A stretch of DNA of 64,000 bases from contig OZ022586.1 in the NCBI GenBank assembly GCA_963669155.1, positions 5,498,778 to 5,562,777 on the forward strand, given 5' to 3'. The position numbers and the translations under genes were made by a program. The notes below the pieces were generated by a model that was not told where the DNA came from, did no database searches, and saw only the letters and a list, made by a program, of their open reading frames with translations. How positions within the stretch are numbered: position 1 is the stretch's first letter; the number at the start of each line of letters is the position of its first letter. Positions 1 to 64,000 of the stretch are shown piece by piece. Source of the DNA: Arbacia lixula. Lineage: Eukaryota > Echinodermata > Echinoidea > Arbacioida > Arbaciidae.

Positions 1-4
1 TGGA

Positions 5-1626
5 GCATTTTAAAATTTTGCGCGCGCGTTTTTGCACTAACGTACGCGTACGCGCGCGTTTTTTTTCAATGAAATCAATTAGCTACTCATTAATTATATG
101 CATGTCAAATTTCATTACACAGAGATGACCAGTTCTAGAGCTACATGAGGTAATAGTTTTTCATTAAACTGCTCGTAGATGACGTCACGATGACGTCATG
201 ACCTTGAAAATGTTGCTGTAACATGTTCACATATATGTCCATACATGATGAACATTTCATGAAATATGGCCCATGCATTGTTGAGATATCCATGTCACAA
301 AAATTTGGAATAAAAATAAATAAATAACGAGACATACTTGTGGACAAGTATCAGGTGGTCTGCATTGGCAAATTCATGCACAGACATGGGCTGGAAAATG
401 CACGGTGAACTATAGACCTTCATTCGTGACACCAACTATCCATAAGCAATGTGAGACAGCGCTCAAGAAAGCTCATAGGGCACCTATTATACTAACATTT
501 CAGAGAATTTCCTAAATGGTAACATGTTTATGCTAACGTGATTAATAGTCATGTAAGAGAATGGGGTGAGAGAAAAAAGAATTGGAAAGAAAATCTCAAA
601 GAGAATGACAAAGTGAGGCATAGAACAGAAGAAGATGGCAAAATAAACATTGCAAAAGGAATGCAAAAGTTGACCCTACCCACGCCAGGAATCGAACCGG
701 GGGCCTCGAGATCTTAAAACGGCGCCTTACCTATTGAGCCACAAATCTTCCCATTCACTTAACACGTAATGCCCAGCAGGGGCTAGAATGATTAAGAAAT
801 CGATATTCAAGCTGAAATTTCACCATGATCCCGACATCTGATTAAAAAATGGAGACGACGTTCCGGAAAGCTCGTAGACTCAGCTACAACATACTGAAAT
901 TTCAGAGTGAAAGCTTGACATATTAGTGAGATACATCTCCTAGAAGCTCGTCATGTCATTTCATAAATACCACTTCCATTGACATAACACGGAAGTGCGA
1001 TTTTGACATTCATGCGTATAATGAAATTTACACCGTGAAGACGTCATCAAAATGAAAAATGAAGGCAACTCCTACTATGGAGCGAGGTCTCAGCTACAAC
1101 ATACTGAAATTTGGGAGAAAATTGACCATGAATTACTGAGATACACAAAAGCGGGTAAAAAAGTTCATGACGTCATACATGAAAAATCATTTTTTCGATT
1201 CATATGGCAATATGATGACATCAACATAAATTTAAAAGGTAAATCGAACATTAAATCACATCTACATTTCCCACTCTTTCAGAATATTGAAAAAAAATTG
1301 GGGGTCACCGGCCATTCTGAAGAGCTATGGCCGATTGAAGGTAGTCATGTTTTTTGCAATATTTGCACACAAAAACGTATTGACGCACGCGCAGACTTTG
1401 AACTTTGACGCACCCGCACGACCTTGTTATTGCATGGAAATGGCTCAAAATGACAGGATGTGTTGTATGTAGTGTCAGTAACATGAATCCAGTAAAAAAA
1501 CAGAATTTTGACGTTTTGTTCGCGTTACGCACGAAAAAACGCGCGAACGCGCGCGCACGCGCGGAAATTTTTGAAATGCTAGAAATGGCCTGAAACATAT
1601 GTAAAACAATTTTGAGTTGATTTGGA
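5..1626 (+). repeat. Array unit 1, A-type, 1622 bp
   Basis: Complete A-type unit lying at the window edge, with no hairpin cassette in the slot near 320. It contains the tRNA-like module and the outer hairpin with stem TACTTGT/ACAAGTA near 338-353. It is near identical to units 6, 7, 9 and 10. Confidence 0.9.
674..747 (-). repeat. tRNA-like module with A and B boxes (unit 1)
   Basis: On the minus strand the A box TGGCTCAATAGG (741-730) and the B box GGTTCGATTCC (698-688) match the pol III internal promoter consensus with tRNA-like spacing. The T arm is nearly intact, while the acceptor and anticodon stems pair poorly. This points to a tRNA-derived, SINE-like module and not a working tRNA. 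The parent tRNA is uncertain, since a TTTTAAGA loop hints at Leu(UAA). It is part of the satellite unit and is amplified with it. Confidence 0.75.
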
Positions 1627-3280
1627 GCATTTTAAAATTTTGCGCGCACGTTTTTGCACTAACGTACGCGTACGCGCGCGTTTTTTTTCGATGAAATTAA
1701 TTAGCTATTCATTAATAATATGCATGTCAAATTTCATTACACAGAGATGACCAGTTCTAGAGCTACATGAGGTAATAGGTTTTCATTAAACTGCTCGTAG
1801 ATGACGTCACGATGACGTCATGACCTTGAAAATGTTGCTGTAACATGTTCACATATATGTCCATACATGATAAAGATTTCATGAAATATGGCCTATGCAT
1901 TGTTGAGATATCCATGTCACAAAAATTTGGAATAAAAATAAATAAATAATAAATAAATAAATAAAGAAAATTCTAACGAAACGAGACATACTTGTGGACA
2001 AGTATCAGGTGGTCTGCATTGGCAAATTCATGCACAGACATGGGCTGGAAAATGCACGGTGAACTATAGACCTTCATTCGTGACACCGTCTATCCATAAG
2101 CAATTTGAGACATCGCTCAAGAAAGCTCATAGGGCACCTATTATACTAACATTTCAGAGAATTTCCTAAATGGTAACATGTTTATGCTAACGTGATTAAT
2201 AGTCATGTAAGAGAATGGGGTGAGAGAAAAAAGAATTGGAAAGAAAATCTCAAAGAGAATGACAAAGTGAGGCATAGAACAGAAGAAGATGGCAAAATAA
2301 ACATTGCAAAAGGAATGCAAAAGTTGACCCTACCCACGCCAGGAATCGAACCGGGGGCCTCGAGATCTTAAAACGGCGCCTTACCTATTGAGCCACAAAT
2401 CTTCCCATTCACTTAACACGTAATGCCCAGCAGGGGCTAGAATGATTAAGAAATCGATATTCAAGCTGAAATTTCACCATGATCCCGACATCTGATTAAA
2501 AAATGGAGACGACGTTCCGGAAAGCTCGTAGACTCAGCTACAACATACTGAAATTTCAGAGTGAAAGCTTGACATATTAGTGAGATACATCTCCTAGAAG
2601 CTCGTCATGTCATTTCATAAATACCACTTCCATTGACATAACACGGAAGTGCGATTTTGACATTCATGCGTATAATGAAATTTACACCGTGAAGACGTCA
2701 TCAAAATGAAAAATGAAGGCAACTCCTACTATGGAGCGAGGTCTCAGCTACAACATACTGAAATTTGGGAGAAAATTGACCATGAATTACTGAGATACAC
2801 AAAAGCGGGTAAAAAAGTTCATGACGTCATACATGAAAAATCATTTTTTCGATTCATATGGCAATATGATGACATCAACATAAATTTAAAAGGTAAATCG
2901 AACATTAAATCACATCTACATTTTCCACTCTTTCAGAATATTGAAAAAAAATTGGGGGTCACCGGCCATTCTGAAGAGCTATGGCCGATTGAAGGTAGTC
3001 ATGTTTTTTGCAATATTTGCACACAAAAACGTATTGACGCACGCGCAGACTTTGAACTTTGACGCACCCGCACGACCTTGTTATTGCATGGAAATGGCTC
3101 AAAATGACAGGATGTGTTGTATGTAGTGTCAGTAACATGAATTTATTAAAAAAACGGAATTTTGACGTTATATTCACGTTACGCACGGAAAAACGCGCGA
3201 ACGCGCGCGCACGCGCGGAAATTTTTGAAATGCTGGAAATAGCCTAAAACATATGCAAAACAATTTTGAGTTGATTTGAA
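1627..3280 (+). repeat. Array unit 2, A-type, 1654 bp
   Basis: A-type unit. The cassette slot (about 1940-1985) holds only the left part of a cassette (an aaataaa run and aaagaaaattctaacgaa) joined directly to acgagac, so the hairpin itself appears to have been lost. The last 100 bp begin to resemble B-type units. Confidence 0.9.
2328..2401 (-). repeat. tRNA-like module (unit 2)
   Basis: Identical boxes to the unit 1 module, with the B box at 2342-2352 and the A box at 2384-2395, minus strand. Confidence 0.75.
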
Positions 3281-4725
3281 GCATTTTAAAATTTTGCGCG
3301 CGCGTTTTTGCACTAACGTACGCGTACGCGCGCGTTTTTATTTAATAATATAAATTGTATTATTATTAAATTTATGCATGTCAATTTTCATTACCTATAA
3401 ATGATTGGTTCTAGAGCTACATGAGGTAATAGGTTTTCATTAAACTGCTCGTAGATGACGTCACCATGACGTCATGACCTTGAAAATGTTGCTGGACCAT
3501 GTTCACATATATGTCCATACATGGTGAACATTTCATGAAACATGGTTCATGCATTGTTGAGATATCAATGCCACAAAAATTTGGAATAAAAATAAATAAA
3601 TAAAGAAAGAAAATTCGGACAAACACAAGAGGTGATCTGCCATGGCATGGCAGACCACCTAATAAAGAAAGAAAATTCGGACGAAAACAAGAGGTGATCT
3701 GCCATGGCATGGCAGACCACCTAACGAGACATACTTGTGGACAAGTATAAGGTGGTCTCTGCATTGGCAAATTTATGCACAGGCACGGGCTGGTAAATGC
3801 ACGTTCTTAAAACATCGCCTTACCCATTCAGCCACAAATCTTCCCATTCACTTTTCACGTAATGACCGCTAGCAGTGGCTAGAATGATTTAGAAATCGAT
3901 ATTCAAGCTGAAATTTTGCCATAATCCCGAGATCTAATGAAAAAATGGAGATCACGTGGCCGAAAGCTACTAGATTCAGCTACAACATACTAAAATTTCA
4001 GAGTTAAAGATCGGAACACAGGAGAAGATATAGCTCCTGAAATATTGCAATGTCATTTCATGATTTCAAATAAATGACCCTCCCATTGACATTACACGTG
4101 AAAACGTCTGATTCTGACATTAATGCCTATAATCATATTTTCACCTTAGAGACGTTAACAAATTGGAAAGTTAAGGCAAGCTTGCTATAGAGCAATGTCT
4201 TAGGCACAACATACTGAAATTTGGGAGAAAATTGACAAAGGATTACTGAGATATGCAAAAGCGGGTAAAAAAGTTCATGACGTCATAATTGAAAATTCAT
4301 TTTTCGATTCATATGGCAATATGATGACGTCACCATGTACTTACTGGTAAAATGACACATGAAATGACATCTACAATTCATACGCTTTCCAAATATGAAA
4401 AAAAAATTGGGGGTCATCGGCCATTCTGAGGAGCTATGGCCGATTGAGGGTAGTCATGTTTTTTGCAATATTTGCACACAAAAACGTATTGACGCACGCG
4501 CAGACTTTAAACTTTGACGCACCCGCACGACCTTGTTATTGCATGGAAATGGCTCAAAATGACAGGATGTGTTGTATGTAGTGTCAGTAACATGAATTTA
4601 GTACAAAAACGGAATTTTGATGTTCTATTCGCGTTACGCACGGAAAAACGCGCGAACGCGCGGAAATTTTTGAAATGCTGGAAATGACCTGAAACATATG
4701 CAAAACAATTTTGAGTTGATTAGGA
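3281..4725 (+). repeat. Array unit 3, B-type, 1445 bp
   Basis: Diverged unit with two hairpin cassettes (3601-3722). About 310 bp present in A units, between aatgcacg and tcttaaaac, is missing. Only the A-box half of the tRNA-like module remains, near 3805-3840. Confidence 0.9.
3601..3722 (+). repeat. Two hairpin cassettes (unit 3)
   Basis: Two direct copies of about 60 bp, each an A-rich leader (taaagaaagaaaattcgg) followed by a hairpin with stem TCTGCCATG/CATGGCAGA and outer arms AGGTGa/ACCT. They fill the slot between the aataaa-rich tract and the outer hairpin. Confidence 0.85.
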
Positions 4726-5898
4726 GCATTTTAAAATTTTGCGCGCACGTTTTTGCACTAACGTACGCGTACGCGCGCGTTTTAATTTATTAAAATTATT
4801 TGTATTATTATTAAATTTATGCATGTCATCTTTCATTAGCTATAAATGATTGGTTCTAGAGCTACATGAGGTAATAGATTTTCATTAAACTGCTCGTAGA
4901 TGACGTCACGATGACGTCATGACCTTGAAAATGTTGCTGGACCATGTTCACATACATACCTATACATGGTGAATATTTGATGAAACATGGCCCATGCATT
5001 GTTGAGATATCAATGCCACAAAAATTTGGAATAAAAATAAACGAGACATACTTGTGGACAAGTATAAGGTGGTCTGCATTGGCAAATTTGTGCACAGACA
5101 TGGTATGGTAAATGCACGGCGACACCATCGTCTTTCCATGGTGACACCATCTATTTATTAGAAATCAGAGGCAACGCTCAAGAAAACTCATAAAGCCACA
5201 AACAATATACTAACATTTCAGAGACTTGACAAAATGATGACACCTTCCATTGACATAACACGTACATGAGTCCGTTTATGACACTAATGCGAATAATGAA
5301 ATTTACACCATGAGGACATCAACAAAATGACAAATGAAGGAAATTCATGAATAGAAGAAGATCTCAGCTATAACATAGTGAAATTTTGGAGGAAATTGAC
5401 AAAGGATTACTGAGATATGCAAAAGCGGGTAAAAAAGTTCATGACGTCATAATTGAAAATTCATTTTTTCGATTTATATGGCAATATGATGACGTCACGA
5501 TGTACTTTCCGGTTAAATAACACATGAAATCACATTTACATTTCATATTCTTTCCAAACATTAAAAAAAATGGGGGTCACCGGCCATTTTAAAGAGCTAT
5601 GGCCGATTGAAGGTAGTCATGTTTTTTGCAATATTTGCACACAAAAACGTATTGACGCACGCGCGGACTTTCAACTTTGACGCACTCTCACGACCTTGTT
5701 TTTGCATGGAAATGGCTCAAAATTTCAGGATGTGATGGTAGTAGTATCAGAAACGTTAAAACAGTAAAAAAACAGAATTTTGATGGTGCGTACGCGCTAC
5801 GCACGAAAAAACGCGCAAACGCGCGCGCACGCGCGAAAATTTTTGAAATGCTTGAAATTGCCTGAAACATATGCAAAACAATTTTGAGTTGATTCTGA
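4726..5898 (+). repeat. Array unit 4, shortened B-type, 1173 bp
   Basis: The shortest unit. It has the conserved block (about 5570-5870) and the doubled TGACGTCA site (about 4899-4921), but no tRNA-like module and no hairpin cassette. The region 5110-5240 resembles the A-unit segment around the caagaaagctcat motif, so its deletion end points differ from those of the other B units. Confidence 0.88.
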
Positions 5899-7513
5899 GC
5901 ATTTTAAAATTTTGCGCGCGCGTTTTTGCACTAACGTACGCGTACGCGCGCGTTTTAATTTACTGAGATTAATTCGCTTATCATTAATTTCATGCATGTC
6001 AAATTTCATTACATATCAATGATTGGTTCTAGAGATATATCCAATAATCGATTTTCATTAAATTGCTCGTAGATGACGTCACGATGACGTCATGACTTAG
6101 AAAATGTTGCTGGAACATGTTCACGTACATACCCATGCATGATGAAGATTTCATGAAAAATGGCCTATGCATTGAAGAAATATCCATGCCACAAACATTA
6201 GGAATAAAAATAAACGAGACATACTTGTGGACAAGTATCAGGTGGTCTGCATTGGCAAATTCATGCACAGACATGGGCTGGAAAATGCACGGTGAACTAT
6301 AGACCTTCATTCGTGACACCAACTATCCATAAGCAATGTGAGACAGCGCTCAAGAAAGCTCATAGGGCACCTATTATACTAAAATTTCAGAGAATTTCCT
6401 AAATGGTAACATGTTTATGCTAACGTGATTAATAGTCATGTAAGAGAATGGGGTGAGAGAAAAAAGAATTGGAAAGAAAATCTCAAAGAGAATGACAAAG
6501 TGAGGCATAAAACAGAAGAAGATGGCAAAATAAACATTGCAAAAGGAATGCAAAAGTTGACCCTACCCACGCCAGGAATCGAACCGGGGGCCTCGAGATC
6601 TTAAAACGGCGCCTTACCTATTGAGCCACAAATCTTCCCATTCACTTAACACGTAATGCCCAGCAGGGGCTAGAATGATTAAGAAATCGATATTCAAGCT
6701 GAAATTTCACCATGATCCCGACATCTGATTAAAAAATGGAGACGACGTTCCGGAAAGCTCGTAGACTCAGCTACAACATACTGAAATTTCAGAGTGAAAG
6801 CTTGACATATTAGTGAGATACATCTCCTAGAAGCTCGTCATGTCATTTCATAAATACCACTTCCATTGACATAACACGGAAGTGCGATTTTGACATTCAT
6901 GCGTATAATGAAATTTACACCGTGAAGACGTCATCAAAATGAAAAATGAAGGCAACTTCTACTATGGAGCGAGGTCTCAGCTACAACATACTGAAATTTG
7001 GGAGAAAATTGACCATGAATTACTGAGATACACAAAAGCGGGTAAAAAAGTTCATGACGTCATACATGAAAAATCATTTTTTCGATTCATATGGCAATAT
7101 GATGACATCAACATAAATTTAAAAGGTAAATCAAACATTAAATCACATCTACATTTCCCACTCTTTCAGAATATTGAAAAAAAATTGGGGGTCACCGGCC
7201 ATTCTGAAGAGCTATGGCCGATTGAAGGTAGTCATGTTTTTTGCAATATTTGCACACAAAAACGTATTGACGCACGCGCAGACTTTGAACTTTGACGCAC
7301 CCGCACGACCTTGTTATTGCATGGAAATGGCTCAAAATGACAGGATGTGTTGTATGTAGTGTCAGTAACATGAATCCAGTAAAAAAACAGAATTTTGACG
7401 TTTTGTTCGCGTTACGCACAAAAAAACGCGTGAACGCGCGCGCACGCGCGGAAATTTTTGAAATGCTAGAAATGGCCTGAAACATATGCAAAACAATTTT
7501 GAGTTGATTCTGA
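5899..7513 (+). repeat. Array unit 5, A-type with B-like left end, 1615 bp
   Basis: The first 300 bp carry many substitutions relative to the A units, while the rest (from about 6220) is nearly identical to them. This is a mosaic, as expected from unequal exchange or gene conversion. Confidence 0.9.
6561..6634 (-). repeat. tRNA-like module (unit 5)
   Basis: Same sequence and spacing as in unit 1. Both pol III boxes are intact. Confidence 0.75.
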
Positions 7514-9137
7514 GCATTTTAAAATTTTGCGCGCGCGTTTTTGCACTAACGTACGCGTACGCGCGCGTTTTTTTTCAATGAAATAAATAAGCTACTCATT
7601 AATTATATGCATGTCAAATTTCATTACACAGAGATGACCAGTTCTAGAGCTACATGAGGTAATAGTTTTTCATTAAACTGCTCGTAGATGACGTCACGAT
7701 GACGTCATGACCTTGAAAATGTTGCTGTAACATGTTCACATATATGTCCATACATGATGAACATTTCATGAAATATGGCTTATGCATTGTTGAGATATCC
7801 ATGTCACAAAAATTTGGAATAAAAATAAATAAATAACGAGACATACTTGTGGACAAGTATCAGGTGGTCTGCATTGGCAAATTCATGCACAGACATGGGC
7901 TGGAAAATGCACGGTGAACTATAGACCTTCATTCGTGACACCAACTATCCATAAGCTATGTGAGACAGCGCTCAAGAAAGCTCATATAGGGCACCTATTA
8001 TACTAAAATTTCAGAGAATTTCCTAAATGGTAACATGTTTATGCTAACGTGATTAATAGTCATGTAAGAGAATGGGGTGAGAGAAAAAAGAATTGGAAAG
8101 AAAATCTCAAAGAGAATGACAAAGTGAGGCATAGAACAGAAGAAGATGGCAAAATAAACATTGCAAAAGGAATGCAAAAGTTGACCCTACCCACGCCAGG
8201 AATCGAACCGGGGGCCTCGAGATCTTAAAACGGCGCCTTACCTATTGAGCCACAAATCTTCCCATTCACTTAACACGTAATGCCCAGCAGGGGCTAGAAT
8301 GATTAAGAAATCGATATTCAAGCTGAAATTTCACCATGATCCCGACATCTGATTAAAAAATGGAGACAACGTTCCGGAAAGCTCGTAGACTCAGCTACAA
8401 CATACTGAAATTTCAGAGTGAAAGCTTGACATATTAGTGAGATACATCTCCTAGAAGCTCGTCATGTCATTTCATAAATACCACTTCCATTGACATAACA
8501 CGGAAGTGCGATTTTGACATTCATGCGTATAATGAAATTTACACCGTGAAGACGTCATCAAAATGAAAAATGAAGGCAACTGCTACTATGGAGCGAGGTC
8601 TCAGCTACAACATACTGAAATTTGGGAGAAAATTGACCATGAATTACTGAGATACACAAAAGCGGGTAAAAAAGTTCATGACGTCATACATGAAAAATCA
8701 TTTTTTCGATTCATATGGCAATATGATGACATCAACATAAATTTAAAAGGTAAATCGAACATTAAATCACATCTACATTTCCCACTCTTTCAGAATATTG
8801 AAAAAAAATTGGGGGTCACCGGCCATTCTGAAGAGCTATGGCCGATTGAAGGTAGTCATGTTTTTTGCAATATTTGCACACAAAAACGTATTGACGCACG
8901 CGCAGACTTTGAACTTTGACGCACCCGCACGACCTTGTTATTGCATGGAAATGGCTCAAAATGACAGGATGTGTTGTTTGTAGTGTCAGTAACATGAATC
9001 CAGTAAAAAAACAGAATTTTGACGTTTTGTTCGCGTTACGCACGAAAAAACGCGCGAACGCGCGCGCACGCGCGGAAATTTTTGAAATGCTAGAAATGGC
9101 CTGAAACATATGCAAAACAATTTTGAGTTGATTTGGA
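7514..9137 (+). repeat. Array unit 6, A-type, 1624 bp
   Basis: Standard A-type unit with no hairpin cassette. A 4-bp expansion (ctcatataggg) is present near 7981-7991. Confidence 0.92.
8185..8258 (-). repeat. tRNA-like module (unit 6)
   Basis: Same sequence as in unit 1. Both pol III boxes are intact. Confidence 0.75.
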
Positions 9138-10763
9138 GCATTTTAAAATTTTGCGCGCGCGTTTTTGCACTAACGTACGCGTACGCGCGCGTTTTTTTTC
9201 AATGAAATTATTAAGCTACTTATTAACTATATGCATGTTAAATTTCATTACACAGAGATGACCAGTTCTAGAGCTACATGAGGTAATAGGTTTTCATTAA
9301 ACTGCTCGTAGATGACGTCACGATGACGTCATGACCTTGAAAATGTTGCTGTAACATGTTCACGTATATGTCCATACATGATGAACATTTCATGAAATAT
9401 GGCTTATGCATTGTTGAGATATCCATGTCACAAAAATTTGGAATAAAAATAAATAAATAATAAACGAGACATACTTGTGGACAAGTATCAGGTGGTCTGC
9501 ATTGGCAAATTCATGCACAGACATGGGCTGGAAAATGCACGGTGAACTATAGACCTTCATTCGTGACACCATCTATCCATAAGCAATGTGAGACAGCGCT
9601 CAAGAAAGCTCATAGGGCACCTATTATACTAAAATTTCAGAGAATTTCCTAAATGGTAACATGTTTATGCTTACGTGATTAATAGTCATGTAAGAGAATG
9701 GGGCGAGAGAAAAAAGAATTGGAAAGAAAATCTCAAAGAGAATGACAAAGTGAGGGATAGAACAGAAGAAGATGGCAAAATAAACATTGCAAAAGGAATG
9801 CAAAAGTTGACCCTACCCACGCCAGGAATCGAACCGAGGGCCTCGAGATCTTAAAACGGCGCCTTACCTATTGAGCCACAAATCTTCCCATTCACTTAAC
9901 ACGTCATGCCCAGCAGGGGCTAGAATGATTAAGAAATCGATATTCAAGCTGAAATTTCACCATGATCCCGACATCTGATTAAAAAATGGAGACAACGTTC
10001 CGGAAAGCTCGTAGACTCAGCTACAACATACTGAAATTTCAGAGTGAAAGCTTGACATATTAGTGAGATACATCTCCTAGAAGCTCGTCATGTCATTTCA
10101 TAAATACCACTTCCATTGACATAACACGGAAGTGCGATTTTGACATTCATGCGTATAATGAAATTTACACCGTGAAGACGTCATCAAAATGAAAAATGAA
10201 GGCAACTCCTACTATGGAGCGAGGTCTCAGCTACAACATACTGAAATTTGGGAGAAAATTGACCATGAATTACTGAGATACACAAAAGCGGGTAAAAAAG
10301 TTCATGACGTCATACATGAAAAATCATTTTTTCGATTCATATGGCAATATGATGACATCAACATAAATTTAAAAGGTAAATCGAACATTAAATCACATCT
10401 ACATTTCCCACTCTTTCAGAATATTGAAAAAAAATTGGGGGTCACCGGCCATTCTGAAGAGCTATGGCCGATTGAAGGTAGTCATGTTTTTTGCAATATT
10501 TGCACACAAAAACGTATTGACGCACGCGCAGACTTTAAACTTTGACGCACCCGCACGACCTTGTTATTGCATGGAAATGGCTCAAAATGACAGGATGTGT
10601 TGTATGTAGTGTCAGTAACATGAATCCAGTAAAAAAACAGAATTTTGACGTTTTGTTCGCGTTACGCACGAAAAAACGCGCGAACGCGCGCGCACGCGCG
10701 GAAATTTTTGAAATGCTAGAAATGGCCTGAAACATATGCAAAACAATTTTGAGTTGATTTGGA
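9138..10763 (+). repeat. Array unit 7, A-type, 1626 bp
   Basis: Standard A-type unit with a few private changes, for example gaaccgaggg beside the B box and cgtcatgcc near 9903. Confidence 0.92.
9811..9884 (-). repeat. tRNA-like module (unit 7)
   Basis: One substitution next to the B box (ccgaggg in place of ccggggg on the plus strand). Both boxes are intact. Confidence 0.75.
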
Positions 10764-11089
10764 GCATTTTAAAATTTTGCGCGCGCGTTTTTGCACTAAC
10801 GTACGCGTACGCGCGCGTTTTTTTTCAATGAAATTAATTAGCTACTCATTAATTATATGCATGTCAAATTTCATTACACAGAGATGACCAGTTCTAGAGC
10901 TACATGAGGTAATAGTTTTTCATTAAACTGCTCGTAGATGACGTCACGATGACGTCATGACCTTGAAAATGTTGCTGTAACATGTTCACATATATGTCCA
11001 TACATGATGAACATTTCATGAAATATGGCCTATGCATTGTTGAGATATCCATGTCACAAAAATTTGGAATAAAAATAAATAAATAAATA

Positions 11090-11207
11090 ATAAAGAAAGA
11101 AAATTCTAACGAAATTAAGAGGTGATCTGTCGTTGGCGACAGACCACCTAATAAAGAAAGAAAATTCTAACGAAATTAAGAGGTGATCTGTCGGCGACAG
11201 ACCACCT
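11090..11207 (+). repeat. Two hairpin cassettes (unit 8)
   Basis: Copies 60 bp apart with stem TCTGTCG/CGACAGA. The loop is TTGG in the first and is collapsed to GG-type in the second. Confidence 0.85.
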
Positions 11208-11793
11208 AACTAGAATTAAATTATATATGACTCTAGTAATGATAAAAAAGAATCTAGCTTTATCTAGACAAAAGGCAGTAATAATTGCAGTCAATGTGCG
11301 AAGAAATTTATCAGCTTGATATCAGTTAATTTCCACCTACATGAACATTTTTAAAAGTCATAATTATAACAGCAGCGTTGTAGTCAAAACCCAATCTGAA
11401 AAACAGATTTGAGCGGTCTACCGTTTATTACGTCACATTTAAATATCAAATTAAATACGAGAGATACTTGTGTACAAGTATGAGGTGGTCTGTCTGGAAA
11501 TTCATGCTAAGTTCTGACTAATGCACGGTGAAACCATGCAGTCATTAAAAATCAGGGACAACGTCCGTTGAAGTAAGCTCATAGCGCACCTATATCATTA
11601 TCAACATTTTAGGGACTTGCGTAAATCGTGTTAATGGTTACATGTATGCTAACAACATGTAATTAATAGTCATGTAAGATAAACTTGCGAGAGAAAAAAA
11701 ATGGGAAATAAAATCTCAAAGAGAATGACAAAGTGAGGGACAGAACAGAAGAAGGCGGCAAAATAAACATTGCAAAAGGAATACAAAAGTTGA

Positions 11794-11867
11794 ACCTACC
11801 CACTCGAGGAATCGAACCGGGGGAGTCGTGATCTTAAAACGGCGCCTTACCCATTGAGCCACAATTC
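11794..11867 (-). repeat. Diverged tRNA-like module (first in unit 8)
   Basis: The B box GGTTCGATTCC is kept (11808-11818) and the A box reads TGGCTCAATGGG (11861-11850), but the surrounding bases differ from the other modules. Divergence around intact boxes could reflect age or another subfamily. Confidence 0.72.
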
Positions 11868-12214
11868 TTCCCGTTCACTTAACACGTAATGCCCGGCCAG
11901 CAGGGGCTGCAAATTCATGCACAGACATGGGCTGGAAAATGCACGGTGAACTATAGACCTTCATTCGTGACACCAACTATCCATAAGCAATGTGAGACAG
12001 CGCTCAAGAAAGCTCATAGGGCACCTATTATACTAAAATTTCAGAGAATTTCCTAAATGGTAACATGTTTATGCTAACGTGATTAATAGTCATGTAAGAG
12101 AATGGGGTGAGAGAAAAAAGAATTGGAAAGAAAATCTCAAAGAGAATGACAAAGTGAGGCATAGAACAGAAGAAGATGGCAAAATAAACATTGCAAAAGG
12201 AATGCAAAAGTTGA

Positions 12215-12288
12215 CCCTACCCACGCCAGGAATCGAACCGGGGGCCTCGAGATCTTAAAACGGCGCCTTACCTATTGAGCCACAAATC
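12215..12288 (-). repeat. tRNA-like module (second in unit 8)
   Basis: Standard A-unit copy located 421 bp after the diverged one. Both boxes are intact. Confidence 0.75.
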
Positions 12289-13168
12289 TTCCCATTCACT
12301 TAACACGTAATGCCCAGCAGGGGCTAGAATGATTAAGAAATCGATATTCAAGCTGAAATTTCACCATGATCCCGACATCTGATTAAAAAATGGAGACAAC
12401 GTTCCGGAAAGCTCGTAGACTCAGCTACAACATACTGAAATTTCAGAGTGAAAGCTTGACATATTAGTGAGATACATCTCCTAGAAGCTCGTCATGTCAT
12501 TTCATAAATACCACTTCCATTGACATAACACGGAAGTGCGATTTTGACATTCATGCGTATAATGAAATTTACACCGTGAAGACGTCATCAAAATGAAAAA
12601 TGAAGGCAACTCCTACTATGGAGCGAGGTCTCAGCTACAACATACTGAAATTTGGGTGAAAATTGACCATGAATTACTGAGATACACAAAAGCGGGTAAA
12701 AAAGTTCATGACGTCATACATGAAAAATCATTTTTTCGATTCATATGGCAATATGGTGACATCAACATAAATTTAAAAGGTAAATCGAACATTAAATCAC
12801 ATCTACATTTCCCACTCTTTCAGAATATTGAAAAAAAATTGGGGGTCACCGGCCATTCTGAAGAGCTATGGCCGATTGAGGGTAGTCATGTTTTTTGCAA
12901 TATTTGCACACAAAAACGTATTGACGCACGCGCAGACTTTGAACTTTGACGCACCCGCACGACCTTGTTATTGCATGGAAATGGCTCAAAATGACAGGAT
13001 GTGTTGTATGTAATGTCAGTAACATGAATCCAGTAAAAAAACAGAATTTTGACGTTTTGTTCGCGTTACGCACGATAAAACGCGCGAACGCGCGCGCACG
13101 CGCGGAAATTTTTTGAAATGCTAGAAATGGCCTGAAACATATGCAAAACAATTTTGAGTTGATTTGGA

Positions 13169-14784
13169 GCATTTTAAAATTTTGCGCGCGCGTTTTTGCA
13201 CTAACGTACGCGTACGCGCGCGTTTTTTTTTAATGAAATTAATTAACTACTCATTAATTATATGCATGTCAAATTTCATTACACAGAGATGACCAGTTCT
13301 AGAGCTACATGAGGTAATAGTTTTTCATTAAACTGCTCGTAGATGACATCACGATGACGTCATGACCTTGAAAATGTTGCTGTAACATGTTCACATATAT
13401 GTCCATACATGATGAACATTTCATGAAATATGGCCTATGCATTGTTGAGATATCCATGTCACAAAAATTTGGAATAAAAATAAACGAGACATACTTGTGG
13501 ACAAGTATCAGGTGGTCTGCATTGGCAAATTCATGCACAGACATGGGCTGGAAAATGCACGGTGAACTATAGACCTTCATTCGTGACACCAACTATCCAT
13601 AAGCAATGTGAGACAGCGCTCAAGAAAGCTCATAGGGCACCTATTATACTAAAATTTCAGAGAATTTCCTAAATGGTAACATGTTTATGCTAACGTGATT
13701 AATAGTCATGTAAGAGAATGGGGTGAGAGAAAAAAGAATTGGAAAGAAAATCTCAAAGAGAATGACAAAGTGAGGCATAGAACAGAAGAAGATGGCAAAA
13801 TAAACATTGCAAAAGGAATGCAAAAGTTGACCCTACCCACGCCAGGAATCGAACCGGGGGCCTCGAGATCTTAAAACGGCGCCTTACCTATTGAGCCACA
13901 AATCTTCCCATTCACTTAACACGTAATGCCCAGCAGGGGCTAGAATGATTAAGAAATCGATATTCAAGCTGAAATTTCACCATGATCCCGACATCTGATT
14001 AAAAAATGGAGACAACGTTCCGGAAAGCTCGTAGACTCAGCTACAACATACTGAAATTTCAGAGTGAAAGCTTGACATATTAGTGAGATACATCTCCTAG
14101 AAGCTCGTCATGTCATTTCATAAATACCACTTCCATTGACATAACACGGAAGTGCGATTTTTTACATTCATGCGTATAATGAAATTTACACCGTGAAGAC
14201 GTCATCAAAATGAAAAATGAAGGCAACTTCTACTATGGAGCGAGGTCTCAGCTACAACATACTGAAATTTGGGAGAAAATTGACCATGAATTACTGAGAT
14301 ACACAAAAGCGGGTAAAAAAGTTCATGACGTCATACATGAAAAATCATTTTTTCGATTCATATGGCAATATGATAACATCAACATAAATTTAAAAGGTAA
14401 ATCGAACATTAAATCACATCTACATTTCCCACTCTTTCAGAATATTGAAAAAAAATTGGGGGTCACCGGCCATTCTGAAGAGCTATGGCCGATTGAAGGT
14501 AGTCATGTTTTTTGCAATATTTGCACACAAAAACGTATTGACGCACGCGCAGACTTTGAACTTTGACGCACCCGCACGACCTTGTTATTGCATGGAAATG
14601 GCTCAAAATGACAGGATGTGTTGTATGTAGTGTCAGTAACATGAATCCAGTAAAAAAACAGAATTTTGACGTTTTGTTCGCGTTACGCACGAAAAAACGC
14701 GCGAACGCGCGAGCACGCGCGGAAATTTTTGAAATGCTAGAAATGGCCTGAAACATATGCAAAACAATTTTGAGTTGATTTGGA
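13169..14784 (+). repeat. Array unit 9, A-type, 1616 bp
   Basis: Standard A-type unit with an empty hairpin slot. One of its paired TGACGTCA sites is mutated to tgacatca near 13347. Confidence 0.92.
13831..13904 (-). repeat. tRNA-like module (unit 9)
   Basis: Same sequence as in unit 1. Both pol III boxes are intact. Confidence 0.75.
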
Positions 14785-16406
14785 GCATTTTAAAATTTTG
14801 CGCGCGCGTTTTTGCACTAACGTACGCGTACGCGCTCGTTTTTTTTCAATTAAATTAATTAGCTACTCATTAATTATATGTATGTCAAATTTCATTACAC
14901 AGAGATGACCAGTTCTAGAGCTACATGAGGTAATAGTTTTTCATTAAACTGCTCGTAGATGACGTCACGATGACGTCATGACCTTGAAAATGTTGCTGTA
15001 ACATGTTCACATATATGTCCATACATGATGAACATTTCATGAAATATGGTTTATGCATTGTTGAGATATCCATGTCACAAAAATTTGGAATAAAAATAAA
15101 TAAATAACGAGACATACTTGTGGACAAGTATCAGGTGGTCTGCATTGGCAAATTCATGCACAGACATGGGCTGGAAAATGCACGGTGAACTATAGACCTT
15201 CATTCGTGACACCAACTATCCATAAGCAATGTGAGACAGCGCTCAAGAAAGCTCATAGGGCACCTATTATACTAAAATTTCAGAGAATTTCCTAAATGGT
15301 AACATGTTTATGCTAACGTGATTAATAGTCATGTAAGAGAATGGGGTGAGAGAAAAAAGAATTGGAAAGAAAATCTCAAAGAGAATGACAAAGTGAGGCA
15401 TAGAACAGAAGAAGATGGCAAAATAAACATTGCAAAAGGAATGCAAAAGTTGACCCTACCCACGCCAGGAATCGAACCGGGGGCCTCGAGATCTTAAAAC
15501 GGCGCCTTACCTATTGAGCCACAAATCTTCCCATTCACTTAACACGTAATGCCCAGCAGGGGCTAGAATGATTAAGAAATCGATATTCAAGCTGAAATTT
15601 CACCATGATCCCGACATCTGATTAAAAAATGGAGACAACGTTCCGGAAAGGTCGTAGACTCAGCTACAACATACTGAAATTTCAGAGTGAAAGCTTGACA
15701 CATTAGTGAGATACATCTCCTAGAAGCTCGTCATGTCATTTCATAAATACCACTTCCATTGACATAACACGGAAGTGCGATTTTGACATTCATGCGTATA
15801 ATGAAATTTACACCGTGAAGACGTCATCAAAATGAAAAATGAAGGCAACTCCTACTATGGAGCGAGGTCTCAGCTACAACATACTGAAATTTGGGAGAAA
15901 ATTGACCATGAATTACTGAGATACACAAAAGCGGGTAAAAAAGTTCATGACGTCATACATGAAAAATCATTTTTTCGATTTATATGGCAATATGATGACA
16001 TCAACATAAATTTAAAAGGTAAATCGAACATTAAATCACATCTACATTTCCCACTCTTTCAGAATATTGAAAAAAAATTGGGGGTCACCGGCCATTCTGA
16101 AGAGCTATGGCCGATTGAAGGTAGTCATGTTTTTTGCAATATTTGCACACAAAAACGTATTGACGCACGCGCAGACTTTGAACTTTGACGCACCCGCACG
16201 ACCTTGTTATTGCATGGAAATGGCTCAAAATGACAGGATGTGTTGTATGTAGTGTCAGTAACATGAATCCAGTAAAAAAACAGAATTTTGACGTTTTGTT
16301 CGCGTTACGCACGAAAAAACGCGCGAACGCGCGCGCACGCGCGGAAATTTTTGAAATGCTAGAAATGGCCTGAAACATATGCAAAACAATTTTGAGTTGA
16401 TTTAGA
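14785..16406 (+). repeat. Array unit 10, A-type, 1622 bp
   Basis: Standard A-type unit with no hairpin cassette. It has single-base differences from its neighbours only. Confidence 0.92.
15454..15527 (-). repeat. tRNA-like module (unit 10)
   Basis: Same sequence as in unit 1. Both pol III boxes are intact. Confidence 0.75.
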
Positions 16407-16733
16407 GCATTTTAAAATTTCGCGCGCGCGTTTTTGCACTAACGTACGCGCACGCGCGCGTTTTTTTTCAATGAAATTAATTAGCTACTCATTAATTATA
16501 TGCATGTCAAATTTCATTACACAGAGATGACCAGTTCTAGAGCTACATGAGGTAATAGTTTTTCATTAAACTGCTAGTAGATGACGTCACGATGACGTCA
16601 TGACCTTGAAAATGTTGCTGTAACATGTTCACATATATGTCTATACATGATGAACATTTCATGAAATATGGCCTATGCATTGTTGAGATATCCATGTCAC
16701 AAAAATTTGGAATAAAAATAAATAAATAATAAA

Positions 16734-16860
16734 TAAAGAAAGAAAATTCTAACGAAATTAAGAGGTGATCTGTCGTTGGCGACAGACCACCTAATAATAA
16801 TAAAGAAAGAAAAATCGGACAAACACAAGAGGTGATCTGCCATGGCATGGCAGACCACCT
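16734..16860 (+). repeat. Two hairpin cassettes of different type (unit 11)
   Basis: The first has stem TCTGTCG/CGACAGA and the second TCTGCCATG/CATGGCAGA. The two stem types therefore occur side by side in one slot. Confidence 0.85.
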
Positions 16861-17212
16861 AATAAACGAGACATACTTGTGGACAAGTATCAGGTGGTCT
16901 GCATTGGCAAATTCATGCACAGACATGGGCTGGAAAATGCACGGTGAACTATAGACCTTCATTCGTGACACCAACTATCCATAAGCAATGTGAGACAGCG
17001 CTCAAGAAAGCTCATAGGGCACCTATTATACTAAAATTTCAGAGAATTTCCTAAATGGTAACATGTTTATGCTAACGTGATTAATAGTCATGTAAGAGAA
17101 TGGGGTGAGAGAAAAAAGAATTGGAAAGAAAATCTCAAAGAGAATGACAAAGTGAGGCATAGAACAGAAGAAGATGGCAAAATAAACATTGCAAAAGGAA
17201 TGCAAAAGTTGA

Positions 17213-17286
17213 CCCTACCCACGCCAGGAATCGAACCGGGGGCCTCGAGATCTTAAAACGGCGCCTTACCTATTGAGCCACAAATC
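17213..17286 (-). repeat. tRNA-like module (unit 11)
   Basis: Same sequence as in unit 1. Both pol III boxes are intact. Confidence 0.75.
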
Positions 17287-18165
17287 TTCCCATTCACTTA
17301 ACACGTAATGCCCAGCAGGGGCTAGAATGATTAAGAAATCGATATTCGAGCTGAAATTTCACCATGATCCCGACATCTGATTAAAAAATGGAGACAACGC
17401 TCCGGAAAGCTCGTAGACTCAGCTACAACATACTGAAATTTCAGAGTGAAAGCTTGACATATTAGTGAGATACATCTCCTAGAAGCTCGTCATGTCATTT
17501 CATAAATACCACTTCCATTGACATAACACGGAAGTGCGATTTTGACATTCATGCGTATAATGAAATTTACACCGTGAAGACGTCATCAAAATGAAAAATG
17601 AAGGCAACTCCTACTATGGAGCGAGGTCTCAGCTACAACATACTGAAATTTGGGAGAAAATTGACCATGAATTACTGAGATACACAAAAGCGGGTAAAAA
17701 AGTTCATGACGTCATACATGAAAAATCATTTTTTCGATTCATATGGCAATATGATGACATCAACATAAATTTAAAAGGTAAATCGAACATTAAATCACAT
17801 CTACATTTCCCACTCTTTCAGAATATTGAAAAAAAATTGGGGGTCACCGGCCATTCTGAAGAGCTATGGCCGATTGAAGGTAGTCATGTTTTTTGCAATA
17901 TTTGCACACAAAAACGTATTGACGCACGCGCAGACTTTGAACTTTGACGCACCCGCACGACCTTGTTATTGTATGGAAATGGCTCAAAATGACAGGATGT
18001 GTTGTATGTAGTGTCAGTAACATGAATTTAGTAAAAAAACAGAATTTTGACGTTTTGTTCGCGTTACGCACGAAAAAACGCGCGAACGCGCGCGCACGCG
18101 CGGAAATTTTTGAAATGCTAGAAATGGCCTGAAACATATGCAAAACAATTTTGAGTTGATTTGGA

Positions 18166-19427
18166 GCATTTTAAAATTTTGCGCGTGCTTTTTTGCACTA
18201 ACGTACGCGTACGCGCGCGTTTTTATTCAATGAAATTAATTAGCTACTCATTAATTATATGCATGTCAAATTTCATTACACAGAGATGACCAGTTCTAGA
18301 GCTACATGAGGTAATAGTTTTTCATTAAACTGCTCGTAGATAACGTCACGATGACGTCATGACCTTGAAAATGTTGCTGTAACATGTTCACATATATGTC
18401 CATACATGATGAACATTTCATGAAATATGGCTTATGCATTGTTGAGATATCCATGTCACAAAAATTTGGAATAAAAAGACCACCTAACGAGACATACTTG
18501 TGGACAAGTATAAGGTGGTCTGCATTGGCAAATTCATGCACTGGCATGGGCTGGTAAATGAACGTTCTTAAACATCGCCTTACCCATTGAGCCACAAATC
18601 TTCGCATTCACTTTTCACGTAATGCCCGCTAGCAGTGGCTAGAATGATTTAGAAATCGATATTCAAGCTGAAATTTTGCCATAATCCCGATATCTAATGA
18701 AAAAATGGAGGCCACGTGGCCGAAAGCTAGTGGATTCAGCTACAACATTTAACATTTTCAGAGTGAAAGATCGTAACATAGGAAAAGATATAGCTCCTGA
18801 AAGATTGCCATGTCATTTCATGATTTCAAATAAATGACCCTCCCATTGACATTACACGTTAAAACATGTGATTCAATCTTTAATGCCTATAATCATATTT
18901 TCACCTTGAAGACATTAACAAATTGAAAAGTTAGGGCAAGCCTGCCTCAGAGCAATGTCCTAGGCACAACATACTGAAATTTGGAAGAAAATTGACAAAG
19001 GAAAACTGAGATATGCAAAAGCGGGTAAAAAAGTTCATGACGTCATAATTGAAAATTCATTTTTTCGATTCATATGGCAATATGATGACGTCACCATGTA
19101 CTTACTGGTAAAATGACACATGAAATGACATCTACATTTTATACTCTTTCCAAATATTAAAAAAGAATTGGGGGTCACCGGCCATTCTGAGGAGCTATGG
19201 CCGATTGAAGGTAGTCATGTTTTTTGCAATATTTGCACACAAAAACGTATTGACGCACGCGCAGACTTTGAACTTTGACGCACCCGCACGACCTTGTTAT
19301 TGCATGGAAATAGCTCAAAATGACAAAAATGACGGAAAAACGCGCGAACGCGCGCGCACGCGCAAAAATTTTTGAAATGCTGAAAATGGCCTGAAACATA
19401 TGCAAAACAATTTTGATTTGATTTAGA
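18166..19427 (+). repeat. Array unit 12, B-type with A-like start, 1262 bp
   Basis: Begins like an A unit and switches to B-type sequence after the outer hairpin. Only the last 8 bases of a hairpin cassette (gaccacct, about 18478) survive. A deletion near 19325 removes about 75 bp of the conserved block that unit 14 retains. Confidence 0.9.
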
Positions 19428-19749
19428 GCATTTTAAAATTTTGCGCGCGCGTTTTTGCACTAACGTACGCGTACGAGCGCGTTTTTATTCATTTAAATTA
19501 ATTGTATTATTATTAAATTTATGAATGTCAATTTTCATTAGCTATAAATGATTGGTTCTAGAGCTACATGAGGTTATAGGTTTTCATTAAACTGCTCGTA
19601 GATGACGTCATGATGACGTCATGACCTTGAAAAAAATACAATGACAAGTTCACATGTATACCTATACATGGTCAAAATATGGTGTATCATGACATACGCA
19701 TTGTTGAGATATAGATGACACAAAAACATGGGGTGCAAAAAATAAAAAT

Positions 19750-19952
19750 AAAGAAAGAAAATTCGGGCGAAATTAAAAGGTGATCTGTCGGTGCACGACA
19801 GACCACCTAATAAATAATAAATAATGAAAGAAAATTCTAACGAAATTAAGAGGTGATCTGTCGTTGGCGACAGACCACCTAATAAATAATAAATAAAGAA
19901 AGAAAATTCTAACGAAATTAAGAGGTGATCTGTCGTTGGCGACAGACCACCT
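19750..19952 (+). repeat. Three hairpin cassettes (unit 13)
   Basis: Cassettes lie at 19750-19808 (loop GTGCA), 19823-19880 and 19894-19952 (loop TTGG), separated by ataaataataaataa spacers. Confidence 0.85.
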
Positions 19953-20303
19953 AATAACGAGACATACTTGTGGACAAGTATCAGGTGGTCTGCATTGGCA
20001 AATTCATGCACAGACATGGGCTGGAAAATGCACGGTGAACTATAGACCTTCATTCGTGACACCAACTATCCATAAGCAATGTGAGACAGCGCTCAAGAAA
20101 GCTCATAGGGCACCTATTATACTAAAATTTCAGAGAATTTCCTAAATGGTAACATGTTTATGCTAACGTGATTAATAGTCATGTAAGAGAATGGGGTGAG
20201 AGAAAAAAGAATTGGAAAGAAAATCTCAAAGAGAATGACAAAGTGAGGCATAGAACAGAAGAAGATGGCAAAATAAACATTGCAAAAGGAATGCAAAAGT
20301 TGA

Positions 20304-20377
20304 CCCTACCCACGCCAGGAATCGAACCGGGGGCCTCGAGATCTTAAAACGGCGCCTTACCTATTGAGCCACAAATC
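20304..20377 (-). repeat. tRNA-like module (unit 13)
   Basis: Same sequence as in unit 1. It lies 3091 bp after the unit 11 copy. Confidence 0.75.
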
Positions 20378-21256
20378 TTCCCATTCACTTAACACGTAAT
20401 GCCCAGCAGGGGCTAGAATGATTAAGAAATCGATATTCGAGCTGAAATTTCACCATGATCCCGACATCTGATTAAAAAATGGAGACAACGCTCCGGAAAG
20501 CTCGTAGACTCAGCTACAACATACTGAAATTTCAGAGTGAAAGCTTGACATATTAGTGAGATACATCTCCTAGAAGCTCGTCATGTCATTTCATAAATAC
20601 CACTTCCATTGACATAACACGGAAGTGCGATTTTGACATTCATGCGTATAATGAAATTTACACCGTGAAGACGTCATCAAAATGAAAAATGAAGGCAACT
20701 CCTACTATGGAGCGAGGTCTCAGCTACAACATACTGAAATTTGGGAGAAAATTGACCATGAATTACTGAGATACACAAAAGCGGGTAAAAAAGTTCATGA
20801 CGTCATACATGAAAAATCATTTTTTCGATTCATATGGCAATATGATGACATCAACATAAATTTAAAAGGTAAATCGAACATTAAATCACATCTACATTTC
20901 CCACTCTTTCAGAATATTGAAAAAAAATTGGGGGTCACCGGCCATTCTGAAGAGCTATGGCCGATTGAAGGTAGTCATGTTTTTTGCAATATTTGCACAC
21001 AAAAACGTATTGACGCACGCGCAGACTTTGAACTTTGACGCACCCGCACGACCTTGTTATTGCATGGAAATGGCTCAAAATGACAGGATGTGTTGTATGT
21101 AGTGTCAGTAACATGAATTTAGTAAAAAAACAGAATTTTGACGTTTTGTTCGCGTTACGCACGAAAAAACGCGCGAACGCGCGCGCACGCGCGGAAATTT
21201 TTGAAATGCTAGAAATGGCCTGAAACATATGCAAAACAATTTTGAGTTGATTTGGA

Positions 21257-22647
21257 GCATTTTAAAATTTTGCGCGTGCTTTTTTGCACTAACGTACGCG
21301 TACGCGCGCGTTTTTATTCAATGAAATTAATTAGCTACTCATTAATTATATGCATGTCAAATTTCATTACACAGAGATGACCAGTTCTAGAGCTACATGA
21401 GGTAATAGTTTTTCATTAAACTGCTCGTAGATAACGTCACGATGACGTCATGACCTTGAAAATGTTGCTGTAACATGTTCACATATATGTCCATACATGA
21501 TGAACATTTCATGAAATATGGCTTATGCATTGTTGAGATATCCATGTCACAAAAATTTGGAATAAAAATAAATAAATAAAGAAAGAAAATTCTAACGAAA
21601 TTAAGAGGTGATCTGTCGTTGGCGACAGACCACCTAACGAGACATACTTGTGGACAAGTATAAGGTGGTCTGCATTGGCAAATTCATGCACTGGCATGGG
21701 CTGGTAAATGAACGTTCTTAAACATCGCCTTACCCATTGAGCCACAAATCTTCGCATTCACTTTTCACGTAATGCCCGCTAGCAGTGGCTAGAATGATTT
21801 AGAAATCGATATTCAAGCTGAAATTTTGCCATAATCCCGATATCTAATGAAAAAATGGAGGCCACGTGGCCGAAAGCTAGTGGATTCAGCTACAACATTT
21901 AACATTTTCAGAGTGAAAGATCGTAACATAGGAAAAGATATAGCTCCTGAAAGATTGCCATGTCATTTCATGATTTCAAATAAATGACCCTCCCATTGAC
22001 ATTACACGTTAAAACATGTGATTCAATCTTTAATGCCTATAATCATATTTTCACCTTGAAGACATTAACAAATTGAAAAGTTAGGGCAAGCCTGCCTCAG
22101 AGCAATGTCCTAGGCACAACATACTGAAATTTGGAAGAAAATTGACAAAGGAAAACTGAGATATGCAAAAGCGGGTAAAAAAGTTCATGACGTCATAATT
22201 GAAAATTCATTTTTTCGATTCATATGGCAATATGATGACGTCACCATGTACTTACTGGTAAAATGACACATGAAATGACATCTACATTTTATACTCTTTC
22301 CAAATATTAAAAAAGAATTGGGGGTCACCGGCCATTCTGAGGAGCTATGGCCGATTGAAGGTAGTCATGTTTTTTGCAATATTTGCACACAAAAACGTAT
22401 TGACGCACGCGCAGACTTTGAACTTTGACGCACCCGCACGACCTTGTTATTGCATGGAAATAGCTCAAAATGACAGGATGTGTTGTATGTAGTGTCAGTA
22501 ACATGAATATAGTAAAAAAAACGGAATTTTGACGTTTTGTTCGCGTTACGCACGGAAAAACGCGCGAACGCGCGCGCACGCGCGGAAATTTTTGAAATGC
22601 TGGAAATGGCCTGAAACATATGCAAAACAATTTTGAGTTGATTTTGA
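21257..22647 (+). repeat. Array unit 14, copy of unit 12, 1391 bp
   Basis: Near identical to unit 12, but it keeps a full hairpin cassette (21577-21635) and the intact conserved block near 22470-22560. Confidence 0.9.
21577..21635 (+). repeat. Single hairpin cassette (unit 14)
   Basis: One cassette with stem TCTGTCG/CGACAGA. The matching place in the duplicate unit 12 keeps only gaccacct. Confidence 0.85.
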
Positions 22648-23978
22648 GCATTTTAAAATTTTGCGCGCGCGTTTTTGCATTAACGTACGCGTACGCGCGC
22701 GTATTTATTTATTGAAATTAATTGTTTTATTATTAAATCTATGCATGTCAATTTTCATTACCTATAAATGATTGGTTCTAGAGCTACATGAGGTAATAGG
22801 TTTTCATGAAACTGCTCGTAGATGACGTCACGATGACGTCATAACCTTGAAAATGTTGCTGGACCATGTTCACATATATACCTATACATGGTGAACATTT
22901 CATGAAACATGGTCCATGCATTGTCGACATATCAATGCCACAAAAATTTGGAATAAAAATAAATAAATAAACGAGACATACTTGTGGACAAGTATAAGGT
23001 GGTCTGCATTGGTAAATTCATGCACTGGCATGGGCTGGTAAATACACGTTATTTTAACATCGCCTTACCCATTGAGCCACAAATCTTCGCATTCACTTTT
23101 TACGTAACGCCCGCTAGCAGTGGCTAGAATGATTTAGAAATCGATATTCAAGCTGAAATTTTGCCATGCCGATATCTAATGAAAAAATGGAGACCACATG
23201 GCCGAAAGCTACTAGATTCAGCTACAACATACTAAAATTTCAGAGTAAAAGATCGTAACTTAGGAAAAGATATAGCTCCTGAAAGATTGCCATGTCATTT
23301 CATGATTTCAAATAAATGACCCTCCCATTGACATTACACGTGAAAACGTCTGATTCTGACATTAATGCCTATCATCATATTTTCACCTTGAAGACGTTAA
23401 CAACTTGAAAAGTTAAGGCTAGCTTGCCATAGAACAATGTCTTAGGCACAACATACTGAAATTTGGGAGAAAATTGAGAAAGTATTGCTGAGATATGCAA
23501 AAGCGGGTAAAAAAGTTCATGACGTCATAATTGAAAATTCATTTTTTCGATTCATATGGCAATATGATGACGTCACAATGTACTTACCGGTAAAATGACA
23601 CATAAAATCACATCTAAATTTTATACTCTTTCCAAATATTTAAAAAAAAATAGGGGTCACCGGCCATTCTGAAGAGCTATGGCCGATTGAAGGTAGTCAT
23701 GTTTTTTGCAATATTTGCACACAAAAACGTATTGACGCACGCGCAGACTTTGAACTTTGACGCACCCGCACGACCTTGTTATTGTATGGAAATGGCTCAA
23801 AATGACAGGATGTGTTGTATGTAGTGTCAGTAACATGTATCTGGTAAAAAAACGGAATTTTGACGTTTTGTTCGCGTTACGCACGGAAAAACGCGCGAAC
23901 GCGCGCGCACGCGCGGAAACTTTTGAAATGCTAGAAATGGCCTGAAACATATGCAAAACAATTTTGAGTTGATTTGAA
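22648..23978 (+). repeat. Array unit 15, B-type, 1331 bp
   Basis: B-type unit with no hairpin cassette. The remnant of the tRNA-like module keeps the A-box side only (about 23055-23090). Confidence 0.9.
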
Positions 23979-25431
23979 GCATTTTAAAATTTTGCGCGTG
24001 CTTTTTTGCACTAACGTACGCGTACGCGCGCGTTTTTATTTATTGAAATTTATTGTATTATCATTAAATTTATGCATGTCAATTTTCATGAGCTATAAAT
24101 AATTGGTTCTAGAGCTACATGAGGTAATAGGTTTTTATTAAACTGCTCGTAGATGACGTCACAATGACGTCATGACCTTGAAAATGTTGCTGTGACAAGT
24201 TCACATGTACATGTATACTTGATGAACATTTCATAAAACATGGTCCATGCATTATTGAGATATACCTCCCACAAAAAAGTGGGGTGCATTAAATAAAAAT
24301 AAATATGAAAGAAAATTCTAACGAAATTAAAAGGTGATCTGCCATGGCATGGCAGACCACCTAATAAAGAAAGAAAATTCGGACAAACACAAGAGGTGAT
24401 CTGCCATGGCATGGCAGACCACCTAATAAATAAACGAGACATACTTGTGGACAAGTATAAGGTGGTCTGCATTGGCAAATTCATGCACTGGCATGGGCTG
24501 GTAAATGCACGTTCTTAAAACATCGCCTTACCCATTGAGCCACAAATCTTCGCATTCACTTTTCACGTAATGCCCGCCAGCAGTGGCTAGAATGATTAAG
24601 AAATCGATATTCAAGCTAATTTCACCATGATCCCGACATCTGATAAAAAAGTGGAGCCGACGACTCCGAAAGCTAGTAGACTGAGCTACAACATACTGAA
24701 ATTTCAGAGCAACAGATTCAAAAATCAGCGAGATACAGCCCCTAGGAGGTCGTCATGTCATTTCATAAATACCCCTTCCATTGACATAACACGTACATGC
24801 GTCCGATTATGACACCAATGCGTAAAATGTAATTTACACCATGAAGACGTTATCAAAATGACAAATAAACGACAATTTTTTATAGAAGAAGGTCTCAGCT
24901 ACAACAGAGTGAAATTTGGGAGAAAATTGACCAAGGATTACTGAGATATGCAAAAGCGGGTAAAACAGTTCATGACGTCATAATTGAAAATTCATCTTTT
25001 CGATTTATATGGCGATATGATTACGTCACCATGTACTTACCAGTAAACTGACACATGAAATCACATCTACATTTCATATTCTTTCCAAATTTAAAAAGAA
25101 AATTGGGGGTCACCGGCCATTCTGAAGAGCTATGGCCGATTGAAGACAGTCATGTTTTTGGCAATATTTGCACACAAAAACGTATTGACGCACGCGCAGA
25201 CTTTCAACTTTGACGCACCCGCACGACCTTGTTATTGCATGGAAATGGCTCAAAATGACAGGATGTGTTGTATGTAGTGTCAGTAACATGAATCTAGTAA
25301 AAAAACGGAATTTTGACGTTTTGTTCGCGTTACGCACGGAAAAACGCGCGAACGCGCGCGCACGCGCGGAAATTTTTGAAATGCTAGAAATGGCCTGAAA
25401 CATATGCATAACAATTTTGAGTTGATTTGGA
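23979..25431 (+). repeat. Array unit 16, B-type with two hairpin cassettes, 1453 bp
   Basis: B-type unit with cassettes at 24304-24362 and 24363-24424. Parts after 24590 are closer to A units (catgatcccgacatctga), so this unit is also mosaic. Confidence 0.9.
24304..24424 (+). repeat. Two hairpin cassettes (unit 16)
   Basis: Both have the TCTGCCATG/CATGGCAGA stem, but their leaders differ (ttctaacgaaatt and ttcggacaaacac). Confidence 0.85.
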
Positions 25432-25933
25432 GCATTTTAAAATTTTGCGCGCGCGTTTTTGCACTAACGTACGCGTACGCGCGCGTTTTTATTTATTATA
25501 ATTGATTGTAATATTATTACATTTATGCATATTAATTTTCATTAGATATAAATGATTGGTTCATGAGCTACATGAGGTAATAGGTTTTCATTAAACTGCT
25601 CGTAGATGACGTCACGATGACGTCATGACCTTGAAAATGTTATTTTTTAAAGTTCACATGTAAACCTATACATGGTAAAAATATCATAAGATATGACAAG
25701 TGCATTGTTGAGATATCCATGCCACAAAAAAGTGGGGGGCAAAAAATAAAAATAAGATAGAAGATTCTGACGAAATTAGAAGGTGATCTGTCGGTGCACG
25801 ACAGACCACCTAATAAAAAAGAAAATTCTAACGAAATTAAAAGGTGATCTGTCGGTGCACGACAGACCACCTAATAAAGAAAGAAAATTCTAACGAAATT
25901 AAGAGGTGATCTGTCGTTGGCGACAGACCACCT
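25432..25933 (+). repeat. Array unit 17, truncated terminal unit
   Basis: Contains the CpG block, the doubled TGACGTCA site and three hairpin cassettes, then stops at the end of the third cassette. The sequence to the right (aaaaaggcggggcatgg) is unrelated. Confidence 0.9.
25754..25933 (+). repeat. Three hairpin cassettes at the array end (unit 17)
   Basis: Two with loop GTGCA and one with loop TTGG. The satellite array ends exactly at the third cassette. Confidence 0.85.
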
Positions 25934-28343
25934 AAAAAGGCGGGGCATGGAAGGGGGAAGGGTAGTATGAGATACGGAGGAGTGTCAGGCAGAACTGGGA
26001 GCAGCGAAGAAGAATGGAGGATGGAGGAGGGAGTGAAAGACGAAAATGGAGGAGATGGAGGGGGGGCGTGAGATTGTGGAGGAGTATCACTGAGGAGAGA
26101 GAAAGGGAGTGAGGTGGTAAGATGAGAAAGGGGAGTATGAGCAGTAGTGAGAGACTATATAGAGGCGGAAAACAAGAGGAAAATAAGAGGGTAGTTAAAG
26201 GAACAGAAAGACAATGGAAGAGTGAGAAAGGGTAAAGTAGTACACTGTAGTAGGAAAATAAGCCAGGAGAAGCTGCAGCTAGGAAATCAAATTGGGTTTT
26301 TCTGTAATGATATTAGTTCATGAAAGTAGAATGTAGTAAATGCAGTAAATGAAAATTGCAGTGTATCAATGTGGGGCACGAAACGACATAAGAAGAGTAA
26401 TCTAAGTTCAAAGATAAACCATCAAATACATAAGAAGAGTATTCTAAGTTCATAGATAAACCATCAAATACATAAACAACTTGAATTTACTATGGAAAGG
26501 ATAAATCGTAATCTTTCATTTGATACCAATATGTATCTTGCATTGTAAATAACATGTCTAGCATTGGGATGACAATTACAAGACTCACTTCGTAGCATTG
26601 GAGGGCGGGGGTGGGGAGGGGGGGGGGGATTAAGATGAAATACAAAAGAGATGAGGGGAAGCAGAAATGAGGATACACCTGGATAAATCAGGGCAAATTA
26701 AACAAATCATAACAAAGACAATTTGAGTGGAAGCAAACATTCCACACAATTGTTTTTTTTTTCATAAGTGAACACGAAAGCGAAGGTGGGAAAAACTGAC
26801 TTTATCGATAAGAGGACATACAAAGTTAAGAACATCAAGGGGGGGGGGGTCTAATTTTTATTTTCTCATTGAGACAAGGTGGAGAATGACATGACAGGAA
26901 TAGTACAGTGCTACTTTCGTGGACATTTTATCCAAGTTTGACCTTTAAAAGCGCTCTTGAAACATTTTGAACATGGAACCCCCAGCAACATCAAACAAAA
27001 ACGATATACAGGACCATAGGTATTTAGTACAGCACGTTCAATTCCTGTCCAAATTGGTTTGATCAACCAGACGTAAAATGTGGCCTCATAGAAAGTGACA
27101 GGTTGCACCCTGTCTGTACCCAGATCAGTACAAAGACGACTTCACATGTATATACGTCACGCATACGTCACGCACTGCCATGACCTGAAATTTGTACCGA
27201 TGTAAAGAAAAGTACAGACGATAGTAGTCTAGCAAATAATTCACTGATAATGACTATCTAACTGTCTGCGGCGCAAAGCGTAGAACAACAGTTCTAATGT
27301 GACGTGACTTTTTGTAATTGATAAGAGATCTTCAGCAGTCTCCACCATGTCCACAATAACAATTCGTAATTTCAATTTGCACATGAGCAGATTATTCAAA
27401 TCTATTATCATGCAAGTATGAAAGAAAAATTCAGCTCTGAGGACGGAGTGAAAGAACATTCCACCACGTGCACTTACTCCTATTGTTCCTGGCACACTGT
27501 AAAATGTTTTTCAATCCATCATCGCGTGACAGCTTCATGAAAATATCTCGATCTGCAGTCTAGTAGCAGTATCTATCCTAACTACATTGCGGTGTATAAA
27601 TAATCCAGAGTCACCATTTCAGAGACGGTTATGCCTACTTTATCGCAACTAGGCTATTAGAAAGCACTCACCATCTTTGATAATTAATCACTGCTGATTG
27701 ACTGAGACTGTAAATAAATTCAGACCCACCCTTAAGTACTTTCCATTCCCTTTAAGAAGCAGCCATACTTTTAAATTTGAATAATCTACCAGTTTTTTCG
27801 GAACTACAGAACTGCTTTATTGTTAATAAACTGCTTATTATTTTATCGTAACTTTTACTAATTCGCGACGGGCCTTGAAATAAACTGCCAGTCCATCGTA
27901 ATTATCGATAAAGCCAGGCCCGTCTTTTGAAACTGACAATCAATTGTATTGTCATTTTACACACACAGCATCTTAGCCTGTATTGTGCTACGTCACTCGG
28001 CTCTTCGGAGTGTAGCCTTGTAAGTGCGGTGAGAGGATAGTCTTTGGAGAAGTCCAAAGTTTCTCTCAATAACAGTAAAATGACTTATAAGGATGAGAAA
28101 GAGTGTTTTTCTTTTCTCTCTAACATCATAAGATATCTGAATAGCAACTATATATAAAATATAATTGACGTTCGTACAGTTCTTCCTACATCTTATCTCA
28201 ACAAGTATGTTCTAAATACTTCAGAGTAAGTACAACAAAATCATGACAAATAATCTCTACAGAATACTAAATAACAAGGCTGAAATAGTAACCCGGCTTA
28301 CTGCACCAGATCAATTAGCATAAACAAGTCGAATTTAGTCTTA
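25934..28343. other. Intergenic, starting with a purine-rich tract
   Basis: The plus strand of 25934-26240 is strongly G+A biased (ggaggagg- and gagaaaggg-type runs). The rest is AT-rich with G runs near 26605-26630 and 26838-26850. A minus-strand open frame of 84 codons (27241-27495) has no motif that I recognise, and neighbouring short frames look random. A short inverted repeat pairs gacgggcc (27867) with ggcccgtc (27917). Confidence 0.6.
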
Positions 28344-28476
28344 CCTGTGTTTGGGGGAAATTACACCAATCGTTGAGAGCTTTAAGTTATTTTCTGGAGA
28401 CAGCAAAATACGTCTGCTCACGATGGTGAATATTCTTGCTCTGATTAGACAGAGGCAAGTTTTCCCCCAACACAGG
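28344..28476. mobile_element. Short inverted-repeat element (MITE-like), 133 bp
   Basis: The left end cctgtgtttgggggaaa (28344-28360) is matched in inverse by tttcccccaacacagg (28461-28476), with one base missing. About 100 bp lie between. No target duplication is obvious, so it could also be a chance or regulatory inverted repeat. Confidence 0.5.
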
Positions 28477-29085
28477 CCCAAAAAGTGAAAGTTTTGGTGG
28501 CGTCAAACACCAAATAACAAGAAAGTGAGTGAGTCATGCACGTCAGTGGATGATGCAAGGCATCGTCTGGGAAAAGGTGGTGTTTACAACATTTCACTCC
28601 ACTGAGTACAAAATCCACCTCTTGTTATGTATAACACAACTTAAAAGGGTGGGAGGGGGTACGGTACGATAACGAATAGGTTTACTCGTTAGAGCGTTCT
28701 CCTGTTCATATATTTAATTACATATGGTGATTAGAACAGGGCCTAACATATATATATATATAATTTGTTACCATAAACAGAGCATCAAGTACATTGTGTT
28801 GAATCATTTCAAAATCATTATGTTAATGTTAAGTTCTTGTTTCTTTTATAACATACAATATTAACACTGAACATGTGACAACTTATCAAAGTTATGTCTT
28901 GTCAATCGATATTCATTCGCTGTTATGATTACGACACCTCAGGCCGAAGTTGCTGAGAGTAAGACGTTATACAACTGGCGTGCGGTGAAAGAAACCTTCT
29001 GGAATGATCGTTTCTCACATTATAGATGTAGAAAGCAAAGGGAAAAAATGCAATCAGGCAAATGGGTGAAAGCTAAATTAACATG
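28477..29085. other. Intergenic AT-rich DNA
   Basis: No supported gene. A short TA-repeat lies near 28751-28763. Confidence 0.5.
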
Positions 29086-29089
29086 CGTT

Positions 29090-29375
29090 GTTTGCTTCTA
29101 TTGAGACTAATGTCACAATAATGAATGTGTTACTATAGTTGGTATAACCATTAAATTCAGCGGGAAATAGAATCAAATTAGATTCTGTCTGCAGTTTATT
29201 ACGATTTGATGTTTATCTTGGTTAGTAGAACGCCAATTTCTTATCATGCATTTGCTTCTATTAAAACTAATGTTACAATAATAAATGTGATACTATATTT
29301 GGTATAACCATTACATTGAGCGGGAAATATCATCAAATTAGATTCTGTCTGCTGTTTATTATGATTTGATGTTTA
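29090..29375 (+). repeat. Direct duplication of about 130 bp
   Basis: The segment starting tttgcttctatt (about 29090) and ending gatttgatgtttat (about 29215) recurs at about 29248-29373 with roughly ten percent changes. Both copies contain agcgggaaat and gattctgtctgc. Confidence 0.8.
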
Positions 29376-29379
29376 TTGG

Positions 29380-29545
29380 ATGTGATCAAGGCGATGATTA
29401 CGATGGTCACGGGGATGATTTAATATGATGATGAGGATGATGATTATGATGCTCATCATTATAGTTATGACTATGATGATCAATCATTTCGATGGTCATC
29501 GGTGATAATGAGTATGATGAGGATCATTATCATAATAGGCACCGC
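29380..29545 (+). repeat. Degenerate GAT-rich simple repeat
   Basis: Imperfect GATGAT/CATCAT tracts lie immediately left of the LINE 3' end. A similar GAT-rich tract occurs at 35530-35660 on the other side of the LINE region. Confidence 0.7.
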
Positions 29546-30278
29546 GCGCGGCGTTGGCTTTTTTTTTTGTTTTGTATTAAGAAGTTTTTATTTGTCAACA
29601 ACTTCAATTCATACATGTGATATACAAAATAAAATACATACGGCAATACAATATATCCTTACAAATTAATATATGAATTAATATATGAATACATTGTAAA
29701 CTCATATAGTTAACACTTTACATTTTCTCTTTTTTCCTTTAGTGTTACAATAACACCTAATAAAACTCAACGTACTCAATTTTTTTGTAGTGTCAAAATA
29801 TTCATAACATAACAAATTTTCCAAATACACAAAGCCAATCATTAATACAACCTAGTCGAATTGAAGCCATTAACAAGGATTTTCCATAACCCCCCCCTCC
29901 CCACCTTGGCCTCATTCCTCAAATATTTCATATCCTCTAACAACAACAACAGCATCTGGCCCTGAACCCTACACCTCCCCATAACCCCTCCCCCTCCCAT
30001 GCCCTTCGTCGTCACAATCTTCCCGTTCTACTCGTGTGGGGGCGGAAAGAACGTTTTCTTTCCTTCTCTGAATGGTAAGAATGAAACAAAAATATATTTA
30101 TATATACATATATATATTAATGAAAAATACTCTCATACCTCAAATAGTTTATTCATTATCGTTATTATACACACATGTTATTTATTTCATTTATTCATTT
30201 TCACTTTATTTTATTTTTTTATTATCATTATTTTATTATTATTGTTATTTTTTTTTTTTATTTTTTTTTTTTGCACAT

Positions 30279-31643
30279 CTAGCTCTCCCTAAACTCCTCC
30301 CAACATTCCCATTTTCTTAAGTGAAGGGGGTATTTATTTCTATTTAATGCCAATTTTCTTTCTTCAAATTCATCTTCTTTGAATTTACGTTTAATCTTAT
30401 TCAAAACTATTTCTGATTTTTTTTCTCTACCACTGAAAACTAAATACTTCACAAGGATTATTAAGTGATTAACCAATTTTTCTTTTCCTTGATCTGCTAA
30501 TTTTATCCCCCAAAATATGTCTTCCCAAGTAAGATTGGTGAAAGAAACAAAGTCAAAAATATTCTCGCAGTCTCTCCATATTAATTTTGCTTTTCCGCAT
30601 TGAAAAAATAAATGACGATAAGTCTCTTCTTCTCTTTTACAGTAGCTACACAGATTAGAATCAACTTTCCCAAATAAATACAAATGCCGATTTGTATAAA
30701 TGATTCCGTGTATTAATTTAAATTGGAACTCTCTAAGTCGGCTGTTTAATGTACATTGCCTGGGTCTTTTAAAAATATTTTCTATGTCTTTATCTGAAAG
30801 ACGGTAGTTACACTTTAGTCTTGTGAATACTCCAGGTGTTATTGCTTTCTGGTTAAGAAATGTTGTGTAAATTTTTTTTGATGCAATGTTATTTATTGCT
30901 ACAACGTTTTTCCCTAATAAAAAAACTATGTCAGGATCATCAGGAATTGTGTCTCTATCTGTTCTCATATTTCTCTTCCAGCTGACCGGAAGTGTATCAT
31001 AGATCTTCCCAATCAATTCAACGTCATTGGATTCTAATCCTCGTCGTTGAAAGTATCCAAGGGATCTTAATTTTCCGTCACTATCCATTATGTGGTTCAA
31101 TCTATATACTTTTTTGTCAAAAAGATTTCTGTCAAATATACACTTTCCGTTAACTCGTATGAATTTATTATTAAACATTATTTCATTTCCTTTATAAGGT
31201 TCATAATTCTGCTGGAAATTCCTCGTTTCTATCCACACTTCCAGAAGATCTGTATAGATTTTTGGCAATGTTAAATTCAAAAGGCCAAGTAAATAGTCAC
31301 AAGAAAAAATGAAACTTCCGCCTACATGTTGTGTAGCGTGATTAAAATATAACTTCCATTTCATTTCGTTATTTTCCAAAAGTTTTTTGACCCACATAAC
31401 TCTCTGTGCTTTTATTATCAGTTCAAAATTCATCATTTTCAGACCTCCCAAATGGTAATCCAGATACATCGTATTTTTATTAATTTTATTTCTTCCACCC
31501 CACAGGAACTCAAAAGTTATCTTTTCTAACTCCTCATAAACCCATTTTGGAACTGGCATGAGGGATGCTGTGTATATGAATTTTGAATATATAAATAATT
31601 TTAGTAACTGTATTTTACCCATCAATGTCAAATCCCTCTGTTT
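30279..31643 (-). pseudogene. LINE ORF2, C-terminal part with zinc-knuckle-like motif
   Basis: Continues in frame after the premature TGA. It opens with LTLMGKIQLLK, the conserved segment after the L1 polymerase domain. It carries CSYCKREEETYRHLFFQC (C-x2-C-x8-H-x4-C), the zinc-ribbon-like motif found near the end of L1/Tx1-type ORF2 proteins. It ends at a stop at 30279. The short plus-strand frames over this region are shadows. Confidence 0.85.
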
Positions 31644-33521
31644 TCACCAATCTAAAAGTTTTTTTGTTTTACTTAATATTTCTTTATAATTCAAATTTTC
31701 TTTTACTTCATTGTTCGAAGAAAAAAACACCCCTAATATCTTAACAAAATCCACTCTCTGGCCAAAGGGTATTTCATAAGATTTTCCTTGTAAAGCCCCA
31801 ATCAACAGAGCTTTTGTTTTATCTTTATTAACACCAAATCCTGAAATATTTCCAAAATTCTCTAATAAACATTTGACTTTTCTTATTGAATCTTCATCTT
31901 GAACAAAAAGGGTCATATCATCTGCATACATGACTTGTTTTATTTCCTCCTTTCCAAACAAAATACCTTTAACTTCCCTATTGTATCTTATATTATGTGT
32001 CAGTATTTCTAAACATAAAATAAACAGGTATGGGGAGAGGGGATCCCCCTGCCTTACGCCTCTACGTACCTCAAAATATCCCGTTGACATTCCTCCATTA
32101 AAAATACAACTTAATGAGTTTTTGTACAAAATTTCCACCCATCTGCAAAACTGTGGACCGAAGTTATAAAAATTTAATATTTTATTAAGAAAATCGTGGG
32201 ACACCGAATCAAAAGCCTTTTGGAAGTCAATTGCTATCATATACCCTGGTAAGTCATATTGTGTGGCATGGAATATTACGTCATCTATTATTCGGATTGC
32301 TTCTCCAATAGTTCTCCCGTTCATAAAACCTATTTGATCTACTGAAATAATGTCTTCTAAAACATCTTTTAATCTTGTTGCCAAGACTTTAGATAGAATT
32401 TTATAATCAATATTTAATAATGATATTGGCCTGTAATTCTTAAGTAAGTGAGGGTCCTTCCCATCTTTGGCAATCAGAATGACCACAGCTTGTTTTTGTG
32501 ATGCAGTTAGTTCTCCCGTTTCAAAAGCCTCGTTAAAGGCCCCTAGTAATGTATCTTTTATTTCTGTCCAGAATGTAGTAAAAAATTCTACGGTCAGTCC
32601 GTCATTCCCTGGTGATTTATTTTGTTTCATTCCTTGAAGGACTGCAAAACATTCTCCTTCATAAACTTTTCCTTCACAATTTGTTTTGCTTTCATTTGAC
32701 AATGACGGTAAGTTTTTGAAAAAATCTATATCTGATACACTATCTCCTAAAACCTCCTTGGAATACAATTTTGAATAAAAGGATTTAATCATCCTGAGAA
32801 TTTCTGTTTCTTTATCTATTATATACCCATCCGGATTGACCAAAGTCTTTATAATACACTTTTTCTTATTTGCATGTAACAGTTGACTAAAATATCTAGT
32901 ATCCTTTTCTCCACTTTCGTACCAAGTTGCCCTGGATCGTATTTTTATTCCTTCATTTATATAATTAAAAGTAGCTGCTAGATCTTCTTTTTTCTTTTTC
33001 AATTTTTCAAATATTTCTTCATTGCTTACTTCTGAAAGATTAAGTTCTAAAATCTCGATTTCTTTTTCAAGATTTTCTCTTTTCTTTCTTCTTTCTACAG
33101 CTAAGTTCTTTGAAAAGGCCTGTGTAAAATGTCTTATCTTCATTTTGATGTAGTCCCAGAGAACTCTTTTATCTTTGATGTCTGTTTTCAAATTATTTTT
33201 TAGACGAATTATTTCCTCTTTCATTTGCTTAACATACTCTACGTTTGTGCAAAGACTATTATTGAATTTCCAATAAGATCCCTTTTTACTTTTTTCTGCA
33301 TCAGTTCCAGTATCATAAAGAGACAAAAGTATTGCTGAATGATCGGGAGCTAAAGAGGATATTATGTCACACTTTGTAACCAAACCTTGTATATTTTCAG
33401 ACATAAGCCAATAGTCTAAACGACTTTGCATAAATGGATTTTGTTTGGTATATGTGTACTGTTTTTTCAGTCGATTTCTTTCTCTCCATATATCTATTAA
33501 ATGTAGCTCTTCCATAACCAA
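31644..33521 (-). pseudogene. LINE ORF2, reverse transcriptase part
   Basis: A 625-codon frame. It contains the end of the endonuclease (SLAPDHSAI), a lysine/glutamate-rich linker and a full reverse transcriptase with NKSPGNDGLT, YRPISLLN, IDFQKAFDS, GVRQGDPLSPYLF and the catalytic YADDMTLFV. This enzyme copies the element RNA at the nicked target. The frame ends at a TGA (31646-31644) where a tryptophan codon is expected (DW-stop-KQRDLTL). The downstream codons stay in the same frame, so this is a simple nonsense change. Confidence 0.92.
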
Positions 33522-34085
33522 ACTGACTTCTTTACTAAATCTATTACTAGTTTTTTTTTACTTTACCATTGTAATCTAAGTCATAGTTCATAATCAAATT
33601 AAAGTCCCCTCCGATGATAACATGGTTTTTATCTTTATTTTTTTGTTTTAACCTTTTACATAAATCCTGAATCATATCTATTTGTTGCTTTTCTTTGTCC
33701 CTGGTCGGAAAATAAACATTACACAACACAATTCTTTTTCCTTCAATTTCACAGTCTATTATTATATAGCGTCCACTGTCATCCCTCTCTATCTCTATCA
33801 GTTTAAAATCTACGGAATTTTTAATCAAAATAAGTACCCCTTTACTGTGAGGAGAGCCATGGCTATAAAAACATGTCCCATCCCACATTGAGCCCCATCT
33901 GTCCTCTATATCTTTTGTACTATATGTTTCCTGAAGAAATATGATATCACCCTTTTCTCTGCACCAAGAGAATATTATCCCCCTTTTAGCATTTTCTCTG
34001 ATTCCTCTTACGTTAAGAGAACACAGTTTCCAATTTATCTTTCTACTCATCATTGTGCAGGTGGTAAAGCCAAACAAAACATGGT
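33522..34085 (-). pseudogene. LINE ORF2, N-terminal APE-type endonuclease part
   Basis: The domain opens at the methionine about ten residues before LCSLNVRGI. It contains FLQETY (catalytic Glu region) and IIGGDFNL, all typical of the apurinic-type endonucleases that nick target DNA in L1-like elements. The last endonuclease motif, LAPDHSAI, lies in the following segment. The frame ends at 33547 because an A run (seen as T run about 33550-33558) carries one base too many. Dropping one base would make it continuous with the reverse transcriptase part. The first 35 codons upstream of this methionine look non-coding. Confidence 0.85.
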
Positions 34086-34170
34086 GCTTCCATAGGAAGA
34101 GCCAGACGTGCAGCAACCAAGAATCTAACCATAATGTTATGAATTTGATTTCGGTCATGAGTTTTATCAC

Positions 34171-35417
34171 AATAAGAACTGATATAAAATCCTGTGTTTT
34201 TGTTGTTTATGTATTCCACTTTTTTTCTTTCCACGATTCCCATTACCCCCACACAAGTAGAACATCCCACCCAGTCTGACATGAATCTACTACCAAGAGT
34301 AAATTCATCCTTGTCGACAAGAGATGGGAAAAGCATGACTTCGATTTAAGGGACCCTTCTCCTCCTTAAAAAAAAAAATTAGAATAAGAAAAAAGAAAAA
34401 TGAATAATTTTGAATAAAAAAAAAAAAATTAAAAAAAATTAGATATATCAAATATACATATGTCATACACATATATATATACACACATATATATACATAT
34501 ATACTTATACACATACTGACATACATATACATACACATATACAAAAGCACATTAACTAAAGTTAAACTCCCATTCACATTGAACCCTTGTATACTTTTTA
34601 TACACAGAATGGGAACACCAAAACACCCCTGGTTAATGGAATGTATGATTCTGATATAGAATAGGGAAGCAAAAACAAAATCCACCAAAATCAGAAGATG
34701 AACTAAGCTACCGAACTCCGAAAGCCCTGCCCCCGCTTTGACATGTTTGATCGATGATCAGTTACCGAATGTTATTCTATCGGTCAACAGGCAAAATCCG
34801 ACAACTGTTTGGAGTAACAAACTCTAATTTTTAAGGGCTTTCACATCGCGGCATCAACTTTTGAGAATTACGGGTCTTTTCAAGAGCTGATAGACGAACA
34901 GGACGCAAAATCATCTCCATTTCGGCGTGGATTTATTGGAACAAGAGCGACTCTAATCGCGCACAGTCGGCCCATATGGGCCACAGATATTTTGCTATCT
35001 GGGTTATATTCATTTGTCCTGATCTTCAGGCCACCAACAGGGCAACTACTTCAAAATTAAAGATTCTTTGGATCCATTTTCCTTTCCATTTGCCCAAATT
35101 TCTCTAAAAGGTTCGGTAAAAACTACCCGAGAAGCAATGCATGTCACAAAATATTTGCCCAAAATAAATCTTCATGATCCAAATAGTAACGAAGTTGCAT
35201 TCACACAGAGCTTACCGATGTGACTTTATAAAGTTTTGACTGAAAGGACTCTTTGTGATTATGATCCCAATGATCTAGAACTTGTCACAAGTCAAGAGGG
35301 TGCACCGCTACCTGGAGACTGGTAAGTGGTTTGCAGAGGGCATGTCACACAGAAAGAATACTACAAACTGAACGTTCCAGCCAGCAGGGGTAACAAGGTT
35401 CTTTTATCTCCTTCCAC
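34171..35417. other. Low-complexity and unassigned DNA right of the LINE
   Basis: 34355-34520 is A-rich and TA/CA simple sequence. It may be part of the LINE 5' region on the minus strand or unrelated DNA. 34690-35325 shows no gene that I can support. Confidence 0.5.
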
Positions 35418-35515
35418 CACCATCGCCACCACCACCACCACCACCACCACCACGGGGGACGCCCCTCCCCTTGCCACGTCCTCCCCTGCCTCGACCACGT
35501 CCACGGCCTCTGCCC
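35403..35515 (-). pseudogene. Arg-Gly-rich coding-like fragment with (CAC)n
   Basis: On the minus strand an ATG near 35515 opens a short frame of GRGRGRGRGRGG type, then VPRG and a glycine run made by the CAC/GTG microsatellite (35418-35452). It ends GGGRR-stop. RG-rich tails like this end Sm/Lsm, GAR1 or fibrillarin-type RNA-binding proteins. An A run sits immediately upstream of the ATG. It may be a fragment of such a tail or only a biased simple repeat, so no gene is claimed. Confidence 0.25.
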
Positions 35516-35529
35516 ATGACCATTTTTTT

Positions 35530-35660
35530 TTAGCATGACGATCGATTATTACGATGATCACGGTGCTGATGATTATCGTCATAGTTATGATCATGGCGAT
35601 GATTACGATGGCCACAGTGATGATAAAGATTATAATTATGATAGATTGTTGGCGGATTTG
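35530..35660 (+). repeat. Degenerate GAT-rich simple repeat
   Basis: Imperfect gatgattacgatgg/tgatgat tracts similar to those at 29380-29545. Confidence 0.65.
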
Positions 35661-36011
35661 AATACCCTTGAGAGACGTGGGAGGTGATTTGCTTATAGTA
35701 CCGATTACTTGCCTTACCCTATAGCAATAATAATGATCGTGATTGTTATTAAACAACGTAACCAACATGTTCGAAAAAGCAATACATGTACTTTGCTGTC
35801 GAATTTTTAACCGTAACTAGCTAAAAATAAATTTGTGTTGAGCTCTGACCATGCAGTGCGTAGTAGAAAGAGCTACAGTTTCAAATGGTTCCGGGTCACT
35901 CGTTCATTGATTAACCAAACTCAACCCACACAATCATAAAGCAATGCATGCAATGCATCTACGCCGCGCCACCGCGCCGATCTCCTTAGATATTGGTGCC
36001 TCACACGATTC

Positions 36012-36222
36012 TAGGACAACTACCCTCCAGGACAATTTCCCCCAGGACAATTACCCCCTAGGACAACTACCCCCCAGGACAATTACCCCCTGGGACAACT
36101 ACCCCCAGACAATTACCTCTAGAGCAATTAGAAGGGTAATTGTCCTGGGGGTAGTTGTCCTAAGGGGATAGTTGTCCAGGGGGTAGTAGTTCCGGGGTAG
36201 TTGTCCAGGGGGTAGTTGTCCG
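36012..36222. repeat. Inverted minisatellite (15-17 bp units), potential cruciform
   Basis: The left arm (about 36012-36112) is six or more copies of a unit like aggacaattaccccc. After a short centre the right arm (about 36134-36222) is the reverse complement, gggggtagttgtcc. The units vary (aatt/aact), and the whole can fold into one long hairpin. Confidence 0.9.
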
Positions 36223-38240
36223 GATACGGCCTCACACATAATTATGTACATCAGTCGTACAAACCGGGAAAATAAGCCAATGAACGGAGAGCAGTAACTG
36301 GAGGGGCGGAGCTTAGACCACTATCCATGCAGGTCTTTGCATCGCTCGTTTGGGAGGCGAACCAAAAAAGCAAGACTTACATAAACATGACTTCAGAAAA
36401 AACGATAAAATTTCATATTTAAATTCATTCAATTAGTCTAAAACTTTGACTCATGATAGCAAAAACTATAGAAAATCTCATCAAATAAAAGTACAAAAGA
36501 TTGATTTTGTACGTTTCATGAGTTATTTGTCAATATTCTCGGTTCGAGCAAGCGCGACACATCAACCATTTTGGACTGTCGGGTCTCACATACTTATGTT
36601 GTAATATCAATGCATTTGTTACATAAAATAGATAATTGTTATGATGTAGTATTTTGACAATGTTCTCTCAGATCACTTCTTGATAAATATCTTCAGAATT
36701 TATATTGTATTATCTATCATAATCTGCATATACTGTACATTATGTTATAAGTATGATGTTATCATCTTACTTTCAATATTATAGTAAAGCGCATAGAGAT
36801 AATTTTGTTTAGGTCCTATACCAAGAAATATGTCAAATTTTTGATAGCTTGATAGTATTTTCATCCTTTTCCTTTACATCAATGATATCGATGAATTTGT
36901 CAAACTTGTCTGCCAAAGAGAGATTAACCTCGTGAGGATGTTTTCGCAATTTGGGGTAATAAAGGAACTGTTATGTCACCACATGTTTCTCTCAACAACA
37001 CTTTTGTGATTATTCTGCTTGTCAGCTTCACGCTTCATATCTTAGCACCTTATCCACTCACTAAGGTCTAGTTTGATTAGTAAGGTGTCATGAATATGGC
37101 CCCAGCTGTGTAAATCTGCATGACTCACGTATTTTTAACAACGAGGTCTCCATTCTTTTGTGACTAGAAGGAGAGTATAAGGAATCTGCATTAATTAAAC
37201 GGCAGCTTGATGTTGGTTGGTGAAATGTCCTTGGTTCGGTGCAGACGACAGGCAGCGTTTACGGAAGTGTGAAATATTGAAGGTCTACGAAAACATTTTT
37301 GTGTTGATATGACGTCATATGACTGTTACTTTTAAAATGAAATTATATTTTATGATGATGTTATCGATCTCGAAAAACGAGTTTCCTTTTTTTCTGGGAC
37401 ACACTGTATAAGCAAGCAACCGAGAATACTGGAATAAATTATCCACACACCATGCACACGCACACACGTATATCTTCAGGCTAGTGATAGTGCAGGGATG
37501 TGTTAGGAGGGAGAAACAACTCGATCATAATATAATTCAAAGATCTGTATTTTTTTCTCATTTAGTAACCCTTTAACTACATAACAAGCACTTAGTGACA
37601 AAATTAAAAGTTCAGCAGTGGAATCTGAAATGTATGCATGTATACGAATGCGTATGACCTATTATAAAATCCAGGTGAACATGACCAATCGCGTATGCAT
37701 CACATTGTTGAGAGCAGCTGCTAGTCATGAATATTTTAGTGGCGGCGTCAAACCTTGTTCAAAGCGATGTATTTCCATTTACTTACACATTCTTGGTGGC
37801 ACCCAACACTGAACACATTATCTGCACATCCTGCGTTCAAACCACTCAGACCCACAGGAACTGAAGAACAAAACGATAAGTCGAGTTTTGGGAAAGCATG
37901 TCGAGTATCTTTAAGGGACCCCATCACCACTGCATTGATGAAATGGCATATTTTTGGTTGAGGGAATTGTCTGGGTTGGGGGGGGGGGGGGTCCAATGTA
38001 AGTTGAATACAGGGCCAAAGGTAGATAATAAGCAGCGGATATACAAATCAAAGAGGTACAAATTCCCTCAATCAAAGGAATACATGCATAAATCCCTGTA
38101 CAGATTTTCGACAAAAATTGTACACAACATATGGGAGAGCACCTCGGAAGTGACGTCACAAAATCAAAACTTTAAAAGATCATGATTTTCTTATCCTCTG
38201 ATGGATTTCCATCAAACCTTTACTAACATGTGTCCCCTTT
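36223..38240. other. Intergenic AT-rich DNA
   Basis: No supported gene. Holds a small CA-rich stretch near 37442-37470 and a G run at 37980-37991. Open frames in 37600-38185 overlap on both strands and have no recognisable domains. Confidence 0.5.
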
Positions 38241-38244
38241 AATT

Positions 38245-38330
38245 GAAACCGAACCCGGGCCCCCAGCTTTGAGCGCCGGTGCCTTAACCACTAGACCACA
38301 GAGACGGGTTAGTGGCTAAGGCGACCCCGA
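38245..38330 (-). repeat. tRNA-Glu-like SINE fragment
   Basis: On the minus strand the A box TGGTCTAGTGG and the B-box-like GGGTTCGGTTT, with GGCGCTC and GGCCCGGGTTC between them, closely follow animal tRNA-Glu. It ends without a CCA tail and runs into AT-rich DNA, so it is a tRNA-derived repeat. Immediately next to it, ggttagtggctaaggc on the plus strand is an inverted partial copy of the A-box region, giving a head-to-head palindrome. Confidence 0.6.
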
Positions 38331-38383
38331 TCCGATTGACCGTCAGATTGACAAATTCTCGACACTATACCAATTATAATTTC

Positions 38384-38384
<1 letters not shown>

Positions 38385-38422
<38 letters not shown>
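38385..38422 (+). repeat. (TA)n microsatellite
   Basis: About 18 TA dinucleotides in a row. Confidence 0.95.
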
Positions 38423-38423
<1 letters not shown>

Positions 38424-38942
38424 TTCTCGTTAAGACTTTCTAGCATTAACGGTTTTTCTTTTGGGGATTTCGGGGGGATGTAATTTATTCTTTTTATGAA
38501 TATATCGATATTGAATAATTTCGCATATGTTATATTATTACATATATCACATACACTTTGACGAATGGTTTCATAGCAAAATAGCTTTTAACAGTGTGAA
38601 CATTTTGAGATATTAAATCATTACAACACTGTGTATGGGACCGTTTTACCACAACATCAATAAGGTGGTTTGCATGGGAATGATGTTGTATTTTGCAATA
38701 TAAACTCCAAGAGATAACACGGATAATATGCACCACGTGCGCCGCCAGTTTATCATACCAAAATGGTGAGCTAGAGATACCTCTACCACTACTATTTGCC
38801 GGGTTCTAGGCTTATGGACCGTGACGCCTAATCACACCCATCGCGAAAGCCGTCTGTTGACTGGCTGTGATCACGACGACAAGTTCGTTAAACATATTGT
38901 TGACTTTAATACACTTTACGCCATGGACCAGAAACCGAAAAG
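38423..38942. other. Intergenic DNA
   Basis: No gene or clear repeat is visible. Confidence 0.45.
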
Positions 38943-39451
38943 GCCCCCCCCCCCCCAAGCTACAATTTCAACCCATGTTTTTATGTTAGGCAGGACCCTC
39001 ACCTGTCAGAATCTGCCTCAATGAAATTTTGGGATTTAAGGAAGTTACAAAATTGCCATAACATAAAAAGACAAAATTTGTGTCCAAGTGTACATTTCAC
39101 AAGGTGCCGAGTTGATTCTGATAAGATAAAAATTGCCCTGTTTTCTGATTTGTTTCCATGGCAATAACTAATTTCCGGGTATGATCGTGACCTTAAATGC
39201 CTTAGATTCTGATCAGAACTAACTGGGTAGCTTGTGAAATGTATAGTTAGACGCTAATTTCGTATTTTTATGTTAAAATTTGAGAGTAGGAAGACAATTT
39301 CTGAAATTTCGATATTTCGCTGATGCGTTCCCATGGCAACGGCTCTGTAGGCCACACCCACCACCAACACAATGGTAAACGGGCAGATTCTGATAGCTGA
39401 GGGTCCTGGCTAAGATAAACCCCGCAAAATTGTGGCTAAGGGGGGGGGGGG
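38943..39451. mobile_element. Foldback element with poly-C / poly-G ends, 509 bp
   Basis: The left arm (38943-39018) and right arm (39381-39451) are imperfect inverted copies. Each has a run of 11-13 C (or G), then a caatttt-containing stretch, caggaccctca and cagaatctgcc. Smaller nested inverted repeats (tacatttcacaag at 39090 and cttgtgaaatgta near 39230) extend the fold. There is no open frame and no target duplication that I can define, so I call it a non-autonomous MITE or foldback element. Confidence 0.75.
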
Positions 39452-39579
39452 ATGAGGGTCTAGGTAGCCCACAATCTACTATGGGTGCGTTTATGCTCAA
39501 TATTCGAAGGCAGAATCAGCGTTTTGAAAAGCCAATTGTAATAGCTCATATAAAACGCCGTTTACGGGGGTACTGTTTA

Positions 39580-40865
39580 TACCCCCATCTCACTAGATGG
39601 CGATTCCGCTGCGATCGTCAAAAATCGACAAAGCGTGGTATATGTATATCGTAGCTTGATCGTGGATTGATCTTTTCAATCTTCTCCGTCGTACCTTGAT
39701 CCTTTCTGAAGCGGCAGGGATCGCCACCATCTTCCTGGTCACCACAAATTTTTGAACTTACATTCAAAAATTACGTAGCGACAGCGCGGAGGTGCTAAAG
39801 CGCATCACAATCGAGTCATGAGCGTATTACAAACGACATATTCGTACCTGTAACGGAGCTCCAACGCATAAAGCGTAGTAGAAGCGCATTAAATGCGGCA
39901 CCGATCGCCCGTGTTTTCAGGCCCATTCCCAAGACATACTGCCACGATGCTTCCGTTTGCAAGGCGACTGCCTTAATTGTGCTCGACCATGGACCCTATC
40001 ACGAACCATGGCTCGACACGCTTCACACCGCTTCCACGGCGACGCTTCCTTCTTTGGGTGGCATGTGGCACACGTTCTCAGCCCGCTGCAGTCATTCGTG
40101 TTGCGCTTTTGCTGCACCGCGCGCTGATGACTGGGCAGCGATTGGCAATCCGGTCACCTACAACAAGAAGATGCGAGATTACAAGGACACATCGATGAAG
40201 GAGAGACTGTGGACTGCCAAGGCTTCAGACTTTGTACAAGAGTGTTCGGACCAGATATGGAAGGCTCAAAAAGAAAGCCTCTGGGGCAGAGGATCCAGAG
40301 CTGCCAGACAGGGACAAATCCTCAAGAAATTGAAGAATGAGGCAGTGTTCTCCATTCCGTCACCAACCGGTTGTAATGGCCAAATTCAAGTCTTCTTTCT
40401 GCAAACAGCCATGATCGGACTCATTATTGTTTTGGCCCCCTCCTACTCCTTCTCATGTCCTCGTATTCTAACTGATGTTGCTGTAAAATGCTAAGGTGTA
40501 CAAGTCCAACCAAATTCTGGACATCCATCTTGGTCGGAGGTTGGCAATCTACTGAAGAATGTCTCATGTGCCGCGATTGATATGCCGATTGCTTGAAATC
40601 GTTTCAAGAGCCCATCATGAGTGTAAGGCAATCGCTTCATTCGTAGCACCACCGTAGCGAGGTCCTAATTAGCGTATGAGCCTCGTTTCAAGGTCGCTTT
40701 GATCGCAAGAGAGTGGTAGGGTCGTACTATCAGTGTATTACCATCACCTTCAGCGCAGGTCGGTCGCAGTGAAGTTGCAGCGCAATTGCCTCGGAGGCTA
40801 CGCTTTGCGGGATTTGCACAGATCGCCATGGTCGCCATGATCGCCTTTCAATTGAGATGGGGATA
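39580..40865 (+). mobile_element. Harbinger-like DNA transposon, internally degraded, 1286 bp
   Basis: The left terminus TACCCCCATCTCA and the inverse of the right terminus, TATCCCCATCTCA, align over about 25 bp with a few mismatches and continue into GGCGAT. Both ends are flanked by TTA (39577-39579 and 40866-40868), the 3-bp target duplication typical of PIF/Harbinger. The only coding remnant is MADF/Myb-SANT-like, which fits the second protein of Harbinger elements. No DDE transposase is visible, so this copy would be non-autonomous. The right end lies about 200 bp upstream of the TATA box of the DUF1647-like gene. Confidence 0.75.
39979..40494 (+). pseudogene. MADF/Myb-SANT-like remnant inside the Harbinger-like element
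   Basis: A 171-codon frame. Its middle (residues about 57-115) reads NPVTYNKKMRDYKDTSMKE, then ERLW, QIWKA and a basic RQGQILKKLKNE stretch. The spacing of Tyr-Asp/Lys, DYKD, W and W-K residues is that of MADF (Myb/SANT-like) DNA-binding domains. The N-terminal third is Cys/His/Ala-rich without a motif, and the last 40 residues are hydrophobic and look non-coding. In Harbinger transposons a Myb-like protein assists the transposase. The assignment rests on residue pattern only. Confidence 0.45.
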
Positions 40866-40918
40866 TTATGCTCAACTTTTTCGAGCTCGGGAAAATGCTG
40901 ATTTCGCTACTTTGCACT

Positions 40919-40945
40919 GCGCATGCGCTAGTTCAGATGACGTCA
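40919..40945 (+). promoter_or_regulatory. NRF1-type palindrome and CRE upstream of the DUF1647-like gene
   Basis: GCGCATGCGC (40919-40928) is the NRF1 consensus palindrome and TGACGTCA (40938-40945) is a perfect CRE. They lie 116-142 bp upstream of a TATA box, a spacing normal for proximal promoter elements. Confidence 0.5.
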
Positions 40946-41060
40946 TTTAAATGCGTATACATGTACATCATTTCTGCGTTCATGCTTCCCAGTTAAGTGT
41001 GATTAGTCAGAGTCGGCGATCGTAGACGCACCTTTTTGTATCAAAACGCAAAAAGTGGAG

Positions 41061-41066
41061 TATAAA
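41061..41066 (+). promoter_or_regulatory. TATA box
   Basis: TATAAA lies about 30 bp upstream of a TTCAGCA initiator-like sequence (about 41090-41096), which would put the start of transcription near 41093 and leave a short 5' leader before the ATGs at 41168 onward. Confidence 0.5.
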
Positions 41067-41171
41067 TGCAGCCTATGGTAGGAGCCAAGTTCAGCAAGTA
41101 AACAAGTTCATCTCTACCAGGTATTATTTTATTGAATATGTTGAATTGAATTAGACTAGGTTTCATCATGT

Positions 41172-41370
41172 ATGAATATATTTATACCAACTAATCATCA
41201 TGCGATGCTGTCCATGTTTTTCCACCAGCGTATGTTTACCATGATGCGGCTCAACCGAGCTCAGTGTTGTTACGGCGCGGGGCTCTTCATTTTGGCTTCC
41301 GCCATTGTCGTGTTCACCATGCATCGATCTGCCTCTCCGACTTACTTCGCAATGAAGGATGCACTAAGGG
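41172..41370 (+). CDS. Exon 1: signal anchor
   Basis: Encodes residues 1-66 plus one base. It contains the hydrophobic segment CYGAGLFILASAIVVFTM. The donor GTCAGT at 41371 is weak but phase-correct. A short overlapping upstream frame opens at 41168 (8 codons), which could make the 41241 ATG (accATGATG) the real start. Confidence 0.7.
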
Positions 41371-44300
41371 GTCAGTATTCAAGGCAGAGCAAGTCATCAG
41401 CTAGTTCCTGTCCTCCTCACTTTTTGTGACTAGGACAGATCTGTATCATTACCATCTTTTGTATTCTCAACCTCTTGTTTTCGGTCCTTCATTATATGGT
41501 GTAACATCCAAGCAATTTCCCATCTAATTTATGAATGTTTATCACTCGGCTCTGAGCCCCAAACTTCAAAGTTTATTTTTATTAAATGTATCTATTGAGA
41601 TATTCTAACTTTAAACATGTAATCCCGGGAATTGATTAACGTACATCTATGCCCAAGCTTTATAGATTATTGAACGATATGGTATGTATCCATCTTTAGA
41701 AAACACATATTCTTCTGATAAACGACTTCTGGTTAATGCTTTAAATATTGTAAGCATATCGATTTTCAATATGAAACAATACCTGAAGAGTTAGGATTTG
41801 TATATGTTCCTTTAGCACAAAGACGCGTTTATGTACTGCATGGGTTATGAGAAAAAAAGCATGTTACTATCAATAAAAATTCGAGAAAGAAATAAGAAAC
41901 TCAGCGTATGGTATATAGCTGTATTGGGGTATAACTTAATGACTCACTTGTAATTGAATTTGCTTGAACATTGAAACTGAAAATAAATCGAGATTGATGA
42001 AATAAATATGCTGAACGATCATCAAGTTTCGTTTAGTTTGTTTGGAGACAACGTCTCCTTGTCAGTGACTAAATCAAATATATTGCACTTACAATGTACG
42101 ATCCTACAACCGGTTCCCATGGAATAGCATCGGATACTTAATTTCAGATTAGCTTGCCTGCTGTCTCCAATGAGAGCGTATACATGCAGATAATCACATT
42201 AACGACCTCATTTCAAGCGTATCATGTTAATTGAGATACTCAATTCGGTGAATGATCTACACAGAGCCGTGAAATTTGTTAGTAACAATGCGTTTGTCAC
42301 ACATACACAAGCCATAATACAACGCATCTTGTATTTATATTTTCAGCGGAACTTACAGTGGGCCGGTCAAACAACACCGATTCTCAAGCCAGAGAAGGAA
42401 ACATTCGTCCAATGATGGAGGTGAGTCGAATGTTTGAATGTGACCTATAGCAGGGAGTATTAAGACAAGTTTCTAGAGGTTGGGACATGGTAACTGTTCC
42501 TGCTATGCTTTGATTTTCTGCTGTGTGTAATGACTGTGCGCTCTAAAATCTTGTCCTTGATTACGCAGCATTGTATTTTGCCCATAAGGTACTTATCACT
42601 ACATGGACTATACCATGCAGAAATGTCACATATCAGAAGCCTGACATTCGTTACAGCTGCAAACGGATGATTTATTTGTCGTGTCTAATGAACATAGGTG
42701 AGGATTTGTGATGACGGTGTCACTTATTGATATTCCTGCAATGCAAAATCATATACAGACGATCTTTATATTAAACGAGTTCAAAAATGAAATGATACAA
42801 ATTTAGGACTTTTCCTATTATAATACTTTGCACCTATAATGAGTTTAAATGGTGTTGATGCAGCGATGTGTTAACGCCAATAAGTACCATCTGAATGAAA
42901 CATGTTCAAATAATGTTGATTATTTAATGCTAATTTAATTATCGTGTTAAATATGTCCCTTATACACTGTAGGTCATAAAGCATAATGCATAACAAATGC
43001 ATACAAAGATATCTGGAATCTATCACTGGAATCAGAGAAGTGTTATAGGAAGGAGTAGAAACACGAGCATAATACATTCAAACATCTGTATGGGTTCTAA
43101 AGCGTGCTCATGAATGTCAAAATAATTACATAATCATGACAATGCTTTGATGTTCCATGTGCCGAGCCGACATTTAGCTGATGTCAACTTGAAAAGAAAT
43201 TTCTTTAATTTCCCATTTGTCTGTAGACGTTTTGTTTTTGACAAATTCGTTTGCAAACTTTAAGGAAGTTAACTGCAGATAATGACAGATCCTAATACTC
43301 TGCTTTTGTTTCGAAAAAGTATTGAGGAATCATTAAAAATCAGACATATAAGCTATTTGTATTAATTACAAAATTGACCAATTTCTCCACTTTCCGACAA
43401 CTTGTGCATCTGGGAGATTCAACCACCCTCAAAATGATATCTTAAGCTGTGTGTTATCATTAACGGCGTTTGTGTGTGTTTGCGTGAAGCAGAGATATTT
43501 TCCTTGAAAAACTTGTTTATGCTGTGTTTGCTTGTGTTTGCTGATACCTGTTGTGCTCATGGAAGTATTAATGCCATTAACAGAACGGGACAAGCGAAAT
43601 GAGACTGTACATTTCTTTTGTTCTCTCTGAGAAACCGTTGCCACACAATCATGTTCATAATTGTTCAAACACCTGAACAGCACCTGTTGAGAACACCATA
43701 ACTTTTCAGCGGCTTGGCACATGGGTTCAAAGAAAGAAAGTTGCTTCCCCTTCCATACCACATCCCTGCTGGAATCAATACGTTTTTAATGTCGTGCATG
43801 GAAGATTTTCCTTAGGGCTGAGGAAATGAAAGCGACCGTCGTTAATCGTTTGAATTGATCAAACCTAGTGGAATAACAAACAATTTGTTTTGATAAGAAC
43901 TAATATTTCCTGCTATTGGTGCATACAATTTTAAGTGTGTTGGGGGGGGGGGGCGGGGGCAGGCTTCGAATACATGGAAAGTTATATGCACTACGTAGTA
44001 AACTGCAATACATGTACTTACATGTAGAGATAGAGAACTAATATTTCCTTCTATTGGTGCATACAATTTTAAGTGTGTGTGGGGGGGGGGGGGAGGCTTC
44101 GAATACATGGACATTTATATGCATTATGTAGTAAACTGCAATACATGTACTTACATGTAGAGATAGAGAACTAATATTTCCTTCTATTGGTGCATACAAT
44201 TTTAAGTGTGTGGGGGGGGGGGGGGAGGCTTCGAATACATGGACATTTATATGCATTATGTAGTAAACTGCAATACATGTACTTACATGTAGAGATAGAG

Positions 44301-47300
44301 AACTAATATTTCCTTCTATTGGTGCATACAATTTTAAGTGTGTGTGGGGGGGGGGGAGGCTTCGAATACATGGACATTTATATGCATTATGTAGTAAACT
44401 GCAATACATGTACTTACATGTAGAGATAGAGAACTAATATTTCCTTCTATTGGTGCATACAATTTTAAGTGTGTGTGGGGGGGGGGGGGAGGCTTCGAAT
44501 ACATGGACATTTATATGCATTATGTAGTAAACTGCAATACATGTACTTACATGTAGAGGTTTTGTATCACCTGAAATTTATTAAATACAATGTTTAATAT
44601 CATGATAATGTTTTACTTTTATTTATCATTTTATTTTCCTTAACAGGATGATTGTAAACTAACTTTCATGATTAATAGAATGACAACATGCATACATGTC
44701 TATATGAGGGAATATGCATACATTGTAAATAGAGCTATTTGTGTATAAAGCATGTGGTTATCAGTTCACAGTTTGTAAGTATACGTTGGGAGTGTGTAGG
44801 TGTATGTGGGTCTGCAAATTGTACATCGATATGGGAATGTTTGTTTGTGTTTGTTTGTGCATGTGGCTGTGCATGAGTATGGGTCAACGTATGGGTGTAT
44901 AATACGTACGTGTATTTTTTTTATTGTGTGTATGTTACTTGTGCGTGTGTACCTGTATTGCACGTAAAACTCAATCAAAAATGGTTATCGGGTACAAAAA
45001 AACGCAAAATCAAAATGTATCATCATCATTACAGAAGCGTTTTATGTGTGTCTGTGGTCTTTATTTCCCCATTTTATTGCATCCAGTGGTCTGTAGAGTA
45101 AAGCGGACTAAATGGTCTTTATTCCGCTTATTCTGAAGTCTATAAGAAATGAACTGTTCAGTATTGTTTGATTACATGTAAATAATAATGAAAACGTTGC
45201 TGCTGCTGCTGATGATGATGACAACGACGACGCCAACGACAACAGCGACAATGATGATAATACAATATAAAGATGGGGAGGAGGAGAAGGAGTAGGAGGA
45301 TTTGTTGTTGTAATTTAGTTGCTAGTTACCATGGCAAAGGTGTACCCATTAATTATACTAAGACTGTTTGTTCACTAGATTACTTATACATTTGGAGAAA
45401 AAAACAGTATGTACCTAGTACAGAAAAACATTTAATATATATCTTGTTGTCCCTGGTGGCGGTCATCTTGGACGCCATTTTGAATCATCAAAACTTCACA
45501 AGCGTGGCCATTTTAACTTATCAAAGTCATTTAGCTTATTTTTGTCATTAAAGACCTAAGAAACACCACTCATTATCATTAAACCACTCATTATCATTAA
45601 AAATAGATGTTATGATATTATTATGGGCTTAAAGGGCATATACATGTACTGTACTGGGAAGACAAAAAGGCCTTCAAAAGATGACCGTGAGCAATCTTCT
45701 TGCCAATGGTCTTAAATTCATGTATTGTCCGTTTTAGAAACTTGGTGAAAGTTATTTGCCCTCAAATGATCCACATCTGGAGTAATTTGTGATTTATTCA
45801 CAAATCCTCAAAATGCTCGGGCCGAAAATTTCAGGAAATTGTGATTTGATTACTATTTACTCCAAATGTAGATCATTTGAGGACAAATAACTTTCATCAA
45901 GTTTCTAAAACGGACAATACATGAATTTAAGACCAAGAAGACTGCTCACGGTCACCTTTTGAGGGCTTTTTTTTGCCTTCCCAGTACAGTACGTATATGC
46001 CCTTTAATGATAACCATATTGCTGGTGTCCATCGTAAAACCCAATTACTTAATGTTCATTATGTAACTGTAAATGCAGTCACACATTGACTGACAGGTCA
46101 CCGTTTTAACTTCCGTACAGAACGCCATAATGAGATTAAACTGTAGGCCTAATCATTACACGCTATATGAAGCCACATTTACCATAGGAAATATTTCGAT
46201 GCGTGATGCATGATAACTATACTATGGTCTCGATCGTGCAAGCATCATTTCTCTTTTCTTATTTGAAGTCCGATGATAGCTTTCTGGACATCGAAAAGTA
46301 CGTCCCCCCAATGTCTGAGCTACAGAAGAAGCTGCGAATAATCACAGGCGCTTCTGAGAACCATGCTCTTGAGGTGAGGCCACTCATTGCCACCGTGCAG
46401 GAGTTCATGCCCAACACCACCGTCATCGTCTACGATCTGGGCTTGAGTGAAAGCAAAAAGGAAATGGTAATTTACACACTTAGTGTTATTTTAGTGGTTG
46501 AATACACGCGTAATACGTAGGGTATACTGGGTATGCCATGTTGCATAAGGTCTGGTATAAACACCCGTGTCAAGGATAAATCAATCATTATGGGTTGGGT
46601 TTGAACGTCTGGGTTGTCAGATAACAAGACTCATCTTCCTAACAGAACGATTCCTGTTCTCGCTTGATTTTAAGATCAACACCATCAAGCAAATGAACCA
46701 CCTCACCATACATGGCATAATCATAATACATGTAGCTAAACACAACAAAAAGTCCCCCCCTCCCCCCCCCCCTAAGCAAAATAACAAAACTTTTTACCGC
46801 AGAGGTTTTGAGCAACATAACTTGGCAGGATTGTTACCTTCACGATTGACTAACTTCCGTGTGAAAATCACATTAATCCACTTAGTCATGTACGAGTGAG
46901 CACACGTTAAAGGCAAAATTGTCACTTTTCAAAAGACACAAGGGTTTAGTCATTTAACAGTACATTTTGGCTTTTCTTGTGCGATTTTTAAAATGTATTC
47001 ACTCAACTATGACATGAAAATGACTTCTTATGTTCACATAATCATGATAACAGCCTATGTTACATCTTTGTCAAAATATCCAGAGGTTAATTTTTTCACA
47101 AAAATAAAAGGTTTTGAAAGATTTCAAAATAAAGAGGGATGAATATTTTTTAAACTGTGCTCCACCAACCAGAACAATGAGTTAAATGTCGGGATACGTG
47201 TTAGTGCGTCGAGAGATGGATGATATACAATGGAAAGACATAATTTATGCACCAAAAGTGGAATTCATTAAAAATTCATATGACAGAATCCCAAAATTAC

Positions 47301-50300
47301 CCTTGTAACTTTTGAAAAGTGACAATTTTGCCTTTAATGTGTGCTCACTCATGCATGACTGAGTGGATTAATGTGATTTTCACACGGAAATCAGTCAATA
47401 GGTGAAGGTACAATCCTGCCAAGTTATGTTGCCCAAAATCTCTTCGATAAAAAGTTATGATATTTTGCCAAGGGGGTAAGGGGTTACTTTTTTGTTGTGT
47501 TTATATTTGCCATCAGAAATTCTGAACTTAAAACTAAAATCGGGAGCCATGGTCTATAAAACCCCATTTATACACGGCCTGAAATATTTAAAAAATGGAG
47601 ACACCATTTTGGGGATATCTGCAAAACCAATGGTGTTAATTGAAAACCAGAGTGTTTGCAGTAACGAGTAAATAGTTTGTGAGATGTGAGAATGGTCCAA
47701 TAAAAACGACTGAATGGTGGGGAGTATGTTCGACTATGTGTTAAATCGGTAAACTGTTGGTCATAACCACCGGTTTTTGGTATTTGCATCACGTATTCAT
47801 TGATATATCCTCTAAACATGTGCATTAGTGTCTACAGTTAACTGTTTTCATGATACAAATGTTGGTATTTCCCAACACATTTCAATCTGGCTATGCATAA
47901 ACTTACTCTCTTTTTTTTTTGAATGCCTAGCTTTCCAAATTGTGCAATGTGGAGATTAGACCGTTCCCCTTTGAAAGATACCCACCACACGTCAAGGACC
48001 TCCATACCTATGCCTTCAAGCCCATCCTGATCAATGTAAGTATATGTTTAGGTAGCTGAAAACGTTTCATATTTTAACAATTGTGTATAATCAAAAGAAG
48101 AGCGTTGTTCTATACTGTGCAAGTCCACCACATTCCACATATTGCAAAGTGAACTTTGGCTGACTGATGACTAGTTCTGCGGGCAAGTGATATATAAACC
48201 CCTCAAAATAAGTCAGGTTTGAGGGGTCACATTTTTTTAGTTGCTTCATTACTTTTATGATGATCTATCGTTTGGAATGCTTACTCAATGCGCAGACCTT
48301 CTAGATATGCAGCAAGGTCTACAATGAAATGTTGCAAAATTTTGTGCTTTCAATTTTTTTTCATGTGAAATGAGTTTGAATGATGTAGATACGGCAATGC
48401 GTGAAGTGAACGTTCATTGTCACATTGTCGCTCCTGGAAATCTGGCGATCAATAATTTCGCTCAGAGTCAGTGTCCATTTGTAATTCTCGGTTCCGGCGT
48501 AACGTCATTTTCCCTAGATACACCGTGGAGACCGCCTCGTGGGTGACAACAAAGGAGTTGCGTGCACCCAGTTCATTCATGTCATTACAGTCTCACGCAT
48601 AGCGTTCGCTGATATACTGTGTTCGCGTTCATTGACATATGTATTAATTTGTACACACTTTTGGAAAAAGTATTGTATTTTCGAATCAAGATCAGATGTT
48701 CGGGATTTGTAATTCATGACTTGACTTGATTGTCCTGTTACTGCACAGTATTAGGCTACCGAAATTATTTCACACACACAAAAAAAATAACTTGCGTAAA
48801 ATTCAGTACGTACATGGGACTAAGGTGAACTGTGAATCGTAGCTTACGCGAAGCGTCATTTCCTTTAATTTTTGGGCAAAATATTGATTAGTGCGATGGA
48901 AAATAATGACAACTTCGTAGTAAATGATATCAAAGTGTTCCGAGCAAACATACGCATATTTTGACGATGGTTTCCATCTTTTCTCCTGATTGCATTCACC
49001 CATTTTCCCCACCTTTCTCGTTGTTTTTCTTGGTCTGGGAAGATGGAAAATGATAAGGATTCCCCTTTCATCATATTATGATTGTGACAACCTACAGAAT
49101 AACAACTTTTCAGCACTTTCAGTTATCTTCCGCGACAGGTGTAAAAAAATGCATACGTTGCTTCGCGTAGCTAAGGAGTTGTTTTCACCCAGGCTATGCG
49201 GGGGGTCCAAAAGAAACCGGATGACCGGAACCGAGAATATAACTCGGGTAGGTCTCGTATAAGATGGTCTTTCCTATCCGTGGTATTTACACAAGCAAAT
49301 AATTTTTTGGCCTGCCAAGGGATACCCTTCCATCATGTCCATGTTAACTACATTTTACAACTTAATTAGGATTTGGAGCATTGATTTTATTATCACAACA
49401 CAATTACTCGAACGTTTATATTGGTCTTTCAGTTGGTACAAATACACAAAATATTGACTTATTTTATTGGCACTATGTTGATTTGAAACTTTCTAGTACA
49501 AGTTAATTTTGTGCAAAGTGAATGGCTACTGTAAGGGATTCATGTGCATTCTGTGGCGCATGAAAGGAAAACACATTATTTGAATAAAAACAAAATGCAC
49601 AAGAGAAAAGGAAAGACATATTAAATTAATAAATCCAATATGTTACTAAAGTGTAAGCCCATCATTGATTGCAGGGAAAGTTACAACCATTTGTTATCAC
49701 ATTTTTGGTATTCATCAGAAATTCCTAAAATCAATCCGTACAAACACGAGTGAATTTTGTGTCCCTACGTGCCACCATAGCCTAATAATACTAGGCAGGT
49801 GCCATCACTTTATCTTTTTTTAACATAAACCCATTAAGCAACACTTCATCCGGTACACAACTGATTTAACACAACTGATTTAACGCATGTGTAACAGCCC
49901 TGAGAGGGGCCGCTGCTTCGCGGCTGGTCCTTTTTGAGCTACTATTCACATATCAATCAATTTTCTTGCATGTTAATGGATGATCCAATCAACTTATCTT
50001 TTGTGAACGATATGCATAATCATGCTTCCGACAACCAACCGCCTGTAAATGTCTCAAGTAGTGAAGACGGTGACAATCCTGACATGAGTTTTTTTCTAAA
50101 TTCTAAAATCCCTGAATTGAAAATTGATTTTGATCCTAATGATATTCCAAATAATCCTACCTCAAATTATAATTTGGAAAAGGTGGTCACGTCACTATCT
50201 CATTCAGACCCAAACCAATTGTTTCTCTCACATTTCAACATCAGGAGCCTAAGCAAAAATTTTGATCAACTTCTTTTATTTGCAGACGAATTGAAATTTA

Positions 50301-53300
50301 CATACAGTGTCATAGGTCTTAGCGAAACATGGCTAAAAGACACATCACCTTCTTCTCTATTTAATATTAATCGTTTTCATTTGATAACAAACAACCGAGT
50401 TGGTAAGAAAGGTGGCGGAGTTGGTTTTTATATTACAGAGAACTTGAATTATCAGCTTGTAAAAGAATGTTGTTTTATGTCTGATGTTATTGAAAGTATT
50501 TTCATCGAGGTAAACACTCCAAACAAAGGTAAAATTATTGTTGCGGAAATATACAGACCTCCCACTTCCAATCCTATTGAGTTTATTGAAGTTCTACACG
50601 GGATCCTTTCCAGAAACTGTCTAAATAACAAAACACGCTTCATCATGGGCGATTTTAATTTAGATTTGTTAAATTGTAATAATAATCATAATTGTCAAGA
50701 GTTCCTTAATTTAATGCTGTCCAAATCTTTCATCCCGCTTATAAAGAAACCCACTCGAATATCTGATACGTCATCCACTTAAATTGATAATATTTTTGTA
50801 AACAACCTGTTCTCTGATGTTAAACCCGGTATAGTAGTTTCAGATATAACCGATCATTTTCCGATCTATGTACTTATTTCAAATATCCAACCAATGACCT
50901 CTAACTGTCCCCGCAACCCCGGTTTTCGTATAATGTCTGAGTCGAACCTTAATAGACTTAAGGAGAGCTTGAGAACTGTCGACTGGTCCATTGTTTATAA
51001 TCAAAATGACGTTGATTCTGCTTACGAAAAATTTCTTGATATCTTAATAACCCATCTCAACACGATCATGCCATTACAAAGACCATCTCGTTCAAATTAT
51101 AAAAAAATACCTCGAAAACCGTGGATTTCGAAATCACTCCTCAGGTCTATTAATAAATAAAACAGACTCTTTCATAAATACAGAAAATATCCCAATGCTA
51201 CTAATAAATCTCGATATTCTCGTTACCGCAATGTTTTATCAGCCTCACTCCGTTTAGCTAAACAAATGTATTTTGCAAAGCAATTTGATAACTGCCAATA
51301 TGATGTTAAGAGTACGTGGAGGGTGATTAACCAAGCGCTGAAATCCAACACCGTAAACAATCCATAAACGTTATAGAAAGAGACGGTATCCATACAGATA
51401 ACCCTTCTGAAATAGCTGGCGCTTTCAATGATTTTTTTGTCAATATTGGGCCTAAAGAGTTTCATTCATTTTTAGGAGAACGTAACACGCAATCTTTCTT
51501 TTTTGTACCAATTGTTGAGGATGAGGTAAAAACAATTGTCTGTAATTTGAAAAACAAAAAAAGTCCTGGTTACGATGGAATCACAAATCTTCTCTTAAAA
51601 AGCATAATTCAAGAAATTAATTATCCTTTAACATATATTTTTAACCAATCTTTATCAAGTGGGAAAGTTCCAGACAAGATGAAAATTGCAAGAGTTGTCC
51701 CCATTTTTAAAAAAGGTCAAAAAGATTTCGTAAATAATTATCGTCCTATCTCCCTTTTAACATCATTTTCTAAAATTCTTGAAAGACTTGTTTACAAACG
51801 CACTCTTAGGTTTCTTTTGAATTGCCAGGTTTTCACTAACTCCCAGTTTGGTTTCAGAGAAAAACATAGTACTACCCATCCATTACTCAGTTTTATTGAC
51901 AAGGTAGCCCATGCTATAGATGATGCTTCTCATACCATTGGTGTTTTCCTTGATTTTTCGAAGGCATTCGACACGATAGACCATGAAATTTTACTTTACA
52001 AATTAAGTCACTATGGAATCCGTGGGGGGGGGGGGCTCTTGAATGGTTTAGGGATTATCTAAAGAATAGGAAACAGTACGTTAGCATCAATAGTCACGAC
52101 TCTCAACTAAAATTGATTTCGTGTGGTGTCCCCCAAGGTTCCCTGTTGGGCCCACTTTTATTTATTTTATATATTAATGACATTCAAAAATCTTCTCAGG
52201 TACTCTCTTTTATTTGTTTTGCCGACGACACAAATTTATTTTTTTCACATAACAATCCCATCTTACTCGCTGATACAATGAATAATGAATTACGACTAGT
52301 CCAGACTTGGATCCACGCAAACAAATTATCTCTTAATATTGAAAAAACCAACTACATGATCTTTAGTAATTCTTTGAACGCCCTCCCCGCTCCTCTTAAA
52401 ATTAGCGACACTAATCTTCAACAGGTCGATAGTACTAAATTTTTAGGCTTACATATTGATAATGACTTATCTTGGAAAACCCACATTGATTATCTTAGTA
52501 AAATTTTGTCCAGAAACACCGGAATTCTCAATAAACTCAAACACTTTTTTCCTAGCCGCATTTTAGAAAACATATTCTCAACTTTAATTTCGCCATATCT
52601 TAACTATGGGATTCTTGCATGGGGGAATGCTTCAAAATTTTTTACTGGAATCTCTTTTTCTTATTCAAAAACGTGCTATTAGAATTGTAAATAACGCCGG
52701 CTATTTGTCCCACACAAATGACCTTTTTGCAAGCAATAAAATCTTGAAAATAATAGACTTATTTTACTACAATGTCGGTATATTTATGTTCAAATTTTCG
52801 AATGGGGAACTTCCAGATGTTTTCTCGCACATGTTTACAAGAAACGATGCTATTCATAATTATCCAACTCGACAGCGCGACGCTTTTCACCTTCCACGTA
52901 CTCGAACAATTTTTGCAAAGAAAACAATCATGTTTACAGGGCCAATGTTTTGGAATAACCTTCCCCACGAACTTACTCGGTGCATAAAAATATCTTCATT
53001 CAAGTGCAATTTAAAGAAACATTTGTTATGTTCATATACCACGCAATAATTTCTTTTAGTCTTTACTCTTTTTTTTGTTCACCACTCACGCTCCGACAGG
53101 GACGCTGCCCGGCACCTTGGTCCGAGCAACCTGCCGAGCTCTTGGAAAACAAACAAACTGATACTCTTTAGAATTACTAGCCAATTTCCTTGAGCTCGGC
53201 GGGTGCTCGGCCACGTGGCATGGTTAGGCGTCCTTGCCTGAATGTACATGTAATGTGATTTGCATATATTATAATGGATCCATCTTATGAATGATGTCTT

Positions 53301-54852
53301 CGTATACATATTTATACTTATTCATACATATTCGATACTGAGTCAACAGTCGAATTGCCTTCGTAGAAGCTTGAGCACTATCGTATTTCATCCTGACTTC
53401 TCCTGATTTGTTTGATTTTGTTTGTCTATTCCTCGCTCGCACACTTTTCTGTTGTATTGCTGGATTAATCGTACGCCTTTTGATTTTTGATTTTTGTTCT
53501 CGATTTGTTTTTATGTTGTTTCTTGAGTTGTTTATGATTTCTTTTGTTCATTTCTTTGGTCAATTTGTTTATCCGTACTCCGAAGTGTTCTTTTAATCCA
53601 CATTATTTTGGGGTCTATACGATTTACAAGCTTGCTTTAAATAGGCCCCATTCATATTTCTTTACCTATATCAACTGTATGTATGATATTGACCATTATG
53701 TAATATTTTGAATCATTATACTAGTTTTGTTTATGTCAAAGACTGACTATGCTGATGTATTATTGCTTTTTATTTTACATGTATTGAACAGAAATATGAA
53801 TACATTGAATTGAATTGAATTGAATTTACATATAGTAGTAAAATACGTCTAAACAAAGAATATTCTTCTATGACAAATTATATCTGCAATTATATATCAT
53901 GTCGGAATCTCGACCTCTAAAATAAAATTGTATTCACATTAACTTGTTGACCAGCCATTGGCTTGAAGTCGTTAACCCTCTAGATGCTAGTTAAACTGCT
54001 GCTCTGTGAGACTTTTGCTTGTATAACTTGTGGAAAATTCCGACTGCATGCAGCACAGAAAGAGTTGCACCGTTGTCCAAGCAGAGTGAAAAGGATGGCT
54101 TGGCTTAACTCGCATATATTGTGGACTAGACGTTGTTTAAACCAAACTCACCCATGTACGCTTCGCGAAAAGCATCTTTTCTCAAACCCTACCTCATACT
54201 ACCGCGAAGGATGATATCAGTAGCATTTAGATCTTAGGATGAAAGCCAAACGATAAAGAGCAATTAAGCAGTGATATTACCTAAATACGCCTCCAATGTA
54301 AACTGCATTTCTTTTTTATTTTCCATGTTTTATACCCAGATGAGTTTGTACGAGTTTGGCGTCATCGATTATGGAGATGCTTCTGTTCGCTTCACCTCGT
54401 CAGTGTTCGATCTCCTTCCAGTATCCCTGAAGCACCATGGATATATGACCAACATTAGGAGCTTTACGATAAGAAAAGGCTACTTTCATCAACATCAATT
54501 GACCATGCCGATACTCTACAAAACCCTCGGAGTCAACATCACCGAGTATGTGAATTCAGTCAATGTAGCTCTGCACGTCATTGCTGGCCAGCAACTGTAT
54601 ATCAACAGCTCATATATCCATGAGAAACTTCTTCAGCCGTGGGTAAGGTGCGCTCTTGAAAAGGAGTGCATCGCTCCTGAAGGATCACGTCTGAACAACC
54701 ACCGTTTTGATTCGTCAGCCTTAAACATTCTGATCTACAAGAATCTACTGGGGGAATGGACACCAGAGAACAATGATAATGCAGCAATTCATGCCAATCA
54801 ATATGTTAGGCGTGGTGACAAAACGAGCTCAATTCCGAAGAAGTGTAATTAG
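41172..54852 (+). CDS. DUF1647-like type II membrane protein, five exons
   Basis: Join of 41172-41370, 42347-42420, 46269-46466, 47931-48035 and 54340-54852. The phases agree at every junction and give 1089 bp, 362 residues plus stop. A single hydrophobic segment (residues 32-50) after a basic R-L-N-R stretch predicts a type II Golgi/ER anchor. The lumenal part carries IITGASENHALE (115-126), VIVYDLGLS (143-151), EIRPFPFERYPPHV, YAFKPILI and IDYGDASVRF (201-210). These fit my memory of DUF1647 (PF07801), a poorly characterised animal family that looks like glycosyltransferases; the last motif could play the DxD role. An alternative start at 41241 (residue 24) has a better Kozak context. Introns are 0.98, 3.8, 1.5 and 6.3 kb and full of mobile elements. 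No catalytic activity is claimed. Confidence 0.82.
41371..42346 (+). other. Intron 1
   Basis: AT-rich, with no recognisable repeat or additional exon. Confidence 0.6.
42347..42420 (+). CDS. Exon 2: stem region
   Basis: 74 bp between tattttcag and gtgagt. With one base from exon 1 it reads AELTVGRSNNTDSQAREGN and ends in phase 0. It is polar, as expected for the stem of a type II enzyme. Confidence 0.75.
43895..44556 (+). repeat. Minisatellite, five copies of about 132 bp with G runs
   Basis: The motif aatatttcc recurs at 43902, 44040, 44173, 44304 and 44436. Each copy contains gtgtgtg, a G run of 10-13 and ggcttcgaatacatgg. Copies 2-5 are almost identical, and copy 1 differs slightly. Confidence 0.95.
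45629..46007. mobile_element. Foldback MITE with TTAA ends, 379 bp
   Basis: Arms of about 165 bp (45629-45790 and 45850-46007) are close to 90 percent inverse copies around a 50-60 bp centre. The ends read TTAAAGGGCATATAC and GTATATGCCCTTTAA. TTAA on both sides (45629-45632, 46004-46007) suggests a piggyBac- or Kolobok-type target duplication. There is no coding sequence, and it lies in intron 2 of the DUF1647-like gene. Confidence 0.85.
46269..46466 (+). CDS. Exon 3: start of the DUF1647-like domain
   Basis: 198 bp, phase 0 at both ends, between a pyrimidine-rich acceptor (ttctcttttcttatttgaag) and the donor gtaatt. It carries the IITGASENH and VYDLGLS motifs. Confidence 0.88.
46738..47502. 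mobile_element. TA-flanked MITE, copy 1, 0.76 kb
   Basis: Long terminal inverted repeats (over 200 bp each) open with AACACAACAAAAAGT, pass through a C/G run and contain ttggcaggat, cacattaatccact and ggcaaaattgtcacttttc. TA precedes and follows the element, as for Tc1/mariner derivatives. There is no open frame of note. It sits in intron 3, and a second copy of the family lies at 55522-56278. Confidence 0.82.
47503..47930 (+). other. Remainder of intron 3
   Basis: No supported gene. A T10 tract precedes the exon 4 acceptor. Confidence 0.5.
47931..48035 (+). CDS. Exon 4: middle of the DUF1647-like domain
   Basis: 105 bp, phase 0 at both ends, after a T10 tract and gaatgcctag, with donor gtaagt. 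Encodes LSKLCNVEIRPFPFERYPP and YAFKPILIN. Confidence 0.88.
48036..48802 (+). other. First part of intron 4
   Basis: No supported gene or repeat. The segment aaggagttgcgtgcacccag (48556-48575) resembles one at 49171-49190 next to the THAP remnant, which may mark parts of one decayed element. Confidence 0.4.
48803..49116 (-). pseudogene. Frameshifted THAP-domain remnant
   Basis: The minus strand from 49116 reads CYSVGCHNHN, LSFSIFPDQEKQRERW and WVNAIRR. A second minus-strand frame then gives RWKPSSKYAYVCSEHF. Together these are the C-x4-C and C-x2-H zinc ligands and the W and P residues of a THAP DNA-binding domain, split by a frameshift near 48977-48988. THAP domains occur in P-element-type transposases and host proteins derived from them. 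It lies antisense inside intron 4 and is presumably dead transposon sequence. Confidence 0.72.
49117..49884 (+). other. Intron 4, between the THAP remnant and the LINE
   Basis: A segment inverse to the left flank of the THAP remnant (gcttcgcgtagctaag near 49160, against ttacgcgaagc near 48843) suggests degraded terminal inverted repeats. Otherwise unremarkable. Confidence 0.45.
49934..51160 (+). pseudogene. LINE ORF2, endonuclease part with two in-frame stops
   Basis: The motifs LSHFNIRSLSKN, VIGLSETWL, GGGVGFYI, VAEIYRPP, FIMGDFNLDLL, IDNIFVN and SDHF-like SDITDHFPI follow the APE endonuclease order of Jockey-superfamily elements. A TAA at 50780 sits where leucine is expected (ST-stop-IDNIF), and another TAA at 51158 ends the linker (LRSINK-stop). 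Both lie in one continuous frame, so they are point mutations. A frameshift near 51355-51365 follows. Confidence 0.85.
51366..53049 (+). pseudogene. LINE ORF2, reverse transcriptase part with two frameshifts
   Basis: Contains KKSPGYDGITN, YRPISLLTSFSKILE, FLDFSKAFDTIDHEIL, GVPQGSLLGPLLFILYIND, the catalytic CFADDTNLF and FLGLHIDNDLSW. The frame is lost at a G run (52023-52034, after HYGIRG) and again at a T run near 52637-52645, after WGNASKF. It continues through QKRAIRIVNNAGY to a stop at 53049. All three frame breaks in this LINE could be mutations, and the two at homopolymers could also be sequencing errors. Confidence 0.85.
53827..54339 (+). other. End of intron 4
   Basis: AT-rich with no supported feature. 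A pyrimidine-rich tract leads to the exon 5 acceptor at 54339. Confidence 0.5.
54340..54852 (+). CDS. Exon 5: C-terminal part and stop
   Basis: Starts after ccatgttttatacccag and encodes 170 residues to the TAG at 54850. It contains IDYGDASVRF, possible N-glycosylation sites (NIT, NSS) and several cysteines. No AATAAA is obvious within the first 500 bp downstream. Confidence 0.88.
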   Translation: MSLYEFGVIDYGDASVRFTSSVFDLLPVSLKHHGYMTNIRSFTIRKGYFHQHQLTMPILYKTLGVNITEYVNSVNVALHVIAGQQLYINSSYIHEKLLQPWVRCALEKECIAPEGSRLNNHRFDSSALNILIYKNLLGEWTPENNDNAAIHANQYVRRGDKTSSIPKKCN

Positions 54853-55425
54853 CCATTCCTGACATTGGTCGCCCCCCCCCCTCTCCCCGCTTTTCAGACT
54901 GTCCGAAAAAGGGGCTAAATCGGCCGCGGCTGATCTATTCCCTTTTCCAGAAGAAATCAAGCAAGAAGAAATCTCATACTAATTCATAACGCTCCAAGTC
55001 ATGTCCTGACCGGCCCGCGCGGGCGGACCAAGGGCAAATTTGCGCATGGCCACATTTCCCAACAGGAAGGGACGCTGGTTCCCGCCCCCTCCTTTGCACA
55101 AATCCTAGATCCGTCACTGAAACCTGTTCGAGACCAAAACCACAACCCCTAACCCTAAACCATTATCACAATCAGTTCGGTAAGCGAAACGACGAGTATA
55201 TTATGGATTGTCATTCACCTATTTGAATCCATGACCCTAACCCTAAATCAGTATATGAAAGGTCGATCAAACTGAGCTCTTATGGTGCGATATCGTTTAA
55301 AGAGGGCGCTGCATCCCACCTCAACATATAGTGATCGACATATCTCAGCTCAAAGTTAGTTCCAGCTGTATTATTGGGAAGGAAGTTATTATAAAATAAT
55401 TTCTTCCATTTTATTTCTTTGTTGG

Positions 55426-55463
<38 letters not shown>

Positions 55464-55521
55464 CAATGTTCGACGAAAGCTGCAATTGCTGATAGTGCTC
55501 AACTGTATAGGAGCTAATGTA
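54853..55521 (+). other. 3' flank of the DUF1647-like gene
   Basis: Presumably 3' UTR followed by intergenic DNA. Holds C runs (54873-54881), two short ccctaaccctaaa motifs and a (TA)n microsatellite (55431-55460). Confidence 0.5.
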
Positions 55522-56278
55522 AACACAACAAGAAAGTAAATCCCCCCTAAGCAAAATAGTATATTTTTTTATCGGAAAGGTTCTGAGCAATATACTTTGG
55601 CAGGATTGATTCTTAACTTATTGACTAACTTCCGTGTAAAAATCGCATGAATCCACCTAGTCATGCATGAGTGAGCACACATTAAAGGCAAAATTGTCAC
55701 TTTTCAAAAGTCAAAAGGGTAATTTTGTGAATCTGTCATATGAATTTTTATTGAATTCCATTGCTGGTGCATAATTTATGTCCTTTCAATATTTATCATC
55801 CATCTCTCGAAGCACCAACACCTTTCCCGACACTTAATGCCTTGTTCTGGTTGAGTGAGCACCGTTTAAAAATGTTCATCCCTCTTGAGTGTGAAACTTA
55901 TAAACACCCTTTATCTGTGTGAGAAAATAAAAATGTAGGTATTTTGAAAAAGATGTTAGATGACGTATTAATTGAACATATAATGTAATTTTTGTGTCAT
56001 AGTTGAGTGAATAAACTTTAAAAATTGCAGAAGAAATGCCAAAATATATTGTTAAAACGGCATAAACAATCACCCTTGTGACTTTTGAAAAGTGACATGT
56101 TTGCATTTAATGTGTGCTCATTTAAGCATAACTGATTGGATCAATGTGATTTTCACATTGACGTTTGTCAATAAGTTACGAATTAATCCTGCCAAATTAT
56201 TTTGCTTAAAACCTTTTCAATCAAAAGTTATGCTATTTTGCTTAAAGGGGGGGGGGGTATTTCTTTGTGTGTTTTGTT
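55522..56278. mobile_element. TA-flanked MITE, copy 2, 0.76 kb
   Basis: Same family as the element at 46738-47502: AACACAACA start, ccccccctaagcaaaat, ttggcaggatt, gagtgagcacacattaaagg and the inverse set at the right end. TA lies on both sides (55520-55521 and 56279-56280). The copy is more diverged than copy 1. Confidence 0.8.
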
Positions 56279-56280
56279 TA

Positions 56281-56487
56281 GAAAACTTAATTGACTGGAG
56301 TATAGCTTAAAGTTGTACAGACTGCTTCACAATCACTCTCTGTACCCCACGCGTGTGCCGCTCGCTTTCTACACTGGGGACCACTCTCTGCCTTGTATTT
56401 TGTTAATTAGTTGCTGATGAGCCTTCTGGTTAAACAGTCTGTACAACTCACTTAAGTTATACTCCAGTCAAATAAATTTTCTTTATG
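56281..56487. mobile_element. Short MITE abutting the TA-flanked MITE, about 205 bp
   Basis: Inverted ends share ttgactggagtata, cttaa and gttgtacagactg (left 56281-56325, right 56433-56487). It begins directly after the previous element, so one probably inserted beside or into the other. There is no coding sequence. Confidence 0.75.
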
Positions 56488-56489
56488 CA

Positions 56490-56490
56490 C

Positions 56491-56550
<60 letters not shown>

Positions 56551-56582
56551 ATATATATATGTATATATATGTGTATATATTC
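56490..56582 (+). repeat. (TA)n/(GT)n microsatellite
   Basis: About 20 TA repeats followed by GT repeats and further TA-rich DNA. Confidence 0.95.
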
Positions 56583-56723
56583 TATTGGCGACGTAAGATG
56601 GGTATGTAAATTTGACATCCAATGACATTGTACTGATATTCAAATATTAATTCGAAAATAAATTATTTCAAATATTATATTAAAAAATACACTACAATTA
56701 GAAAATAATAAAGTTACAAACAA

Positions 56724-57074
56724 TTACACGCAAACGATTTTAAGGTGAGACTTGGTGGCATAATTCATGTACATGGAGTTTCCAAGACTAGTTAGGGCAT
56801 CGTCAACGTATACCCCCAGGAATTTACTGGGTTGTACTTTATGTAACGTAGAAGTGTTGAATAAAATGGGGTTTGGGAGTAGTGAAACAGTTTTGCTGAA
56901 CAGCATGTAATTCGTTTTGTCAAGGCTTAGAGAAAGTCTATTTGTATGTATCCAGCTGTTGACATTTTACAATTCCCTTTTCATGACATTGACTAATGTA
57001 TTGAGGTTTGAATGTGAAAAGAATATATTTTAGTCGTCTGCAAGTAGAATAAATGATAATTCTCACAAGTAAAT
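56724..57074 (-). pseudogene. Fragment of a Jockey-superfamily LINE reverse transcriptase
   Basis: On the minus strand a frame with two stops gives LLADD-stop-NIFFSHSN, then WIHTNRLSLSLDKTNYM, FSKTVSLLPN and FLGVYVDD. This matches, in order, the catalytic ADD region and the segment that follows it in the LINE at 49.9-53.8 kb, but the two copies are clearly different. The fragment stops where the inverted-repeat element at 57075 begins. Confidence 0.75.
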
Positions 57075-57873
57075 TGCGACGCCGCCCCGTGAGCCAGGTA
57101 TGGGCAGAAGTGCGCCAAAATAGGGGTTTGGTTATCAAAACAATTTTTGTCACATTCTAAGCAAAGATTACAACCTCTGGCAAACCTCTGAGCAATGTTT
57201 CTTCTTGCATTTGGTTTGCATTGGTTGTCCTCTCCTGATAGTTCCCCTTCTTCCTACATCTGGTAAGAAAGAACTGTCGGATATTAAAATGCAGTCCATA
57301 TGTTTTGATATCAATTTTATGACATGTCCCATCGGTTAAAAAATTCAAGGAGACCATGAAATTTGTGATATACGATATTCGTGTAAGAACGCGCACATGT
57401 TGTGTGTGATTTGCCTGCGTATGATGCACACAGTGCGCGCTCAGTATCGCATTGCAGATTTAAGCGAAAAAGGGAAGAATATGCGGGTGGAAAATGGGTT
57501 TTCACTCAAAAAGGGGCAACAAGTGACAGCCAAATTTGGTACTATTGTAAAGCATGAACTGTACTAAATGAAATCATGATATTTATAGCGCTGGAATCGA
57601 CGGGAATCTTGACCACTTTGAGCATAAAAATATATCCCATTTTCCTCCCATTATTTTGGACTGCATCATGACTTACTACCAGGAGGAATACTTTTTTTCT
57701 TCTGAACTGAATAGTGGTATGAAATAAGTATTTTCCAACAGGTAGATGCAATATTAAGGGGATTTATGATTCGTTTGGCGAAAAATTGAAATAACGCAGT
57801 AGTACATTTTTTGATAACCAAACCCCTACTTTGACGCCATTTTGCTGACGCCTGGCCTACTGTGCGGCATCGA
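57075..57873. mobile_element. Inverted-repeat element, 0.8 kb
   Basis: The left end (57076-57145) and right end (57809-57873) are inverse copies with GATGCCG/GACGCCG starts, gccagg and taggggtttggttatcaaaa. The interior has no recognisable protein. The target duplication is unclear. Confidence 0.72.
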
Positions 57874-58357
57874 CAGAGGGCGACATTTAAAAAAAAAGAT
57901 TTAGCGGGAAAAAGACGTGTCACCCGAGGCGCCATTTTGGGAATCATGGTATGTAAGTGGGAAGACGAAAATTTGAGGGGAGACGATTTAAATTTTAACG
58001 GAGAGGAAGAGTCTGGCGACAAGTCGAATTTAGTAATTTGCCAGGTGTTGGACATTGCCTTAGAATATTTAAAAGAGTTAACGACAGTGAGGTCTGTGGT
58101 ATTTATTCCATTAATCAAATGTTCAGCATCTCAAGGCGTTACCGGCAGAGAGATTCCTCGATCAATACCTTCCTCGCTCTTACACGGATACAAGAAATTG
58201 TATCGTATCTGAGACCTACATTTTCCGCCGGCAGGGAGCCGGCCTGAAGAACTCCGACCGGCCTCGGCAGTGGTGTTCGACGACTTCTTGTGATCGATCA
58301 GGATCAGCCATGGGTTCGATCGGCCACTCTTCACTCAATCGATTCAGCACACAGAAT

Positions 58358-58399
<42 letters not shown>

Positions 58400-58420
58400 A
58401 AACATCGTCCAGGATGTTTT
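57874..58420. other. Unassigned DNA with a 116-codon open frame
   Basis: A plus-strand frame at 57862-58212 starts inside the inverted-repeat element and contains an acidic stretch and DIALEYLKEL, but no known domain. A good donor-like sequence (gtatgtaagt) lies at 57950, so part of it could be an exon. A (GA)n microsatellite lies at 58364-58397. Confidence 0.35.
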
Positions 58421-58421
58421 A

Positions 58422-59630
58422 TTATTATTACCTGTTCAACTCTTTCTGGTACGTTAAACTATCATATTGATAGATTATATAACTAAATTGTTGGACTTAC
58501 CTAATTGGTCAAACCTTTAGTGTCAATTCTTGTCATGTCTGCAGTGTACTTTCTTTTTATGATCTCCACAAATAAACTGTTAATGGCAATGGCAAGCTGA
58601 ACATTTTAGGAATAGGAACAAGAAACGCGTAACCAAGTTGAACTTTGAAAGTAACTCCTAACAGTTTGTAAAGGCTAACACCAACAGCTATTTACAGGTT
58701 TGCTTTTGTCTTTTTACTTCGAGTAGTAGTTTATGGTAATATTGCAGTTATTCAGCACAAATGGGCTCTGTGCATGTTATACCTGCATTCTGTGAGATGT
58801 TGATACGCGTTGATACGCGTTGATACGCGTATGCGTATGTTGATACGCGCATGCGTTGGGGATTGATGAGCTCGGAATACGGATATTATGGACCACTAAT
58901 TATTGTACGTAAGTGCAATTGGAAAATTACTTTTTTTCAGGGAGGAGGGGTGTACGAATATTATGGTCACTCGTCATTCAGCTGATCGCTGACCGAGCCA
59001 TTGTGACGTAGTTTATGTTGAGTTAATCAGTTAGACAGACAAAATACGCGTTTATATCGTGTCTCCAAAATGCCTCATTCAGGTAATAATTATATAATAT
59101 TGACTGGCCTTGGGGGAGATACCAAATATATTTCCCAAACTAGTCTCATATTGCCCCGAGTCGAAGACGAGGGCAATATGAGACTAGTTTGGGAAATATA
59201 TTTGGTATCTCCCGAAAGTAACGCCAGTCAATATTATTATTATTACCTGTTCAACTCTCTCTGGTACATTAAACTAACATATTGATTGATTATATAACTA
59301 AATGGGCTCTGTGCATGTTGTACCTGCATTCTGTGAGATGTTGATACGCGTTGATACGCACATGCGTATGTTGATACGCGCATGCATTGGGGATTAATGA
59401 GCTCGGAATACGGATATTATGGACCGCTAAATTATTGTACGTAGGTGCAATTGGAAAATTACTTTTTTCAGGAAGGAGGGGTGTACGAATATTATGGTCA
59501 CTCGTCATTCAGCTGATCGCTGACCGAGCCATTGTGACGTAGTTTATGTTGAGTTAATCAGTTAGACAGACAAAATACGCGTTCATATCGTGTCTCCAAA
59601 ATGCCTCATTCAGGTAATAATCATCTATAT
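58422..59630 (+). repeat. Direct duplication of a possible promoter/first-exon segment
   Basis: The segment from gggctctgtgcatgtt to gcctcattcaggtaataat (58763-59089) recurs at 59303-59625 with few changes. A leading part (58422-58490) recurs at 59237-59302, so copy 2 lacks about 270 bp. Both copies contain gttgatacgcg repeats, tgacgtag, a tcagttag initiator-like motif and ccaaaATGCCTCATTCAG followed by GTAATA. Confidence 0.85.
59096..59236. mobile_element. Palindromic MITE, 141 bp
   Basis: Arms aatattgactggc...caatatgagactagtttggg and their inverse (59096-59156, 59171-59236) form an almost perfect hairpin with a 14-bp centre. It sits exactly at the junction between the two copies of the duplicated segment. 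Confidence 0.85.
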
Positions 59631-60095
59631 GCTTCATCATTCGCTGTACATATTAATGGATGTTTATTGTTGGAAGCTTGGATAGTTGCCTTATATTTGT
59701 GCATCGCTCAAAACCTTCACAAAAACAATGTGGAAGATTTGCGTTTGTCGTTATGTAGAAGATTAATAGTAAGGTTCCTAGAATTTAGTAATATTATATG
59801 TTTTAGGAAATGCGTTTAGATATAGATATTGTACATGGTTTCTTGATCTGTGAGTGTTTTGAGCATTTATGTGTGTATGTGTGTTTGTCTGATGGTGAGC
59901 ATACTTAAACCACATATTGTATAAGATCAAAGTAATCATTCGACCATTTGAATGTAATCATGCATTGTTTCATTGTGGTAGGTGAGTGTAGTGTACATAG
60001 ATGAGTTCATATCTCATCATGCTGATTTTTGTATATGAGAAATGCATTGCAAGATACTGACCTTGATTTACAATGATTTGACTCATCATATTCAT
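59631..60095 (+). other. Downstream of the second duplicated copy
   Basis: A 72-codon frame (59601-59819) reads on from ATGCCTCATTCAG without recognisable motifs. The rest is AT-rich. Confidence 0.35.
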
Positions 60096-60680
60096 GTAAA
60101 TTCCTTACCCCTAATGATTTTGATATTCAATATGTCCACACAATTGGTCTGAGCATGATTCATTTTAACGCCCGGAGTCTCACATCACAGATGTTTTGTT
60201 TAATTCAAATAAGTCATTCTTAGGAGATGGAGGGGGGGGGGGGGGGGGGGGGGGAGTGGAGGTGTTGTCTGTGTTGGTGGTTTCGAGATGGAGTGTTCGT
60301 GTATGAGTGGGGGGGGGGGGGGTGCAGCGGATTGTCTCGTTCTTGGTCTGGCCCATCAACCATCTTATGGTATAATTTTTTTCTTGCGCCAATAGACGTT
60401 TTTGCTTTTCTCCTTTCCCGGGAGCCCAACAAGCTTTTAAGATTTTGAAACAATTTGTTCTCGTGGATTTGGCTTCACAGGTTGATTCATTTTAGATATA
60501 CTGTTGTTTATTCTATGTGTACTCTGCCTTGCTTTTATTATAATTACTTTTGTTCTAATAATTTCAATCACGTGTATATATTTTCATTGTCACTGATCTG
60601 TTTTATTTCCAAACCTTGGAGAGCTGTTTATACATTGTGTATTACATGTTATGTATTGATTTTAATAAATTCATAAATAA
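60096..60680 (+). pseudogene. Possible internally deleted LINE remnant
   Basis: Near 60110-60215 a plus-strand frame reads PNDFDIQYVHTIGLSMIHFNARSLTSQ, which resembles the lead-in and first motif (HFN-RSL) of Jockey-superfamily endonucleases. Two long G runs (60225-60254, 60310-60324) follow, then AT-rich DNA ending in aataaattcataaataataaaaac, which looks like a LINE 3' end. The middle of the element is absent. Confidence 0.4.
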
Positions 60681-60747
60681 TAAAAACAAAAAATCTCCGA
60701 AACTTGGATTATGTTACCCCAGCTCTTCCATTTAAAACACCACGGCA

Positions 60748-60896
60748 CCGTAACATAAAGGTTTGCGATTAATCGCAAAATGGCAATGGTGAATCAATAT
60801 CATTGTTGCATGCTCTCTTTGTTCAAAATATTGACCAGCAACCAATCAGAAATTATCTTTTAAATTTGCAATTGATCCCAAAACTTTATGTTACGG
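60748..60896. mobile_element. Short MITE, 149 bp
   Basis: CCGTAACATAAAG at the left and its inverse CTTTATGTTACGG at the right, with matching continuation (tttgcgatt against ggatcaattgcaaa in inverse). There is no coding sequence. Confidence 0.75.
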
Positions 60897-60899
60897 GGC

Positions 60900-61880
60900 C
60901 CAGGTTATACTTTTGTTAATTCACATTGGTCGTATAGAGGTTGAGGTGGGTGGCCTTATTATAAATAAGGTATTTCCAAATTGCTTTAAAAAGAAGCATG
61001 TTAGATATCAACTATTTATACTGAAAGCTTAGGTTGACCTCTATCGTTAAAACAGACGCAATGCCAGGACAAATTCCTTTTGTCTGCACAAAAGGGCGTC
61101 TCTGGACTTTATAAACGCTGCTTCTAAGTGTCTGAGATGAGGCATACTTTGGGCCTTACTAACAATGGAGAACTGGTCGTCCAAATAGCATTGTGCACAC
61201 AATGGGTTAGCGAGTAAATGCCGCCCAATGGCTGAGTCATATTTCGTATTGACAGGTCTACCTTCAGTTAGATCTGACTTGCTAGCACGGGTTGGTTGGG
61301 CGCGTTGATTAACTAATAGATAAAAATATAGTATAAACTTAAATGTACGACTGGATATTAATCAAACAGAGAGAGAAAGTAGTATTTGTGAGTGTTAATT
61401 TGTTGATTTGGTTTATAATAATGTTAAATTCAATATGGGTGTTTATGAAAACATATTGCAATGTAGAAATATTTCTTGAATTTGAAAGCAAATACATCAA
61501 TATTAATATCTAGTCAACAAAGAAATGGATTCATTCTTGGAGATGTCAATATTAACTTAGTGAAAAAAACTCACTAGAGTCTGATAGAAGAAATTTCCTG
61601 AACTGAAATTCACAGTTTGGTTTGTTTCTTTTGATTAAAAATGTTGAAATTTGGAAGAGAGAGTGTATCAGAGAAGTGACAGTTTTGTAAGGTGTATAAA
61701 CGTGCTTTTCAAAAGTAAGCAGCTTAGTTCAGTTCGCAATTTACTTTCAGCTAGCATAGTTTTCTTGACAGATGAAAACTGCAAAAATCACATAATACGC
61801 TTTTTTTCTGCATTTACACATTTAAGCAATGATATTAAAGTTATGATATAATGCATGATGAAGCAAACTATTTGAGGCAT
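60900..61880. other. Intergenic DNA
   Basis: A 66-codon plus-strand frame (61651-61851) has no recognisable motif. Otherwise AT-rich without repeats. Confidence 0.45.
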
Positions 61881-61884
61881 TTTT

Positions 61885-61980
61885 GTCTCGCCCACCGGAG
61901 GTGAAGGCGAGACTAAGGGATCCAAATGGCGTCCGTCCGTCGTCCGTCCGACGTCCGTCCGTCGTCCGTCGTTCGTTACA
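61885..61980 (+). repeat. Hairpin and (CGTC)n-type leader of the 157-bp satellite
   Basis: gtctcgcc and ggcgagac (61888-61915) form a hairpin, followed by a gtccgtccgtc simple repeat. It reads directly into the satellite and probably belongs to one mobile element. Confidence 0.65.
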
Positions 61981-61984
61981 AATG

Positions 61985-62975
61985 TTAAAGTTTACCTGCA
62001 AGACTCTCTTATGATCCATAACTTGGCAACTGTTACAGCAATGGCAGCCACACTTGGTTGATAGAAGCACTAGGGGTATCTTCATGTTATGGTGTTGTCA
62101 GAGGTCATGTGATGATGTCAAAGGTCATTTGAGGTCATATATTAAAGAGTACGTGCAAGACTCTCTTTTTCTATGTTAAAGTTTACCTGCAAGACTCTCT
62201 TTTGACAAATAACTTCACATAGATTGCTTGGATTACAACCTAACTTAGGTCATAGATGCACTGGGGGTACCTTCATGTTATGGTACCGTTGGAGGTTACA
62301 GGATAAGGTCAAAGGTCATTTGAGATCATACGTTAAAGTTTACCTGCAAGACTCTCTTTTGACAAATAACTTCACATGGGTTGCTTGGATTACAACCTAA
62401 CTTGGGTCATAGATGCACTGGGGGTACCTTCATGTTATGGTGCCGTTGGAGGTCACAGGATAAGGTCAAAGGTCATTTGAGGTCATATGTTAAAGTTTAC
62501 CTGCAAGACTCTCTTTTGACAAATAACTTCACATAGGTTGCTTGGATTACAACCTAACTTGGGTCATAGATGCACTGGGGGTACCTTCATGTTATAGTGC
62601 TGTTGGAGGTCACAGGATAAGGTCAAAGGTCATTTGAGGTCATACGTTAAAGTTTACCTGCAAGACTCTCTTTTGACAAATAACTTCACATAGGTTGCTT
62701 GGATTACAACCTAACTTGGGTCATAGATGCACTGGAGGTACCTTCATGTTATGGTACCGTTGGAGGTCACAGGATAAGGTCAAAGGTCATTTGAGGTCAT
62801 ACGTTAAAGTTTACTTGCAAGACTCTCTTATCACACATAACTCATCACATGTTGCTACAATGGCAATCAAACTTGGATGATGTATGCACTGGGGGCACCT
62901 GCATGTTATTGTGCTGTAACAGGTCACATGATAAGGTCAAAGGTCATTTGAGGTCATACATACAAGTTTACTTGC
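61985..62975 (+). repeat. 157-bp tandem satellite with nuclear-receptor-like sites
   Basis: ttaaagtttacctgc recurs at 62175, 62333, 62490, 62647 and 62804 (157-158 bp), with partial units at both ends. Each unit carries aggtcaaaggtca, a perfect DR1, at 62306, 62463, 62620, 62777 and 62934. Another half-site follows at a 4-bp spacing (aggtca in the last four, agatca in the first). Confidence 0.92.
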
Positions 62976-63223
62976 AAGACTCTTGGTTAAGGCTTCCTAA
63001 CTTGTGCACAGAATTGTGTGAGCATGTGTGAGCATTACTGATGTAGATTTAGGCAAACATTACTCATGCGCATTTATGCAAATTTATTCAAAGTCACTAT
63101 TTTGCACCTGATTTTGATGTTGTCTGTTTAAAGTTGCTTATTTGTTTGTTTCAGTTTTTCACAGGTTTTACAGGCAGGCACTACCTCTTAGGCAACAAAG
63201 GAGCCCATTTATTTTATGGCAAC

Positions 63224-63907
63224 ATGGCGTATACATGTAATAGATGTGGAAAGTCATTCCAGTTGAGAGCGAACCTCCAGAAACATTCATGTAATATTTG
63301 CTACAAATGTGGGAAGCAGTTTACCAGGAAACAAGTGTTGCATTCACATTCTTGTATAGGTTCTTTTTCATGTCAGTATTGCAACAAAACATATTGCTCT
63401 GAAGTCAGACTTAAAAGTCATTCTTGTACATTTTGTACAAAGTGTAAAAAGCAATTTAGTTCATTTCAAAGAAAGGAAGGTCATGTATGCGATAATATGA
63501 AAGCAAGCACCAGTGCTAATCGAGATGCCCATGACCAGTGTGAACAAGCTTCAAATGCACATTTGAATAAAGTGGAAAATACAAAAACGAACAAACCAGT
63601 GACAGAAGAAAGTCATAACAGTCAGGATTCATTCAGGTTAAAGTCAACGAATACTGGAAGAAGTTCAGGTCAACAGCGAAAGGCTACCAGTACTTGTCAG
63701 ATGTTGTTATATAATCCTGACTATATTTCTGCCTTGGTGGGAGATGTTGGAACTTATATAAGTGATGATGTAATTGATGCTGTTACAAAACTTATGAAGT
63801 CCAAAGACTCCAAACATGAGTTTAACATTGGAAGTATGACCCCAGCAGCTATGACAGTGGCACTGCAAGAGCAGACTATACATAAATACTCAGTGCAAGG
63901 TGGCTGA
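63224..63907 (+). CDS. Zinc-finger protein exon with four C-x2-C-x12-H-x-C fingers
   Basis: 227 codons from the ATG at 63224, with an acceptor-like tttgtttgtttcag at 63141-63154 and cacag at 63160-63164. The first 90 residues hold four fingers with exactly the same spacing, C-x2-C-x12-H-x-C: CNRCG..HSC, CYKCG..HSC, CQYCN..HSC and CTKCK..HVC. The fingers are joined by linkers of only 2-4 residues. A polar, Ser/Asn-rich linker follows. Then NPDYISALVGDVGTYISDDV and an amphipathic VIDAVTKLMK segment resemble the start of Ulp1/C48-like peptidase domains. The apparent stop at 63905 may not be used, since AAG|GTGGCT at 63899 could be a splice donor and the likely domain is unfinished. It could be a host gene or a transposon-encoded protein. 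Its role is unknown. Confidence 0.6.
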   Translation: MAYTCNRCGKSFQLRANLQKHSCNICYKCGKQFTRKQVLHSHSCIGSFSCQYCNKTYCSEVRLKSHSCTFCTKCKKQFSSFQRKEGHVCDNMKASTSANRDAHDQCEQASNAHLNKVENTKTNKPVTEESHNSQDSFRLKSTNTGRSSGQQRKATSTCQMLLYNPDYISALVGDVGTYISDDVIDAVTKLMKSKDSKHEFNIGSMTPAAMTVALQEQTIHKYSVQGG

Positions 63908-64000
63908 AGGATCACAGTGTTTTGTGTTCTCTTCAATTTTACGCATGCATTTTACTTTTACGGTTATATGCACTATTCAATTTGCCATAAAAAGTTTTAA

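Follow-up and report, generated by a model that had tools for sequence, protein, structure and literature searches.

A tandem array in the Arbacia lixula genome, probably built of non-autonomous Helitron2/Helentron-like elements, with variable numbers of 5' hairpins

Seventeen copies of a repeated element, with bodies numbered U00 to U16, lie head to tail on the minus strand at positions 1..25936 of the window, the 64,000-nucleotide stretch of Arbacia lixula DNA analyzed here. U00 is cut by the window edge and the array continues beyond base 1; the 5' edge of the array lies in five consecutive T (25934-25938). On the minus strand, a complete unit begins with T(T) and a 5' inverted repeat, AGGTGGTCTG, contained in a 5' hairpin, continues through a T-rich microsatellite and a non-coding body, and closes with a 3' inverted repeat, CAGACCACCT, a palindrome, GTCTCG, and T. 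The element is ~1.2 to 1.7 kb long, and pairwise identity between units is 79 to 100%. An internal repeat is only partial (~60 bp, 82%), and no central tandem array was reported inside the element. The 5' thirds of the bodies, placed in groups by hand, are 75 to 89% identical between groups and 84 to 100% within them, with the kinds interspersed along the array. Except for U11 and U13, the L bodies relate to one another in a nearly star-like way: at least 40 private changes stand against 5 to 6 shared ones, in a count that omitted U00 and U02, treated U11/U13 as one, and used U08 only for its L part. The U15 body, grouped with U12 and U16 by its 5' start, is about equally near to the S bodies (86 to 87%) and to U12 and U16 (84 to 85%).

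The array is interrupted by a 247-bp spacer (11210..11456, no strand) that is single-copy in the window and unrelated to the array; with a 3' end on one side of it and a 5' end on the other, both element termini there abut foreign sequence. It is flanked by TT on its 5' side and by a single T followed by A on its 3' side. Adjacent to it lies the diverged 3' tail of U08 (11457..11908, minus strand; 77% to an L unit), which is joined to an L body without that body's own last 41 nt. Boundaries between element ends and other DNA are seen at the edge of the array and at either flank of the spacer. Between 25946 and 64000 no further element copies were found beyond short, mostly A/T-rich matches. 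Two exact words of the element, 20 and 36 nt long, were absent from viral contigs, a collection from which records of the source genome may be excluded.

A pattern search located 16 3' ends, all on the minus strand; the pattern itself required the palindrome, and its presence in 16 of 16 follows from that. The 24 nt of palindrome plus GTCTCG are identical in 15 of these copies, and CAGACCACCT is found in 15, the sixteenth (U03) having a 2-nt insertion. The 3' repeat lies just before the palindrome, 25 to 26 nt from the 3' terminus, and the next base beyond the end is T in all 16 cases and TT in 15. The module of U01 (327..362) consists of CAGACCACCT, the palindrome ATACTTGTCCACAAGTAT, GTCTCG, and T, and runs straight into the headless body of U00. 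Eight of the 16 junctions have this form, the others being those of U04 (5041..5076, into U03), U05 (6214..6249, into U04), U06 (7836..7871, into U05), U07 (9464..9499, into U06), U09 (13484..13519, into U08), U10 (15107..15142, into U09), and U15 (22971..23006, into U14). The U02 module (1981..2016) is followed by body U01, which begins in its linker. The remaining modules are those of U03 (3724..3759), the diverged U08 tail (11457..11492, with a variant palindrome, ATACTTGTACACAAGTAT, and CTCTCG), U11 (16866..16901), U12 (18487..18522), U13 (19957..19992), U14 (21637..21672), and U16 (24434..24469). At three junctions a 3' end abuts the next 5' end exactly, as GTCTCG-TT-AGGTGG. The sequence-only reading had noticed an extra pairing at these places, in units 3, 12, and 14; the pairing is real and reflects this junction, with only GACCACCT of the hairpin left in the unit-12 case.

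That reading had also described seven units with one to three hairpin cassettes, and our count agrees: 15 hairpins occur in 7 of the 17 units (2, 2, 2, 3, 1, 2, and 3), all on the minus strand and all within 3601-25933. Each opens with T(T) and AGGTGGTCTG, has a stem and loop inside, and closes with the complementary arm CAGATCACCT; behind it come a short linker and the T-rich microsatellite. T(T)-AGGTGGTCTG is present in all 15. Seven hairpins adjoin a body and eight are orphans. At the array edge, the 5'-most hairpin (25904..25933, CCAA loop), preceded on the minus strand by CCCCGCC-TTTTT and an orphan if the array is read as nested, is followed by an orphan with a TGCAC loop (25842..25872) and by the hairpin of U16, also with a TGCAC loop (25781..25811). 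An orphan (24394..24424) precedes the hairpin of U15 (24332..24362), both with the CCATGG stem and the latter with a TTTTAATTTCG-type linker. The single hairpin of U13 (21606..21635, CCAA loop) forms an exact junction with the 3' end of U14. Two orphans with CCAA loops (19923..19952 and 19851..19880) precede the TGCAC-loop hairpin of U12 (19778..19808); a CCATGG-stem orphan (16830..16860) precedes the CCAA-loop hairpin of U10 (16763..16792); and an orphan with a short loop (11181..11207) precedes the CCAA-loop hairpin of U07 (11120..11149). The last pair, an orphan in exact junction with the U03 3' end (3692..3722) and the hairpin of U02 (3630..3660), carries the CCATGG stem. U11 retains a hairpin remnant, TAGGTGGTC (18478..18486, minus strand), owing to a 59-nt deletion relative to U13, and U01 retains a linker remnant without a hairpin (1966..1980, minus strand), which the earlier description lacked. 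The hairpins had been said to stand always beside the acgagacatac hairpin, but they do so in only five of the seven units: at 25781-25933 the set forms the end of the array, next to other DNA, and at 11120-11207 it is followed by the ~247 bp of unrelated spacer.

Four hairpin sequences of two stem types make up the 15 copies, in keeping with the earlier count of at least two inner stems. The outer ten bases of each arm are identical in 15 of 15, as claimed; the supposed A-C mismatch, however, turns out on the element's 5'-to-3' strand (the minus strand) to be a G.T wobble, and with wobble counted both stem types are fully paired. The inverted repeat extends over 10 bp with the CCAA and TGCAC hairpins and over 11 bp with the CCATGG hairpins. 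Folded as single-stranded DNA, the four sequences gave z values of -4.9 to -6.7, and none of 200 shuffles was as good. Two of 13 stem pairs vary, each on both sides, so the two arms do change together, but this rests on two stem types. No covariation was found beyond these two founders, which largely follow subfamily, and with four distinct rows 40 of 500 shuffles scored as high; the earlier argument from covariation to selection on the fold is therefore not supported. Such selection is plausible from the biology of the family. Template switching is not needed for the hairpin changes, though it is conceivable for U15, where one stem type stands on the linker of another. A check for cassettes elsewhere, which the sequence-only reading had proposed, found within the window no exact match to the hairpin arms in 25946-64000 on either strand.

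The hairpin and its position, its partner repeat, the T-rich target, and the second palindrome all agree with published Helitron2/Helentron termini, and on this basis the element is very probably a non-autonomous rolling-circle transposon of that type (HINE, DINE-1-like), lying on the minus strand. Its 5' repeat lies 1 to 2 nt from the 5' end within the 5' hairpin (0 to 4 nt in the class), the complementary 3' repeat stands before the palindrome within the 20 to 60 nt expected, and the insertion context is TT or T-rich at the 3' ends, the array edge, and the 5' side of the spacer. A T at the 5' end and a microsatellite behind the 5' repeat also agree with the class. The repeats, at 10 to 11 bp, fall inside the Helitron2 range of 8 to 15, and on the lower bound of the HINE range of 11 to 15 or just short of it. 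The earlier suggestion of a hairpin-based mobile element was thus right about mobility, but the cassette only forms the element's 5' terminus and is not itself mobile, and the remark that no known element type fits is not borne out. A transposase and a rolling-circle step are presumed under this assignment. Rep/Helitron helicase was absent from the 10 ORFs scanned with Pfam, out of 38 of at least 110 aa; these returned LINE domains, zinc fingers, DUF1647, or blanks. The element contains no long ORF with a known domain, and no transposase or autonomous partner was found in the window. Rfam gave no match in the window at the gathering score and none up to E 1 in 300-2000, and ARAGORN with the bacterial code gave no tRNA. 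A TIR transposon, foldback element, or MITE was rejected, as the 3' repeat lies 25 to 26 nt inside the end. We likewise rejected the AATAAA tract as a SINE or retroelement tail; the tRNA-like boxes occur on the opposite strand, and the tract corresponds to the T-rich 5'-end block.

We consider it likely that the locus as a whole is an array of Helitron2/Helentron-type elements whose hairpin number varies mainly through self-insertion. In the published model as applied to this array, rolling-circle copying would be halted by the 3' palindrome, and the two inverted repeats, by pairing, would open the 5' hairpin and fix the end point. The two ends pair perfectly with each other over 10 to 11 bp, as against the constant G.T wobble within the 5' hairpin, a difference that would suit such a switch. 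New copies would insert into the T-rich tract just behind the 5' hairpin of a resident copy, each insertion separating the resident's 5' hairpin, orphaned upstream, from its body, left headless downstream; if the T strand were preferred, all copies would share one orientation. In U13, a copy with its hairpin, the proposed self-target is the linker and T-rich tract at 21559..21605 (minus strand), where the most T-rich 20-nt sense windows of the unit are found (16 of 20; antisense maximum, 12).

Ten bodies are without a full hairpin. In eight of them the sequence sets in within the T-rich tract, immediately after an intact 3' end; U01 and U11 still have remnants. The eight orphans and eight tract-starting headless bodies are counted in favor of self-insertion, as are the T-rich windows of U13, the nearly star-like L bodies, and the Fusarium precedent described below. 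The chance that all eight breakpoints fall in the tract is 1.5e-5, or ~1e-4 (calculated by hand) if U01 is included as a ninth, outside the tract. Strict nesting is another matter: a balanced order arose in 11% of count shuffles (P 0.11, not significant), and the balance of 17 with 17 needs both hairpin remnants, without which the walk drops below zero for the first time at U03 and finishes at -2. Hairpin and body types agreed in four of eight non-adjacent pairs (random mean, 3.2; P 0.43), the types having been set by hand after the data were viewed and the two remnants counted as own hairpins. Agreement between adjacent hairpins and bodies was 7 of 7, a partly circular figure, since the U15 body was placed by its 5' start and its hairpin module by its linker; typing that module by its stem, with the body unchanged, lowers the figure to 6 of 7. 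An intact allele of the T-rich tract was found in one of eight nested pairs and in 6 of 64 of all pairings, which does not discriminate. Accordingly, neither the nested parsing as a significant pattern (P 0.11 and 0.43) nor rebuilt microsatellite tracts as proof of pairing (1/8 versus 6/64) was retained. The U01 linker remnant has no matching truncated orphan. Nesting gives no explanation of the spacer and the diverged U08 tail. Taken alone, self-insertion as the main source of hairpin-number variation is somewhat favored. Chances are about even that the element carries its own preferred target, the T-rich tract next to its start hairpin, where copies would land repeatedly and in one orientation inside one another, so that transposition alone would build a head-to-tail satellite in which orphans and headless bodies record insertion order.

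Unequal exchange or duplication has acted in the array: in 1,794 aligned columns, U11 with its flank differs from U13 by a single mismatch and a single gap, of 59 nt, and U12 and U14 share 839 bp of identical sequence. Exchange between U11-U12 and U13-U14 and small deletions such as the 59 nt of U11 would add to the variation left by self-insertion. It is possible, though doubtful, that recombination (unequal exchange or single-strand annealing) within the same element changed hairpin number by itself, the T-rich tract behind one hairpin recombining with TTATT before the 5' end of the next element to leave one chromatid with double hairpins and the other with headless bodies. These near-identities suit that proposal, as do the nonsignificant nesting tests and the U15 CCATGG hairpin, which stands on a linker of another type and is thus a likely recombinant. 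The TTATT-like linker that it needs is indeed seen between a 3' end and a hairpin, but at no more than 3 of 16 junctions; one molecule has as many orphans as tract-starting headless bodies (8 and 8), an equality that exchange between chromatids does not need; and the nearly star-like L bodies, U11/U13 apart, argue against it.

Insertion at once of a rolling-circle concatemer, a multimer copied from a circular intermediate with the extra hairpins as extra initiation sites, is improbable. Tandem Helitron arrays and joined-end circles are described in the literature, a review mentions plant arrays in which many 5' ends accompany single 3' ends, and the three exact junctions would fit. A single concatemer would be uniform, however, so the strong divergence of the interspersed 5' thirds speaks against one as the source of the whole array, and half of the junctions go straight into a headless body. 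An ordinary satellite, its hairpins kept by selection or made by template switching without transposition, would account for the long head-to-tail array and the fully paired stems, but it is very improbable, as both unit ends bear paired repeats specific to a known transposon group, the boundaries with other DNA are sharp, and the covariation reduces to two founder stems. A canonical Helitron (Helitron1; 5' TC, 3' CTRR, 3'-only hairpin, A|T target) on the plus strand is scarcely credible, for although the plus-strand array end ACCACCTAA fits CTRR (CTAA) behind a hairpin, a 5' TC is lacking, the hairpin reaches to the very end, the sequence is flanked by A-A rather than A|T, the ends are T(T)AGG and GTCTCG-T, and the other end has a second hairpin and an inverted repeat, features that Helitron1 lacks.

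A hairpin satellite that seemed unclassifiable is thus placed in a known transposon group. As orphan 5' hairpins and headless bodies share one array, the locus can be used for testing the self-insertion route to multiple 5' ends and the passage from transposon to satellite array. Helitron2 is described as having two hairpins and asymmetric terminal inverted repeats of 8 to 15 bp, with a T at the 5' end, the 5' repeat 0 to 2 bp from that end and part of the 5' hairpin, and the 3' repeat 20 to 30 bp from the other end, before the 3' hairpin (PMC3627910). The array element shares the hairpins, the repeat layout, and the 5' T with that description, but is known here only from a long array. With DINE-1/HINE, as described in PMC2374699 and PMC4067079, it shares subterminal inverted repeats, a partial inverted repeat behind the 5' one, a microsatellite in the 5' block, a 3' stem-loop, TT or T-rich insertion, and the lack of an ORF; it differs in its repeats (10 to 11 bp versus 12 to 15), its microsatellite (TTTATT versus GTCY), its variable number of 5' hairpins, and the lack of a reported central tandem array. 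Cg_HINE of the Pacific oyster likewise has a 5' subTIR (11 to 12 bp), a complementary IR after 1 to 12 bp, a microsatellite, and a 3' subTIR followed by a palindrome, but there satellite-like repeats lie inside the element, whereas here whole elements form the array (PMC7492417). FoHeli, a Helitron2 of Fusarium oxysporum, has several short 5' termini and one 3' terminus, attributed to self-insertion (PMC5148889); it shares the multiple 5' termini but is fungal and has autonomous copies, and the account of it, as excerpted, does not describe an array with both orphan 5' ends and headless bodies. An origin of multiple 5' ends through self-insertion had thus been proposed before, in Fusarium, and compensatory terminal changes are on record in the Helitron2 group, between Helitron-1N1_CQu and Helitron-1N2_CQu (PMC3627910) and in the DINE-1/HINE 3' stem, whose differences between species were read as compensatory (PMC2374699, PMC4067079). 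The element of this array is a new family of an already known kind.

Strand orientation is the key to reading the units of the array, 17 head-to-tail bodies (U00 to U16, the first cut by the window edge) at 1..25936 (-). On the minus strand, which is the sense strand of the proposed transposon, unit U13 starts with T-AGGTGGTCTG-TCGCCAACGA-CAGATCACCT, a linker, a TTTATT microsatellite and the body; the body is followed by CAGACCACCT, one base, ATACTTGT-CC-ACAAGTAT, GTCTCG and a final T. Among the 16 3' ends found by pattern, the palindrome and GTCTCG are identical in 15, and a T follows in 16/16 (TT in 15/16). Identity among whole units ranges from 79 to 100%, in an alignment disturbed by the chimeric unit U08. 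Element ends directly border foreign DNA in three places: the array edge and each flank of a 247-bp spacer (11210-11456). The spacer sequence, which has no second copy in the window, separates the diverged 3' tail of one element from the 5' end of the next. A search of 25946-64000 found no element copies, and the matches returned were short and mostly A/T-rich.

The hairpins that form the proposed 5' terminus have the plus-strand arms AGGTGATCTG and CAGACCACCT, and 15 are found between 3630 and 25933. The sequence-only reading, which counted seven units with one to three hairpins each, was correct (7/17 units, with 2, 2, 2, 3, 1, 2, and 3). Of the seven sets, five sit beside the acgagacatac hairpin, the single slot that it gave for all of them; one of the others closes the array at ~25936, and one precedes the spacer. 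The A-C mismatch that it described is constant, and on the minus strand it is a G.T wobble. Two further units carry hairpin remnants, with only TAGGTGGTC left in U11 and only the linker in U01. The 15 hairpins comprise four distinct sequences, named here by the minus strand: a CCAA-loop form (6/15), a CCATGG-stem form (5/15), a TGCAC-loop form (3/15), and a short-loop form (1/15). Each folds as DNA much better than its own shuffles, none of 200 shuffles being equal. Compensatory stem changes had also been proposed. Across the four sequences, 2 of 13 pairs vary, both on both sides, and 40 of 500 shuffles score as high; the covariation therefore lies within two founder stems, with none beyond them, which is one of the two outcomes that the sequence-only reading had named as refuting it.

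The 5' thirds of the bodies, grouped by hand, fall into L (10 units), S (U02, U03, and U14), a diverged set with a mutual identity of only 84-85% (U12, U15, and U16), and U04 alone. Where a full hairpin adjoins a body, the module (hairpin plus linker) agrees with the body group in 7/7 units by our own labels, or in 6/7 if the disputable label of U15 is not accepted. Three L bodies carry the CCAA hairpin, one S body carries the CCATGG hairpin, and three diverged bodies carry TTTTAATTTCG- or TTCTAATTTCG-type linkers, with two TGCAC hairpins and one CCATGG hairpin. Hairpin type thus largely follows subfamily; U15 shows that the stem is exchangeable separately from the linker. Two boxes resembling the A and B boxes of a tRNA gene, with a spacing of 43 nt as judged by eye, lie on the element sense strand at 685-745 and at the equivalent place in the other L units; S bodies are without the B-box side. 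The consensus sequences are TRGYNNANNGG for the A box and GGTTCGANTCC for the B box. Neither ARAGORN nor Rfam reported a tRNA.

Self-insertion would explain why hairpin number varies. Behind the 16 3' ends, the sequence runs straight to a 5' end in three cases, through a short TTATT-like linker to a 5' end in three, into the 5' linker of U01 in one, and into the spacer in one; in the other eight it enters a headless body, which starts inside its own T-rich tract. Ten bodies are without a full hairpin, namely, the eight that start in the tract, U01, and U11; eight hairpins are orphans, 15 minus the seven adjoining a body. All eight breakpoints lie in a 25-nt tract, with a chance of ~1.5e-5 if breakpoints are uniform across the first 100 nt only; with U01 included, the figure is 8/9 and the chance ~1e-4 (by hand). 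The T-rich tract is therefore special. In U13 it holds the sense strand's most T-rich 20-nt windows (16/20 T; the antisense maximum is 12). A T-strand-specific element carrying such a tract would hit itself there, always in the same orientation. The L bodies are nearly star-like, with 76 singletons, of which U02 has 35. The shared sites number 24, mostly ones in which U02 or the U11/U13 pair takes part, and five or six are left when these units are set aside. Such a pattern is the expectation for separate arrivals, and a well-mixed satellite could resemble it.

Several observations count against a strict nesting of copies inside one another. The 5' and 3' ends balance, at 17 and 17, only with both remnants counted; without them, the nesting walk first drops below zero at U03 and finishes at -2. 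A balanced order also arises in 11% of shuffled counts, non-adjacent pairs agree in type in 4/8 cases (random mean, 3.2; P = 0.43), and rebuilt tracts equal an intact allele in 1/8 nested pairs and in 6/64 across all pairings. One site in the array clearly records a duplication or an unequal exchange: relative to U13, U11 and its flank show one mismatch and one 59-nt gap, in which the hairpin is lost, and U12 and U14 have 839 identical bases in common. Nesting accounts for neither the spacer nor the diverged tail at the 3' end of U08.

The window has other features. Two LINE-type retrotransposon copies, 30279-34206 (-) and 49904-53049 (+), have endonuclease and reverse transcriptase domains in scanned ORFs. 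Such LINE-type domains, with the general appearance of the window, suggest an animal host. Short tandem units AGGACAATTACCCCC are followed by the inverted counterpart GGGTAGTTGTCC at 36011-36223, an inverted pair of small arrays, and a 133-bp unit containing a G run is present in five tandem copies at 43892-44558. An open frame at 63053-63907 gives weak C2H2 zinc-finger matches under the Pfam cut-off. A second HINE-like 5' end, unrelated to the array element, lies at 61880-62983 (+): TTTTT-GTCTCGCC, whose complement GGCGAGAC lies 13 nt further along; a CGTC/GTCC microsatellite comes next, and after it ~5 tandem repeats of 157 bp. DINE-1 and Cg_HINE likewise have a microsatellite and then tandem repeats. 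A third copy of GGCGAGAC is absent from the window, and so the 3' end of this element was not found.

Helitron2 elements, as passages of PMC3627910 describe them, begin with T, carry two hairpins, and have terminal inverted repeats that are asymmetric and 8-15 bp long; the 5' repeat, 0-2 bp from the end, pairs with the following bases to form the 5' hairpin, and the 3' repeat lies 20-30 bp from the end, immediately upstream of a hairpin. Excerpts on DINE-1 and HINEs report a microsatellite behind the 5' repeat, no ORFs, and a TT or T-rich target (PMC2374699; PMC4067079; PMC7492417), and in this group terminal hairpins are reported to change with pairing kept (PMC2374699; PMC3627910). From the sequence, the array element shows those features that can be tested within the window, with one reservation: the inverted repeat is 11-15 bp in HINEs and 10-11 bp here, at or just under the lower limit. 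For Fusarium Helitron2, several short 5' termini ahead of one 3' terminus are explained by self-insertion in the part of PMC5148889 that treats them. Comparing the literature by element type and mechanism rather than by sequence, we file the array element as a probable new family inside a known transposon group.
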